A program made the translations under genes and the position numbers. The notes below the pieces were generated by a model, which saw only the letters and a program-made list of their open reading frames with translations, did no database searches and was not told where the DNA came from. A stretch of 64,000 nt of DNA from Heliocidaris erythrogramma (lineage: Eukaryota; Echinodermata; Echinoidea; Camarodonta; Echinometridae): the NCBI GenBank assembly GCA_025617745.1, contig CM046857.1, positions 25,575,761-25,639,760 on the forward strand, given 5' to 3'. Below, in pieces: positions 1-64,000 of the stretch. The stretch's first letter is position 1. Each line of letters opens with the position of its first letter.

Positions 1-598
1 AAAAGACGGAACACTGGTGGCAGCATCACCAAAAGCTAAAGATGTGTAGAGAGGCCTACACCTCCATCGGAAGAAAAAAAAATCCGTCAAGAAATGTGGC
101 AGTAAGAGCGCACAATAGGGACAAATGACCTATGACCCTATAAAGGACGGAACAATGAGGGCAGCATCACCAAAAAGTAAAGCTGTGTAGATTGTACCAA
201 GATGCATCTCTATACAAAATTTGAACGAAATCCAGCAAGAAATGTGGCATGCAGAGTGCACACAAAACATCTATCAAAATATGATCTTTGACCCTATAAA
301 AGACGGAACATTGGGGCTGCATCACCAAAATCTATAGGCTTGTAAATTATACCAAGATACATCTTCATTCAAAATTTGAATAAAATCCATTGAGAAATGT
401 TTCCTAAAGAGCGCACACAAACCACCCACAAAAATATGGCCTTTTATCCTATAAAAGACGGAACACTGAGGGCAGCATCACCAAAAATTATAGGTGTGTA
501 GATTATAGTTATACCAAGATACACCTCCAGACAAAATTTGAAAGAAATCTGTCAAGGAACGTGGCAGCTAGAGCGGACACAAGAATATGACGCGTCGG
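1..598. repeat. ~155-bp tandem repeat, four units
   Basis: Four successive units start near 2, 142, 298 and 453, each with a GACGGAACA block followed by GCAGCATCACCAAAA and, about 100 bases later, GAAATGTGGCA-like and GAGCGCACACA-like blocks. Period is 140-156 bp and units are diverged. The array enters from outside the window, so its full size is unknown. No coding potential is visible. It is best read as a short satellite or as tandem repeats internal to a larger element. Confidence 0.8.
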
Positions 599-2617
599 CG
601 GCGGCGGCGGCGTAACGTTGATGAATCCAAAGTATCCTCCGGCATTCTGCCGGCCGGGGATACAATTATAAAATATAAGCAAAATTGCCATTTTCTAATG
701 TGTTGTCATTGCGAAACGAAGGAAAGAGGGGGGGGGGGGGGGGATAAAATAATAACCTAATTATTTATCGGAATTTGTTAACTCTTTCACTGACCTAGCT
801 GTTCCTCTCATTTCTCTGCTTCTATATATTAAAACCTATTTTCCGTTTGGACTTCCCCTTCAACAGGTCATAAACTGACATCAAAATGACATCTATCAGT
901 AATGACGAAACTTTTTGCCAAATTTGTAGGGCAATGTTATGATATTTACGTCAGTATAATTTACAAGACTTATTGCCTGTTTCGTAGGACAATATTATTA
1001 CGTGATATTCTATCAATTACAAGTCAGATCTTTTCTGTATTTGTATGATCAGGAGATGATGATATTCTATATTCAGACATGTATATATTTTATATTATCA
1101 GTCATTTGGGGGATATTTTGTCACTGATGCGACCGTGATATGAAGTTATTCGTAGAAATGGTGCGATATTGAAAAAATTCAGGGGCTGATAAATGACATA
1201 TTACTGCATTCGAAAATAAATTATTATTTCATTGTCATTATGATTATTATCACTGTTATCAATATTACTACACAGACGATACTGGCTTAGTCTGTGTACA
1301 CAAACCCTATTGCAAAATTTCAACAAAATCCCCTATAGTGTAAAGGATAAACTAACTTTGTCAACCTCTGGTTATATAATAAAACATTGACAACAATTAG
1401 AGCTACAGTACATGACCTATGAGTTACAGCATAAATTCTATGAGTTCAGACCCCCCCCCCCCCCCCCGGGGTATGTCTCATTGAGACCTGTACGGCATCC
1501 GCGTCCATGAAAACGAGTAAAAGGGGTTGTTTTTTCAACACCAGACGGGTAACCCGGGTATCTCGTTTAGGGTATCAAAAACAGGGAAATTCTGAAAAAA
1601 AGGTATCAAATTCACGAGTGATGAGAAAAGATCCTCGAAAAGGGTAAAAAAATTCAATTTGACAGTATTCGAGAGCTGGTCAGGAGCCCAACGAATAGCT
1701 GGATGATTTATGCTTAATAATCTGTCAATAATCTCGGGAATCTTCATTATTAGTAGTCTGTTTCGTCCATTTTCCGCGGGATTGGGCTTTTTTCACTCGA
1801 ATTCCATGAAATAGTTCTGTTTTTACGCGGGTGTACGCCCCGGCTTTGGCGAGATTTTCGCGGTTTGGTGTTTTGTGCTATGGTTTTCACTGTTATTTGA
1901 CTTTATTTGACCTCTTTTTTCATTAAAATTTTTTTTTTTTGATGCTCTAAAATGGAAGAGTGGGAGGGGGATACCCTCCCCCGCTCGCTCGCTTCGCTCA
2001 GTGGGGTATAAGGGGGCAGAGGGCACGTGCCCTGGGCGGCACTTGGAGGGGCGTAAAAAACGCAAAGGAGAGAAAGAAAAAAAGGGGGAAATGAAGAATC
2101 TGCAGGGTAAATGCACTAGAAATCTAGTTTTGAAGGTTTGAAATGCGAAAATTTTCCAAAGCTCGGTCGCCTTGCTCCCTCGCATAATTATTTTCTTTCA
2201 AGATCTTGTAATTTCACGCCCCCAGTAGGCCTATATACTTTTTAAATAGCTTAAAGCCCTTGTTCTTAAAGTGCGGCCCATGGGCCACTTGCGGCCGGGC
2301 CCGCGAGACGATTTCATGTGGCCCGCCAAAAATATCTAGTGAGAAAAAAATTAATAATAATCTTGTTTTAAGTACTATGTTGATTAATTAGATTTTCACG
2401 ATTCTAAAGTGTCAATTTCCTGCTCAACAAGCTTCGCTCGCTCACTAAATCGAAAAGCTAGAAAGCTAATACACAATGTATTCGGGCAATTGAGACGTGA
2501 GTTGTCCGCCATCCATAAACTTTTTACATTTTCAGCTTCTTCTCCAAAACCCATGATTGGAATTTAACCGAACTTGGTAGGAAGCTCAGACTTGGTATTG
2601 TGTATAGAGATACCTCT
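599..2617. other. Intergenic, no gene seen
   Basis: Contains a short GGC-type trinucleotide run (592-612), a poly-G run (729-743) and a poly-C run (1451-1467), AT-rich unique-looking DNA, and at 1930-2200 a GC-rich stretch with CTCGCTCGCTTCGCTCA-type wording that recurs at 2440, 2876 and 46737. Short open frames here lack homology-like motifs and look like chance. No RNA gene or promoter is recognised. Confidence 0.6.
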
Positions 2618-2694
2618 GGTCAATTCCACAGTAACGGAAGGACAATCACACACAAACTGTATCTAAATGTCCTTCAGTTACCGTGGAATTAACC
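2618..2694. repeat. Short inverted-repeat element (MITE remnant)
   Basis: Left arm GGTCAATTCCACAGTAACGG and the reverse complement of the right arm, GGTTAATTCCACGGTAACTG, match along about 25 bases with few differences, separated by a ~27-bp spacer. This is the pattern of a very short MITE or two abutted terminal repeats. No target duplication was resolved. Confidence 0.7.
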
Positions 2695-3543
2695 CTCTAT
2701 GAACGAAAGTTGTTCATGAAATCATCTCATGTACATCCTTCTAGTTGTTTCAATTTCTAACATAATCTCCTGGTGGTGCTAGAGAGAACATGCACCAGAT
2801 GTGAATTGATCCACCTCAGGTGAGCGTCGTGCCCCCCTGGGGCTCTTGTTAGAGTTAAAAATTGAAAATTTGCTGCTCGGTCGCTTTGCTCCCTCGCTAA
2901 CGTAGAAAGGTTTGGGCACTCGGGGTTTTTTTTTGATTTGAGTTCTTTATCCGTATGTTTGCTTGCAAAATCTATTTGTTTTTAATGTAAAAATGGAACA
3001 AGTAATCTTGAAACAAACTTCAAAAGAAGGGGGGGGGGTATATTTTGACATTATCATCACGTATTCATTTACTCTGGGGTAGAATACTTGAACTTTTAAG
3101 AATTTCTACTGTCGTCCTTTCTACATCATGTGATCCCCCCCTTCCCAATGGAATGAACTGACTATTATGGTAATAGATGAGCAATGATTTTTGTTTCTCC
3201 CCAATAATAGGTCTTACCTATTTCACACTGCTTAAACAGAGAAGAATCGTCAACCTTTCTTTTGTGCAGATAAAATAGGCCTATAAATATAATGTGCTAT
3301 ATCGAGTTCATTCTTTCAGCACTGTTTATATTGCTACCTGCATGAAACGAAATGATTGACCCCCATAATTTAGTGTCCGTCGTATACACACACACACACA
3401 CACCCGCACACACACACACACACACACACACCGCAGGTGGGCGCTCTTCCATAATCATGGCAAAGACCTAATTGCATGCCTATTGATTTTTCTGTTCGAT
3501 GGTGATCGTGTCTGTTGCAAACTCGACGGTTAGGCTGATATAA
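2695..3543. other. Intergenic with CA microsatellite
   Basis: No gene seen. A (CA)n microsatellite lies at about 3386-3431, and poly-G at 3029-3037. The open frames across the CA run translate to Cys-Val repeats and are artefacts of the microsatellite. Confidence 0.7.
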
Positions 3544-3802
3544 CATGCAGGCACTAGCGTACCCACGGGGGGGGGGGGGGGGCAGACTGCCCCCTGACAA
3601 CTTTTGCCCCCCCCCCAAAAAAAAAAAAAAAAAAAAAAAAAAAATGAAATGAAATTATACATTGTGCCCCCCTTCTTTCAGAACTGATGACCTTTTTATT
3701 TATTTATTTTTTATTTTTTGCTTGTCAGAGCAGTTTCCGCTCATTTCCTCGGAAGTTTTGCCCCTCTTGACGCCAAGGTCCAGTTACGCAACTGCATGCA
3801 GG
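3544..3802. mobile_element. hAT-type MITE with 8-bp target duplication
   Basis: The element body is 3552-3794 (243 bp). It is flanked by perfect 8-bp direct repeats CATGCAGG (3544-3551 and 3795-3802), the target-site length usual for hAT transposons. Ends are CACTAGCGTACCCACGGGG on the left and, reverse-complemented, CAGTTGCGTAACTGGACC on the right, both of the CAnTnGCGTA form seen in many animal hAT ends. The interior has long poly-G, poly-C and poly-A runs and no transposase, so it is non-autonomous. Confidence 0.82.
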
Positions 3803-4503
3803 CCTAGCCACTACTGAATTCAATTTAGGGATATACTGTGTATTTGAAGACTTGGGCTTTTAATTGTTTGTGTGTTGATGTTATTTTAACATTAAAAAAA
3901 AAAAAATAAACAAAGTAGTATCTCTATTTTTAGTTCAGTTCAGTTCAGTTCAAGCGTTTTTATTTCTCATGTGTCCAAAACACAAAACATTACAATATAA
4001 CATAACAGCAATATACAGCAATATACAGCAACTGAAATAAGTTGGCAATAAATATAAAGTACATGTACGAAACCTGACATGATTATACAAGAGATAAGAA
4101 GAAAACATGACAAATGAGGAACTAAAAGAAGCATAGCTTGTTAAACATAGTCCCTCGATAATTAAGTACATTTTTAAAGTTATAAAATCAGAATGAATTA
4201 GTACATCCAAAGTATGGAGTATTGCACATTGCCTTGAAAAAAATATATAGAAATAAAAATATTTTTAGTGAAAATAAAAATTCACTAAAAATATATTTTA
4301 AGTGAAGTTTATATGAGATAAATTATTATATGCAATTTTTAGTCATCGCGTTAATCAAGGCTTTGGCTAGGCCTATAGAAGGGGTAAATATTAACAAATC
4401 AGACCCCTCCCCCATGCCTAACGATAGACGATGGCTATGAATTTTTGAAGTTGAATCAATCAAACACAAATTGGCAACTCCATAACTTATCTTGCGAGCT
4501 CCT
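3803..4503. other. Probable retroposon tail, otherwise no gene
   Basis: From 3942 the sequence reads (GTTCA)n, then a TTTTTATTTCTC block, the form of a non-LTR retrotransposon 3' end inserted on the minus strand with a microsatellite tail. The following 250 bases are AT-rich with no clear domain. Nothing else is recognised. Confidence 0.45.
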
Positions 4504-4698
4504 CTCCCATTTGCCCTGCACTGAAACATCATAAATTTTCATTTTCTTTGTTTTTTGATCAGGGAATAGATTTGTATCATCCAGGTTTTGTGTAAAAGCA
4601 TAAGTGAAATGATTATATCTAGGGTGAATGTATGATAAAGTATTTTCTTTAGAGAATATAGAAATTTATGATTTTTTTCAGTACAGGGCAAATGGGAG
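4504..4698. repeat. Inverted-repeat MITE
   Basis: CTCCCATTTGCCCTG followed by ACTGAAA and ATCATAAATTT on the left is mirrored on the right; the arms align over about 40 bases with small gaps and enclose a ~110-bp AT-rich loop. No open frame of note. No target duplication was resolved, so the family is unassigned. Confidence 0.65.
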
Positions 4699-5090
4699 TG
4701 TGTTTCTCCAACCCATTTTTTTTTCCTACATGTGATTGTTATAATCTGTAACTGGGCAATCTTGTATAAATTTGATGACATCAAACACCTGAGACCCACA
4801 TTATTAAAGCAAATCAAACGAAGCTATTGTAGTCTGGTGGATTGGATGATGTTAATGTGTATCTTGCACGAGGCATTCTGAACTAGTCTGCATTATAATT
4901 GAGAGTCCCTAGTACCCATTTTAGAGTGCAAAATATCCACTGGCTTATTATTGATCAGTGCAAATTATGTTACATGCACGCAGGTGAATCTAGTAAGCAT
5001 GCACTAAGCAGAGAGCAGAATCTTAAGGGCCTATCTCATTAGCGGAGACGTCGCCGCGACTCGGGAGACCAAACAAACTAACAAACTTAA
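4699..5090. other. Intergenic; possible second end of the TTAA MITE family
   Basis: Mostly AT-rich with no gene. At about 5022 a TTAAGGGCCTATCTCATTAG block followed by GGAGACGTCGCC resembles the outer end of the element at 5091-5494, so this could be a truncated sister copy or an older outer boundary. Confidence 0.5.
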
Positions 5091-5494
5091 AGGCTTATAT
5101 CATTGGCCTGGAGACTAGATGGCGACCTGGATGGTAACTCGAATCTCTGATGGTTGCGGAGACGTCTCCTGGAGACCAGCCGGGTCTCCGGGCAGTCGCG
5201 GGAAATTCAAAAACTTCATGTTCAAGTTTTTTTGAGACTTTTTCAAGTCTCCAGCGGGTCTCGGAGACGTCACGGAGACGTCGCGGATACTTCTCCCAAG
5301 TCGCGGACAAAACGTCTCCGAAACCTGCTGGAGACTGGAAAAGTCTTTAAAAATCGAACATGTTTCAGTTTCCTGCGACTCCTCGGAGACCCGGCTAGTC
5401 TCCGGGAAATGTCTCCGCAACCAGCGGAGACTCGAGTCGCCACCAGGTCGCCACCAGGTCGCCACCTAGTCTCCAGGCCAATGAGACAGGCCCT
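5091..5494. mobile_element. TTAA-target MITE with GGAGAC/GTCTCC word arrays
   Basis: The element is bounded by TTAA at 5087-5090 and TTAA at 5495-5498. Terminal inverted repeats include TCATTGGCCTGGAGACTAG and GGTGGCGACCTGG in both arms. The interior is rich in short words (GGAGACGTC, GTCTCCGG, GTCGCCACC) in both orientations, with GGTCGCCACCA tandemly repeated near the right arm. TTAA targets are typical of piggyBac-type transposases, but the tips are not a standard piggyBac sequence, so the superfamily is an inference. Non-coding. Confidence 0.75.
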
Positions 5495-5498
5495 TTAA

Positions 5499-6198
5499 TC
5501 CCCACTTCAAGGTGATTTTGCCATTGTCGCAAAGTGTTTCTCTCTTTTTGTACAGGGCAACAATAAGTACAAAATTGAAGATGGTCCAGCCCATTGGCAT
5601 GATTGTTTGGGAGTTTCCTCTTCGAGAAAGCAGATGGTGATGCCTATGTGAGTTCATGTTTCGCAGATCGGAAAAGTGCATAAATCTCAAATCAAATGAT
5701 GTATGCCAAAGAAAAAATGTGCCTTCATTTTTACAGTTTCATGAAACATTTATTTCTTTCATCCAATAAATTGTGAACCACTTGATTATCTAAAGGTAAC
5801 TTATCTATAGTGACCTTACAAATATATATCTAAAAAAAATTATCCAGTCACCTAAACACATAAAAAAGTTACTGTCCTTTTTGACTTTCCAAGATAACAT
5901 TCATTTTTCTTGGTATTGTTTTACCATACAAGTCATGCAGGTCGGAATGAACATCCGAATGTACTTGGATCAAGCCACCAACCGTGAGCCTCATGCTATG
6001 ATTATGAAAGAACGAGAAAATCTGGACTAGTCCTTTCTAGTAGTAGTAGGGGCATGCTGCCCTATGTGTTCTCTACCTAAAACAGTGGATATCTGCTTTA
6101 AGTTGACATACGTCTTGGATGTGAACTGTTGCTGAATGGGAGTGCAGCCGCACTGTTGTGTTTTTGCAGAAGTGTGTCTATAACCTTGGAAAGGATGG
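5499..6198. other. Intergenic, nothing recognised
   Basis: AT-rich DNA with no exon-like frame and no clear repeat ends. A (TAG)n stretch lies near 6040. Confidence 0.5.
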
Positions 6199-6206
6199 TA
6201 GCGGAC

Positions 6207-8018
6207 CCCGGCCCACCCCCCCCCCCCCCCCCCCCACTCGGAGGTCGAAGGGATCGCATGCGTGTTCCCAAAATCTCCGGTAAAGGGGTACTTTTTGGGC
6301 GACACAATCCGGCCCGCACTCTTAAAAAATGCGGGGTCGCATATTGCGTGGTCGAATTTATTCGACCACGTTTCGGGGTTGTTTTCGATCAATAATGCTC
6401 CCGCTGCATTAAAATGACCAGTTTTTGCGTGGTCATTTTGACCTTGCAAAAACTGGTCATTTTAATGCACTCTAAAAAAGGACTGGTCAAAAAATGTACC
6501 AATGCGATTGGTCAACACCATATGGGTTATTTCCAAAAAATATGTTGGTCACAATGTTCCAATTTCACTGGTTAATCACTAACCATTTGAAATATTGCTT
6601 ATTCATCAGCAAAGTATTGGTCCGACTTCTACTTGGTTAAACGTTGGGCCATTATCATGAATATTCATGATGTATCCTGAATACCCATGAGCAACCGTAA
6701 ACAACCAGAATTTATATATATAAATGACACTTGATTTTTAAGTTTTATGCAATGATTGCACTTTGAAATGTGATGAAAAATGTATGTATACTAATTATTA
6801 TGTTGTACATATTCAAACATGTAATTAGGTTTAAGATCTAAAAATCTACATTAGAAAATTAAATTAAAATCTTTAACCACTTTTAGCAAGCACTGCAATA
6901 CAGTCCCTATATAATAAAGTAAAGGTTTTCAGGATATATAGGTATAGGATAGGTATAGGATGTAGGACTATAATAGGAGTAGGGTTAAAGTAGGATGATA
7001 GGGGTATGATATGCTATACGATAGGAGAGGATAGGTTATAGGTCATAGTGAGCAAAATATACAAAATATGTTATGATATTACTTGACATTAGCTTCTTTT
7101 TTTTTAATCTTTGAAACGTGGATGGTACACGCGCATCCGGCAGAAGTATCAACCCCGTCCGACGGGAAATGACCACGTTGCGTGGTCGGAAGAAATGACC
7201 CCGTACGTTTTGACGGGGTTATAAGGTAATGATCATTAGTATGCGGGGTCAAATTATGCGGGGTCAAGTTATGCAGAAATGACCACGCAATCGTGGTTAA
7301 ATTTTGACCACATTCGGGGTCGAAATGTAACCACGCTATGTGGTTACTTTGGGTGACCCCGCATGGCGGGGTCAATGTGACCACGCACGGGGTTTGTGCA
7401 TAGTTGATCCCGCATGCGGGGTCATTTGTAACCCCGTTTGGGGTTATTTTTGACCACGCATTTTTAAGAGTGCGTGAATTGTAAAAAAAGGGGTGTTTTT
7501 TATCTTTCACCCGGAGATTTCATTAAAGAAGGGGGTGTTTTTCTTTCTCTCTCTCTCTCTTCGACACCTGAGAAATTAAAAAAGGGGGGTTATGAAATAT
7601 CTTGAAAAATTGATCAAATCCCAGGATCAAATTCCTGAAATTCCTGCTAGTTTTGATAGCTCATTCAGCCAGGATTATTTCATTTTGAAAAGTAGAAACA
7701 CTGGCCCCCAGTCCCACCCAGTCCTCCCTCGACTCGATATAGTACGGACTTTCCGAAATCTGTGACTAAGCAGGATAAGTAGTAACTTGGTGCCTGTCCT
7801 GAGATATAGGGTTGGAATGAGAGCTCACCTGAGATAGGGGGGGGGGGGTACATTGAGCAGTGTTCTGAATTTAGGGGGGTCTCCAAGGCAGGAAAAGCCC
7901 GCGCAAAGCCCGCGATAGGGGGGTTCAGAAATTTTGGCAGCCCTGAGATAGGGGGGTGCTTTCAAAGGGAGGGAACAAGCATACCCTAAATAATACTGAG
8001 TGGGGGAGGGGGGCCGGG
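6207..8018 (+). mobile_element. CCCGGCC-ended non-autonomous DNA transposon, 8-bp TSD (copy 1)
   Basis: A sister copy lies at 35635-36260. Both begin CCCG-(C)n-CACTCGGAGG, end ACTCAGT-complement then GGGCCGGG, and share the interior (CTCCGGTAAAGGGGTA, GACACCTGAGAAATT, GGAAAAGCCCGCGCAAAG). This copy is flanked by TAGCGGAC at 6199-6206 and 8019-8026, an 8-bp target duplication. After removing the nested element at 6317-7472 it is about 650 bp, matching the 626-bp sister. No transposase is present. An 8-bp duplication fits hAT-like enzymes, but the tips are unusual, so the superfamily is left open. Confidence 0.85.
6317..7472. mobile_element. CACTCTTA-ended element nested in the CCCGGCC element
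   Basis: Comparison with the uninterrupted sister at 35737 (GGCCCGTGAATTG) gives the insertion precisely: CG, CACTCTTAAAAAATGCGGGG, then the interior, then GCATTTTTAAGAGTG, CG. The tips form inverted repeats and a 2-bp CG target duplication is the simplest reading. The interior has repeated short words, chiefly GACCACGC and GACCCCGC, in both orientations near both ends, and ACTGGTCA words more centrally. No transposase frame is seen. CACT-type tips with a short duplication resemble animal EnSpm/CACTA elements; this assignment is inference. Confidence 0.75.
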
Positions 8019-8026
8019 TAGCGGAC

Positions 8027-11000
8027 ACCTGTCATCAGTTGTCCTCCTTAGCAATTATATGGAAAGGGGAAGCGAGATATTGTGCAACATAGAGATATTA
8101 ACAAAATTGATCTGGAAAAATGTAATATACGTAATGTTATGGGAGTTCCACAAAAATGTTCGCTTGGATAAACCACAAATTGGTAATAACTTTTGAAGAA
8201 GGCGCTATCAGAATGAATTTGGTATGAAACGAAAGAGCTTAACAAGATCCTTAATTTGATTGGCGTTACAATAAGACTAAAGTGCGTCAAATACATTTAA
8301 AAACAAATTGTAAAAATTCATTTTAGTTGAAATGTCTTATATAATGGGCCTTATTACTGCACATTCAGAAGCATAATAGAAATAATTCTATTTTTGTTTC
8401 TTGTTTTGAATAAGGCAAATATTACCAATTAAAGCTTTACATATTATGGTGAAATTTCTTTACAAACAGTGGACAGAGTGTCATGTCCGTAACACATTAG
8501 TTCTGTCTATTACTAAGAATTGTGAGTCCAAATGTATTGGCTATACTTATTTTCCTAAAAAGTCATGTGATAGTGATAATTTAATTCAGGAATCTCCGCA
8601 GCCAAGTGGATAAACTCACAGAAATTTTTTCAATATTATGATTAAGGATACTCAAAAGCCATGTCTGTTTAATAAACTGTCATGTCTGTAACGCAGGTAA
8701 AGAGTATTCCAATAACTATTTTACTTGATGATATGATTTCATGTTCGAGTTTCACTGCCAGATAACAATGAAAATCAAACAATGGGTTGATTGAGCTGTT
8801 TTTCTTTCTCTGTGATTCTAAAGAAACTGTCATGGCCAAATTGGACTTAATTCAAGCTTTCCAGAAATACCATGCTTTTAATATTTTTGATGCCACATGA
8901 CTGCCATCACCATAGCGGTGGAATATAGTTATCATAATATTAATTCATTGTAAAACAACTGTACAGTGATATCTTGTTTGTTTTGAATAGTCACGTTTTA
9001 ATTTTTAGATGGCTGTATTTTACGATTTTAAATAAAATTTTATTAAATATGAAGTGACATTTTCTATCATGTTTCAGTGTCACAGCATTCATAATTATGT
9101 GATTGACCACATGATCTGGATCATTTTGATGACAAGAGTGCCAAACTGACAAGGTTCTCATCAAATGTTACTAGATCCCTTATCATAGACTTTGGCATGA
9201 TTTCTATAGTCAGAATGCTTGACTAGATTTTCCAAGTCATTTTGGCTAGGACCTGGTCAAATTTCACTAGATTCTGTAGTCATGCTAGTCATACTCTTGA
9301 CTAGATTTCTAGTCAAAATGCTTTACTAGATGCTTTTCTATTTAAAATAATTTACTAGATTTTTTTAGATCATATTGATTAGAACATGGTCAAATTTGAC
9401 CAGATCCCCCAATCATATACTGATATAGTTTGACTAGATTTGTAGTCAAAATGCTTGACTAGAATAGTGCAGGCGCCCGTGGGATTAGTATATAGTCAAA
9501 TCTGACTAGATCCTAGTCATATTGGATTAAATTGTTTTCAGATTTTATTTTCACTCCTTCGTTTCTCATTATTGTCTGCATCCGTTCTCGTTTTCTTTGT
9601 TTTTATCTACTGTATGATTTTTCTTCACTTAAACTGTGTATTGTATTTATACGGTACTGTATTTTCGTGTTACTATGTTGTAATAATAATTACGCATTTG
9701 AAGAGAGTGTATTTATTCTATTGATTTTACGAACTGTTTAATCGTTATACTTTGATATATGCATTTGTATAGTAACGATTCTAAATCGGAACTAGAAATT
9801 AATAATATTTATGATCAGACTTATTCAGTTTGGATATCACACATTTATTTATATACACATTAGAAGATGTAAGCTTAGCCAGGTGGTTCTTTATGACCAA
9901 AATGTTGGAAATAGTGCTGAACCTACATTGCAAAAAAGGGCAAAGCCTTTGTTGCTATATATTTAAAAGAATTCCAGGTGCAACCAATAATGCGGCGTTC
10001 AATTTGCTATATTAAATGAAATAAAGGCGCATCGTTTCCAATCACATGCACTATCGTCATCCCAAGATCCCTGATATAAATATGATTCGATGGTTCAATG
10101 ATTCATTTATTGTCATGCAACAAGCATAAAAATCGGGTTACAATCTGATTTCCAAATTTCAAGCATAAAAATATATATCAGAAAATTGCACGTGATGGAT
10201 AAGAATGAATACAGAAAAACATATTATTGCACATGTATCAAAAATGTATTAACACATTGAGAATAAAAAGGCATGACAATATAATACCCCATTATTCCAT
10301 GATAAAACTACATAAACAGTATACAAAAGGAAATAGAGTACAAGCAAGAGGTCCATGTCTTGCAGAAAACCATACAGAAACAAAGAAACAATAAGAACAA
10401 AAAGAAATGAAAAACAGGAAAGAGAGAGAAGCAAAGAGTACATAACAAAGATAGGGAAAGCAGAAAACAAAAGAAAGGAAATACAGAAAACAGAGGAAAG
10501 CTGGAAAAGGAAGGAAAGAGAAAGAGAGATAGAGAGAGAAAAGGAGGAAAAAGAAAAAAAGAAAGAACGAAAAAGGGTACATACATGTCAAATAGAAAAC
10601 CAGTACTTCCCCTAACTCTAAAACAGGTGTGGCAATGTACACTCCAATATTCAAAACAAAGTATGTATAATGTACATGAATTACATAATTATTATGATAT
10701 GTATATTTTATATTCTGAATGATTATTACAACATCCATATGATACAGTGGAAATGAAATAGTAAGATAGTAAATTTAAAAAAAGCATCAATTGAAATACA
10801 TTAATAATCTGCGTGATTACGTTCTCAAGAAATAGTATGAGGACGGTTATTTGGCTTGTATTTCTTTATCCGTACCCGGCCGTAATTTTCTTTGAACCCC
10901 TTCTATTCACTGTCTTTTAAACAGTTATCTCTATGCACTAAGACACATTGAGTTTCTTCACCAATTTAGGCAGTAACATGAAAATAAATGTAAGTACATC

Positions 11001-11617
11001 GAATGCGGCGAGAAGTTTGAATGTTGCGTCATATGATGAGAACTTGTCAGCCTTGAGTCCTGTGTGTTTGAAAGGCAATTAATATATATATACACACACA
11101 CAGAAAGTGAAGGGGAAAGAGAGAGGGGGAGAGGGGGTAGCGAAAAAGGGAGAGACGAAGACTGAGATTAATAATGATGATAATTTCGTTATAAGGAATC
11201 AACAAATTGACATTGTACTCCGAATGCCGAAAAATGCATAACAAGAGTAGTGTGAGTAGTACGTCTGGTTAGGGTAACAATACGGACTGCTGAATTTTGT
11301 AATTTTTGTAACCATTATTATGAGGGATTTTTTTGCTGTGGCCGAGCGGGTTAAATATTTGCAGATGACGCCTAAATTACGTAATTGATATCCGACAATT
11401 TTTGTCATTTTCAATTTAATGACATTTATTTCCAACTTTTCAATATAAGGGTACAAAGTAATAAATGAACAAAATAATATATTTTTAACTAAAATATGTT
11501 CATTTATTAGTACTGAACAATTGACAGATTTACAGATAACTGGGATCTGAATGGACATTGACATTGTTAAATCAAGTAAAACAAGATGTCTTTATAATAT
11601 ACTAGTATATGGTGGAA
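8027..11617. other. Long intergenic stretch without a recognised gene
   Basis: AT-rich. Notable contents: a dense set of TGACTAGATTT/TAGTCA words at about 9140-9530; a retroposon-tail-like block near 10090-10150 (TTCATTTATTGTCATGCAAC); a polypurine AG/GAA-rich tract at about 10370-10590 whose minus-strand frames translate to Phe/Leu/Ser-rich low-complexity sequence; a CA run at 11091-11102. I see no exon with a convincing domain. Confidence 0.55.
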
Positions 11618-11815
11618 TAAGAAAATCATCAACTTTAATAGAGGGAAGGCTGACCTTGTCTAATAGTGTTTTAGTACCAATAAACAAGAGCTCTGATTTC
11701 TCTTGATTAGATTTCAAGGAATCAGAGCTCGTCCATTTCTTGATATCATGAGCACAAGCCTCAAGTTTTTGAATGGTAGAAATGACATTGATTTGGTTTG
11801 GTAAGAATGATGTAT
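11618..11815 (-). pseudogene. LINE reverse-transcriptase fragment (thumb region)
   Basis: Reading the minus strand from 11815 gives an open frame containing LEACAHDIKKW, KSNQEKSELL and IGTKTLL. This matches the pattern L-x3-C-x-DI-x2-W-x5-LK-N-x2-K(T/S)ELL-IG that follows the YADD box in CR1/L2/Jockey-type non-LTR reverse transcriptases. Only about 65 residues survive; the catalytic YADD region and endonuclease are absent. It is a truncated, dead retrotransposon piece. Clade is uncertain. Confidence 0.65.
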
Positions 11816-11961
11816 TTTACACTTTTTGCCCCCAAAAATCATAGTTTAGTCCTAATGAAATAGTCGATGCTACCCTTATTTATTTTATTTCAAGGTTGAT
11901 AACACAAAAAACAATGCACTTTATAAAACTACGTTAATTCTCATAGGCGTAGTGCAGGCAT

Positions 11962-12245
11962 GGGCTTGATAATAATAATAGATTCTGTATAGCGCATATG
12001 TCTGTCAGACTTGACACTCCTGGCGCTCCACAATTATTACCCTGGCTTTAGCATGGCTGCACTTACGGCGCTGTAGCATTTCAAGGAATTAATTCCTGCA
12101 AGGTACCCAATTACCTCACCTGGGTCGAGTGTGGCACATGTAGATTAATGTCTTGCAAAAGACACTACTGCTGGGCCAGGGATTCGAACCCGCATACCTT
12201 GTGGTTCACAGTTCGTGGACTTATCCACTGGACCACAACACCTCT
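11962..12245 (-). mobile_element. tRNA-derived SINE
   Basis: On the minus strand it starts GGTGTTGTGGTCCAGTGGAT (box A-like TGGTCCAGTGG) and, about 45 bases on, GGGTTCGAATCCC (box B), the internal RNA polymerase III promoter of a tRNA head. A body follows with GGGTACCTTGCAGGAATTAA, then a tail with GCGCTATACAGAATCTATTA and (ATT)n. Head, body and microsatellite tail are complete, about 280 bp. It depends on a partner LINE for movement. Confidence 0.88.
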
Positions 12246-13134
12246 ACATAATTAATAGCAAATTAATTTCGACAATAAGCTGTGCTAGACACGAAATGAA
12301 AAGGAGCCGATCGTGCTGCTCGAAGTTGAGCGGTTGCCAAGCCAAAATTACAGAGTTCCAAATGATTCTTACGGGGTTATATCCCCCGACCCCCAAAATA
12401 GGGAGGCATCCCAGGTGCGGCTAAGGTATGCACGAGTAGTATATACATGATATAATGGAGGTTTCTCCGATGTGAAACAAAAACATTGCTAAAAATTATT
12501 CATTTTTTCATTTTTAAAACTTGTCAGCCTACACTGAATTTAATTAGCCATAAATCTTTTTTTTTCCACATTTAATTTCAGTAGATCAAACCACGATCTA
12601 CAACCAATTTGGAAAGTTGGCGGGGGATCTTCTTTTGTTTACAACATATAGGCAATTACTGGTTTTACATATTCAGCCCACTGGATCTATTTTGAAATTT
12701 GTGAAGATGATAGCACAAGGTTATAAAAAGCAACTTTCATATACAGTATGTAGATAGATAAGACCCAATTGTCTTGCATCGGCATTGTAAAAAGGAAATA
12801 TTAATCCTAAATTAAAAGTGAGGAATGGAAAAGAATTCCATATTGCCACCAGGCGACAATGGCCATAAGTTAATCCAGAAACTCCCTTTTTTTTATTTTC
12901 AGAGCGATTTGTCCAATTTATCTCCCTCAGCGGTGCTTCAAATAGGCGGTCTCCCACTTACCTGCTGCAAGTCAAAGATGGCGCAATGCCTGAATGGATG
13001 ATGAATTCGGCGATAGGCTTGCTGCAGGTGAGGGGGAGAGCGGGATATAATTTTCGAGATCGCTCTTATGAATTTAATTAAAATGACTTATTAAACATCA
13101 CTGAAATATGTACATCAACGTGGCTTAGGAACAG
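12246..13134. other. Intergenic, nothing recognised
   Basis: No gene or transposon end was identified. Open frames at 12215-12424 and 12721-12957 have no domain signature and no splice context that would support an exon. Confidence 0.5.
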
Positions 13135-13770
13135 GGGGCTTATAGATATCATTGAGCCCCCCCCCCCCGATATTTTGGTGGGGCTTAGATATCATTGGGC
13201 CCTTAGGGGCTCAGATACCATTGAGCCCCCAATATTTTAAGTGGGGCTCAGATATCATTGAGCCGCCCCAAATACTTATTGCGGGGCTCGGATATCATTA
13301 ACCACCCCCTCCCTCCCCAATCATTTTATTCTAGGAATGAAACTCATGTATACCTTTAATCTACAGACTTACCATTCAAATATAAACAATTTATAAATAT
13401 TTACTTGGGGAGGGGGGGGGGGGGGGCTCAGACATCGGATCTCGCACATTGACCCCCCAAAAAATATATTTGGTGGATCTCGGATATCACTGAGACCCCC
13501 AAATATTTTGGCGGGACTCTGATATCATTGAGCACCCCCCCCCCCCCCATATGTTGGTGGGGCTCAAAGATGGGGCTCAGATATCTTTGAGCCCCCCCCC
13601 CCCCAATATTTTGGTGGGGCTCACATATCATCAGCCCCTCAATCGTTTTTCTTGCTCGGACAACATCACGGAGCCTCCAGATATTTTTGTGGGGCTCGGA
13701 TATTATTGAGCCCCCACTATTTGTGTTGGATCTCGGTTATCATGAGCCCCCCCCCCCCAATATTTCAGTT
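13135..13770. repeat. Degenerate minisatellite of GGGGCTCA-GATATC-TGAGCCCC hairpins
   Basis: About a dozen diverged units of roughly 45-65 bp. Each centres on a palindrome of the form GGGGCTCAGATATCATTGAG followed by CCCC, joined by poly-C and an AATATTTTGGTGG linker. A non-repeat gap lies at about 13320-13400. The eight-base arms pair with each other, so single strands would fold into successive hairpins. Non-coding. Confidence 0.8.
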
Positions 13771-14296
13771 TTTAATATTTGATTATAGGCATGTATGACA
13801 ATAAAAGTTTTTTTTTTCACGTTCCTGGCGTATTATTTTTCCAAAGGTGTTAAATGTGTGTTAAAATGATTATTTCAGGGGATTTAAAAATTTTCAGGGG
13901 GTTTAGAATGCAGTGATTTCAGGTCACTTTATCGAGAGAAAAAAAAATCAGTTCGCGCTATGCGCTCGCATGATATAATATAATAACATATAATTTAGAA
14001 CCAAAATGCCAAATACTGTGTTTCCACCCCCCCCCCCCCCACCCCCCTCCCCAATGGTGGTCTAAAAATGGGGGTAGAGCAAAGAGAGAAGAAAAAGGAA
14101 GGCATAACAATTTACGCAAAAGAGACTCTAAATAGGCGCCAAAACAGAAAAAAAATGACGTTTTGGACTGTCTAAAATGATAACATATCAGTGTAATCAG
14201 GGTTAAACCCCCTAAACTCCCCTCCCCCCCCTCCCCCCTGTAGATCCGCCACTGGTAAGATGAAATGAGAAACTGGCAGTCGGCTGTAGTCGAGTC
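13771..14296. other. Intergenic with a solo hAT-like end
   Basis: Poly-C runs at 14026-14047. At about 14215-14254 the sequence CCCCCTGTAGATCCGCCACTG equals, reverse-complemented, CAGTGGCGGATCTACAGGGG, matching the right end of the foldback element ending at 49360. No matching left end was found, so this is a solo or truncated end. No gene. Confidence 0.5.
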
Positions 14297-14512
14297 CATA
14301 CCATCCGAGTCCGCGTCTGAGTCCGAGTCCGAGTCTATTAAAGTCTGAGTCCGAGTCCGAGTCTGAGTCCGAGTCCGAGTCCAAGTCCTATGGCATCCGA
14401 GTCCCGAGTCCTAGACATCCGAGGCGGAGTCCGAGTCCGAGTCCGAGTCCAAGTCCTATGGCATCCGAGTCCCGAGTCCTGGACATCCGAGGCGGAGTCC
14501 GAGTCCGAGTCC
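14297..14512. repeat. GAGTCC hexanucleotide array with ~60-bp higher-order unit
   Basis: Mostly (GAGTCC)n / GAGTCCGAGTCC variants. A larger unit containing AAGTCCTATGGCATCCGAGT, CCCGAGTCCT and ACATCCGAGGCG is repeated twice. The minus-strand open frame reading Ser-Asp repeats is only the translation of this array. A short degenerate version occurs at 39923-40000. Confidence 0.85.
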
Positions 14513-14693
14513 TGATGGGAACATCTTATATTGCAATTTTGTTTTACATCACAATATTATTTGTATTATGATAAATGCCTTACTGTGAACTCTCTATAAC
14601 ATAAATAGTTTCTGGTTCATTGAAAACTTCCATTATTTTGTCAGAGAATATAGTTTATTGTAAATTTTCTTAGTACGAATGCGGAAAACTATA

Positions 14694-14971
14694 AAGGCTT
14701 GCTCACAAATGAGTGATTTGTCGCCGTGACATGTCGATTGGAGCTTAATAAGGTTAAGTTCAGTAAGATTTCCAGCTTAACCTCTGACAGAAGGTAAGAA
14801 AATTGAATTGGAAATGTTGAGATAAATGTCTATGGTTAGATTTTCGATGATGGTTTGGTGTACTGGTGGAATTTCAGAAGTTTTATTGACCAAAATACTA
14901 AACAAGTGAACATGCAGTCCTTTTGTGCCAACATGTCTCGTTGATAAATGGCCCATATGTGAACAAGCCTT
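14694..14971. repeat. Inverted-repeat MITE
   Basis: Left end AAGGCTTGCTCACAAATGAG and right end, reverse-complemented, AAGGCTTGTTCACATATGGG; similarity continues for about 45 bases including GACATGTYG. Size about 278 bp. No coding sequence. Target duplication not resolved. Confidence 0.65.
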
Positions 14972-15004
14972 ATCAGGCCAAGTATTTTGCATGTATCCAC
15001 AGTG

Positions 15005-17590
15005 GTAAGATAAGATAAGATGAGATAAGATAAGATTTTATTCACTCTATCGACCCCCTCTCGGGGTATGAGAGCACAACATATTTACAATAATATAAAT
15101 GTGTATTGAATACTTGTACATGGGTATATAGTTTACATATTAAACAACATTTCTCAACGAAACATAAAAAAAAAAAAAAAAACAGTAAATAAATATATAT
15201 ATATATATATACAGTGTAAATACAACTAAAGTACTAGACGTATAGGGTTTTTAACTATTCTACCACTACGTGTAACTACCTGACTTTGATTGTCACCTAC
15301 AACATCAACAACTCCATCCTCTTTTGATTTACATGTAAATTGCTGCATAATAATTTTAACAAATTTAACAAGCTTTTTAAGATGGCAAGCATTTTTTGTA
15401 AGAATAATTTCCGCCATTACTGTTGTATTTGGCCTATGTATATTAAAAGTACAGTTTTCTCTCATTAATAAAAAAAATGGGCAAACAAGCAAATAATGAT
15501 ATTCATCACCAATATCTAATGATGTACAGAGTGTGCATAGACTTTCATTTAACAAATTAGAGTTGAAACGACTGTTATTAACTGGTAATCTATGTGTTCG
15601 ACATCTAAACTTACATAATAGTGTTGCATCTGCGCTATTCAAGAGACACAAATATTTTTCAAACTCTAGCTCAAGTTTAAAAATCCTATAATTAAGGCAC
15701 ACCCGATTCGACCAGGTTGTTGCTCGCCATTCCTCTTTAAACATATCAGCTAGTCTCAAACGTAATGCACCTAAAATCCAATCGGTATTAAATCCATTGC
15801 CCTGAGAAAGCCACACGTTAGTGAATCCTGCATTATTCAATATGTTTTCAATACAATGTATACCAGGGTGATACAAAATCTATCTCCTCATTTTCATGTA
15901 ATCTTCTTATTAGTTTGTATAATAAAAAAGTATATTTTGACTGTTCTCCCTTGACTATTCTTAACCAAAAACCAATCATTCTACATTTAACATAATTAAT
16001 TATTACACAACGACCAGTTTCACCATATACCATAGTATCGGGTGTACACTTATTTACTTGTAAGATCGTTCTTAAAAATTTCCTATGAAAAACTTCTATT
16101 TGATTTAAATTCTCAAAGCCCCAGACTTCACTACCATATAACAAAATAGGTAGCACCATACGATCAAAACAATTCACACTGAGTATCAAGAGATAACTGC
16201 AATCGTTTAGCTTTTACCAACATACTGAACAAAGCTTTCCTAGCTTGAGTCACCTTTTTAAAACTGCCATTATAATTAAATTTAACTCCTAAGTAATTAA
16301 AGTCGTCTACTACTTCAAGATCATCACCGTTAAACATAAATCTAGGTACTTTCCTCACCTTTCCTCTTGAAAAAATAACAATTTTCGTCTTACTCGTATT
16401 TACTTGAAGATACCATTTCTTGCAGTACTCCTCCACAGCGATTAATGCTCTCTGAAGATCATTCGGATTTTCAGCAAAAATAAGAGTATCATCACAATAT
16501 AACAAACAATAAAGCTTGAAAAAAGTTGAATATCTTCATCTGACAAACTATCACTGTAAACATCATCCATCAAAGAAAGGCCCCTATAAAATTTACTGAT
16601 ATGACTTTCAAAATCATTCAGAAACATAGCAAACAACAGCGGAGACAGGTTTTCACCTTGTCTAACACCTACATTACACATAAAATATTTTGATAACTGA
16701 CCATTTAAGTTAACACATGATTTGGCATGTTTATAGATATTATTTATATCTACAAAAACTTTGCCCTTAACTCCGGAAGCCAAAATTTTCAACCATAAAG
16801 ATGATCTGTCAATCAAATCAAAGGCCTTTTTATAATCAATAAATGCACAATACATCCTTTTTTTCCTTTGCAAAAAGATATCAATAATACATTTCAGTAC
16901 AAAACTATGATCAGTTGTTGAATAGCCTGACCTGAATCCAGCCTGTTCTTCGCCTAAAATCTTATTACAATCCAAAAAATTTGATATTCTATAGTTTAAA
17001 ATTGAAGTAAACAGCTTCCCTAAACAGCTAAGAAGTGTAATACCCCTATAATTATCTGGGTTTGTGTCCTCGCCTTTTTTTTAAAAATTGGGACTATAAT
17101 CCCTACACACCACTCAGTTGGAATAATACCATTATCTAGCACAACATTAAAAAAGGTAACTATTAAATGTAAAATACTAATTGGGCAATTTTTCAAAAAT
17201 TCATTTCTCATCAAGTCTATACCAGAAGCCTTGCCATTTTTTAAACGCTTGATAACCAGCAATGTCTCATCAATGGTTATTGGAGCATTTAAAATATCAG
17301 ACTCGTTAAAACTTGCCAACGACGAATGTATTTCAGAATTTTCAACTTCTGGTATACTACTCCCAACGTCTGAGACATTGTCTATGTTACCAAGATTTCT
17401 AAAATGCTCAACAAAGACACTCAATGGGACTTTATTAGTAAAAGAAGCTTTTTTCTCATCCCTTTTCAGAAGAGTCCAATATTCAGAGGGGTTATTTTTC
17501 TTTAAAAACCTCAAAGAATCATTTAACTGTTTAATGTATATACCGTCTCTTCTTAAATCTCAACAATCTTTTATAACTTGTAAAAGCATT
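15005..17590 (-). pseudogene. Decayed, 5'-truncated LINE (reverse transcriptase and C-terminal zinc-finger-like region)
   Basis: Minus-strand frames read in order from the right. 17514-17020: RT N-terminal region with LKNGKASGIDLMRNEFLK and IVPIFKKK. 16975-16442: RT core with EEQAGFRSG, CAFIDYKKAFD and GVRQGENLSPLLFA. 16505-16164: LYCDDTLIFAEN catalytic box. 16189-15848: LLYGSEVWGFENL region. 15876-15226: C-terminal CTLC-x5-GDEYHYLLVC motif. The product would reverse-transcribe LINE RNA in the nucleus. The frame breaks at least four times, one break in a T-run near 17075-17083, and the endonuclease is missing, so it is dead. The 3' end is an AATAAAATCTTATCTTATC-type tail with a (CTTAT)n microsatellite at 15005-15035. 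Clade within the I/Jockey/CR1 range is uncertain. Confidence 0.85.
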
Positions 17591-17837
17591 ATTTAATCAC
17601 TTTCAACAGAGGTGGACATATTTACATGATTCGTTATAGTTATAGTTATAGTGGTTATAGGGAGTTGACTGTATTGTTTCTGTGATACCTCAATGAAGAA
17701 AATATACACAATTATTTGTTCATTTCAAAGGCCTGTATTTTATTTATATTTTTTTTTAACGAAATTCTATCAACGTAGTAATTATAAGTAAACAAAACAC
17801 AACGCCATAAAAGAAGACACTCCAATCACAATAAAGG
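17591..17837. other. Intergenic, AT-rich
   Basis: TATAGT-type simple sequence at 17635-17660. No gene seen. Confidence 0.5.
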
Positions 17838-17945
17838 CTAAAGTTACCTCAAGTTTAATGAGACAATGGTCAACTCTCAATCGCGGCGCCGCTAAGAGGC
17901 GCATGTTTACATAACATAACTTTGCCACAAGGTGGCGGTATAGCA
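17838..17945. repeat. Boundary repeat X, copy 1
   Basis: TAAAGTTACCTCAA, then GGTCAACTCTCAATCGCGGC, GCCGCTAAG, and ACTTTGCCACAAGG-GGCGGTATAGC. The same block occurs at 39533-39636 and is split by an insertion at 62696-63846. Spacing of roughly 21-23 kb between the three copies suggests it marks the edge of the duplicated unit. This first copy is the most diverged, and sequence to its right does not match the other two. Confidence 0.6.
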
Positions 17946-18337
17946 CAATCCAATGTAGAGTCTAATAAAGGAACTCTAATCCAATGGTGCAAAAATAATA
18001 GGTTGAATGCCATTAAAGCCAGATTATAGAAACGGGACAGTGCAAATTAATGCAAATTATTCCTTGCATACAGTACATTCTATGCCTACACAATGGCAAA
18101 CGAATCTCCATACCACTAGCTCCTGTACCACGGAAGTTTCTACCTATGACAACTAGAATTTTTTTCTTTGTTTGGAATTTTCATAATTCATTTTCCGGTC
18201 CCAAATACGCAGACGCTATTGATTAAATATTGTACACAGGTACGTAATCAAATATGATAATTACCATCTCATTTCTGCGCATTCAAAACGGATCAATTTT
18301 CTTGAATTTACAATATGGCGAATTATTTCTATATATA
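17946..18337. other. Intergenic, nothing recognised
   Basis: Follows repeat X without similarity to the sequence after the other X copies. No exon or repeat ends were seen before the Tc1 element. Confidence 0.5.
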
Positions 18338-20032
18338 CACTGTTGGTCATAATGTTAGCATAATTCGTATTTTCATAGTCATCCTTTGATTTAATCATAA
18401 TTAAAAGCCTAAATAGATAATATTGACCAGGTTCATTGATTACATAATGATTTTGTATTGTCGAGGTAAAAGTCGGTCAAGTGAAACATTCCATAACGTG
18501 GCCTATCTTATTTTTGGTGCTATGAAAGGCAGAGCCTCCTTTCTGCTGTTGTTTTGCTGTCCATTTCGTGCAGAAAGCCTACGTGTGTTAACAGCCCGTT
18601 TTCAGAGTTAGCTTGATCAATTCCTATCAAATTTGGTACATTGATTCCTTACACTATGCCTCGCCCAACGGCACTTGCAATTCGTCAGAGGGTCCTTGCA
18701 CACCGACGGAATGGACGGACACAGGCCCAGATTGCAGATATTCTTGGACTATCGCAGAGTGGTGTGTGCCGCATCCTCAGAAGACATCGAGAGGCGGGTA
18801 CTTTGAGTCCAGAGAGATCTACAGGTCGACCACGAAGAACATCCGCACGGGATGACCGTCAACTGCTGAACATGTGCCGTAGGAAACGGAGAATGCCAGC
18901 GAGTCGTCTTTGTCACTTGTGGTGGAGGCACTTCGGAGTGAACGTTTCACGGGAAGCCGTAAACATGAGACTTGTCCAACATGGCTACAGAGCTCGGCAA
19001 ATGACCAAGGTTCCACGTCTCACTGTTCGCCACCGGGTTGCTCGACTCCAGTGGGCTAGGAGGCACAGGAGATGGCAGCTTGGTCACTGGCGCCATGTAA
19101 TCTTCAGTGATGAAAGCCGGTACATCCTTGACCGCACCGATGGGAGGCAGAGGGTTCGACGATTGTGGGGCGAGAACCTCCGTAATGACTGTGTTCAGGA
19201 AACCAATCAAGCAGGTGGAGGCTCAGTGATGGTATGGGTCGGAATACATTATGGCGGAAAAACGCCACTGGCTGCACCTGAAGGAAACGTCAACGCCGTC
19301 GTGTACCGCGATATCCTGGAACGCCATTGTCTTCCATACGCGAGAAGAGTATATGGCAATAACTTTCAGCTCCAAGACGACAACGCTCGATCACATAGGG
19401 CACGTCTGGTGAGGGAATTCCTTGACGCAGAGGACGTGCAGCAGATGCCTTGGCCTGCCTGTTTCCCCGACATGAACCCCCATTGAGGACGCCTGGGATG
19501 CATTGGGCCGTGCCATCAACGAGAGAAACAATCATCCTCAAAATGTGCAGGAGTTAGCCTAGGCCCTACCGAAGAGTGGGATGCACTGGCCTTGAACACC
19601 ATCAACAATCTTGTGGACAGTATGCCACGGCGTGTGGAGGCACTGGTGCGTGCCACAGGTGGCCATACCAGGTACTAAGTGACCAAACAAGATTAAAAGA
19701 GGAACACTTCCCTTCAATCATCAAAAGATCCCAAGATTTTATTTTTCACGATAAACTTATCATGGTTAAACATTTACCAAAAACGATACATTTTTTCAAG
19801 GAATCCAAGGTCTGGATGATTGTGTTTGTCAAAAGTGGTTTAAACCAGTGTATAAAGTTTTTATGAATTAATTTTTGTCTTATATTTTTTATTTCATATG
19901 TTGAGAACAGATTTATCAATAAAATCGGTGAAGATATAAGCTTTATTTTGCAAAAAAAAAAATGGCTCGTTTTGTTGTCAATAGTGTACGAAAGGTAGAA
20001 AAAAAATTATGCCACCATTATGACCAACAGTG
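18338..20032 (+). mobile_element. Tc1-type DNA transposon
   Basis: Terminal inverted repeats CACTGTTGGTCATAATG are found at both ends (right end reverse-complemented CACTGTTGGTCATAATGG), each immediately flanked by TA (18336-18337 and 20033-20034), the Tc1/mariner target. Length 1695 bp is full size. A transposase gene occupies 18656-19678 on the plus strand but is broken, so the element could move only with enzyme supplied in trans. Confidence 0.93.
18656..19678 (+). pseudogene. Tc1-like DDE transposase, frameshifted
   Basis: The start at 18656 (MPRPTALAIRQRV) begins a helix-turn-helix region (QAQIADILGLSQSGVCRIL) followed by the GRPRRTS linker. The DDE domain follows: FSDESRY carries the first Asp and LQDDNARSHRARL the second. 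In a C-run at 19477-19481 one extra base brings a TGA at 19484-19486, just before the expected catalytic Glu, whose codon is visible in the next frame (IEDAWDALGRAI). A second lesion is an in-frame TAG at 19560-19562, then another frame change before the conserved C-terminal end at 19678. The family cuts and pastes DNA at TA sites in the nucleus. Full length would be about 340 residues, normal for Tc1. With lesions before and after the catalytic Glu it is inactive. Confidence 0.92.
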
Positions 20033-20034
20033 TA

Positions 20035-20703
20035 TTTCCTGAATCCTCCTCATTTATACGCATGTTATTCTGGGCTACTATCGTCTTAAGCATTTGCTTA
20101 TGATAGTTTTGCCCTCTGCATTTTGTAAATAATTGTTTCTACATCATCAAATGTTTTATATAGAATTATATTTATACTCACTATATTATTGGTACATGTA
20201 TATGTTAACTTCGTTTACATTCATGATGTAACACTCAATTATTTCTATGTAAGTTTATCGCCTCATCCTTTATATGTTACGTTTGAAAGCAACTGTTGTT
20301 TACATTGATTATGAAATAAATGCAGAAAAGCATCTGCAAACAAACAAGGTATATTATTGATGCACTCGTGCGGATCAATATAGGGCTTCACACATTCTCT
20401 CTTTTCCCGCATGATCAGCAATGCAGTCCAGTCAACGTCAATTCATGGAGCTACGAGTCCATTTATCCAGAACTAGCCAAATTATTTGGGAAAGTCAGCT
20501 AGTCATTTACATTTTTAGATTGTGGGTGTGTGTGTGTGTGTGTGTGTGAATAGAATCTTTGCAGGGTGTTTTACCAACAGCTTTTAAAATCGATTGCATG
20601 CTTATGCAGTGTTTCTGCTTCTTAGATTCCTTCAGCACGTTACCGGTGCAGTAGGACCCTTCATCACTGTGGAAGCAAACGCAAGATTTTAAATATCCGA
20701 AAA
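20035..20703. other. Upstream region of transporter copy A
   Basis: Similarity to the region upstream of copy B begins at about 20355 (GATGCACTCGTGCGGATCAA). A (GT)n run lies at 20527-20548; in copy B it is longer (44393-44427). The last ~120 bases before the ATG are conserved between copies (GCACGTTACCGGTGCAGTAG and CGCAAGATTTTAAATATCCG), consistent with 5'UTR or promoter-proximal DNA. I cannot place a TATA box or transcription start. Confidence 0.5.
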
Positions 20704-20922
20704 ATGAAGTGTTGTCGTTTGGGAATAGTTCAGTCTCCTTGTTTCCCTATAGTCCTGCTAACTTTTATGGTATGCTGTTCCATTGTTGGACTTATAAAAG
20801 CCATGGGTGTGTTGTTCGGCGATATCTCAAAGTCAATACGAATAAATTCGACAGATCTGGGCATCACACTTGGCCTCTTTTATGCAGGAGGATTGGTCAT
20901 GAGTAAGTACACTAAACATTAA

Positions 20923-23900
20923 TTTTTTTTTTTTTGTATTTTTTTTTTTTTTTAATTTAATTCTCATCTACACAAAACAATATGAAATATTTACAATATC
21001 AAACTAACATGGTAACATGCCTAACTCCTAGTAAAGAGAGAAGCCTCACCCTAATCAAAATGAAGGGGAAAAGCATACACCAGGATTTTGACCTCTAGCA
21101 TTATCAGGGTGAGGCTCCTAATAAACAACTAAAAACAAAAGCAATAATTTCCGTAAACAAACATAGACATTAGGAACCTCAGTTGGGGGGGGGGGGGGTG
21201 GTGGCGTCAGGGTAAAGTTTTATATGAACGAAATGGACCATTTTTTAAAATGTGAGCTCAGTTTACCTTTTTTCTCAGCAATTCTATATTAAATTTTCTG
21301 TGTCATTTTTACAAAGGAAATAAAACTCTGAAAATCTAGTTGAACCCCTTTGAAATTTACGTCGAATAATATAAAATTTAAGGCACAGGAATAAAAAGTT
21401 AATACATAAATCGTGCCTGGTTCCAAGGTCAATACCAAACATATATGCAAAATCAGAATATATTGTTGCCTCATTGGTCCTATTATCAATATATTTAGAA
21501 AGCTTTTTCCACATTGGGGCAACTACTGAGCATTTACCACAAAAACATGCATCAAAATTTCCGGAAGCTTCTGGCAGAAATAACATAAAGGACTTTCCTT
21601 TCTTCCAATTTTAAACAAAAATGAATTTAAGCCTATAACATTGTGGAAAACTTTAAAATAGAAGGACCTTAACTGGGTTTCAATGGTGCATTTGAAATTA
21701 TTTTTGTGAAAAATTGACCATTCAATTTCATTTCCTTCCAGACCAAGCCACACTTTTGTTACCAACTTTGACCCGTGATGAATGATCTTTGATTCGAAAT
21801 ACAGAATAGGAGTACGTACTTAGGTACTTTCAATTTTCCAAGCAACTGAAAGACAATTTTATCAAATACATTCTCCTCAGCATCTTTAGGGTTGACAAAC
21901 CAATCATAATATAAACCATTCATCAGGGAATTATATTTGCGACGATCTGCTATAGGAATGTCAAATTCTAGAACTAAGTCCTCAAAAGTTTTCATCATAT
22001 TATAACCCCACAGATCAGAGACGCATACAATTCCTCTCTCATACCAAGCATGATAATAAAAGTAAGGTCTATGCCTTAAGCTAACATTTTTGTTATACCA
22101 AATATAATCTTGCATGTGAAAATTGTTCATATTCAAGTCTTTCAAAACTAGAGATCTATATTCATACCAGACCCTTAGAGTTTCACTCAGCTGACAATTA
22201 TTCAATTTTTTCAAAACACTGGAGAGGGCTTCAGCTTTCCAGAGCATATCTGGGTCTTTGTGGAACAATTTCAGCATTTCTATTTCTATATATTTCCAGG
22301 AACTCTCATATTATTTTATTATCCAAAATATGTTTTACCCACACCATTTTCTGAGATTTTGCAAAAGCATTAGGATCAATCATATTAAGGCCACCTTCTT
22401 CATATAAATCACATAGTAAAACTCTTTTCACTCTATCATTACCATTGTTCCATATAAATTTATAGAGTAACTTATCCAATTTTTTAAAGAAGGACTTGGG
22501 TACATCAATATATAAAACAGAGAACAGGTACAATAGCTGAGTTAGCAAAAGAGATTTAACAACTGCTATCTTACCAATGAGAGATAAACTCCTTGGTCTC
22601 CAGCATGACTAGTCTTGTTCTATCTTTTTAATTTCATAATTTCAGTAAGTTCATACAGACATTTGGTTTGTAAGGAAAATGTTACACCCAATGCTTTAAA
22701 TGACCTACTTCTCCATGTAAGACCTCTTTCCTCAAAAGTTTTCTCTTCACTATTTTTTAAAATTCCAATGTGTATGGCCTCGGATTTCGACATATTTATG
22801 CGACATCCCGAAAAACTTTCAATATAATAATAATTATTAATAATAATTAATATAATTCAACAACTCAAACAAATTAACAAAGGAGTCTGTTTCACCATTC
22901 AAAAAGCAGATAGTGTCATCAGCAAATAGACTTTTTTCTCCAATTTACCTATCTTTATTCCTTTAATATCGGGATTAACCCGTATTGATATAGCTAAAAT
23001 TTCAATTGCCAAAACAAAATAATAGGGCGAAATAGGACATCCTTGGAAAATACCCCGGGTCATCGGGAACTGCTTTGTTAAAAATCCATTATTTATTACA
23101 TAACTATATCTACAATTATGAAAAGTTTTAATAACATTGATGAAAATACCTCCAAGATCAAACTGTTCCAGGGCCTTGAATAAATAAGCATGTTCAATTA
23201 TATCGAAAGCTTTTTCAAAATCCAATAGAACTATTGAACCAGGAGCATCAACAGCATCAGTATATTCAATAAGGTCTATAATAGTGCGGACATTTGCACT
23301 AATATTCCGACCACTTAGAAAACCCTGTTGATCTGTATGAATTAAAGAATTAATTACCTTTTTCAGACGATGACTCATTACTTTAGCAATCAATTTATAA
23401 TCTACATTTAACAAGGAGATTGGCCTATAACTTTTTAAGTTCTAAAGGTTCTTTACCTTGCTTTAATAAAAGCGTTATTACCCCGTTTCGTTGAGAATTA
23501 CCCAACAAACCATTTGAAAAAGAATAGTTGAATGAGTCCAACAACGTGTCTACAATATCATTAAAAAATACTAAATAAAATTCAGTAGGGAGACCATCCA
23601 ACCCTGGGGTCATTGAGACATTGATTTCAAAGTCGCCCATAATTCAGATTTTAATACTGGGGCATTCAGCAAATCTCTCTCATTCGAATTAATCCTTGGG
23701 ACATCCAAACCGGAAAGAAAAAGGGATGCCGTATCAATATCCTCTGGACAACAATCAGAGGAATATAAGGATTCAAAAGAAGCCTCAATTTCGTCCCGAA
23801 TTTTATGAGGTTCTACCAAAACGTTTCCCTCCTTTGACTTTAATTGACGAATGATTTTCTTCTCATTATTACGTTTTTCTAAATTTTCCGAAAATATTTA

Positions 23901-24770
23901 CACTCCTTTCTCCATGTTCTGACCATTTTATACGTGATCGTACAATTATTAAACCAGCAGTTTCTCTATCTAAAATCTCATTCAAATCATTCTCTATTTC
24001 TTGTATTTCCCTGAATAACAAAGCAATATCAGATCTATCACCGACTGGGTCTTTTTGAGTCCTTGATAGTCCTTCAGAGATTTTCTTCAATAAATCTTCC
24101 TTATGTTTACCCCTCTCCCTTTTTTTTCTTATTTTTTCTTATTTTTTTTTTCTTATTGAATATTCCAAACAAAAACCTGCGATATAACATTTAAAGGCAT
24201 CCCACACTATATAAGGGTCTAATTCTGAGTTTTTGTGCACTGCTTTATATTCATCTATTTTATCCTTGATAAACTTAACAATATCTGGTCGTGTCTTAAA
24301 TAAAAACAATTGCATTTCCAGTACCCTTTCCCCCGGACAGGACAACCAGAAGAAATCCTAATTGAGACCAGTGAGTAGTCTGAACATATCCCAGAACTAA
24401 TTTCAGAATGTTTTACTTGGCCAATTAATTCACTTGAAACGAATATGTAATCCAATCTTGAAAAAACAGGAGGATTTTGCTGTTGTCTTGTGAAACCTAA
24501 AACACCCTTATGATCTTTCCTCCAAACATCAATTAAATTAAACTCATCAACATACAAATTAAACATAGATTTTGCATGCACATTGCCATGATGTTCTCGA
24601 GTTCCCTTATAACCAAGAGGACCAACTGCAATATTAAAATCCCCAGCCATAATTATATTTGAATTACTTATTTCTTCCAAATTTCCAAAAACATCCACAT
24701 AAAATTCTGGATTATCTTCATTAGGCCCATACGGCAGTCCGAATTTCGTGACCGCAAATTTGACCAATCA
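20923..24770 (-). pseudogene. L1/Tx1-like LINE, 5'-truncated and frameshifted, in intron 1 of copy A
   Basis: Minus-strand frames read from the right. 24767-24255: apurinic-type endonuclease with YGPNEDNPEF, AGDFN, SRLDYIFVS and CSDYSLV. Several short linker frames follow to 23425. 23414-22899: RT with DQQGFLSGRNISANV, LLDFEKAFDIIEHA and FQGCPISPYYFVLAIE. Just after this the FADD box is present only in a shifted frame. 22548-21523: downstream RT/thumb and a C-terminal region with LCYFCQKLPEILMHVF. The wording fits the L1/Tx1 group. The 3' poly(A) appears as poly-T at 20923-20957. The endonuclease N-terminus is missing. It is absent from copy B, so it arrived after duplication or was lost in B. 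Multiple frameshifts make it inactive. Confidence 0.85.
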
Positions 24771-24810
24771 GAGGCCTAGAATCTAGACACGCGGTATATA
24801 TATATATATA

Positions 24811-26070
24811 CCGTGCGTCTCAAAAAAACATTTACACTTTTGAAATGGCTGCCAAATAAAAAATATATGATTCAGGGGGAAAAGGTTTATATGTATGGAT
24901 AGCTCATGGACTCAACTTTCATAATTATGACACCAAAGAGTCCGAAAATAACTCATGCTTGGGTGAGCACTGATCGCTTTTGTAAAGGGTATGAAAATTA
25001 GGTTCCGCAGGCATTAGCCTTCCAATTTGTGAGAGGTGAGCCCTTTGGAGCTTACAAAATTGAGCGTGATATGAGAAATTCATGATCAATTGCGATCAGT
25101 TTGGGTTTGCTTAAATGAAAAATTGTATGCATGAGTGAACAGGAATTGCATTTATTATTGTAGCATTGTAACTTTCCCTGGTAGACTCAGTTCATGGGAG
25201 TCAGGATGGGGTGATGGTACTTGTTGCAAGTGAGGTGAGATAGGGTAGGACTTTGTTGGGTGGATGGAATATGGGTCAAGAGGACATTATGCCCCCTCTC
25301 TCTCTCTCTCTCTCGCTTCGTGGGTGTGCTGGTGCATATCTTGACAATTCATATGTATTGTCTCCACTCCAAAATATCCAAACCACCTTCACTTATCCCG
25401 AATAGGCCTGTTTACTAAGTGTATTTAAATTTATGCATGTTTCTCTCCAGAATCCTTAGCTACCAAATATTTAGTGCATCTGCTATGCATAATAGCATCT
25501 CTATGGATGGAATCCACTTTGCATAAATTAGTTGTTGCTATGTCAGGCAAGCCTCTGGCAAGCTTTTGAGTTGTTAAGAGCAACTTTTGTTCAAGAAGTA
25601 TGTATAAAATTAGTAAACAGGTCTATTGTATCATTTCCCAAATTTGGACTTGTTGCTATTACCCATTGACCTGAAGAATAAGTAGCCAACATCTGTGACA
25701 TTCCTTTTTTCAATGCTACAATAATAAATGCAATTCCTGTTCACTCATGCATAAAATGTTAATCCCATAAACCACAAATTTCACTTAGCAAACCCAAACT
25801 CATCACGATTGATCATAATTTTTTCATATCATCCTCAATTCAGTAAGCTCCAAAGGGCTTTCCTCTCCCAAATTGGAAGGACCATTCATGCGCAACCTAA
25901 TTTCCATACCCTCTACAAAAGTAAAGGTTATGAATTATTTTCGAACTTTTTTGTATCATATGAAATTGAGTCTATGAGCGTTCCATACATATAAACCTTT
26001 CCCCCAGAATCATATAATCTTTATTTGGCAGCCATTTCAAAAGTGTAAAGTTTTTTTTTAAACCCACGGG
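24811..26070. mobile_element. TA-flanked foldback element with ~400-bp inverted arms
   Basis: Arms at about 24811-25190 and 25690-26070 are inverted copies: TTACACTTTTGAAATGGCTG and GGTTTATATGTATGGA occur near the left end and, complemented, near the right. Arm similarity extends inward to GCATTTATTATTGTAGCATT. It sits in a (TA)n tract, consistent with a TA target (Tc1/mariner-like), though the TA repeats make the duplication uninformative. No transposase. It carries a nested MITE in its loop. It lies in intron 1 of transporter copy A; no counterpart was noticed in copy B. Confidence 0.75.
25404..25625. mobile_element. AGACCTGTTTACTAA-ended MITE (copy 1)
   Basis: The left end GGCCTGTTTACTAAGTG is mirrored on the right by TTAGTAAACAGGTCTA; a full sister lies at 44077-44308 in opposite orientation, sharing CAAGCCTCTGGCAAGCTTT. 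It is nested in the loop of the foldback element at 24811-26070. About 222 bp, non-coding. Confidence 0.75.
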
Positions 26071-26281
26071 TATATATGTATATATACATGCATATATATG
26101 TGTAAATTCAACAATTCCATTCAACAATTCCATTCCTGCAAAATGAAATAATCAGTTACGAATTAGGCCCTGCTGCACCATTTTATTTTCATTACCCGAA
26201 CTCAAGATTGAATTCAAACCGAATGCCGGGTTCATAAAGGGTGATTTATTTGTCCGTTGTTTGTCTCTTTGTCTCTTTAAG

Positions 26282-26421
26282 CTCCCATTGCGGCTGCGTT
26301 GTTTAGCCGAAATGTCCATCCTCGCCTCCTGCTTGTCATTGCTACTACGATAGGAAATGGTGGGACAGTTCTCGCTTCTTTGGCCACTAGATACATTTGT
26401 TCATTGCCTTTGCGATATCCG
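26282..26421 (+). pseudogene. Transporter copy A exon 2 carrying the 4-bp deletion
   Basis: Begins after TTTAAG and ends before GTGAGC. Through PIAAALFSRNVHPRLLLVIA and NGGTVLASLAT it matches copy B. Then GCCACTAGATACATTTG replaces GCCACCAGCAAGATACAGTTG, four bases shorter, and the remaining ~30 bases are out of frame. Splice sites look intact. An assembly error would be the main alternative. Confidence 0.88.
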
Positions 26422-27324
26422 GTGAGCCATTTAGTAGTGTTATGGTTTATATAGAGTTCCATCATTATTTTGCAGTGACGATGACGTTTGTGTTCATATG
26501 GATACGAGTCACAAGTGACAATAAGGGGACACAGACATCATGGGGCACCTGCCCTACTTCATGAATGAAATGTGAATTTATATATGAAAATTGATTAGGC
26601 GGACGGTGACGGAAGGATCGTTTCATCTCTTTATCAAATTTTCTTCCCCCTCTTTTAATTTTTTTTCTCTATTTCCCTCTTTTTTCACCATTCCATTGCG
26701 GGACACGTGACCCCCGGCCTCTCCAGACCCCATTGTAACTAAGCTACTGCGAGTCGGGAACTGCATCAAATCTTCCAACATGCAGGGACCATGTCCTTCC
26801 TTGCTGCCTGAGAGAGGAAGTCTCGTTCGTATTTTGTTGTCTCTTGCGTATATTATTTTTTATAGAAACACGTAATCAGTCAGCCACAATGCACGACTTG
26901 TGTTAAAACAACAGGAAAAACTTCATTTCACATGGTGGAATAACAATTACGGTGTATTATTTGTTTGAAATAGCCGAATAGATTAAAATGACGATTAGTA
27001 TCACACTACAGTGTGAGTATATTGTTTTAAAAATTGTGGGATTAACAAAATATTATTAGCATGTATGGATAGAGTTTATATTCCTTTGTTGTTTGGCAAC
27101 ATTTGTTTCAATGTTGCTGTTACGGTTGAATTCACAACAGCCATTGTTTGAAAGATAGTCAAAACTCATTTGCGCTAAGTGGTATGATTACCTGCTGAAA
27201 CAGAGACAACATTCACACAAACAATGAACGTAAAGTTTATGCATCTGTTTAATCAAGACAATAAATATGAGAACCAATAAATAAATGAATAAATAAATAA
27301 AGCCAGAAGTCATAACATTCAGTG
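26422..27324. other. Intron 2 of copy A, first part
   Basis: Collinear with 50215-51162. In copy B a stretch here reads AGTGGCGTAGCTTGGGTCAT at 50295 and, about 250 bases on, the complementary-looking TTGTAACTAAGCTACTGC, suggesting an old hAT-like MITE whose left tip has been lost in copy A by a ~14-bp deletion. No exon seen. Confidence 0.5.
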
Positions 27325-27592
27325 ATCTTCTCTGAAAAGTCCTTTTTTCATAGTCATTTTGGGCACTTGGACATAGCTTTCAATCTTCCACATGGCGTCA
27401 GTTTCTCTCGATGCATTTCTGAGCTCGAGGGAGCATCGCTGCAATTGGCCCTACGAAGTGTCTGCCTGTCTGTAGGTCATCCAGGTCTGCAGGTTGGCTG
27501 CTGTACACCTTGGATTTCAGGAACCCCCAGACGAAGAAGTCCATGGATGTTAAGTCTGGAGATCTTGGGGATCATTCCGCAGGAGCCGTTTA
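27325..27592 (-). pseudogene. Tc1/mariner-superfamily transposase C-terminal fragment (in copy A intron 2)
   Basis: Homologue of the fragment at 51163-51425, where the minus strand reads RSPDLTPMDFFVWGFLKSKV, the region around the third catalytic acid in DDE/DDD transposases, followed by YSSQPADLDDL. In this copy the corresponding residues are broken by small indels (for example CTCT inserted near 27395). Present in both units, so it predates the duplication. The upstream catalytic residues are missing. Confidence 0.75.
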
Positions 27593-27600
27593 GCATTAAC

Positions 27601-27760
27601 TTAAAATTCAAATTCAAATTCAAATTCAATTTGGTTTTATTTGATCTCGACTAAAAGTCCGAAGACTAAGGTGCTAGTTTACAAACATGTCATACATTCA
27701 ATTATTATTATAGGAAACAACAACAAAAGCCCCTTGCCTGATTTGGAATAACACAATTGA
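27601..27760 (-). mobile_element. Retroposon 3' end with AAATTC repeats
   Basis: (AAATTC)n at 27602-27630 followed by AATTTGGTTTTATTTGATCT, the reverse of a LINE/SINE 3' tail with a microsatellite. The same insertion is in unit B at about 51437-51600. Confidence 0.5.
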
Positions 27761-29945
27761 TGTTGGCGCAAATGGGTTTTCACCCAGGCACATTAAATGA
27801 TTCGTATCCAGTAAATTCATTACTGATTCCCCACAAGTGTGGTATCATATCTAACCATGGTGCAAGAACTAAGATATGTCTATCATATTTTTAATATAAG
27901 CATTTTAAAAAGTGTAACATTTTTTTCTGACTCGCACTCTATAATTCCTGTTAATACTCGAATATTTTGATTTATTGTTGTTGTTGATATATTACAGGTG
28001 CTGGACATAACATTGTACTTTTAACATGTGCGACTGCATTAGGAAGATATGCAGGTGAAAACTTCAACGTACTTTACAGCCTTTCCTCTTGTGGAAGCTC
28101 CTTGGGAATGGTTCTAATCCCATTTCTCGCGGAAGAGCTGCTTGATGTGTACGGATGGCGAGGTGTTCTTCTGATCCTAAGTGGTCTCCTGTCAAACGCG
28201 ATACCCTGTGCCATGGCCATTCGTATAGCCCCAGAAGGTCTTGCAGGAACAGATGATAAAGAATTGCAGGGAAGTGTCCCGATGGACTATGTTTCTAATT
28301 CGGTAGTTCCAGAAGGAGTTTCGGATGCAGGATTCGACATTTTCCATGCAACTACGGACAATGTTGATAATGATAGGGTCAAAGACATTGATAGGGCACC
28401 ACTCTTGACTCTTTCAAAGGAACATGATGGAACGACGGCCAATTCGGATCCTTCATTTGGCCAACATATCAATGAACTTGCTCACAAGAACCGTCTTGAT
28501 TACATAATTGACATTCCTGGAGAGATTTCATTGTGGTTTCGAAGCACAAACTTCTATACCGACCCAATCTCTACTTTCATTTTCTTATCCAATACTGTAC
28601 TATACTTTGTATACACCGGATGGCATTCATTTCTTATTCCACATGCGCTGCAACGAGGAATCTCACAACACAATACAATCGTTATTGCTTTCGTAGCTGC
28701 TATTGGTAACCTATCTATTCGACTCGTCATCGCATTCTTAACTCACAGGCTTTTTGATCCTATCAGTATGCATCTAGTTTTGACAATCTTCAATATTCTA
28801 TCGTTGGCGTGTGATGCATTTACCCCCAACTTTTACGTCATGCTGGTGACGTCATGGTGTTCAGCTACTGCTATTCCCGGAAGAGCCGTTCTAGCACCTT
28901 TAGCGATCAGAGACAGAGTTTCCGACAAAAACTTTGCAATGGCGATGAGTGTGGATACTGTCTTGGTTGCTTGCGGAATTTTCCTGGGTGGATATATTTC
29001 AGGTGTGAAATGCATAATGGTAATATGCTGAACAGAAATGAAATGAGTCAAAGGATGAGGGGGGGGGGGGGGGGGGTCATTTTAACAGAGAAGGGATAAG
29101 GCTGTGAGCAAAAAATGTCGAGAAGAAAGAACTTTCAAACATGCCAAAATACACTTTGCTACCGATTAGAAAGCACATTCGCGGTGACGTGGAAACTAAC
29201 CATGCTAACGGGGACATTCCAAATGAAAAAATATTTTTTCGTATCTAGAAAGATTAAGGGAAATTAGATTGAGACTGTTTCTGGTTTTGCCAAATGATTT
29301 ATTGCACATAATGTATGCGTCAATTACGGAGTGTCCCCATCTTATAAAATTAAAAAGAAATATTTCTGAGAAAAATTAAATTGCACTTTGCTTAATAAGA
29401 GTTTAATTATACGATTAAAATGTTTCTGCATCTGTACATCTTGGATAACAGCGGTGTACGATGTGAGACATTCAAAGTTTCTCTTTTAAACGTTGGATTT
29501 CTTGTCTTCGAGTTATCTCGAATGAGGGTGATAATCATGACAGTGATAAATACCAACGGAAATCAGCTCAATGAAAACATTCATTACACTTCTAATAAGT
29601 ATGAATTAATAATTGTTTGTTATTTCTCCCCAACTGCGCCCCGCCTTTTCTCTTTTTTCTACCTTTCTGTCTCTCGTTTCCTCCTCCTATCCCGCCTTGT
29701 CTTTTCACCACAGGTCTTATTGCTGCCAGTTTTTCATCATATGACGCGACATTCAAACTTCTTGCCGCAGTCGATGTACTCACATTTATCTTTATGTTAC
29801 TGCCAAAATTATTTAAGAAACCCAATTAGCCTTACTTATAGGGAGATAAATTCTTATTTTTACTAAATTAGTATAAACATTGTCACAAAAAATATGCCTT
29901 TGAATTACTTTAATGTTATTCCTATAATTGTGATTATTTGACATA

Positions 29946-30111
29946 CAGCCCTGGAAAAAATTATTATAAAAATGATTTGTCTTTGTATTTCATTGAATGA
30001 ATACCAAATTCCAGTAATTATACCTTGGTTTTATGATATTTTATTTCCTTGTTACCACAAAACTAACTCTATCAGTAACCATTCTTGGTCTAATAATTTT
30101 TACCATGGCTG
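29946..30111. mobile_element. TA-flanked mariner-type MITE, just 3' of copy A
   Basis: Ends CAGCCCTGGAAAAAATTATT and, reverse-complemented on the right, CAGCCATGGTAAAAATTATT, with TA on both sides (29944-29945 and 30112-30113). 166 bp, non-coding. The same insertion is in unit B at 53885-54048. It lies about 115 bp after the stop codon and so may be in the 3'UTR. Confidence 0.85.
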
Positions 30112-30135
30112 TAATTATACAGGCCTAATTATGCA

Positions 30136-30141
30136 AATAAA
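30136..30141 (+). terminator. Candidate poly(A) signal, copy A
   Basis: AATAAA about 310 bp after the exon 4 stop, conserved in copy B at 54073-54078. It abuts a retroposon fragment, so it may be incidental. Confidence 0.3.
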
Positions 30142-30149
30142 TTGATACT

Positions 30150-30760
30150 GTAAATGTATGTATGTATTTATTCATTGAACTTCAATATTTTGTTCGAATA
30201 TATCAGCAATAATCAGAATAATAATGATGATAATATTAATAACAGTAAAAAAGGAATAATATATCGTGAGTATAGCATTGGAAGCATAAACAAAAAGAAA
30301 AACAAAATACTCATAATTGATCAACTAGACATGCTCTATCATGAAATATAAATTATCAGATTATGTACAAATAGTGTAAGGTGATAAGAAAAAGAGCCAT
30401 TAAAAGAATTATATACATATACTTATACATAATATAGATATGCCTAATAATAAACAATTTAAAGGTTACCACGTTGATCAATAGCATATCGCAAAATTTG
30501 GCAAATTCTTGAATGAGAGCGTTTTCTTTGAGTGGTATTATGAATATGAATCTCTCCAAACTGTTTGTTTTCAAAGTTATCATTGAGTGTCTTAAGATTA
30601 TTAAAAAACAGTTCTTTTCTTATTCTAAATTTATCACACTGTATGATATAATGGAATTCATCTCCTACTGTTTGCATACTACATTCTTCACAAAAACGTA
30701 TATTCACTGGTATTTTGTGAGGGCGATGATATCTTTCCTTTTCAATAGGTATGTTATGTG
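30150..30760 (-). pseudogene. LINE 3' fragment, unit A
   Basis: On the minus strand 30707-30459 reads RFCEECSMQTVGDEFHYIIQC then FRIRKELFF, the C-terminal CxxC-x-GDEfHyxxxC pattern of the same general LINE type seen at 15226-15876. No RT core remains, so it is 5'-truncated. Left edge TATGTATGTATTTATTCA is the tail. A matching insertion in unit B (54085-54690) shows it predates the duplication. Confidence 0.75.
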
Positions 30761-30982
30761 AACTTTTAGGCGAAGTTTACAGATGTTTGCAGATGTAAAT
30801 GTATTTTTTTCAATCTCGTGACAGCATGCGTGCAATTTACGCAATGAAAAATGTTTCAAGGGGAGTGTGGTCGCGGTGGTCGAAAACTAATTTTATTTCT
30901 ATGTGAATAGTAATGGAAGTTTGAAAGTACATCTGATGCAGTAGAAGAAACAGGCTCAAACAGGACACGGAGAAGTAGTCCA

Positions 30983-31128
30983 GGGCCCTCTTGCATAAAG
31001 AGTTGCAATTAACGCAACTCAAAAAATTAAACGCAACTCGATTTTCAACCAATCAGGCTTGCGTATTTGGGACTTGCGTTTAATTTATTGAGTTGCGTTT
31101 AATCGCAACTTTTTATGCAAAAGGGCCC
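30983..31128. mobile_element. GGGCCC-TTGCATAAA MITE, unit A
   Basis: Nearly palindromic 146-bp element: left end GGGCCCTCTTGCATAAAGAG, right end reverse-complemented GGGCCCTTTTGCATAAAAAG, with CGCAACTC words in both arms. Also in unit B at 54908-55053. Non-coding. Confidence 0.85.
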
Positions 31129-31751
31129 AGTCATGTTTTAAACTAATAAACGAATAAATCTGCACAACTTACCAAATTATCTTTAATAATAATGATAGTT
31201 ATGATAATTATAGTTATGATAATTATAGTAATGATGATGATAATAAAATAAGGAATAATAATAAATAATCATAATAATAAATAATCATAATAATAATAAT
31301 AATAAAAATATTGATGATGATAATAATTATTGGATTTATATAGCGCCTTTGCCAGAAGATACAAGGCGCTGTCCTTTGAAATTATATAAAATTATATAAA
31401 CAAAATAAAAAGGAGAATTGTAAAGGTATGTCTTCAGTGCGTTTTGAGGAATTCAATTAAAGTGATATTTATGCAAAGTGCAGGGAGTTTGTTCCAAAAA
31501 AGTGGGAAAAGAATTGAAAGGATTTGTTTACGGGGTTTGGGAATGAGAAGAGAAGGAGCTGCTGTAAATCGAAGTGAAAATGGTGTTCTCTGTTGGTGAA
31601 ATAGTGAGGAGAGGAATTTTGATTGACAAAGAATTGAAAGTTTGAGCAAGTATGTGTATTGTATTCTAGTTCGTTTAACAATGGGGTAGCATGGTAGCAT
31701 GGGACCCATTTGGTTTTTGACAGATTACCCGAGCACACTCATTTCATTCTG
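31129..31751. other. AT-rich spacer with a SINE/LINE tail
   Basis: AAT/GAT microsatellites at 31180-31330, then GGATTTATATAGCGCCTTTG, which on the minus strand is the GGCGCTATATAAATCC tail found at the 3' end of many SINEs and LINEs. Matching sequence with internal deletions is at 55060-55517. No gene. Confidence 0.6.
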
Positions 31752-31981
31752 CACTCTTAGAAGAGTTGGGAAATTTTTAACCAACACTGGGCAACATACT
31801 GACCTGTTAACTATTAAAATTGTTGGGTAATTGTAGTTGGGCAAGTTAAATTGCCCAACAGCTGTTCACCAATCACATTTACCTTTTATTTTTGGTTATA
31901 CATTTAGTTGCCCAACAATTGGTAGTTTACCAACTGTTGGGTAAGCCAACAGAAGAACCAACTTTGTTTCCACTAGACCGA

Positions 31982-32074
31982 AAGACCTGAACTCAGTCTC
32001 GAACCTGGGTCGGCTGAATCAGTTTATAACTTCCACTGTAAGCTGGATTACAGTCGCACGCCACAACGCCCAGT
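31982..32074 (-). mobile_element. 7SL-like SINE head, copy 1
   Basis: Minus strand contains TGTGGCGTGCGACTGTAATC and CCAGCTTACAGTGG, then GACCCAGGTTCGAGACTGAG. The repeat recurs at 32510-32600 and 55806-55891. See the best copy at 32510 for the assignment. Confidence 0.55.
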
Positions 32075-32104
32075 TATCCAGTTGGTGCGTGTGTGTGTGT
32101 GTGT

Positions 32105-32434
32105 AATAAGCCACTTCGGGGATGCAATCTGAGCATGAGCAGATAAAGGTCATCTGTACCAAAATTCTAAAACCCACTGACACTAATATTCGATATGTGC
32201 TCATGAATGTCATGTAATCATTATTCAATTATGCACTAATGGTGCATTCCATGATATCCAGGTGGAAGTTGTTTCCCCCTTTTTAAAGGGGGAAACAAAA
32301 GCTATTCATGAGGCACCTCTATCACTCCCAGAGTTATTTTTCTGAAGTGCACATAAAGGGACCCTCCATGTCTAAAATATCTGTGGATATTTGGGGTCAT
32401 TTGTACCATGCGCTAACCCCGAAACTGGCTTATT
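32105..32434 (+). mobile_element. AATAAGCCA-ended MITE (copy 1)
   Basis: Left end AATAAGCCACTTCGGGGATG; right end reverse-complemented AATAAGCCAGTTTCGGGGTT. An oppositely oriented sister lies at 42746-43077. Includes GCATGAGCAGATAAAGGTCA, also found alone at 39348. A GGTGGAAGT block followed by paired TTTCCCCCTTTTTAAAGGGG forms a small hairpin at 32262-32296. Non-coding. Absent from the matching place in unit B. Confidence 0.75.
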
Positions 32435-32509
32435 GGGTGTTTACAGACGTTTATCAATCAGATATGATTATTTACGTCTGGGACCGACCTTTAACGTCAC
32501 CATCCGAAA

Positions 32510-32600
32510 GACGTGACTCAGTCTCGAACCTGGGTCCGCTGAATCAGTTTGCAACTTCCACTGGTAGCTGGATTACAGGCGCACGCCACAACGCCCAGTG
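32510..32600 (-). mobile_element. SINE with 7SL-RNA-like head
   Basis: On the minus strand: CTGGGCGTTGTGGCGTGCGC, CTGTAATCCAGCTACCAGTG, then ACCCAGGTTCGAGACTGAGT. From memory of the family, the 5' (Alu) domain of 7SL RNA begins GGGCG-GGTGGCGCGTGCCTGTA-TCCCAGCTAC, so the match is close over about 35 bases; GGTTCGAGAC would serve as box B. Downstream on the minus strand, GTCTTTCGGATGGTGACGTT is a SINE-body-like block. A tRNA-derived origin with a chance box A match remains possible. Three copies in the window. Confidence 0.6.
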
Positions 32601-33526
32601 TTGTTGTTGTTGTTGTTTTAAAATAGGCAAACTAGTCAATTTTGACTATTGTTGCCTTACTAAATTGCTCTTTTCACTTATACTTTGTTTGTTGATCCGT
32701 GGGTCTAACTTTAGTTTTTGTTAGAAAGGTACAGATTCCAGGATACCATGCAGGACCACCACTCCTGCCCTGATTTTACAACGTTATCCTGACAAGCCCG
32801 CTCGAGGTACATTTCGAGGGCGTCTTAGGAATACAAGTATTCCCTATGTCTCTCAAACGTGAGCAGGGGGCGCTCTTTCTGATTCCTCATAGAACCTGAT
32901 TAGAAAATCCGAATATATAAAAGCAAAATAATACGTACACAGATTTTCTTTCTGTTTTTTTTAAAGTAGAGTATATACTGACATTAAAGGGCCTTTCAAT
33001 TAAGTGAAATTACAAGAAAAGTGCACCTATACCTATAGTTAGTATATATGTTTGCCCAGTGTTAGAGATTTGGGGAAAACTGCCCAATTACAATTGGACA
33101 AATATTAGGCAAACATTGTTCAACAGTTGGTTGGGTTGACGACTGCCGCAATGTTTTTTTGTTTTTTTTTCAGTGTAACTTAAATTAATATTTTCCCTGA
33201 ATCTTGTGCAAAATTTACCCAACTGTTAGGTAAACTTCTGTATGGCAAAATTTCCCTCATAGATTTCGACCAACCTTTCTTTGTCCAACTATTTTCCCCC
33301 AACATGAAAGAGGAACTCATTCCCAATTATCCAACTACGAGGCAAATATTCCCAACCTAGATTTAACCAATGCTGTTGGTAAATAGGCTATGTGTAAATG
33401 TATTTGCCACAAATTGGTAAAAGCCTTAGGCGATCAGTTGGTTAAAAAAATGCTCATAATTGGGCATTTTTTTTAACAACCATGATTACCCAACATAATT
33501 TAACCAACATTTTAATTTTAAGAGTG

Positions 33527-34782
33527 TGGAAACGTTGGAATTTGCCCATGCTTACTGACACCACCAAACAAGCACCCACCGTAGTCAAACCTGGAGAACA
33601 CAAGTGCTCTTACAACATTATGACAAATGTATGTTGATCCAAGCCTGTAATATGATTTAGATTAGAAATTTGCCAATTTACAATGATCGTTAGCATAAAT
33701 CAGTAAAAACAATTTTTTTTTAAATCACAATTTTCTTTGAAATTTATCAGATTTCATCACCTCAATGCACTAATATGATGTAATATGGTTATGATATGTT
33801 TCCTTGTCATAACAGCAACAAAATAACACTGGAATGACTATTTATTCCGGATAATTTGTATATATTTTATGATGAATAGTAAAACATGAATTTTGTCATT
33901 ATTTTCGAACATTTGAATATATGAAAACATACACAGCATATTTCTCATAAATTAACAAATACAAATCAAGAGCAGCCAAGATATACACAAAGAGGATACA
34001 GTAAAGTGCTTACTACATGTGTCAAAAGCAAAATAATCAGAAACATGCCAATTAATTTGCATATTTTATAGGAAAAACATACAATATACAATATATCTCA
34101 TTTCTATGTTTCTATGGCATAAGGATTCCTGTTCCTTTAGATTTTCATAATGGAACACAGTTCTGTGTCACTATAAGTCATCAACAAATTGAAATTTTAC
34201 ATTTCTAACTATGAATATATTGATCAATCAAATAATACATATTATATAATCTTCAATTCGAACAATTTTGAGAAATTTTATTTTGATATATGGAATGGTA
34301 ATTCTTGACCTAATAAACGTGTAACATTTTGCAACTGTTATGCATGCAAAAAGTGGCAAAGAACAATGTAGACATCAAACAATTCATTTTGATTTAGTGA
34401 TATTAAAATGAAATATGTATAGTTTTCCCCTCTCATCTGAACATTAAAAAAAAATACACAGAGATAATAGCACGTCGTACCTTTAGAATAAAATGTACAT
34501 TGTTTTACTATACACTACTAGTATTGTTATCTCATAAGTTTGGAATTTTTTGCAGATCAGAGTAAAATTTTGCTAACATGAGGAAATGGGAAAATGGAAA
34601 AATTAAGTTACAAGTAAGCAAATAATACAAATATAATATATACGTATTATTTGCTATTATAAAAGCTATGCGTTTGTCATTAAATAAAAGCACAAAACAT
34701 GATGTAAAAGAGAAAGAGTTACATACCATGGAAGTTATAAAGCAGTAAAACTATGTTTTTTGCCACCTCTCTGAACATGTGG
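33527..34782. other. Shared intergenic DNA of unit A, no gene
   Basis: Collinear with 57355-58600. AT-rich; nothing coding recognised. The open frame at 34532-34729 (minus) is in both units but has no domain signature and is likely chance. Confidence 0.5.
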
Positions 34783-35634
34783 CAGGGGCGTATCCAGGAT
34801 TTCCTAATAGGGGGGGCGCCAGGAATTATTGATCGCCGTCATGGGGGAGGGGTCTTTGGAAAATTTTTGCTTCTGAAGAAGGGCTGAGATGCAAAATAGT
34901 GCTATATGCAGAGCTGCCAACCTGACACTTACAAAAAACATATTATTCAGCTAGAAAAAACATATTTTTAGGTGAAAAAACATATTTTGCCGGTTTTATA
35001 TGTTTTTCGCTATTTTCCTTAAAAATGCTAATGCGACTACTGTACATTTCTTTAATAAGAACGCCTTTAGTTGCATAAAGTCGTTTCATGTGAATGCTTT
35101 AAAAAATAAAAAATACTGGTCAAAATTGTGCCCCGCACAGTTTGCAACAGGCACTGAACTCGTCTCGTCTCGAAGCAGCTCCATTTTGCTGAGCTGCATA
35201 CTCGGGTTTGAATGTTTGCTTCCTTCAGCTCAAAAAAATCCTGAAAACCCAAGCCGGAGGTACAGGGGCCCGCTCAGGGCCCCTGATGGGGTCGAGGGGC
35301 AAAGCCTCTTTTGAGGGTTCAGGGAGCGAAGCCCCCTGAAGCTGGTACGTTTTCTTGTTCTTTAGAGGGCTAAATTCATTAATCTACAGTACATTATAAA
35401 GAAATATTGACATGATTAACTTAATATTTTAGCCAATTGATCTGCTTTTTACCACACCTCATGCAAATTCACCTTGCCCATTTGCCTAGTAAGATCTAAA
35501 CTCAAAACCAGGAACTAAATTTTTTTCGATGGAAAATTACTTTATCTTCATTCTATAACATTCCAGGAATTCCCTGATCGTATGTAGTTAACCACAGCTA
35601 AATTCAAACACCCCAACATAAAGTTAAAGAGTAG

Positions 35635-36260
35635 CCCGCCCCCCCCCCCCCCCCCCCCCACTCGGAGGTCGAAGGGACCGCATGCGTGTTCCCAAAATCT
35701 CCGGTAAAGGGGTATTTTTTGGGAGACACAATCCGGCCCGTGAATTGTAAAAAAAGGGGGTGTTTTTTATCTTTCACCCGGAGATTTCATTAAAAAGGGG
35801 GGTGTTTTTCTTTCTCTCTCTCTCTCTCTCTCTTCGACACCTGAGAAATTTTAAAAAAGGGGGGTTATGAAATATCTTGAAAAATCGATCAAATCCCAGG
35901 ATCAAATTCCTGAAATTCCTGCTAGTTTTGATAGCTCATTCAGCCAGGATTATTTCATTTTGAAAAGTAGAAACACTGGCCCCCATCTCTTCCAAGGTAT
36001 TGTAATGACAGCTTACTTTGGAGGGGGTTGGTGTCTGTCCTGAGATATGGGGTTGGAATGAGAGCTCACCTGAGATAGGGGGTACATTGAGCAGTGTTCT
36101 GAATTTAGGGGGGTCTCCAAAGCAGGAAAAGCCCGCGCAAAGTCCGCGATAGGGGGGTTCAGAAATTTTGGCAGCCCTGAGATAGGGGGTGCTTTCAAAG
36201 GGAGGGACCAGGATACGCGTACCCTAAATAATACTGAGTGGGGGGGGGGGGGGGGCCGGG
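35635..36260 (+). mobile_element. CCCGGCC-ended element, 8-bp TSD (copy 2)
   Basis: Flanked by AAGAGTAG at 35627-35634 and 36261-36268. Uninterrupted 626-bp sister of 6207-8018, so it provides the empty site for the CACTCTTA element nested there. Contains a poly-C run near the left end, a CT run at 35811-35832 and a poly-G run at the right. Non-coding. Confidence 0.87.
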
Positions 36261-36402
36261 AAGAGTAGAAAACAAGCCACAAAAGCCTGGTCATGAAGAA
36301 CGATTCACGATATGCACGCACTGTACCCACCACACTACCAATTATCTAGGCCGCTGGTTCTGGGGAAGACTTGGCACCTGTATCCTTGTACCTTGATCAC
36401 AG

Positions 36403-36458
36403 TCTCTTGAAAAAATCCCTGCTGGAATTCACTTTCCAGCAGGGATTTTTTCAAGAGA
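36403..36458. repeat. Perfect 25-bp-stem hairpin
   Basis: TCTCTTGAAAAAATCCCTGC TGGAA (36403-36427), a 6-base loop, then its exact complement (36434-36458). Could be a MITE relic or a small-RNA precursor; nothing decides between them. Confidence 0.85.
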
Positions 36459-36668
36459 ATATTTCAACAAATTAACCAACAAGTTAGACATTATCTCTCA
36501 CCTGAATCATGAAAAATAGCGATGATATTCCATTTGGACTCATTTGCAAAATTTAGAATCAGTTCTCAGAGGACAAATGCCGGTTATTAGGGGCTGTGAT
36601 TTCCTTATCTCGCGATAGCACAATCGTGCACTGCCATCATGCATAACATGGATTCACTGCACAGTACG

Positions 36669-36758
36669 TTATCTTGTCAATGTACACTGTTTGTTCTCAC
36701 ACCCATGCTTCGTATACACTGTACATGTTAGCACAAACAGTGCACATAGACAAGATAA
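36669..36758. repeat. Hairpin with 26-bp imperfect stem
   Basis: TTATCTTGTCAATGTACACTG TTTGT-type left arm and matching right arm with two mismatches around a ~38-base loop. Confidence 0.7.
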
Positions 36759-37058
36759 GGTAGTTGTAGGGTATCTACGTAGTGTAAGTTCGAACAACCA
36801 TACTCGGAATTTTAAAAAAACGGATTTTCGCACAGAAAAACGTACGGACGTATTTTACTCCAATATAATATAACGTATTAATACGTTAAAAACGTACTAC
36901 TTGGCAGTTCTATATATGTGACCAATTTTGAAGCCTATTTAATGAACAATATTTTCAATTGGTACGAGGATTTTTTTTTTTTTTTTTGCTATTTTTTTTT
37001 TTTACGACGGCCAATAGGGGGGGCGCGCGCCTGTTGCGCCCCCCTGGATACGCCACTG

Positions 37059-39532
37059 TGTGGCTGGAAGAACCCCTTTATACGTTTTCTATTTTTAGTT
37101 CTGACAACTGAAATTGATAAAAAAATAAAGAATTATATGAATAAAGTAATGACATTCTATACATGATTACTCTGGAAATATCTTACTTCAATATTTGTTC
37201 ATTTCCTTCACAAAAACTTGAATAATACATGGTGTATTAGTAAAAGAAATACATGGGAATTTCCAGTGAATGCACTTGAATTCCTTTTTCATTCTCTGTC
37301 TCCTGCATTTTATGTTGTCTGTGATCGATCTCCCTGCCAGGCCCCACCACCGACTATTGTATGTACGTTCCAAAACACCTATCACGACGGCAAAGCATTC
37401 AGTATATTCAATGAATTCATATCTAACTATTCAAACATTATTGTTCGGAAATCTTCATTGCCCTTTTGACATGTTCACTTGTTCGACAATACCAAAGACT
37501 ATAAATACGAAGAATGGTTAGATCCGAATTTAACCCGAGCTCGAATGGCTCGTACACGCCCACATGACGTCACAAGCTGTTCTACGTGTTATGTGGCCGC
37601 TGACTTTATTTTCGGTCAAAAACATGCATAGTCCCTGGGATTTATGCGGGGTCTATTCCACTTTTTGAGCCTTTATTAAAGCACATGTGCAGTAATGGTA
37701 GCAAAAAATAAAAGCTGAAAAAGTTAAGAATTTTTAAAAAGGTACTCAAATGCGACAAAAATACCTATTAAAATAGATCCCCCTGGCAATCTGGAAAAAA
37801 ATTAACTAAGAAAGAGTAAACTTCTACCGCGATTTAGTGGACATTAACAGAGAAAAGCTGCCTCAAAAAGACTGTTACAGACACACAGACACACAAAATT
37901 AGCAAAATTATAGTAAGGATATACATATGCTTGTTTGATTGATTGCTTTTATTTCTGCGTGCTAATAATCAATAAAATATTTTTCTACATAAGAATCAAA
38001 TAAGTAAAAAAATCATGTATTATAACCATTCACGTCAAACTAAGGAAAAGAAGGAAGGGGGAAAATGAGTTTTAGAAAAATATACTGTAATTATATACAT
38101 ATATTGTATGTACATGGATATAAGTTTTTCTTTTCTTTTTTTAAAGAAAAATAAGCCATTCTTATTGGGAAAAAAGCTAGAATAAGATTATTGGATTTTT
38201 ATTAGGTTATCGGCCTATACTGTTGTTATATTAATTATTGCTGTTATTGCTCCTTTGCTATTATTGTTATCAGGCTTATTATTATCAATATTCATCACCA
38301 TGCCTATATATAGCCCACAATTACTTGTTTCTAACTCTGAACATCAAATTTTTGCAAAGAAATTCGGTGATCCCCCATTAACATTATTATGTTTATCAAC
38401 GTACATGAATGGCTGGTAAGATGGCATGTCAAAAAGTGGTTGGGGAAAGTGTGAAGTACACATTGTGTGGGCGGAGTTGATAATTCTGGGGCACGTAATA
38501 TTTTATTTTAACAGTTTGTTGAAAAGAAAAGTCATTCACGAATTTGTATTTCTTATAAATAATCAAAGTAAATTATGTCGCGAAAATAGTCAACTCTGAA
38601 TAATTGGCAAATAAAACCAACTTTAGAAGAAGAAGAAGAAGAAGACTGGCAGAATGAATTACTAGAAATGGAAATATACTGATATAATAAAAACCCTTTA
38701 AAAGTACACAAACACAAGCTTACTTCAGCCTGGGGGTAACACTTTGAATCTCAAACTTCATTTGCGTTCAGAGCACAGTTACTCGATCTTATGAATTTCT
38801 TATGTCAGTTTTTTTATATATTAACTTTGCTCCACCTAAGAAGTATAGGGAACAGATTCTGGATTCATATTTTAAAAAAATCATCATTTGGAATTATTTC
38901 GGTTGTAAAAATTATATATTAGCCTACATAATCAGATATTGTGCAGGAGTAGATGCATAGACGTATATCATGTATACAGGCACAGAGTTGTCAGGGGCTA
39001 ACCTTTTTTTTCACTGATAATTAAATTTCAATTTTAACATGATTGCAAAGACTTACGGAAAAAATCGACATAAAGGGCTTGACCGATAAAGAAAACAATA
39101 TCCCTGCACTCTAAAAAGTGAAGTGCTGAAAAACGAGTGTTAATTGGAAGTTTGCACTTGACATACTATTTCTAACACCTCACGTACCATTTGCGTCTGG
39201 GAGATGATAAGGTGCAGAAAATTGAGTGCTAAAAGTAAGTGCTGAATATTAGGACGCTCGTTTTACACTTCAAGTGCTGACCAACGTCCCGTGATTTTAG
39301 CACCTGCACAATTCTGTGCTAATAAGCGATTTCGTAATTAGGATTTGCGCATGAGCAGATAAAGGTCATTTGACATAAACTGGCATGTTCGTTTAAAATT
39401 GACTGAGATAATCATCGACTGTTTAATGATTATTCATATATTCATCAAATTATACTTTTCATTAAATCCACTGAAAAGCAACAAAGTGTTCATTGATGGT
39501 TGGTATTTGACAGTCTGCCAAATGATAGCCAA
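37059..39532. other. Shared intergenic DNA of unit A, no gene
   Basis: Collinear with unit B (58600-59166 and 61037-62695, interrupted there by the 59167-61036 insertion). A ~250-base stretch at 37538-37785 in A is replaced by a few bases in B. (GAA)n at 38627-38643. CACTCTAAAAAGTGAAGTGC at 39112 looks like a solo CACTCT-type end with AAGTGCTGA words. No exon recognised; open frames at 37218-37521 are in both units but lack domain features. Confidence 0.5.
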
Positions 39533-39636
39533 CTAAAGTTACCTCAATGGTCAACTCTCAATCGCGGCGCCGCTAAGGGGCGATGGCATGTTCACAATTC
39601 TATAACATAACTTTGCCACAAGGAGGCGGTATAGCT
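39533..39636. repeat. Boundary repeat X, copy 2
   Basis: TAAAGTTACCTCAATGGTCA then TCGCGGCGCCGCTAAGGGGC and TTTGCCACAAGGAGGCGGTA. The following ~190 bases (to 39820) match 63846-64000 at the window end, suggesting that the duplicated pattern continues past copy B. Confidence 0.7.
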
Positions 39637-41319
39637 TGGGAAACATGTGTTATATATCAATCCATCTCCAAATGGTTAATACCAATTTCAATACTGGTCT
39701 GTGTCATACGTGTATAACGTATAAAGTACAGGAGCATAAGACAACTAATCTTAACGTCTATTTGGGCACATTCTTGTACGGTTAAGGCAATCGATGTTAA
39801 GTTCATGTTCTAAATACCGCTCAATCGAGCAAAGTGATAGAAAATATCGGGGTTTTTTGCGTGCCCTGGGGTAATTTTTTTATAGCGAAAATTAAAAGCG
39901 GAAAACGGACAAAATTACCGAACCCGAGTCACGAGTCACTCGACTCCGAGTCCTGAGAAATAGGGACTCGAGACCGGTCTCGAGTATGAGTCCGGACTTC
40001 GAAAGTCCTACAGCACTGGTAATTTTGGTAGTATACATGTATTTCTTCTCATTTGGGCGTTATTTCCTCTTCAAAGACCCTGAAAACATAATTTATGTGA
40101 AATATTATAGTGAAAGAGATGTGTCCTAGACAGGACGCTGTTGCTGTTTTATGTTCATGCGATTATAAAAAAAAAAGAAATAGAGCTGGAAACTAGAAGC
40201 TACGACTAGATTTATATCTTATTTTCATTTATTTTCATATATGTTCTGGACAGAACCCTCTGGGCTTTCTGCATGCTGAGACTTAGGCGTTTTAGCCTAT
40301 TATCTTACTCTGACTTCACAACAATTAAAAATAGTAAACAGTCACTCTTGATGTAGAAAATGTTTAATCGCGTGAAGTGCTCTTGACCAATGTATGTACA
40401 TGCAACTTTCTATAAGGGATATAACAACATTTTCTTGATATAAATACGGACCTTGGTATACAAATTACTCTACTCTACTTTACAGATCGTATAGATTGCA
40501 GAGAGCATAGAAAAGGGTCAAAATAATGTCATTATGTTAGATATCTGCCTGTATCTGGCCTGTTTGGAGATTTATTTCGAATCCACGGTGTTTACATCAC
40601 GATAAGAAAAGAAGTCATTCGTTTGTTATTAATTGTATCGAAGTTCACTCACATCGTGAAGTATATATTGTTAACTTTGAAAAGAAATTTTCAATTGGGG
40701 CCTACATTCCTTTACTTCAAACTTAGGACTTTATGTAAACAGGTACAGACAGCATATGTGCCGTCATGCCCTTGGATAAAGTCAAAAGCAGAATCCAGAC
40801 AGTGCCCCATACCCCCCCCCCCCCAAAAAAAAACAACAACAAAACAACAACAACACAAAGACAAACAAACAAACACAAAACAAACAACAAACAAACAAAC
40901 AAGCAAAATCAATCAATCAAGAAAAAATAATGAATAAATAAATGCAGAAAAATGATTAAATAAATGAATTAATTAATAAAAAAATTAATAAAAAGGGTTG
41001 TTTTTTTATATAATATAAATCAGGGATTAATACATCAGTCACACCGCCAAACCGACTTCTCACCGACTCCATCCCGACCGATTCATTAGCCATTCCGATA
41101 TTCGGAGTGATGTATTTTTTGTTCGGTCTCTTGTCGGTCTAAAGTTGGTATCGTTGGTATAACTGAGGTATAAGTGATGTTCTAGTCGGTATCCCTGTAA
41201 TAATGTGTAACACATGGAAAATAAACACCCAGAAGAAGATGGTAACTGAGGGTACTTCCACTTTTATTCCTCCCGTCGTACGGAGTGCAACAAATAAACA
41301 TCAACAAGTAAAATATGAA

Positions 41320-41436
41320 GAACAAGAGTCAAGAAGAAGAAAGAAGAAAAAGAAGAAGAAGAAAGAAGAAAAAGAAGAAGGAAAGAAGAAAAAGAAGAAG
41401 AAGAAGAAGAAGAAGAAGAAGAAGAAGAAGAAGAAG
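41320..41436. repeat. (GAA)n/(AAG)n polypurine microsatellite
   Basis: Near-uninterrupted AAG repeats, longest at 41394-41436. Long polypurine mirror tracts of this type can form triplex DNA. Confidence 0.9.
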
Positions 41437-42745
41437 AACGTGTATCAAAATACAACAAAATAACAAATACACGTCACTGGTGTACATTAAACGAACTGTT
41501 GTAGAAATATATACATATACATTATCATCACGTTTCACTGGCAATTGTACTTTAAACCAAACGATTGACTTGTTAAAATGCTAGACCGAGTTGCTTCAAA
41601 TATCAAATAGATGTAATACAAAAAACAATAGACGAGATGCCTAACCTGATCCATCAGTGAAAACGTTAAAGCATTTCATAAACAGCAATTATGATTTAAA
41701 AGTATTATACCACAGAATCTAGTACATGTATAGCAATTAAAGAGAAAGTTTCACAATAAGAAACACCACCATAATGTATACCGGTATCAGAGTAATCTGC
41801 TAATTCAGTCTTAATAAGCAATGAAACAAATTATCTTACTTGAACTTCACTGCACTTCATTAAAACAAAGTTCTTTATCATGCACAAATTAAAATGGGAA
41901 TACATTGTATTTGTTAATTCCAACCCGTTAGTACATTCCGTACACTCACCCCGACTACTTCATGCCCTGATGCCCATCAAACAAGTGTAATGAAATCAGC
42001 CTTCATGACTCTGACACTGATGACTGTAATCTAAAAGAAACACGACAGATGTACCTCATAGAGTAACTCAACATATGACAAAAAACTTAAAATCTAGTGA
42101 GAGGATTTCAACTGGTTATCTCAATAGTCCTGTTCCATCTTTACCTTTGCTTGTAAAGTTACAAATTTGAGTCAGCGCTGCCGCCAAACTTAACAAACAC
42201 AGCTACAGCTACACACATACACATGCATCAAGTTAAAATGTGTATAGCCCTACATGGTCCTTAATTATTTATACAAGTACCATACATACAGGTCTAACTG
42301 CTATTAGCCATAATACACACACACACCCACACACGTTTACATGGCTTTACTTCCGAGGACAACTATTGTTCCTCTATTGCTACTCGTCCTCGGACAGTCG
42401 ACGGAATAAGGCATAAATTCATTGTTCGACGTTCGAGGACTATTGTCCGCCTTCCGAGGACCATTGTTGTCATGATTTTTTTTTTGTTCTCTGTCCGAAA
42501 ATGTCCTCGGACATAATGCTAAACAAACGCACGCACACACACACACGCACACGATACATGTTACAACTAAATCCCAAATCTGCTAGTGTGTGAAGTTTTC
42601 TAACATCTACCTAAGATATGCATTTCATGAATTAAGTATTTGATTGACCAAATGGGCCTATCATGACATATTAGAACCAGTTGACAATTCCTAACAACTT
42701 CATGAATACAATACAATCATATACAATTAATTTGGAATGAACTAC

Positions 42746-43077
42746 AATAAGCCAGTTCGGGTTAGCGCATGGTACTGAGATTGTACAAATGACCCCAAAT
42801 ATCCACAGATATTTTAGACATGGAGGGTCCCTTTATGTGCACTTCAGAAAAATAACTCTGGGAGTGATAGAGGTGCCTCTTGAATAGCTTTTGTTTCCCC
42901 TTTAAAAAGAATACTTCCACCTGGATATCATGGAATGCACCATTAGTGCATAATTGAATAATGATTACATGACATTCATGAGCACATATCGAATATTAGT
43001 GTCAGTGGGTTTTAGAATTTTGGTACAGATGACCTTTATCTGCTCATGCTCAGATTGCATCCCCGAAATGGCTTATT
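42746..43077 (-). mobile_element. AATAAGCCA-ended MITE (copy 2)
   Basis: Inverted relative to the copy at 32105-32434, with the same tips (AATAAGCCAGTTCGGGTTAG on the left) and body. About 332 bp, non-coding. Confidence 0.78.
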
Positions 43078-44076
43078 CAGTCTCCCCATGTCAAAGGAGT
43101 AATAAAGTTTAGCAATTCATCAATCATCGCTTTCACTTATAAAAGTATTAAACTGAACTCCTCATTAGGCCCCTACATTGTGCATTGTAGTATTAAAGCT
43201 CAGCATCCACATGAATTTAACTTCAAGGCTAAAACTGAAGCATCATAAAACATGACTGAATCATACATCTTAATCACTAAAACTCTTCAGAAGATGAGCT
43301 GTAAAACATACAACATTCTTACACTCTAATACAGATATAAAATTAATAAACATACCTGTTTAAAAGGGGAGAACTTTCTGACTTAACAGACTCTGCGGCG
43401 CCATGGCCGGTGAGCTGATCGATTGTAGTGCTTTCTTTGAATTTTGTTTCAAACAGAAATATGCAAGAAGATTCTGGACTAATCCATTCCACTGAAGGGG
43501 GGGGGGGGGCTATTTACAAAGGAGGGACAATTTATGTAAAACTTGTTTTGCTCTGTTACAAATGGAATATAATTTTGTTAGTATATATGTATCTCTTAAT
43601 TGGGCATTACTTTAATCTTCAAAGACCCTGATAACACAATTTATGTGAAATATTATAGTGAAAGAGATGTGTCCTAGGACAGAACGCTGTTGTTGTTTTA
43701 AGTTCATTTATGCGATTACAAGAAAGATATAGAGCTGGAAACCAGAAATTTCGACTAAGTTCATGTCTTATTTTCATTTAAAGAATTATGTTCTGGACAG
43801 AACCCTCTGGTTTTTCATGTTTAATATAGATATGCAGAAGAAACCAAGCAGAATGAGACCGACAGCGGACCGACAAGACACCGAACATAAGAATACATTA
43901 CCCCCGAATTGCCAACCATCAAAACGGATCATAGAACTATTTTATCATCCCTATATAATTGCTATTTTATTGATGCACTCGTGCGGATCAATATAGGGCT
44001 TCACATATTCTCTCTTTTCCCGCATGAGTGTAAATCTATAATACGTCTATGGTATGTACAGTCCAGTCAACGTCAA

Positions 44077-44308
44077 TAGACCTGTTTACTAAGTGATTCA
44101 AATTTTATGCATACTTTTGAAACAAAGGTTGTTCTTGACAACCTGAAAGCTTGCCAGAGGCTTGTCAGACATAGCAACAAGTAATGTATGCAAACTGGAT
44201 TCCAAGTATTGTAGTTCATTCATTAATAACAGGTTAATGGAATACCTCGTTACTAGGTCCCCAGGAAAGAAACATCCATAAATTTGAATCACTTAGTAAA
44301 CAGGTCTA
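44077..44308. mobile_element. AGACCTGTTTACTAA-ended MITE (copy 2)
   Basis: TAGACCTGTTTACTAAGTGA on the left and its mirror TCACTTAGTAAACAGGTCTA on the right. Unit A has the empty site CGTCAATTCATGG at about 20436. Either a 2-bp AT duplication or none fits. Lies about 280 bp upstream of the copy B start codon. Confidence 0.82.
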
Positions 44309-44386
44309 TTCATGGAGCTATACGAGTCCATTTGTCCAGAACTGGCCAAATTCTTTGGGAAAGTCAGCTAGATATTTACATGTTTA

Positions 44387-44426
<40 letters not shown>

Positions 44427-44586
44427 AAATAGTATCTTTGCTGGGTGTTTTATCAACAGCTTTTAGAATCGATTTATCATGCTTATGCCGTGTTTCTGCT
44501 TATTAGATTCCTTGATCAGCACGTTACCGGTGCAGTAGTACCCTTCATCACTGTGCAAGCAAACGCAAGATTTTAAATATCCGAAA

Positions 44587-44785
44587 ATGAAGTGTTGTCG
44601 TTTAGGAATAGTTCAGTCTCCTTGTTTCCCTATAGTCCTGCTAAATTTTATGGTATGCTGTTCTATGGTTGGACTTATAAAAGCCATGGGTGTGTTGTTC
44701 GGCGATATCTCAAAGTCAATACGAATGAATTCGACAGATCTGGGCACCACACTTGGCCTCTTTTATGCAGGAGGATTGGTCATGA
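44587..44785 (+). CDS. Copy B exon 1
   Basis: Starts MKCCRLGIVQSPCF and ends GGLVM plus one base before GTAAGT. Encodes the N-terminus, helix 1 and most of helix 2. Exon 1 of copy A (20704-20902) is the same length with four or so residue changes. Confidence 0.9.
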
Positions 44786-47700
44786 GTAAGTACACTTAAC
44801 ATTTTATTTAATACTCTATTAATACTATAGAGAGAGAGGTTTATATAATTATACCAAACACAAAAACTAAGGAAACTTCAATTCGATCGATTATATTTCT
44901 TTAAAATTAGAAGAATATCTAGGTCGTATTGAATATCATTTTAAAGCTTGGATATTTCCCTATCAAACCATAACATTGATATGATTTGCTGAATGGGGCA
45001 TGTGCCCGGGGGGGGGGGGGGTGGCACTCGTATATAATGTCACACATGTATGTGCCGCTGTGAAGTCCCCCATTTCCAACCTTCTCGGGCCGCTCCCGTG
45101 ATATGCGATTTTCACTAACCGCACCTCGATTGGCTTCCGACTCGCTCCCTAGATATGAGAAAACAATGCGCACAGCCCATTGTCCGGGAACGGTCGCTCC
45201 CTAGCCTCCCAGGCGAGCGCAGCGGGGGGAGCTGGGCGGCCTAGTGCCCCCTAGTGCTAGCGGCAAGCTCAGCGAGATCAATCTGCATGCGACATCGAGT
45301 TCAGTGCATACCACTGAACTACTCTTACCACTGAATTCAGTGCAGTGGCATGTACAGCGTTAAAAACAGCGCTGCGACCGCTGACTCAGCTCAGCACATG
45401 CACCGCATGTGTACCAGAGTAGTGAGATCGGAAGCAGCTAAAATTAGAACTGCATATGTGCGCGTGCACATATATTTCTTGGCGATAGGGGTTTAATATA
45501 TGAAGATACTTCAGCCAATGATGAATGCTTTGGTAAAACTTCCAATGGAAACTTTTGCTCTGAAAACAATGCAACCACCTTTCTATATTAGTCTGACTGA
45601 GGTGCCAAATAGTAGTTCTGATCTATACAATATTAGAAAGAAGGTTCCACTTCCATTTATACAATTAATGTTGTATTTATGCAGGGGCGGATCCAGGATT
45701 TTGTAACAGAGGGGGCACAGACTCGGAAAAGTACACAATTAAAGGGGTAATTTTTTTTTCATTGTGTACTTAAGGTATACCAGTTGGGTTTCAAAAGAGG
45801 GGGCTGTAGAGCCCACAAATGTAAAAATCAACCACAAATGTAAAAATAACCACAAATGTAAAAACATTGCACCCGCAAATGTCAAAATAACCACAAATGT
45901 CATAACATGTCAACCACAAGTGTAAAAATAACCACAAATGTAAAAATCTGTTTAACCACAAATGTCAAAACATGTCGCCTACAAATGTAAAAATTTCCAT
46001 TTTTACCACAAATGTCATAACATGTCAACCGCAAATGTCAAAACTCATTGCTTGCATAATGCACATATGTAAGATAAGTTATTATGGTACATTGCCACTT
46101 GGTCTAATGCCAATTGGTCTAATAGCCAAGTGTTCTAACATCATTCGATCTGACAATTCGTCCACCAATTCGTCTAATCAACCATTTGGTCTAATAATCA
46201 CTTCGTCTAATCACCACTTCGTCTATAGCCTATTCGTCTAAAACCAAATTTGGTCTAATACCCATTTGGTCTAAGCACCACTTGGTCTAATAATCAGTTC
46301 GTCTAATGTTCACTTGGTCCCTCTATTTCGGCTAAAACCAGTTGGTCTAATAACCAAATGGTCTAATCAGCATGTCGTCTAATAGCCCATATGTATAAAC
46401 CTAGTTGGTTAAACACCCACATTTTCTAATCATCGATTTGTCTAATTACCATTACGTCTAATCATCGTTTGGTCTAATTTTCAGTTCGTGTAATAACCGT
46501 TTGGTCTAATGTTCACTTGGTCTGATATGCATTTGGTCCAATACTACAGACAAATAGGTTAGCCTTTCATAGTTATATATGCATTGCATGGGCCGTGGAA
46601 CCGGGCCCCTGCAGCCCCTTCACTTTTTGATTAGACGTACGTTTCATATAATTCTGTTTAATGATTATGTGCAGTATATATTTTTCAGAAGAGATCACAT
46701 TTTAAGATAATACATTGTAATAATGTTTGGCCTCTCGCTTCGCTCGCTCACAAAATGTTGAAAAGGGTAGTTGGTACCCGGGCAATAGGCGTCAGTCCCC
46801 ACTTCCAAAAACGTTCCATTTCCCTGCATTGTGGTACATGTATTAATAATAATGATAATAATGAATAGAAACAGAATGACATAATGAGAGAGAAAGATGA
46901 TGGAAGAATATAAAGAGTAATATAAGGAAGGACGGAAGTAAAGATTAATCGATGAACATTACAGTAGGGAGGATAAAACGTTATGGGATAGAACGATAAA
47001 AACATAACGTAAAGATAGAGAGTGAGAGAGAAATTGAAGAAGGATAAAGAAAACCATGGCAAAAGATGGAAGAGAAGATTATAAAAAGAAGAAGAATATA
47101 ACGAAATTTAGGGATGAAAAGAAAACAGAAAAATAAAGAAAAAAGAAAGAATAATGCAAAATAGGCAAAATGATAGACAGATAATCCAAGGTATGAAGAG
47201 CAAAAAAAACCCACATAGAGAGAGAAAGAGAAAGATGATAGAAGAAATAACATAAAGACTGATATACGGAAAGATGGAAGAGGTGAGAGAAGGAATCGAA
47301 AAAGAACACAACTAAAGGAGGGATGCAAAAATGAAAGGATAAAAGCAAAGGAATAACATAACGAAAGATAGATAAATGATAGGTTAAAGATATACAAAAG
47401 AGAAGATAGCGAAAGAAATGAAAGGATAAAAAACAAAATAACAAAAGCAAAGTGCAATAAAACCAAAATTGAAAATTAACTGAAATATTAATTGATTAAT
47501 TAATCAATCGGTTAATTTATTCACGAGATAATGAATTAAGCACATGCAATTCATTCATGCCATGCTCCATCGTGTCACCTTTTTTCCTCCTTTTTTTTAC
47601 ACCCCCACCCCCCTCCCCCCCCCCCTAAAAAAACAAAATAAACATGCAATTACTTCGAAAAAGTTCGAAAATTTACCTTTCAATTTGACGTCATAAAAAA

Positions 47701-50700
47701 TGAATATGTATATGTGTCGGGGCGATGTGTACCTAGTCTTGGTTGAAGTTTCTCCCGCCCCGGCCGCGGGGGTCAGTGAAAATGTCGACCCTTGGGCACC
47801 GCCCCCCCCCCTCCCTTTCTCCAGTTCAGGCAAGGGGTTCTGTGATAACTCCTTGGTTCAGGTAAAAATTTTTAACGTATAAACAGTGCATGGATCATGT
47901 AGACAATACTCGGCTTAGCTATATTCCAGCTGTTGGGGGCACTGTTATCATGGGGGTAGGGGGAGGGGGAGGCGAGGGACCCTAAACCTAACCCTAATCC
48001 TAACTCTATTTCATGTTCATGAGCATCTGTCATTGTTATTCACGGTGGACCCGTTTAATGATCTCCCTCCATGTAATGGTCAGAGGGTAGTCCGTAGTCG
48101 TAGCAAGAGGGCAAACAAGAAATTAGCCCAGTTGGTCGTTCGACGAAACGATGATTAGATTAAATGTTAATTAGACCAGACGGCTATTAGACCAAATGAC
48201 AATTAGACCAAAGGTTATTAGACTAATTGTGTGTAGACTAAATGATGATAGACCAACGAGGTCAGACTAACTGACAAATGGACCAAATGATGTGTTGACC
48301 AAATGAATGTTAGACCAATTTGGTTTAGACCATTTGATGATTAGACGAAATGGCAATTAAACAAATTGATAATGGATCAAATGGTTATTAGACCAAAATG
48401 TTGGAGACAAAATGGCTATTAGACGAATTGACAATAGACCAAATGGTAATTAGACGAAATGACAATTAGACCAATGGTAATTGGAAATGATGATTAGACA
48501 AATTGGTTATTAGACCAACTGATAATAGACCGAATGATGTTAGACCAACTGGCTGTAGACCAAGTGGCAATGAACCCTTCAATTTTAAACAACATGCAGC
48601 GTGCGCCGTATAGTGTACTTTTGTGTTATATTTGATTATCACTAGATTGAAACGATAACATGCAGGTTTCAGGCATTTCTCAACCATTAATATTTTCATC
48701 ATTAAAAATCGCGTAAATGAAAAAGTAAAAATTACGTTCAAATTCAATTTATATGAAGCGCCCTCTTGAGACTGATAAAATAAATTGCTATTCTATGTAG
48801 AGATCGATGGATTATGTGAATTTTCAGCTCCTCAACAACCCCAAACCCCCCCCCCCGCCCCCCCCCCCCGTCTCTGTAAACTGATCATAAAAAGGGAAAC
48901 CACTAGTAAACCACTAGTTAAATGAATTTTTACATTTGCAGTTGACATGTTTTGACATTTGTGGTAAAGGGTTTTTCGACATTTTAGGGATTTTAATGTA
49001 AGGAAAACCTCACACACACGCACACACACATACATATCATCATAACCTATCTTACAGAAGTGCATTATGGAAGCAATGAGTTTTTACATTTGCGGTCGAC
49101 ATTTGACATTTGTGGTAAAAATGGAAATTTTTACATTTGTAGGCGACATGTTTTGACATTTGTGGTTAAACAGATTTTTACATTTGTGGGCGAATTATAT
49201 TACATTTGTGGTTATTTTTACACTTGTGGTTGACATGTTATGACATTTGTGGTTATTTTGACATTTGCGGGTGCAATGTTTTTACATTTGTGGTTATTTT
49301 TACATTTGTAGGCTCTACAGGGGCACTGGCTTGTTTTCCCCCTCTGTAGATCCGCCGCTGTTTATGTGATGTTTCAAATTGCTGTATCTATTTTAGGATC
49401 TCTATAAACTGATAAAATAGAAGATGTTGGATTAATATATGAAGATGCTACAGCCAATGAATACTTTTGTAAAGCCAAAAGGACCTGATTAATGATGTAA
49501 TCACCTGTGTGTATTATCCTGACATTCTGTTTTGCAGAGAAATTTTATTCTGTAAATAGGTTTTTAGTGAAACGGTCACAATATACAGTACATCATTTGA
49601 GTTTTATGACTTGAATGTAAATTGTGTATTTTCTAAATAATTCAGATCAAATTTTCTAGCTTTGATCTTGTGCAAGAAATACACTTTAACATTTACCAAA
49701 TCAAACCAAAACATAAGATTATTTTAGTCAATTACAACAGTCAATTAATACACTACTTTAATAATATTAGCTCCTTAAACCCTCCAAATTCGCTCTGACC
49801 ATGAACCCTTTAGTTTTAGCTCCCGAGGCCCTCCAAATGGGATTTTCCCAACTAATTTTTAGCTCTTCAGACCCTCAAAATTAGCTCTGCCCATGAGCCC
49901 TTTCGCTCCTTAGATCCTCAAAAATGAGCTTCCTCAATTAACCATTTAGCTCCTTAGCCCCCTGTTTTGAGATTGGCAGAGGCACACCCATATCCTAAAA
50001 AAGGTTGGGGGGGGGGGGCATGTGCAGGCGGCGTAAATTTGTCCGTTGTTTGTATCTTTGTCTCTTTAAGCTCCCATTGCGGCTGCGTTGTTAAGCCGAA
50101 ATGTCCATCCTCGCCTCCTGCTTGTAATTGCTACTACGATAGGAAATGGTGGAACAGTTCTCGCTTCTTTGGCCACCAGCAAGATACAGTTGTTCATTGC
50201 CTTTGCGATATCCGGTGAGCCATTTAGTAGTGTTATGGTTTATATAGAGTTCCATCATTATTTTGCAGTGACGATTGTGTTCATATGGATAAGAGTCACA
50301 AGTGGCGTAGCTTGGGTCATGACAGTAAGGGGGCACAGACATCATAGGGGCCACCTGTCCTGCTTCATGAATGAAATGTGAATTTATAATATAAGAAAAT
50401 TGATTTGGCTGACGGTGACAGAGGGATCGTTTCATCTCTTTATCAAATTTTCTTCCCCCTCTTTTAAAAAAAATTCTCTATTTCCCCCTTTTTTCACCAT
50501 TCGATTGCGGGACACGTGACCCCCGGCCCCTCCAGGCCCCATTGTAACTAAGCTACTGCGAGTCTGGAACTGTATAAGGAATTCAAATTTTCCAACATGC
50601 AGGGACCATGTCCTTCCTTGCTGCCTGAGAGAGGCAGTCTCGTTCGTATTTTGTTTCTTGCGTATATTATTTTTTTTTAAACACGTAATCATCCAGCCAT

Positions 50701-53700
50701 AATGCACGACTTGTGTTAGAATAACAGGAAATCTCCATTTCACATGGTGGAATAACAATTACGGTGTATTAACTTTGTTTTGAAATAGCCGAATAGATTA
50801 AAATGACGATCAGTATCACACTACAGTGTGAGTCTTTAAAAGATGTTACACTTTTTAAATTGAGTATTGTTTTATAAATTGTGGGATTAACAAAATATCT
50901 TTAGCATGTATGGATAGAGTTTATATTCCTTTGTTGGTTGGCAACATTTGTTTCAACGGTGCTGTTACGGTTGAGTGCACAACAGCCATTGTTTGAAAGA
51001 TAGTCAAAACGCATTTGCGCCAAGTGGTATGATTACCTGCTGAAACAGAGACAACATTCACACAATGAACGTAAAGTTTATGCATATGTTTAATCAAGAC
51101 AATAAATATGGGAACCGATAAATAAATGAATAAATAAATAAAGCCAGAAGTCATAACATTCAGTGATCTTCTCTGAAAAGTCCTTTTTCATAGTCATTTT
51201 GGGCACTTGGACATAGCTTTCAATCTTCCACATGGCGTCAGTTTCGATGCATTTCTGAGCTCGATGGAACATCGCTGGCATTGGACTTACGAAGTGCCTG
51301 CCTGATTGCAAGTCATCCAGGTCTGCAGGTTGGCTGCTGTACACCTTGGATTTCAGGAACCCCCAGACGAAGAAGTCCATGGGTGTTAAGTCTGGAGATC
51401 TTGGGGGTCATTCCACAGGAGCCATTTACCATTAGTTTCAAATTCAAATTCAAATTCATATTCAAATTCAATTTGGTTTTATTTGATCTCGACTAAAAGT
51501 CCCAAGACTAAAGATGCGAGTTTACAAACATGTCATACATTCAATTATTATTATAAGAAACAACAACAAAAGCCCCTTGCCTGATTTGGAATAACTCAAT
51601 TATCATTACAAGAGGCCTTTTTGCTCATTGTGCAGTCTAATCCAAATCAGACAAGGCGTTGTTGATGTTGGCGCAAATGGGTTTTCACCTAGACACATTA
51701 AATGATTCGTATCTATTAAATTCATTACTGATTCCCCACAAGTGTATTAAATCTAACCATGGTGCAAGAAATAAGATATTTCTATTATATTTTTAATATA
51801 AGCATTTTAAAAAGTGTAACATTTTTTCTGACTCGCACTGCATAATTCCTGTTTAATAATACTCGAATATTTTGATTTATTGTTGTTGATATATTACAGG
51901 AACTGGATATAACATTGTACTTTTAACATGTGCGACTGCATTAGGAAGATATGCAGGTGAAAGCTTCAACGTCCTTTACAGCCTTTCCACTTGTGGAAAC
52001 TCCGTGGGAATGGTTCTACTCCCGTTTCTCGCGGAAGAGCTGCTTGATGTGTACGGATGGCGAGGTGTTCTTCTGATCCTAAGTGGTCTCCTGTCAAACG
52101 CGATACCTTGTGCCATGGCCATTCGTATAACCCCAGAAGGTCTTGCAGGAACAGATGATAAAGAATTGCAGGGAAGTGTCCCGATGGACTATGTTTCTAA
52201 TTCGGTAGTTCCAGAAGGAGTTTCGGATGCAGGATTCGACATTTTCCATGCAACTTCGGACAATGTCGATAATGATAGGGTCAAAGACCTTGATAGGGCA
52301 CCACTCTTGACTCTTTCAAAGGAACATGGTGGAACGACGGCCGATTCGGATCCTTCATTTGGCCAACATATCAATGAACTTGCTCACAAGAACCATCTTG
52401 ATTACATAATCGACATCCCTGGGGAGATTTCATTGTGGTTTCGAAGCACAAACTTCTATACCGACCCAATCTCTACTTTCATTTTCTTGTCCAATACTGT
52501 ACTATACTTTGTTAACACCGGATGGCATTCGTTTCTTATTCCACATGCGCTGCAACGAGGAATCTCACAACGGAATACAATCGTTATTGCTTTCGTAGCT
52601 GCTATTGGTAACCTATCTATTCGACTTGTCATCGCTTTCTTAACTCACAGGCTTGTTGATCCTATCAGTATGCATCTAGTTTTGACAATCTTCAATATTC
52701 TATCGTTGGCGTGTGATGCATTTACCCCCAACTTTTACGTCATGCTGGTGACTTCATGGTGTTCAGCTGCTGCTATTCCCGGAAGAGCCGTTCTAGCACC
52801 TTTAGCGATCAGAGACAGAGTTTCCGACAAAAACTTTGCAATGGCGATGAGTGTGGATACTGTCTTGGTTGATTGCGGAATTTTCCTGGGTGGATATATT
52901 TCAGGTGTGAAATGCATAATGGTAATATGCTGAACAGAAATGAAATGAGTCAAAGGATGAGAGGGGGGGGGGGGGTCAAGGGGCCTCGCGGGATCATTTT
53001 AAAAGAGAAGGGATAAGGCTGTCGGCAAAAAATGTCGAGAAGAAAGAACTTTCAAACATGCCAAAATACACTTTGCTACCGATTAGAAAGCACATTCGCG
53101 GTGACGTGGAAACTAACCATGCTAACGGGGACATTCCAAATGAAAAAATATTTTTTCGTATCTAGAAAGATTAAGGGAAATTAGATTGAGACTGTTTCTG
53201 GTTTTGCCAAATGATTTATTGCACATAATGTATGCGTCAATTACGGAGTGTCCCCATCTTATAAAATTAAAAAGAAATATTTCTGAGAAAAATTAAATTG
53301 CACTTTGCTTAATAAGAGTTTAATTATACGATTAAAATGTTTCTGCATCTGTACATCTTGGATAACAGCGGTGTACGATGTGAAATATTCAAAGTTTCTC
53401 TTTTAAACGTTGGATTTCTTGTCTTCGAGTTATCTCGAATCTCGAATGAGGGTGATAATCATGACAGTGATAAATACCAACGGAAATCAGCTCAATGAAA
53501 ACATTCATTACACTTCTAATAAGTATGAATTAATAATTGTTTGTTATTTCTCCCCAACTGCGCCCCGCCTTTTCTCTTTTTTCTACCTTTCTGTCTCTCG
53601 TTTCCTCCTCCTATCCCGCCTTCTCTTTTCACCACAGGTCTTATTGCTGCCAGTTTTTCATCATATGACGCGACATTCAAACTTCTCGCTGCAGTCGATG

Positions 53701-53753
53701 TACTCACATTTATCTTTATGTTACTGCCAAAATTATTTAAGAAACCCAATTAG
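44587..53753 (+). CDS. SLC16/monocarboxylate-transporter-like MFS transporter, copy B (four exons)
   Basis: Exons 44587-44785, 50071-50214, 51900-52904 and 53638-53753 join with GT-AG introns, all phase 1, to 1464 nt (487 residues plus stop), a normal length for the family. Predicted helices: 1 at FPIVLLNFMVCCSMVGLIKA, 2 at TDLGTTLGLFYAGGLVM, 3 at RLLLVIATTIGNGGTVLASL, 4 at LFIAFAISGTGYNIVLLTC, 5-6 around VYGWRGVLLILSGLLSNAIP, an acidic ~110-residue cytoplasmic loop, then helices 7-12 ending FIFMLLPKLFKKPN. Central loop length and the YGWRG motif point to the monocarboxylate-transporter branch: plasma-membrane uptake or export of small organic anions or related solutes. Substrate is not predictable; the TM1 family motif is weak. 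B differs from A by an Asp in helix 11 (VDCGIF versus VACGIF). The start is the first ATG in a conserved 5' context. A 3.7-kb foldback sits in intron 1. Confidence 0.9.
45800..46060 (+). repeat. Left outer arm: CCACAAATGT word array
   Basis: About 14 imperfect copies of ACCACAAATGTMAAAA, spaced 15-22 bases. Inverted copy at 49070-49320 with the same order of variants. Confidence 0.85.
46090..46545 (+). repeat. Left inner arm: TTGGTCTAAT word array
   Basis: About 25 imperfect copies of the 10-18-bp word (AYTTSGTCTAATARCC). Spacing is irregular, unlike a simple microsatellite. Confidence 0.85.
48130..48575 (-). repeat. Right inner arm: ATTAGACCAA word array
   Basis: Inverted relative to 46090-46545; words such as ATTAGACCAAATGG and GACAATTAGACC. 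Confidence 0.85.
49070..49320 (-). repeat. Right outer arm: ACATTTGTGG word array
   Basis: Reverse complement of the left outer arm, with matching variant blocks such as TACATTTGTAGGCGACATG. Confidence 0.85.
49780..49965. repeat. ~75-bp minisatellite, about three units
   Basis: Recurring TTTAGCTCC(T)TMA..CCCTC(C)AAA..GAGCT blocks at 49785, 49830, 49875 and 49920. Diverged. Lies in copy B intron 1 before exon 2. Non-coding. Confidence 0.55.
50071..50214 (+). CDS. Copy B exon 2
   Basis: Follows a TCTTTGTCTCTTTAAG acceptor and precedes GTGAGC. 144 nt, phase 1 at both sides, so it is skippable in frame. Encodes TPIAAALLSRNVHP, helix 3 and the start of helix 4. Intact here, unlike copy A. Confidence 0.9.
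50215..51162. other. Intron 2 of copy B, first part
   Basis: Collinear with copy A intron 2. Contains a possible old hAT-like MITE (about 50294-50564; AGTGGCGTAGCTTGGGTCAT and TAACTAAGCTACTGC ends). No exon. Confidence 0.5.
51163..51425 (-). pseudogene. Tc1/mariner-superfamily transposase C-terminal fragment (in copy B intron 2)
   Basis: Minus strand reads DPPRSPDLTPMDFFVWGF then LKSKVYSSQPADLDDL and ends near MWKIESYVQVPKMTMKK. The SPDLTPxDFF block contains the third catalytic acid. The N-terminal DNA-binding region and first two catalytic acids are absent. Less damaged than the homologous fragment in copy A (27325-27592). Confidence 0.8.
51900..52904 (+). CDS. Copy B exon 3
   Basis: 1005 nt. 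Acceptor ATATTACAG, donor G-GTGTGA (a weak donor, conserved in copy A). Encodes helices 4-11 and the central loop. If the donor is not used the frame runs on a few residues to a TGA at 52931-52933, which would yield a protein lacking helix 12. Confidence 0.88.
53638..53753 (+). CDS. Copy B exon 4
   Basis: Acceptor CTTTTCACCACAG after a pyrimidine tract. Encodes LIAASFSSYDATFKLLAAVD and the final helix, ending KKPN and TAG. Identical protein in copy A. Confidence 0.88.
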
Positions 53754-53884
53754 CCTTACTTATAGGGAGATAAATTCTTATTTTTACTAAATTAGTATAA
53801 ACATTGTCACAAAAAAAAATGCCTTTGAATTACTTTAATGTTATTCCTTTAAACAGCGAATTAATCATGTGATTATTTGACATA

Positions 53885-54048
53885 CAGCCCTGGAAAAAAA
53901 TATTATAAAAATGATTTGTCTTTGCATTTCATTGAATGAATACCAAATTCCAGTAATTATACCTTGCTTTTATGGTATTTTATTTCCTTCTCACCACAAA
54001 ACTAACTCTATCTAAACCATTCTTGGTCTGATAATTTTACCATGGCTG
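53885..54048. mobile_element. TA-flanked mariner-type MITE, unit B
   Basis: Same insertion as 29946-30111: tips CAGCCCTGGAAAAAAATATT and CAGCCATGGTAAAATTATCA, TA on both sides. Confidence 0.83.
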
Positions 54049-54072
54049 TAATTATACAGGCCTAATTATGCA

Positions 54073-54078
54073 AATAAA
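54073..54078 (+). terminator. Candidate poly(A) signal, copy B
   Basis: AATAAA about 320 bp after the stop, at the same place as 30136-30141 in copy A. Position alone supports it. Confidence 0.3.
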
Positions 54079-54084
54079 TTGATA

Positions 54085-54690
54085 CTTTAAATGTATGTAT
54101 GTATTTATTCATTGAACTTCAATATTTTGTTCGAATATAACAGCAATAATCAGAATAATAATGATAATAATAACAGTAAAAAAGGAATAATATATCGCAT
54201 TGGAAGCATAAACAAAAAAAACAAAAAAAATACTCATAATTGATCAACTAGACATGCTCTTTCATGAAATATATAAATTATCAGATTATGTACAAATAGT
54301 GTAAGGTGATAAGAAAAAGAGCCATTAAAAGAATTATAAACATATACTTATACATAGTATAGATATGCCTAATAATAAACAATTTAAAGGTTACCACTTT
54401 GATCAATAGTATATCGCAAAATTTGGCAAATTCTTGAATGAGAGCGTCTTCTTTGAGTGGTATTATGAATATGAATCTCTCCAAACTGTTTGTTTTCAAA
54501 GTTATCATTGAGTGTCTTTAGATTATTAAAAAACAGTTCTTTCCTTATTCTAAATTCATCACACTGTATGATATAATGGAATTCATCTCCTACTGTTTGC
54601 ATACTACATTCTTCACAAAAAAGTATATTCACTGGTATTTTGTGAGGGCGATGATATCTTTCCTTTTCAACGGGTATGTTATGTGAACTT
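54085..54690 (-). pseudogene. LINE 3' fragment, unit B
   Basis: Minus strand 54632-54384 reads LFCEECSMQTVGDEFHYIIQ; matches 30150-30760. No catalytic RT region remains. Confidence 0.75.
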
Positions 54691-54907
54691 TAAGGTGAAG
54701 TTTACAGATGTTTGCAGATGTAAATGTAATTTTTTCAATCTCGTGACAGCATGCGTGCAATTTACGCAATGAAAAAGGTTTCATTGGGGAGTGGGTCGCG
54801 GTGGTCGAAAACTAATTTTATTTATATGTGAATAGTAATGGAAGTTTGAAAGTACATCTGATGCAGTAGAAGAAACAGGCTCAAACAGGACACGGAGAAG
54901 TAATCCA

Positions 54908-55053
54908 GGGCCCTCTTGCATAAAGAGTTGTAATTAATGCAACTCAAAAAATTAAACGCAACTCGATTTTCAACCAATCAGGCTTGCGTATTTGGGACTT
55001 GCGTTTAATTTATTGAGTTGCGTTTAATCGCAACTTTTTATGCAAAAGGGCCC
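54908..55053. mobile_element. GGGCCC-TTGCATAAA MITE, unit B
   Basis: Matches 30983-31128 with two or three base changes. Confidence 0.85.
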
Positions 55054-55805
55054 AGTTATGTTTTAAACTAATAAACGAATAAATCTGCACAACTTACCAA
55101 ATTATCTTTAATAATGATAGTTATGATAATTATAGTAATGATGATGATAATAAAATAAGGAATAATAATAAATAATAATAATAATATTGATGATAATAAG
55201 TATTGGATTTATATAGCGCCTTTGCCAGAGGATACAAGGCGCTGTCCTTTGAAATTATATAAAATTATATAAACAAGGAATTCAGTTCCAAAAAAAGTGG
55301 GAAAAGAATTGAAAGGATTTGAAGCTGTTTACGGGGTTTGGGAATGAGAAAGAGAATGAGAAGAGAAGGAGTAAATCGAAGTGAAAATGGTGTTCTCTGT
55401 TGGTAAAATAGTGAGGAGAGGAATTGGTTGACAAAGAATTGAAAGTTTGAGCAAGTATGTCTATTAACAATGGGGTAGCACGGGTTTGGTTTTTGACAGA
55501 TTACTCATTTCATTCTGCACTCTTAGAAGAGTTGGGCAAAATAATTGGTAATTGAAATGCTTTGGTAGTTGGGCAACTTGCCCAACATTCCAGCTAGTTC
55601 GTGTTCACCAATCACATTATATTATTATTTAATAATTACCCAATTGGTAGTTTACCAACTGTTGGGTAAGCCAACAGAAGAACCAACTTTGTTTCCACTC
55701 TCATAATTTCACTTCTCTCAAATTTGCCCAACTCTCAAAATGCCCATATTTTACAGACGTGTATCACGTGTCTGGGGACACGTCACGTCTTTCGGATGGG
55801 ACACG

Positions 55806-55891
55806 TCACCATCCGAAAGACGTGACTCAGTCTCGAACCTGGTTTATAACTTCCACTGGTAGCTGGATTACAGGCGCACGCCACAACGCCA
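55806..55891 (-). mobile_element. 7SL-like SINE head, copy 3 (internally deleted)
   Basis: TGTGGCGTGCGCCTGTAATC and CCAGCTACCAGTGG are intact on the minus strand; about 15 bases before the GGTTCGAGAC block are missing. Preceded by a palindromic GTCTTTCGGATGGGACACGT region. Confidence 0.55.
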
Positions 55892-56264
55892 AGTTATAAC
55901 GCCCAGTCACGCCCAGTCGCGCCCAGCAAGCTCTTATAATCCTTTTATAATTTGTTATGCATTAGGTGACAGTTAGTAAATCTGGCCCACCCCAAACCGT
56001 GCGCAACTAAAAGTTCATGAATATTCATATTTAACTTTACCATCTGTTGGTAAATACATGCCCATTTATTAGGTGAATATAACTGCCACAAATTGGTCAA
56101 GCTTGATTTAGCTATGTTGGTAAAAAGTTTACCAAGTTATTTTCAATTCGCCCAACATTTCAAGAGTGTGCGACTGTAGGGCTGTGTCTGAGCAATTGTT
56201 GAGCAATGTTTGCCCAGTGTTAGAGATTTGGGGAAAACTGCCCAATTACAATTGGACAAATATT

Positions 56265-56291
56265 GGGTTAGGGTTAGGGTTAGGGTTAGGG
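56265..56291. repeat. Interstitial telomeric repeat
   Basis: GGGTTA then four TTAGGG units, 27 bp, followed by CCGC. Unit A has ATATTAGGCAAACATTG at the same place, so about 31 bp were gained in B. Confidence 0.92.
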
Positions 56292-56367
56292 CCGCAAACA
56301 TTGTCCAACAGTTGGTGGGTTGACGACTGCCGCAATGTTTTTTTTTTTTTTTTGCAGTGTAACTTAA

Positions 56368-57003
56368 AGGGAAATTAACCTCAGCGTATGAATTAGCTTA
56401 TTTTGAATGGTGTAGTATATGCCTCTTATTTGATACATGCAATTTCATGTAAAAACACAGGATATAGATATAAATCACTATTTTCCAGCCAAGTTATTGT
56501 CTGCTAGCAATAATAAGGGGGCTGCCATTACTTTATGTGTACACGAAAATATTTTTCATCCCAAGTAATATTTCCTTCATCGTTAACTTGTAATTGATTT
56601 TTAGAGGACAAATATATATTAGATATAGTCACATATTCTGAAATGTAAGTTTAGTTTTATATATTTTTTAAAAGGTCTTAATTTGTTCATAAAAATATAC
56701 TTTCTGTACGTGGAGACGGAGAATTGACGTCAAGGACGGAGACAATCGTAACAATACCAAAACAAAGCGAGGAATCTGCATTACAGGATGGCTATTAGAA
56801 CTCATGGGTCGTCAATTATCTAGGCCCATGGCCAATAACAATCGTAATAAAATCAGAACAAAGCGACGTATCTGTTGTAAAGGTAGGCTATTATCAATGC
56901 ATATGGTACCTAATGATCCGTGTCATGCACAAAATGGCAGCCTCCATGGAAAGACGTAGCAGACAATACCGCATCTAGAATATCATGTGGGGTTAATTGT
57001 CCT
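56368..57003. mobile_element. TTAA-target MITE (636 bp), private to unit B
   Basis: Flanked by TTAA at 56364-56367 and 57004-57007; unit A has the empty site AACTTAAATTAATATTT. Tips AGGGAAATTAACCTC and AGGACAATTAACCCC. No coding frame. piggyBac-like targeting is inferred from TTAA only. Confidence 0.85.
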
Positions 57004-57354
57004 TTAAATTAATATTTTCCTGAATCTTGTGCAAAATTTACCGAAATGTTAGGTAAACTTCTGTATGGCAAAATTTCCCTCATAGATTTCGACCAACCTT
57101 TCTTTGTCCAACTATTTTCCCCCAACATGAAAGAGGAACTCATTCCCAATTATCCAACTACGAGGCAAATATTCCCAACCTAGATTGAACCAATGCTGTT
57201 GGTAAATGGGCTATGTGCCCAACAGTTATCTAAATGTATTTGCAACAAATTGGTAAAAGCCTTAGGCGATCAGTTGGTTAAAAAATGCTCATAATTGGGC
57301 ATTTTTTTTACAACCATGATTACCCAACATAATTTAACCAACATTTTAAGAGTG

Positions 57355-59163
57355 TGGAAACGTTGGAATTTGCCCATGCTTACTGACACCACCAAACAAA
57401 CACCCACCGTAGTCAAACCTGGAGAACACAAGTGCTCTTACAATATTATGACAAATGTATGTTGATCCAAGCCTGTAATATGATTTAAATTAGAAATTTG
57501 CCAATTTACAATCGTTAGCATAAATCATTAAAAACAATAAAAAAAAATCACAATTTTCTTTGAAATTCATCAGATTTCATCACCTCAATGCACTAATATG
57601 ATGTAAAATGGTTATGATATGTTTCCTTATCATAACGGCAACAAAATAACACTGGAATGACTATTTATTCTGGATAATTTGTATATATTTTATAATGAAT
57701 AGTAAAACATTAATTTTGTCATTTTGAACATTTGAATATATGAAAACATACACGGCATATTTCTCATAAATTAACACATACAAATCATGAGCAGAAAAGA
57801 TATACACAAAGAGGATACAGTGAAGTGCTTACTACATGTGTCAAAAGCAAAATAATCAGAAACATGCCAATTAATTTGCATATTTTATAGGAAAACATAC
57901 AATATACAATATCTCATTTCTATGTTTCTATGGCATAAGGATTCCTGTTCCTCTAGATTTTCATAATGGAACACAGTTCTGTGTCACTATAAGTCATCAA
58001 CAAATTGAAATTTTACATTTCTAACTATGAATATATTGATCAATCAAATAATACATATTATATAATCTTCAATTCGAACAATTTTGAGAAATTTTATTTT
58101 GATATATGGAATGGTAATTCTTGACCTAATAAACGTGTAACATTTTGCAACTGTTATGCATGCAAAAAGTGGCAAAGAACAATGTAGACATCAAACAATT
58201 CATTTTGATTTAGTGATATTAAAATGAAATATGTATAGTTTTCCCCTCTCATCTGAACATTTAAAAAAAATACACAGAGATAATAGCACGTCGTACCTTT
58301 AGAATAAAATGTACATTGTTTTACTATACACTACTAGTATTTTTATCTCATAAGTTTGGATTTTTTTGCAGATCAGAGTAAAATTTTGCTAACATGAGGA
58401 AATGGGAAAATGGAAAAATTAAGTTACAAGTAAGCAAATAATACAAATATAATATATACGTATTATTTGCTATTATAAAAGCTATGCGTTTGTCATTAAA
58501 TAAAAGCACAAAACATGATGTAAAAGAGAAAGAGTTACATGTCATGGAAGTTATAAAGCAGTAAAACTATGTTTTTTGCCACCTCTCTGAACATGTGGCT
58601 GGAAGAACCCCTTTAGACGTTTTCTATTTTTCGTTCTGACAACTGAATTAGATTAAAAAAAATAAAGAATTATATGAATAAAGTAATGACATTCTATACA
58701 TGACTACTCTGGAAATATCTTACTTCAATATTTGTTCATTTCCTTCACAAAAACTTGAATAATACATGGTCACGGTGTATTAGTAAAAGAAATACATGGG
58801 AATTTCCAGTGAATGCACTTGAATTCCTTTTTCATTCTCTGTCTCCTTCATTTTATGTTGTCTGTGATCGATCTCCCTGCCGGGCCCCACCACCAACTAT
58901 TGTATGTACGTTCCAAAACACCTATCACGACGGCAAAGCATTCAGTATATTCAATGAATTCATATCTAACTATTCAAACATTATTGTTCGGAAATCTTCA
59001 TTGCCCTTTTGACATGTTCACTTGTTCGACAATACCAAAGACTATAAATACGAAGAATGGTTAGATCCGAATTTAACCCGTCCGTATTGTGGTCGCTCGA
59101 AAGAGTAAACTTCTACCGCGATTTAGTGGACATTAACACAGAAAAGCTGCCTCAAAAAGACTG
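57355..59163. other. Shared intergenic DNA of unit B, no gene
   Basis: Collinear with 33527-34782 and 37059-37870 of unit A; contains the empty site of the unit A hAT-like insertion at about 58595. Nothing coding recognised. Confidence 0.5.
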
Positions 59164-59166
59164 TTA

Positions 59167-61036
59167 AACCTAGTTCACACCAACGGCGCTTTGATGGCGC
59201 TTTAAAGCGGCGTGCAAAGCGGCACCAAAGCGTAACAAAGCTTGATTAAAGCGTCAGGGTCGTAATAGATCGTGGGAAAGCTTGGAGCAAAGCGGGACAT
59301 TCGGCAAGAGCGCCAAAATTTTTTAAACTGTTTAAAAATTTTGGGCGCTCTGTCACGAATTGAATAAAGCGCCGAGAGCGTATCAAAGCTTAACAAAGCG
59401 TAACAAAGCTCAGCAAAGCTTGGCTCAAAGCGTAGGAAAGCTCAACAGAGCTTGGTTCAAAGCGGGGACCCCAGTCTTCACGGTCTGTCACCACTTGACA
59501 CGCTTTGTTAAGATGTCTCAAGCTTTGCTACGATCTGGCATGAAGATCTGACACGAGGTCAGACGATTTCATCAAGATCTGACACGCTTTGTTACGCTTT
59601 GTTACGCTTTCATGAAGGACTTTCACGCTTTCCCACAAATTGAGACGCTTTGATCAAGGATTGACACACTTTGTTAGGCTTTGTTATGTTTAGCAAGCTT
59701 CATAACGCTCTCTCATGCTCTCTCACGCTCTCCTACGATACCCACGCTCTGTCTCCATCCCTATAAATAGCGCTGCGACTTGAGTACCACTCATTGCATT
59801 GTTTCCAAACGAAGAAGTATCACTATCAGTGATAATATTAAATGTTTACTTTGATAACTTTGCATGTATGATTTGTAAAATGTTTACTGTGATAATTTTC
59901 CATGTATGATTTGTAAACAGTGATAATATTTATTTTTTTGTTTGGTTAAGTTTGATGCTTTTTGTACATATTGATAACATGTTTCTTAATAATAAAAGAG
60001 AATATGTTACATTTAAAAGAAATGCCTTTTATTTTCAAATAGAATAAAAAAATACAAGATAGATATTAATTAAAAATTAATTGAACAATACAAAATACAC
60101 AAAATCCCCCCACCCCCACACAAAAAAAAATTCAAAAGAAATAAAAGAAATGAAAATATAAAACATATAATAAAAAAGAGAAATAGAATAAAAAAAATTT
60201 ATGGAAAAACTTTGGGGAAACCTTAGTATACTGAGTTTTTTCACAAAGTTTTTCTATTTATTTTTTTATTCTATTTCTCCGTTTTATTATGCTATGTGTT
60301 ACATTTTTATTTCTTTTATTACATTTTCTTGGTTACAATAAGGTTTATTTATCTCACATATAAAATTTAGTATTCAAATTAATGAGAAAATCAATTTATT
60401 AATCAATTTCACAAAATTGCGTATTTTAAAGTTCATTTATGGCACATATCTAAATTTTCAATTCTATAACTTGATTTCTTTAAATTTTCAATCCTAATTT
60501 ACAATAACAATATTATCTGATTTTTCATTGGAAAAAAAATTAATAAAGTTTTTATTTGAATTAATTACAAGCAGATGAAATATTTATAATAATAACAACA
60601 ATAACATGAATAATAATCATAGCATCTTCCAAAAATTTTTTGTGTGGATCTGCTGCATCTTGATATAGGCTCTGGATCAATGAAATCGGCGATCTCGACA
60701 TTTTCCAATGCGCAACAGAGCTTGATAATCGTATCAGAGTGTGGTTTAAAGCGTCATAATCGCATCAAAGCGTATAAAGCGTAATAAAGCTTATCAAAGC
60801 TTATCAAAGCGTGATTTAAAGCGTAACAAAGCCTGATCAAATCGGGATCAAAGCGTGAGGAACCGTAACAAGTCGGGAAATAATTCATCCCCCAAAGCGG
60901 CAACCAATTCGTATCAGAGCTTATCAGAGCGTAACATTACTTAGGAGATCGTGTATTTTTGGAAAAGTAAACAAAAATGACGGCAATTTGCTCGCCGATC
61001 TAAAGCGTGGCATTCGCCGTTGGTGTGAACTAGGCA
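59167..61036. mobile_element. Harbinger-like non-autonomous element (1870 bp), private to unit B
   Basis: Tips share CCTAGTTCACACCAACGGCG (one or two differing bases outside), and TTA flanks both sides (59164-59166, 61037-61039); unit A has the empty site GACTGTTACAGACAC. A 3-bp TWA duplication is the hallmark of PIF/Harbinger. Ends are packed with AAAGCGTAACAAAGCTT words; in the left part orientation flips at about 59500, so 59170-59760 is itself a foldback. The middle is AT-rich with a TATAAATA and poly(A)-like signal. No transposase was recognised. Confidence 0.87.
59762..59769 (+). promoter_or_regulatory. TATA-box-like site inside the Harbinger-like element
   Basis: TATAAATA, with an initiator-like CCACTCATTG about 25 bases later and AATAAAAGAG at 59991. 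It could drive a short transcript from the element's middle. Prediction from spacing only. Confidence 0.35.
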
Positions 61037-62695
61037 TTACAGACACACAGACGAACTAAATTAGCAAAATTATAGTAAGGATATACTTATGCTTCTTTGA
61101 TTGATTGCTTTTATTTCTGCGTGCTAATAATCAATAAAATATTTTTCTACATAAGAATCAAATAAGTAAAAAATCATGTATTATAACCGTTCACGTCAAA
61201 CTAAGGAAAAGAAGGAAGGGGGAAAATGAGTTTTAGAAAAATATACTGTAATTATATACATATATTGTATGTACATGGATATAAGTTTTTCTTTTCTTTT
61301 TTTAAAGAAAAATAAGCCATTCTTATTGGGAAAAAAGCTAGAATAAGATTATTGGATTTTTATTAGGTTATCGGCCTATACTGTTGTTATATTAATTATT
61401 GCTGTTATTGCTCCTTTGTTATTATTGTTATCAGGCTTATTATTATCAATATTCATCACCATGCCTATATATAGCCCACAATTACTTGTTTCTAACTCTG
61501 AACATCAAATTTTTGCAAAGAAATTCGGTGATCCCCCATTAACATTATTATGTTTATCAACGTACATAAATGGCTGGTAAGATGGCATGTCAAAAAGTGG
61601 TTGGGGAAAGTGTGAAGTACACATTGTGTGGGCGGAGTTGATAATTCTGGGGCACGTAATACTTTATATTAACAGTTTGTTGAAAAAAAAAGTCATTCAC
61701 GAATTTGTATTTCTTATAAATAATCAAAGTAAATTATGTCGCGAAAATAGTCAACTCTAAATAAGTGGCAAATAAAACCAACTTTAGAAGAAGAAGAAGA
61801 AGACTGGCAGAATGAATTAGTGGAAATGGAAATATACTGATATAATAAAAACCCTTTAAAAGTACACAAACACAAGCTTACTTCAGCCTGGGGGTAACAC
61901 TTTGAATCTTAAACGTCATTTGCGTTCAGAGCACAGTTACTCGATCTTATGAATTTCTTATGTCAGTTTTTATATATTAACTTTGCTCTACCTAAGAAGT
62001 ATAGGGAACAGATTCTGGATTCATATTTTAAAAAATCATCATTTGGAATTATTTCGGATGTAAAAATTATATATTCGCCTACATAATCAGATATTGTGCA
62101 GGAGTAGATGCATAGACGTATAGCATGTATACAGGCACAGAGTTGTCAGGGGCTGACCTTTTTTTCACTGATAATTAAATTTCAATTTTAACATGATTGC
62201 AAAGACTTACAGAAAAAATCGACATAAAGGGCTGGTCAGACTTGACCGATAAAGAAAACGATATCCCTACACTCTAAAAAGTGAAGTGCTGAAAAACGAG
62301 TGTTAATTGGAAGTTTGCACTTGACATACTATTTCTAACACCTCACGTACCATTTGCGTCTGGGAGATGATAAGGTGCAGAAAATTGAGTGCTAAAAGTA
62401 AGTGCTGAATGTTAGGACGCTCGTTTTACACTTCAAGTACTGACCAACGTCCCGTGATTTTAGCACCTGCACAATTCTGTGCTAATAAGCGATTTCGTAA
62501 TTAGGATTTGCGCATGAGCAGATAAAGGTCATTTGACATAAACTGGCATGTTCGTTTAAAATTCACTGAGATAATCATCGACTGTGTAATGATTATTCAT
62601 ATATTCATTTAATTATACTTTTCATTAAATCCACTGAAAAGCAACAAAGTGTTCATTGATGGTTGGTATTTGACAGTCTGCCAAATGATAGCAAA
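61037..62695. other. Shared intergenic DNA of unit B, no gene
   Basis: Collinear with 37874-39532 at high identity; (GAA)n shorter here (61789-61801) than in A. No exon. Confidence 0.55.
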
Positions 62696-62738
62696 CTAAA
62701 GTTACCTCAGTGGTCAACTCTCAATCGCGGCGCCGCTA
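62696..62738. repeat. Boundary repeat X, copy 3 (left part)
   Basis: TAAAGTTACCTCAGTGGTCA and TCGCGGCGCCGCTA, interrupted by the 62739-63784 insertion; it resumes as GGGGCGATTGCATG at 63787. Confidence 0.75.
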
Positions 62739-63784
62739 AAGCCTTAGTCACAATTGCCCGCACGTTTTTTCAGGACGCACGGTTTCTACGTTTTTTCGAA
62801 CTCGGAAAAAAACGTAGAGGTCCGTGGCAGTTCGCACAGGGAGTATAAGTAGTACCGTGGTTGCGCGGGCTTCATACGCAAGGAGCACGTATGTCTTGCA
62901 GTTAACGTGCGGCACGCAAGGCGTCAGTACGCCTCAGTCGGAAATTTAATCGTGAGTGTAACGTGCAAATGCCGTGCGATTTGTATGTGCTCCGTGCAGA
63001 TTACGCAAGGTTCACTTCCGTTAATCGTACGTGTTGCAAGAACGTACGGGCCTGTTGCGCCACATTCACGCCGGTAGTAGGGTGAAAGCAAGATGAACGT
63101 ACTAAAACCGTACGGCGACAGTACGGTCGGCGGTGGATTTCCACCCTCTTAGCCCCACGTGTTCTCTTCTGACCCCTGCCTCTTGCTCCAGGCATTGTGA
63201 TTCAAGAGTCAGTCCTGATTTAGAAAACGTCGGACCTCCTGAAGACACTGAAAATTCAGAGCGAAAGTGTGAGAACTCTGTTGCCCGCACGGTTTTTATA
63301 CCGGCCCCAAATTGGCCGTACGTTGCACGCACGTGTTTGCATGCGCCGTGGGTGGGACACACGAAGCACGCAAGTCACATGCACGTTTTCAGCTATGATT
63401 GGATACCCGCGTAACACGCACGTGGCCCGCAAGGAGCGCATGCGCACTTGCGTGACCATCACATGCGTGCCTCGTGAGTGCTGCCTGCGGTATTCGCGCG
63501 GTTTTTACCCCCAGTAAACGTGCGACCCACCCACGCTATTCGCACTACCCTCTTGCGGAGACTGTGAGTGTTCATTACGTCCTGTCCACGGGCTGCCTGT
63601 CGTAGCGAGAACGCAGAAAATAATGTGCATACACATTTTCGGCCTACGGCTTTAGCGTGCTGTCTACGAACTCGAAATTCCGTACGAACAACCTGCGTCC
63701 CCCTTGCGTTTCCCCAAATTTCTGCCCGTAAACCACCCGTAAACCACCCGTACAAGCCCGTACGGGCAGTTGTGACTAAGGCTT
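62739..63784. mobile_element. GC-rich TA-flanked element with CGTACG words, private to unit B
   Basis: Tips AAGCCTTAGTCACAATTGCC and, reverse-complemented right, AAGCCTTAGTCACAACTGCC, with TA on each side. Unit A has the unbroken site CGCCGCTAAGGGGCG, differing by one base, so the duplication could be TA or TWA. Interior is GC-rich, full of CGTACGG, GCACGC and ACGCACGTG words in both orientations; overlapping frames (for example 63133-63414 and 63568-63927) arise from low stop density and show no domain. Superfamily uncertain, Harbinger- or mariner-like. Confidence 0.8.
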
Positions 63785-64000
63785 TAGGGGCGATTGCATG
63801 TTCACAATTCTATAACATAACTTTGCCACAAGGAGGCGGTATAGCTGGGGAAACATGTGTTATATATCAATCCATCTCCAAATGGTTAATACCAATTTCA
63901 ATACTGGTCTGTGTCATACGTGTATAACGTATAAAGTATAGGAGCATAAGACAACTAATCTTAACGTCTATTTGGGCACATTCTTGTACGGTTAAGGCAA
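63785..64000. repeat. Continuation of boundary repeat X and start of the next shared segment
   Basis: GGGGCGATTGCATGTTCACA onward matches 39580-39820, including ACTTTGCCACAAGGAGGCGG and the closing TTCTTGTACGGTTAAGGCAA. This implies either the end of unit B or the start of another unit beyond the window. Confidence 0.75.

Follow-up and report, generated by a model that had tools for sequence, protein, structure and literature searches.

Short-word arrays in DNA transposon families at a Heliocidaris erythrogramma locus

Described word-bearing transposons and the arrays of this locus

Transposons that bear arrays of short words are of a known kind. In the passages cited, a 9-bp subterminal motif is the reported binding site of the Myb-like protein of the PIF/Harbinger element Harbinger3_DR (PMC9710019), the subterminal repeats of CACTA elements are described as combining common tips with differing words (PMC2613891), and TSDs of the wider CMC clade are given as 2-5 bp (PMC12730594); our family groupings draw on such passages and on general transposon knowledge. 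The window analysed here, a stretch of 64,000 nucleotides from Heliocidaris erythrogramma, had been read in a preliminary description as displaying a shared design whereby many unrelated families carry private word arrays toward both ends. The arrays are not one design, and some of the proposed shared features come from nested or duplicated elements; the many unrelated families come down to two tip/TSD groups plus one further element inside a hAT-like MITE. We propose that the elements, numbered E1 to E7 below, belong to separate cut-and-paste DNA transposon families, present here as non-autonomous copies, and that the subterminal words of E2, E3, E4a and E5 are probably sites for an element-encoded DNA-binding protein. 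The binder might be a Myb/MADF-like partner (PIF/Harbinger), a TNPA-like protein (CACTA-type) or a transposase domain, and several bound proteins would help to pair both ends for cutting.

The arrays, the element boundaries and, for E2, E4a, E5 and E6, empty sites are observed directly, and so are arrays kept in other copies and, for E5, the same arrays in coding copies. In every tract the best 8- and 9-base word, with one mismatch allowed, exceeded the maximum of 25 dinucleotide shuffles. Counted at no more than one mismatch against 200 shuffles, CGGAGAC (GGAGAC plus one base) occurs 17 times in E1 (shuffle maximum 7), GACCACGC 15 times in E2 (3), GTTGGGTAA 13 times in E3A and 11 times in E3B (4 in each case), CCACAAATGT 23 and GGTCTAAT 36 times in E4 (3 and 9), CAAAGCGT 32 times in E5 (8), and CGTACGG 23 times in E6 (14), the last being a near-palindromic word of which one site may count twice. 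The arrays announced for each tract are thus real at this tolerance, but with exact 7-mers the top words of E3A (6) and E3B (7) do not rise above their shuffle maxima (6 and 8); exact GTTGGGTAA is found four times in E3A and twice in E3B. By the same exact measure, background windows equalled the tract in 19/92 cases for E3A, 15/88 for E3B, 14/173 for E6, 10/154 for E2, 4/497 for E1, 0/36 for E4 and 0/86 for E5.

Placement toward both ends, likewise claimed for all families, holds for some of them. With half expected by chance, the outer quarters contain 13/15 and 14/15 words in E2, 13/13 in E3A, 11/11 and 8/11 in E3B, 23/23 and 24/36 in E4, and 28/32 in E5, but about half in E1 (9/17) and E6 (11/23); the words are therefore mostly subterminal in E2, E3, E4a and E5 and fill the whole of E1 and E6. 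The layouts are unlike each other (palindrome, dyads, tandem-in-TIR, asymmetric blocks, diffuse), and the occurrence of words in both orientations is partly trivial, because E1 is a palindrome and the arms of E4a are inverted copies of each other. A survey of at least 20 copies per family had been proposed; it reached that number for E5 (20 loci), with 19 places for E1, 15 for E6, four copies for E2, four for E3 (plus 12 right ends) and five for E4a (plus 20 flanks).

E5 and the CACTC-tipped elements

E5 (59167-61036) is a PIF/Harbinger-type non-autonomous element, flanked by TTA (59164-59166 and 61037-61039), with an empty site near 37875. Its AAAGCG/CAAAGC words form blocks, in plus and then minus orientation on the left side and in plus orientation only on the right. 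The left array, followed by TATAAATA (59167-59770), lies directly upstream of a TATA box, and some of the other copies have a MADF piece a few hundred bases further in; the right array is a plus-strand word block (60740-61036). A recognised left end was present in 18 of the 20 fetched loci, and in all 18 the first 250 bases hold 6-9 words on the plus strand. In the window copy and in the seven loci read as far as the right block (L011, L012, L014, L015, L017, L018 and L027), the words stand in a left and a right block and hardly any lie between them, the minus-strand block of the left side being shifted inward, to 750-1250, in L027. Both ends were found at five of the 20 loci, with exact duplications of TCA (L012), TTA (L014) and TAA (L018, L027) and a TTA/TAA pair (L011); together with the window's TTA and empty site these agree with a 3-bp TWA-type duplication, the TCA of L012 being a non-TWA exception.

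The coding content of other copies is what sets E5 apart, as the one family with a partner protein found and the best-supported case of convergent subterminal binding, since a Harbinger-type transposase in four longer copies or, elsewhere, a MADF/Myb-like piece accompanies the same arrays. DDE_Tnp_4 (PF13359) was matched in four of the five protein pieces given, one each from L012, L017, L018 and L027 (E 3e-25 to 8e-28), and a MADF Myb/SANT-like piece in L016 (E 9.1e-7, above the Pfam cut-off), with further MADF matches below the cut-off in L021 (E 0.0035) and L022 (E 0.062). The two domains were confirmed together in no single E5 copy examined by Pfam; a piece of L027, where DDE_Tnp_4 is present, resembles the start of the MADF ORF by eye and gave no Pfam match. 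E5 resembles PIF/Harbinger elements with a Myb/MADF partner, such as Harbinger3_DR, in its 3-bp TWA-type TSD, its DDE_Tnp_4, the MADF piece in another copy and its subterminal words, yet its words, about 30 at no more than one mismatch, are gathered in large asymmetric blocks, in contrast to the single 9-bp motif described there. Its arrays are putative landing sites of the element's own DNA-binding protein, and we infer that bound proteins would serve synapsis and, on the left side, just upstream of the TATA box, may act on the promoter of the element as well; binding in the other families is likewise inferred.

The same adjacency to the TATA box would suit an inhibitory role in which the arrays hold activity down, for which piggyBat offers a precedent, its subterminal sites restricting activity in a way that the authors, in the passage cited, suggest is perhaps widespread (PMC11707139). 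Array-bearing copies nevertheless belong to families rich in similar copies (first-look candidate counts: E2 494, E6 349, E3 194, E5 27), and therefore the arrays did not stop spread, which leaves inhibition a rather improbable account. Other considerations count against the binding model itself: positions common to copies of 90-99% identity are expected from descent alone, and for Hermes the cited passage argues that additional transposases bound deeper within its ends are unlikely to be the support of transposition in cells (PMC10368747). A general signal of greater conservation in words than in spacers is absent in E5 (0.975 versus 0.971) and E3 (0.973 versus 0.980, with 275/324 shifts as large), in both of which very similar copies give the comparison low power.

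E2, E3 and E7 have tips in common and different words. E2 (6317-7472; CACTCTT..AAGAGTG) is flanked by CG and has its empty site in a repeat copy at 35640-36251; its GACCMCGC words form mostly convergent dyads in the outer quarters. Of its four fetched copies, the three with both ends hold 17-18 words, one or two of them in the middle half. The tips of E2 are CAC..GTG with duplications within 2-5 bp, namely CG with its empty site in the window and TA in L075 and L077; the duplication of L076 is not exact, and the right end of L074 was not reached. E3A (31752-33526; tips CACTCTTA..TAAGAGTG, TSD TG) carries GTTGGGYAA words in both orientations in its outer quarters. E3B (55518-57354), which had been listed as a place of its own, is E3A's insertion in the other copy of a tandem block, altered inside by an extra right end at 56168 and a 639-base insertion; two independent GTTGGGTAA elements are thereby ruled out, and the TG/TG read in both block copies represents one insertion, right flanks alone having been read in other copies. 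The right ends of L104-L106 have their words at closely similar positions, all inside the terminal 600 bases or so apart from one at 948 in L105.

The third member, E7, is a plus-strand fragment in the window (62270-62520) with a CACTCTAAAAAGTG tip and the private word AAGTGCT; the block's other copy has the fragment too, at 39107. A full 541-base copy in L021 has the tips, with TG on its left flank and TA on its right, which rules out an exact 2-bp duplication for that copy. A search for E2, E3 and E4 in the loci already fetched returned mostly low-complexity matches, and yielded E7 and an E2-related fragment. The CACTC tips and 2-bp duplications of E2 and E3 are as in CACTA/EnSpm-type elements, to judge from the sequence. 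Like those CACTA/EnSpm (CMC) elements in which TNPA-like proteins bind subterminal repeats, E2, E3 and E7 combine CAC..GTG tips with subterminal words that are private to each family and stand in both orientations, the likeness in short TSD extending to E2 and E3 and E7 being without an exact TSD in L021; unlike them, E2 and E3 have a 2-bp TSD and words often arranged as dyads. For E2 and E3, as for E4a, the few other copies read, which keep words near their ends, are consistent with convergent subterminal binding.

The dyads of E2 also bear on the idea that words were selected for foldback or hairpin structure (small RNA production, cruciforms) rather than for protein binding. Short dyads (stem at least 7, loop at most 10) are more numerous than in any of 60 shuffles for E1 (5; shuffle mean 0.35, maximum 3), E2 (8; 0.93, 4) and E3A (8; 1.12, 4), most convergent dyads of E2 pair like words by eye, and E1 is a near-whole palindrome. 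Their numbers fall within the shuffles in E6 (4, maximum 5), E3B (6, maximum 6), E4 (4, maximum 6) and E5 (3, maximum 5), however, and several of the eight stems of E3A are without its word. Dimeric binding sites, moreover, predict dyads equally, the STR1/STR2 quasi-palindrome of Hermes being bound by two BED domains according to the passage cited (PMC10368747), and selection for structure instead of protein binding appears highly improbable.

A word-array element nested in a hAT-like MITE

The tract at 45682-49360 had been described as one element with TTTATG at its tips. It is a nested pair, whose tip and array belong to different elements: an outer hAT-like MITE (CAGGGGCGGATCC..GATCCGCCGCTG tips, flanked at each end by TTTATG) and, interrupting it, E4a, 3.5 kb in size (45805-49319; tips TGTAGAGCC..GGCTCTACA), which is flanked by GGGGC (45800-45804 and 49320-49324) and has its empty site in the MITE copy of L079. 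hAT elements typically have a CAG-type tip. Their usual TSD length is 8 bp in the passage cited (PMC12730594), and the uninterrupted 162-base MITE copy of L079 is flanked on both sides by the 8-bp duplication CACTCCAA; the window copy has six matching flank bases only, TTTATG. Hermes, also a hAT element, carries short repeats (STRs) in both orientations near its ends, and the outer MITE is hAT-like, but the word array is not the MITE's: the CCACAAATGT repeats make up the long TIR of E4a itself. Eleven copies at no more than one mismatch, all plus, make up the left arm (45813-46043), and 12, all minus, the right arm (49081-49313), an inverted copy of the left array with 88% identity over 278 columns. 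Within the array, and across eight arms, conservation is higher in word columns than in spacers (0.986 versus 0.955; 0/233 circular shifts as large), and the arm has 2931 first-look candidates genome-wide, both arms of a copy being counted.

Inside these arms lies a second array of GGTCTAAT with a 16-base period, plus on the left (46091-46545) and minus on the right (48139-48571), whose count and presence vary among genome copies: L078 has none in its left arm and 35 minus-strand matches, all of them on one side, L080 has eight in the first kilobase, L082 has 18, and L081 has none on the array's strand in its first kilobase. The inner arms are weakly collinear, with a score reached by 7/200 unit shuffles. 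This variable number and side, together with the 16-base period, the 88% identity of the outer arms and a report, in the passage cited, that Galileo TIRs can lengthen by internal tandem repeats (PMC4168063), favour replication slippage or unequal exchange that amplifies words in non-autonomous elements with no binding function, inverted arms arising by inverted duplication or being held similar by gene conversion. The words of E2, E3 and E5, by contrast, are not simple tandem arrays, occupy matching or closely similar positions in the other copies read, are nearly missing from interiors and, for E5, are present in coding copies. Amplification by such means is unlikely to explain the arrays. 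As a general account, the single word-amplifying process that the preliminary description had entertained does not stand, given the dissimilar layouts and the return of word positions from copy to copy, though it may apply to GGTCTAAT.

As to its affinities, E4a is like Ginger and other TGTNR-tipped elements in its TGTAG..CTACA tip, long TIR and short TSD, TGTNR tips being a Ginger feature in the passage cited (PMC2836005), and unlike them in its 5-bp G/C-rich target. Two copies with both ends read have GGGGC and GGGGT, and 23 flank pentamers are 81% G+C, which matches neither the 4-bp CCGG/CCGT target of Ginger1 nor the AT-rich target of Ginger2, with its 4-bp TSD (5 bp in TDD-4/-5). It shares tandem repeats inside long TIRs with Galileo (P superfamily), which has a unit of about 140 bp, other tips and another TSD length. 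IS481EU is unlikely rather than excluded, the passage cited describing it from parabasalids, with duplications near 4, 15 or 25 bp and, in a single copy, 5 bp (PMC10045372). Alternatively, E4a could represent a DNA transposon group not yet described, in which a 10-base word array makes up the long TIR right from the tip, with words more conserved than spacers, G/C-rich five-base targets, often G runs, and a 5-bp duplication, and in which the end would be recognised via the array instead of a unique terminal sequence; we regard this as quite unlikely.

E1 and E6, and the meaning of private words

E1 (5026-5494) is a non-autonomous element with AGGGCC..GGCCCT tips, flanked by TTA (5023-5025 and 5495-5497). 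The inner part (5087-5498) is palindromic over almost its whole length (74% across 434 columns) and has GGAGAC/GTCTCC and GTCGC words from one end to the other, the words being more conserved than spacers outside CpG (0.924 versus 0.880; 5/398 shifts as large, 26/398 with CpG included). The duplication is TTA in the window, L031 and L049, many other places being cut off, nested or without a clear pair; TTA suits E1 better than the TTAA first assigned to it, and the TTAA/piggyBac reading was rejected, L031 fitting TTA and not TTAA. For E6 (62740-63783; tips AGCCTTAGTCACAA..TTGTGACTAAGGCT), which carries GC-rich CGTACGG/CGCACGT words scattered throughout, a TWA-type duplication (left TAA, right TTA), with an empty site at 39576, is likewise better than the TA given before. 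Both ends were found at 11 of its 15 loci, and of the ten that were usable six have exact TAA/TAA or TTA/TTA and four, including the window, TAA/TTA. The duplications of E1 and E6 appear to be of the TAA/TTA 3-bp type, less clean than those of E5; both may be kin of PIF/Harbinger by TSD and differ from it in having words throughout. Filled as they are with words, E1 and E6 need a looser version of the binding model or another cause.

These findings call for caution, as arrays and tips read from raw sequence can come from different, nested elements. They also bear on how transposon ends may be recognised. If the site co-evolves with its own protein, as we propose, each family would come to have a private word, and the tip would be read by a more conserved catalytic domain. 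E5 makes the binding model directly testable, since coding and non-coding copies bear the same arrays. Should the arrays be binding sites, families with common tips and different words, E2, E3 and E7 especially, would constitute a natural series on the divergence of end recognition under fixed catalysis.

Word arrays and their owners

The short-word arrays are real and of a known kind, but the preliminary description, which had spread them over many unrelated families of one shared design, partly misassigned them. Each listed tract holds at least one word commoner than in 25 shuffled sequences (one mismatch allowed), and the words originally named, or near variants, outnumber those in 200 shuffles. 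Counted without mismatches, words stand out strongly in E4 and E5, fairly in E1 and E2 and weakly in E3 and E6, for which the exact words named are few. The layouts differ among the families, with no single design common to all. In E1, E2 and E3A (31752-33526) there are more short dyads than in any of 60 shuffles, several E3A stems failing to match that element's word; the dyad counts of E6 (4, maximum 5), E3B (55518-57354; 6, maximum 6), E4 and E5 do not pass the shuffle maximum. Among the convergent dyads of E2, chosen by eye, seven of eight combine two words of one type (CCCCG with CGGGG; CCACG with CGTGG).

One misassignment concerns 45682-49360, described as one element, which is in fact two. 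A search of the genome, animal-like to judge from its ORFs (1,064,227,859 bases on 26 contigs, the window being C5:25575761-25639760) with 45683-46090 gave 2931 first-look candidates, of which 40 were scored; all 39 besides the window start 105-150 bases into the query, beyond the CAGGGGCGGATCC tip, C4:35201459 and C4:35204543 being two arms of one copy. Among the scored matches, that tip is also present at one place only, C10:10507622-10508227 (locus L079), where it forms part of a 162-base MITE, uninterrupted and flanked by an 8-base duplication, CACTCCAA, and the word array lies outside. Because the tip stands there without an array inside, and the MITE shows an empty site, GAGGGGGCAC, whose window counterpart reads GGGGC, element, GGGGC, the array is assigned to the nested element E4a (45805-49319; tips TGTAGAGCC..GGCTCTACA) and not to the MITE.

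The two arms of E4a are inverted repeats of one another, with 88% identity over 278 columns, and therefore 11 array words are plus-oriented in the left arm and 12 minus-oriented in the right; word columns are more conserved than array spacers (0.986 vs 0.955 in 8 arms, with none of 233 circular shifts as large). Five-base duplications, with both copies read at both ends, are GGGGC in the window and GGGGT in L078. After one of 24 flank pentamers was dropped (L089, its flank being that of L087), 93 of 115 bases at the remaining 23 sites are G or C (81%, vs 37% in the window), while 5000 random draws from the window gave at most 61. Both the window insertion and those of L083-L102 adjoin G/C-rich pentamers, often long G runs. 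The inner GGTCTAAT array is variable: L078 has 35 matches, on one side only, L082 has 18, and the first kilobase holds 8 in L080 and, on the array's strand, none in L081, the L079 stretch ending before the array could be judged. Slippage may explain this one array; a general process amplifying words across families, the other origin proposed at the outset, is not needed.

A tandem block as a set of empty sites

Two copies of a duplicated block, A (26248-39790) and B (50037-64000, running to the window end), are 88.7-98.6% alike in their long pieces, although some short pieces within E3 are just 64-84% alike. An insertion in one copy leaves a matching empty site in the other, making the block a natural set of empty sites; it also carries transposon insertions common to both copies and, at 27988 and 51890, a 347-aa ORF which by eye looks like a membrane transporter. 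E3A and E3B have their flanks in common and are a single insertion duplicated along with the block. E3B alone has a 639-base stretch (56376-57014) with TTAA-like flanks and, by eye, no word array, and a telomere-like GGGTTA run of 4.5 units inside it (56265-56291) was not seen in E3A; elsewhere, 125-582 is a tandem repeat of 2.9 copies of a 155-base unit.

E2 (6317-7472; target CG) has its empty site in a repeat copy at 35640-36251, E5 (59167-61036; target TTA) is absent from copy A, and E6 (62740-63783) is absent from copy A at 39576, where the empty target reads CTAAG and the filled site has TAA before the element and TTA after it. E6, for which there were 349 first-look candidates, carries words along its whole length. 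Of 15 loci examined for ends, 11 had both and one of these was unusable; the 10 remaining pairs (L065 and L066 with a left flank in common) comprise six exact duplications, TAA/TAA or TTA/TTA, and four TAA/TTA pairs, the window included. The mismatch always runs in the same direction, TAA left and TTA right (62737-62739 / 63784-63786; L062, L067, L068). For E1 (5026-5494; TTA duplications in the window, L031 and L049), 40 of 89 first-look candidates were scored, and GGAGAC occurs in both orientations, in and around the match, at all 19 distinct places examined; outside CpG its words show modestly higher conservation than the remainder (0.924 vs 0.880; 17 members; 5 of 398 shifts), the figure with CpG columns included being 26 of 398.

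Families with CACTC tips

E2, E3 and E7 have CACTCT..AGAGTG tips in common and differ in their words: GACCMCG, GTTGGGYAA and AAGTGCT, respectively. E7, a seventh family missing from the preliminary description, lies at 39107 and 62270 and, as a full 541-base copy without exact duplication (flanks TG and TA), at L021 1700-2290; its word, present in both orientations, occurs 15 times at up to one mismatch (shuffle maximum 8). Of 494 first-look candidates for E2, 40 were scored, the window among them, and these are 98-100% alike across 400 or more of the 404 bases searched; E2 duplications are CG (window), TA (L075) and TA (L077), that of L076 being inexact and the right end of L074 not reached. 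Within the E2 interior (6385-6720) a further CACTC-type start, at 6468, is accompanied by TTGGTCA words, and a related piece with a common 5' flank, at L013 1500-2560, suggests an older composite.

For E3, 40 of 194 first-look candidates were scored, those beyond the window being 90-95% alike; in L104-L106, read at the right end (left ends not reached), the words stand at nearly equal distances from that end, chiefly within 600 bases. Right-flank dinucleotides, recognised in 15 of 18 arms, are TA (10), TG (2), CA (2) and CG (1), both TG being window copies of one insertion and L104 and L109 having a flank in common. E3 words are not more conserved than spacers (0.973 vs 0.980 in 18 arms, 275 of 324 shifts being as large), in a test for which the consensus offered just six recognised word sites. 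CAC..GTG tips and short duplications fit the wider CACTA/EnSpm clade as characterized in PMC12730594, and PMC2613891 describes CACTA tips as conserved and the subterminal words as divergent, like the proteins that bind them.

E5 and the binding-site reading

E5 is the best-supported case for putative subterminal binding sites. Its left end, recognised in 18 of 20 fetched loci, carries 6-9 plus-strand CAAAGCGT-like words in the first 250 bases in all 18; a minus-strand block follows in all except L020, shifted inward in L026 and L027, and TATAAATA stands after the left array. In the seven loci where it was reached, a right plus-strand block lies 2.3-3.7 kb from the left end across a nearly empty interior. 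DDE_Tnp_4 was found in four of these seven (L012, L017, L018 and L027; four of five pieces submitted), and a plus-strand MADF Myb/SANT-like piece lies roughly 600-800 bases inward of the left end, above the Pfam cut-off in L016 and below it in L021 (E 0.0035) and L022 (E 0.062). The two domains were confirmed together in no single E5 copy, L016 having been read without its right end; L027 has the transposase along with a piece resembling, by eye, the start of the L021 ORF and lacking a Pfam match. Because the copies are about 97% alike, words and spacers are inseparable by conservation (0.975 vs 0.971 in 16 sequences, L020, L026 and L027 excluded).

Such arrangements have precedents. The Myb-like protein of Harbinger3_DR is reported to bind a 9-bp subterminal motif (PMC9710019), and Hermes is a solved example in which BED domains bind short subterminal repeats in both orientations (PMC10368747), though the same paper argues that transposition in cells is unlikely to be supported by extra transposases bound deeper within the ends. 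For piggyBat, PMC11707139 warns that such arrays may hold transposition back instead of helping it. The Hermes result and the lack of a single copy confirming both E5 domains keep our confidence from being higher; with E1 and E6, whose words fill the element, set apart, the best reading, which we hold to be somewhat probable, is that several subterminal binding sites per family would have been arrived at convergently, as is supported for E5 and as the sequences suggest for E2, E3 and E4a.
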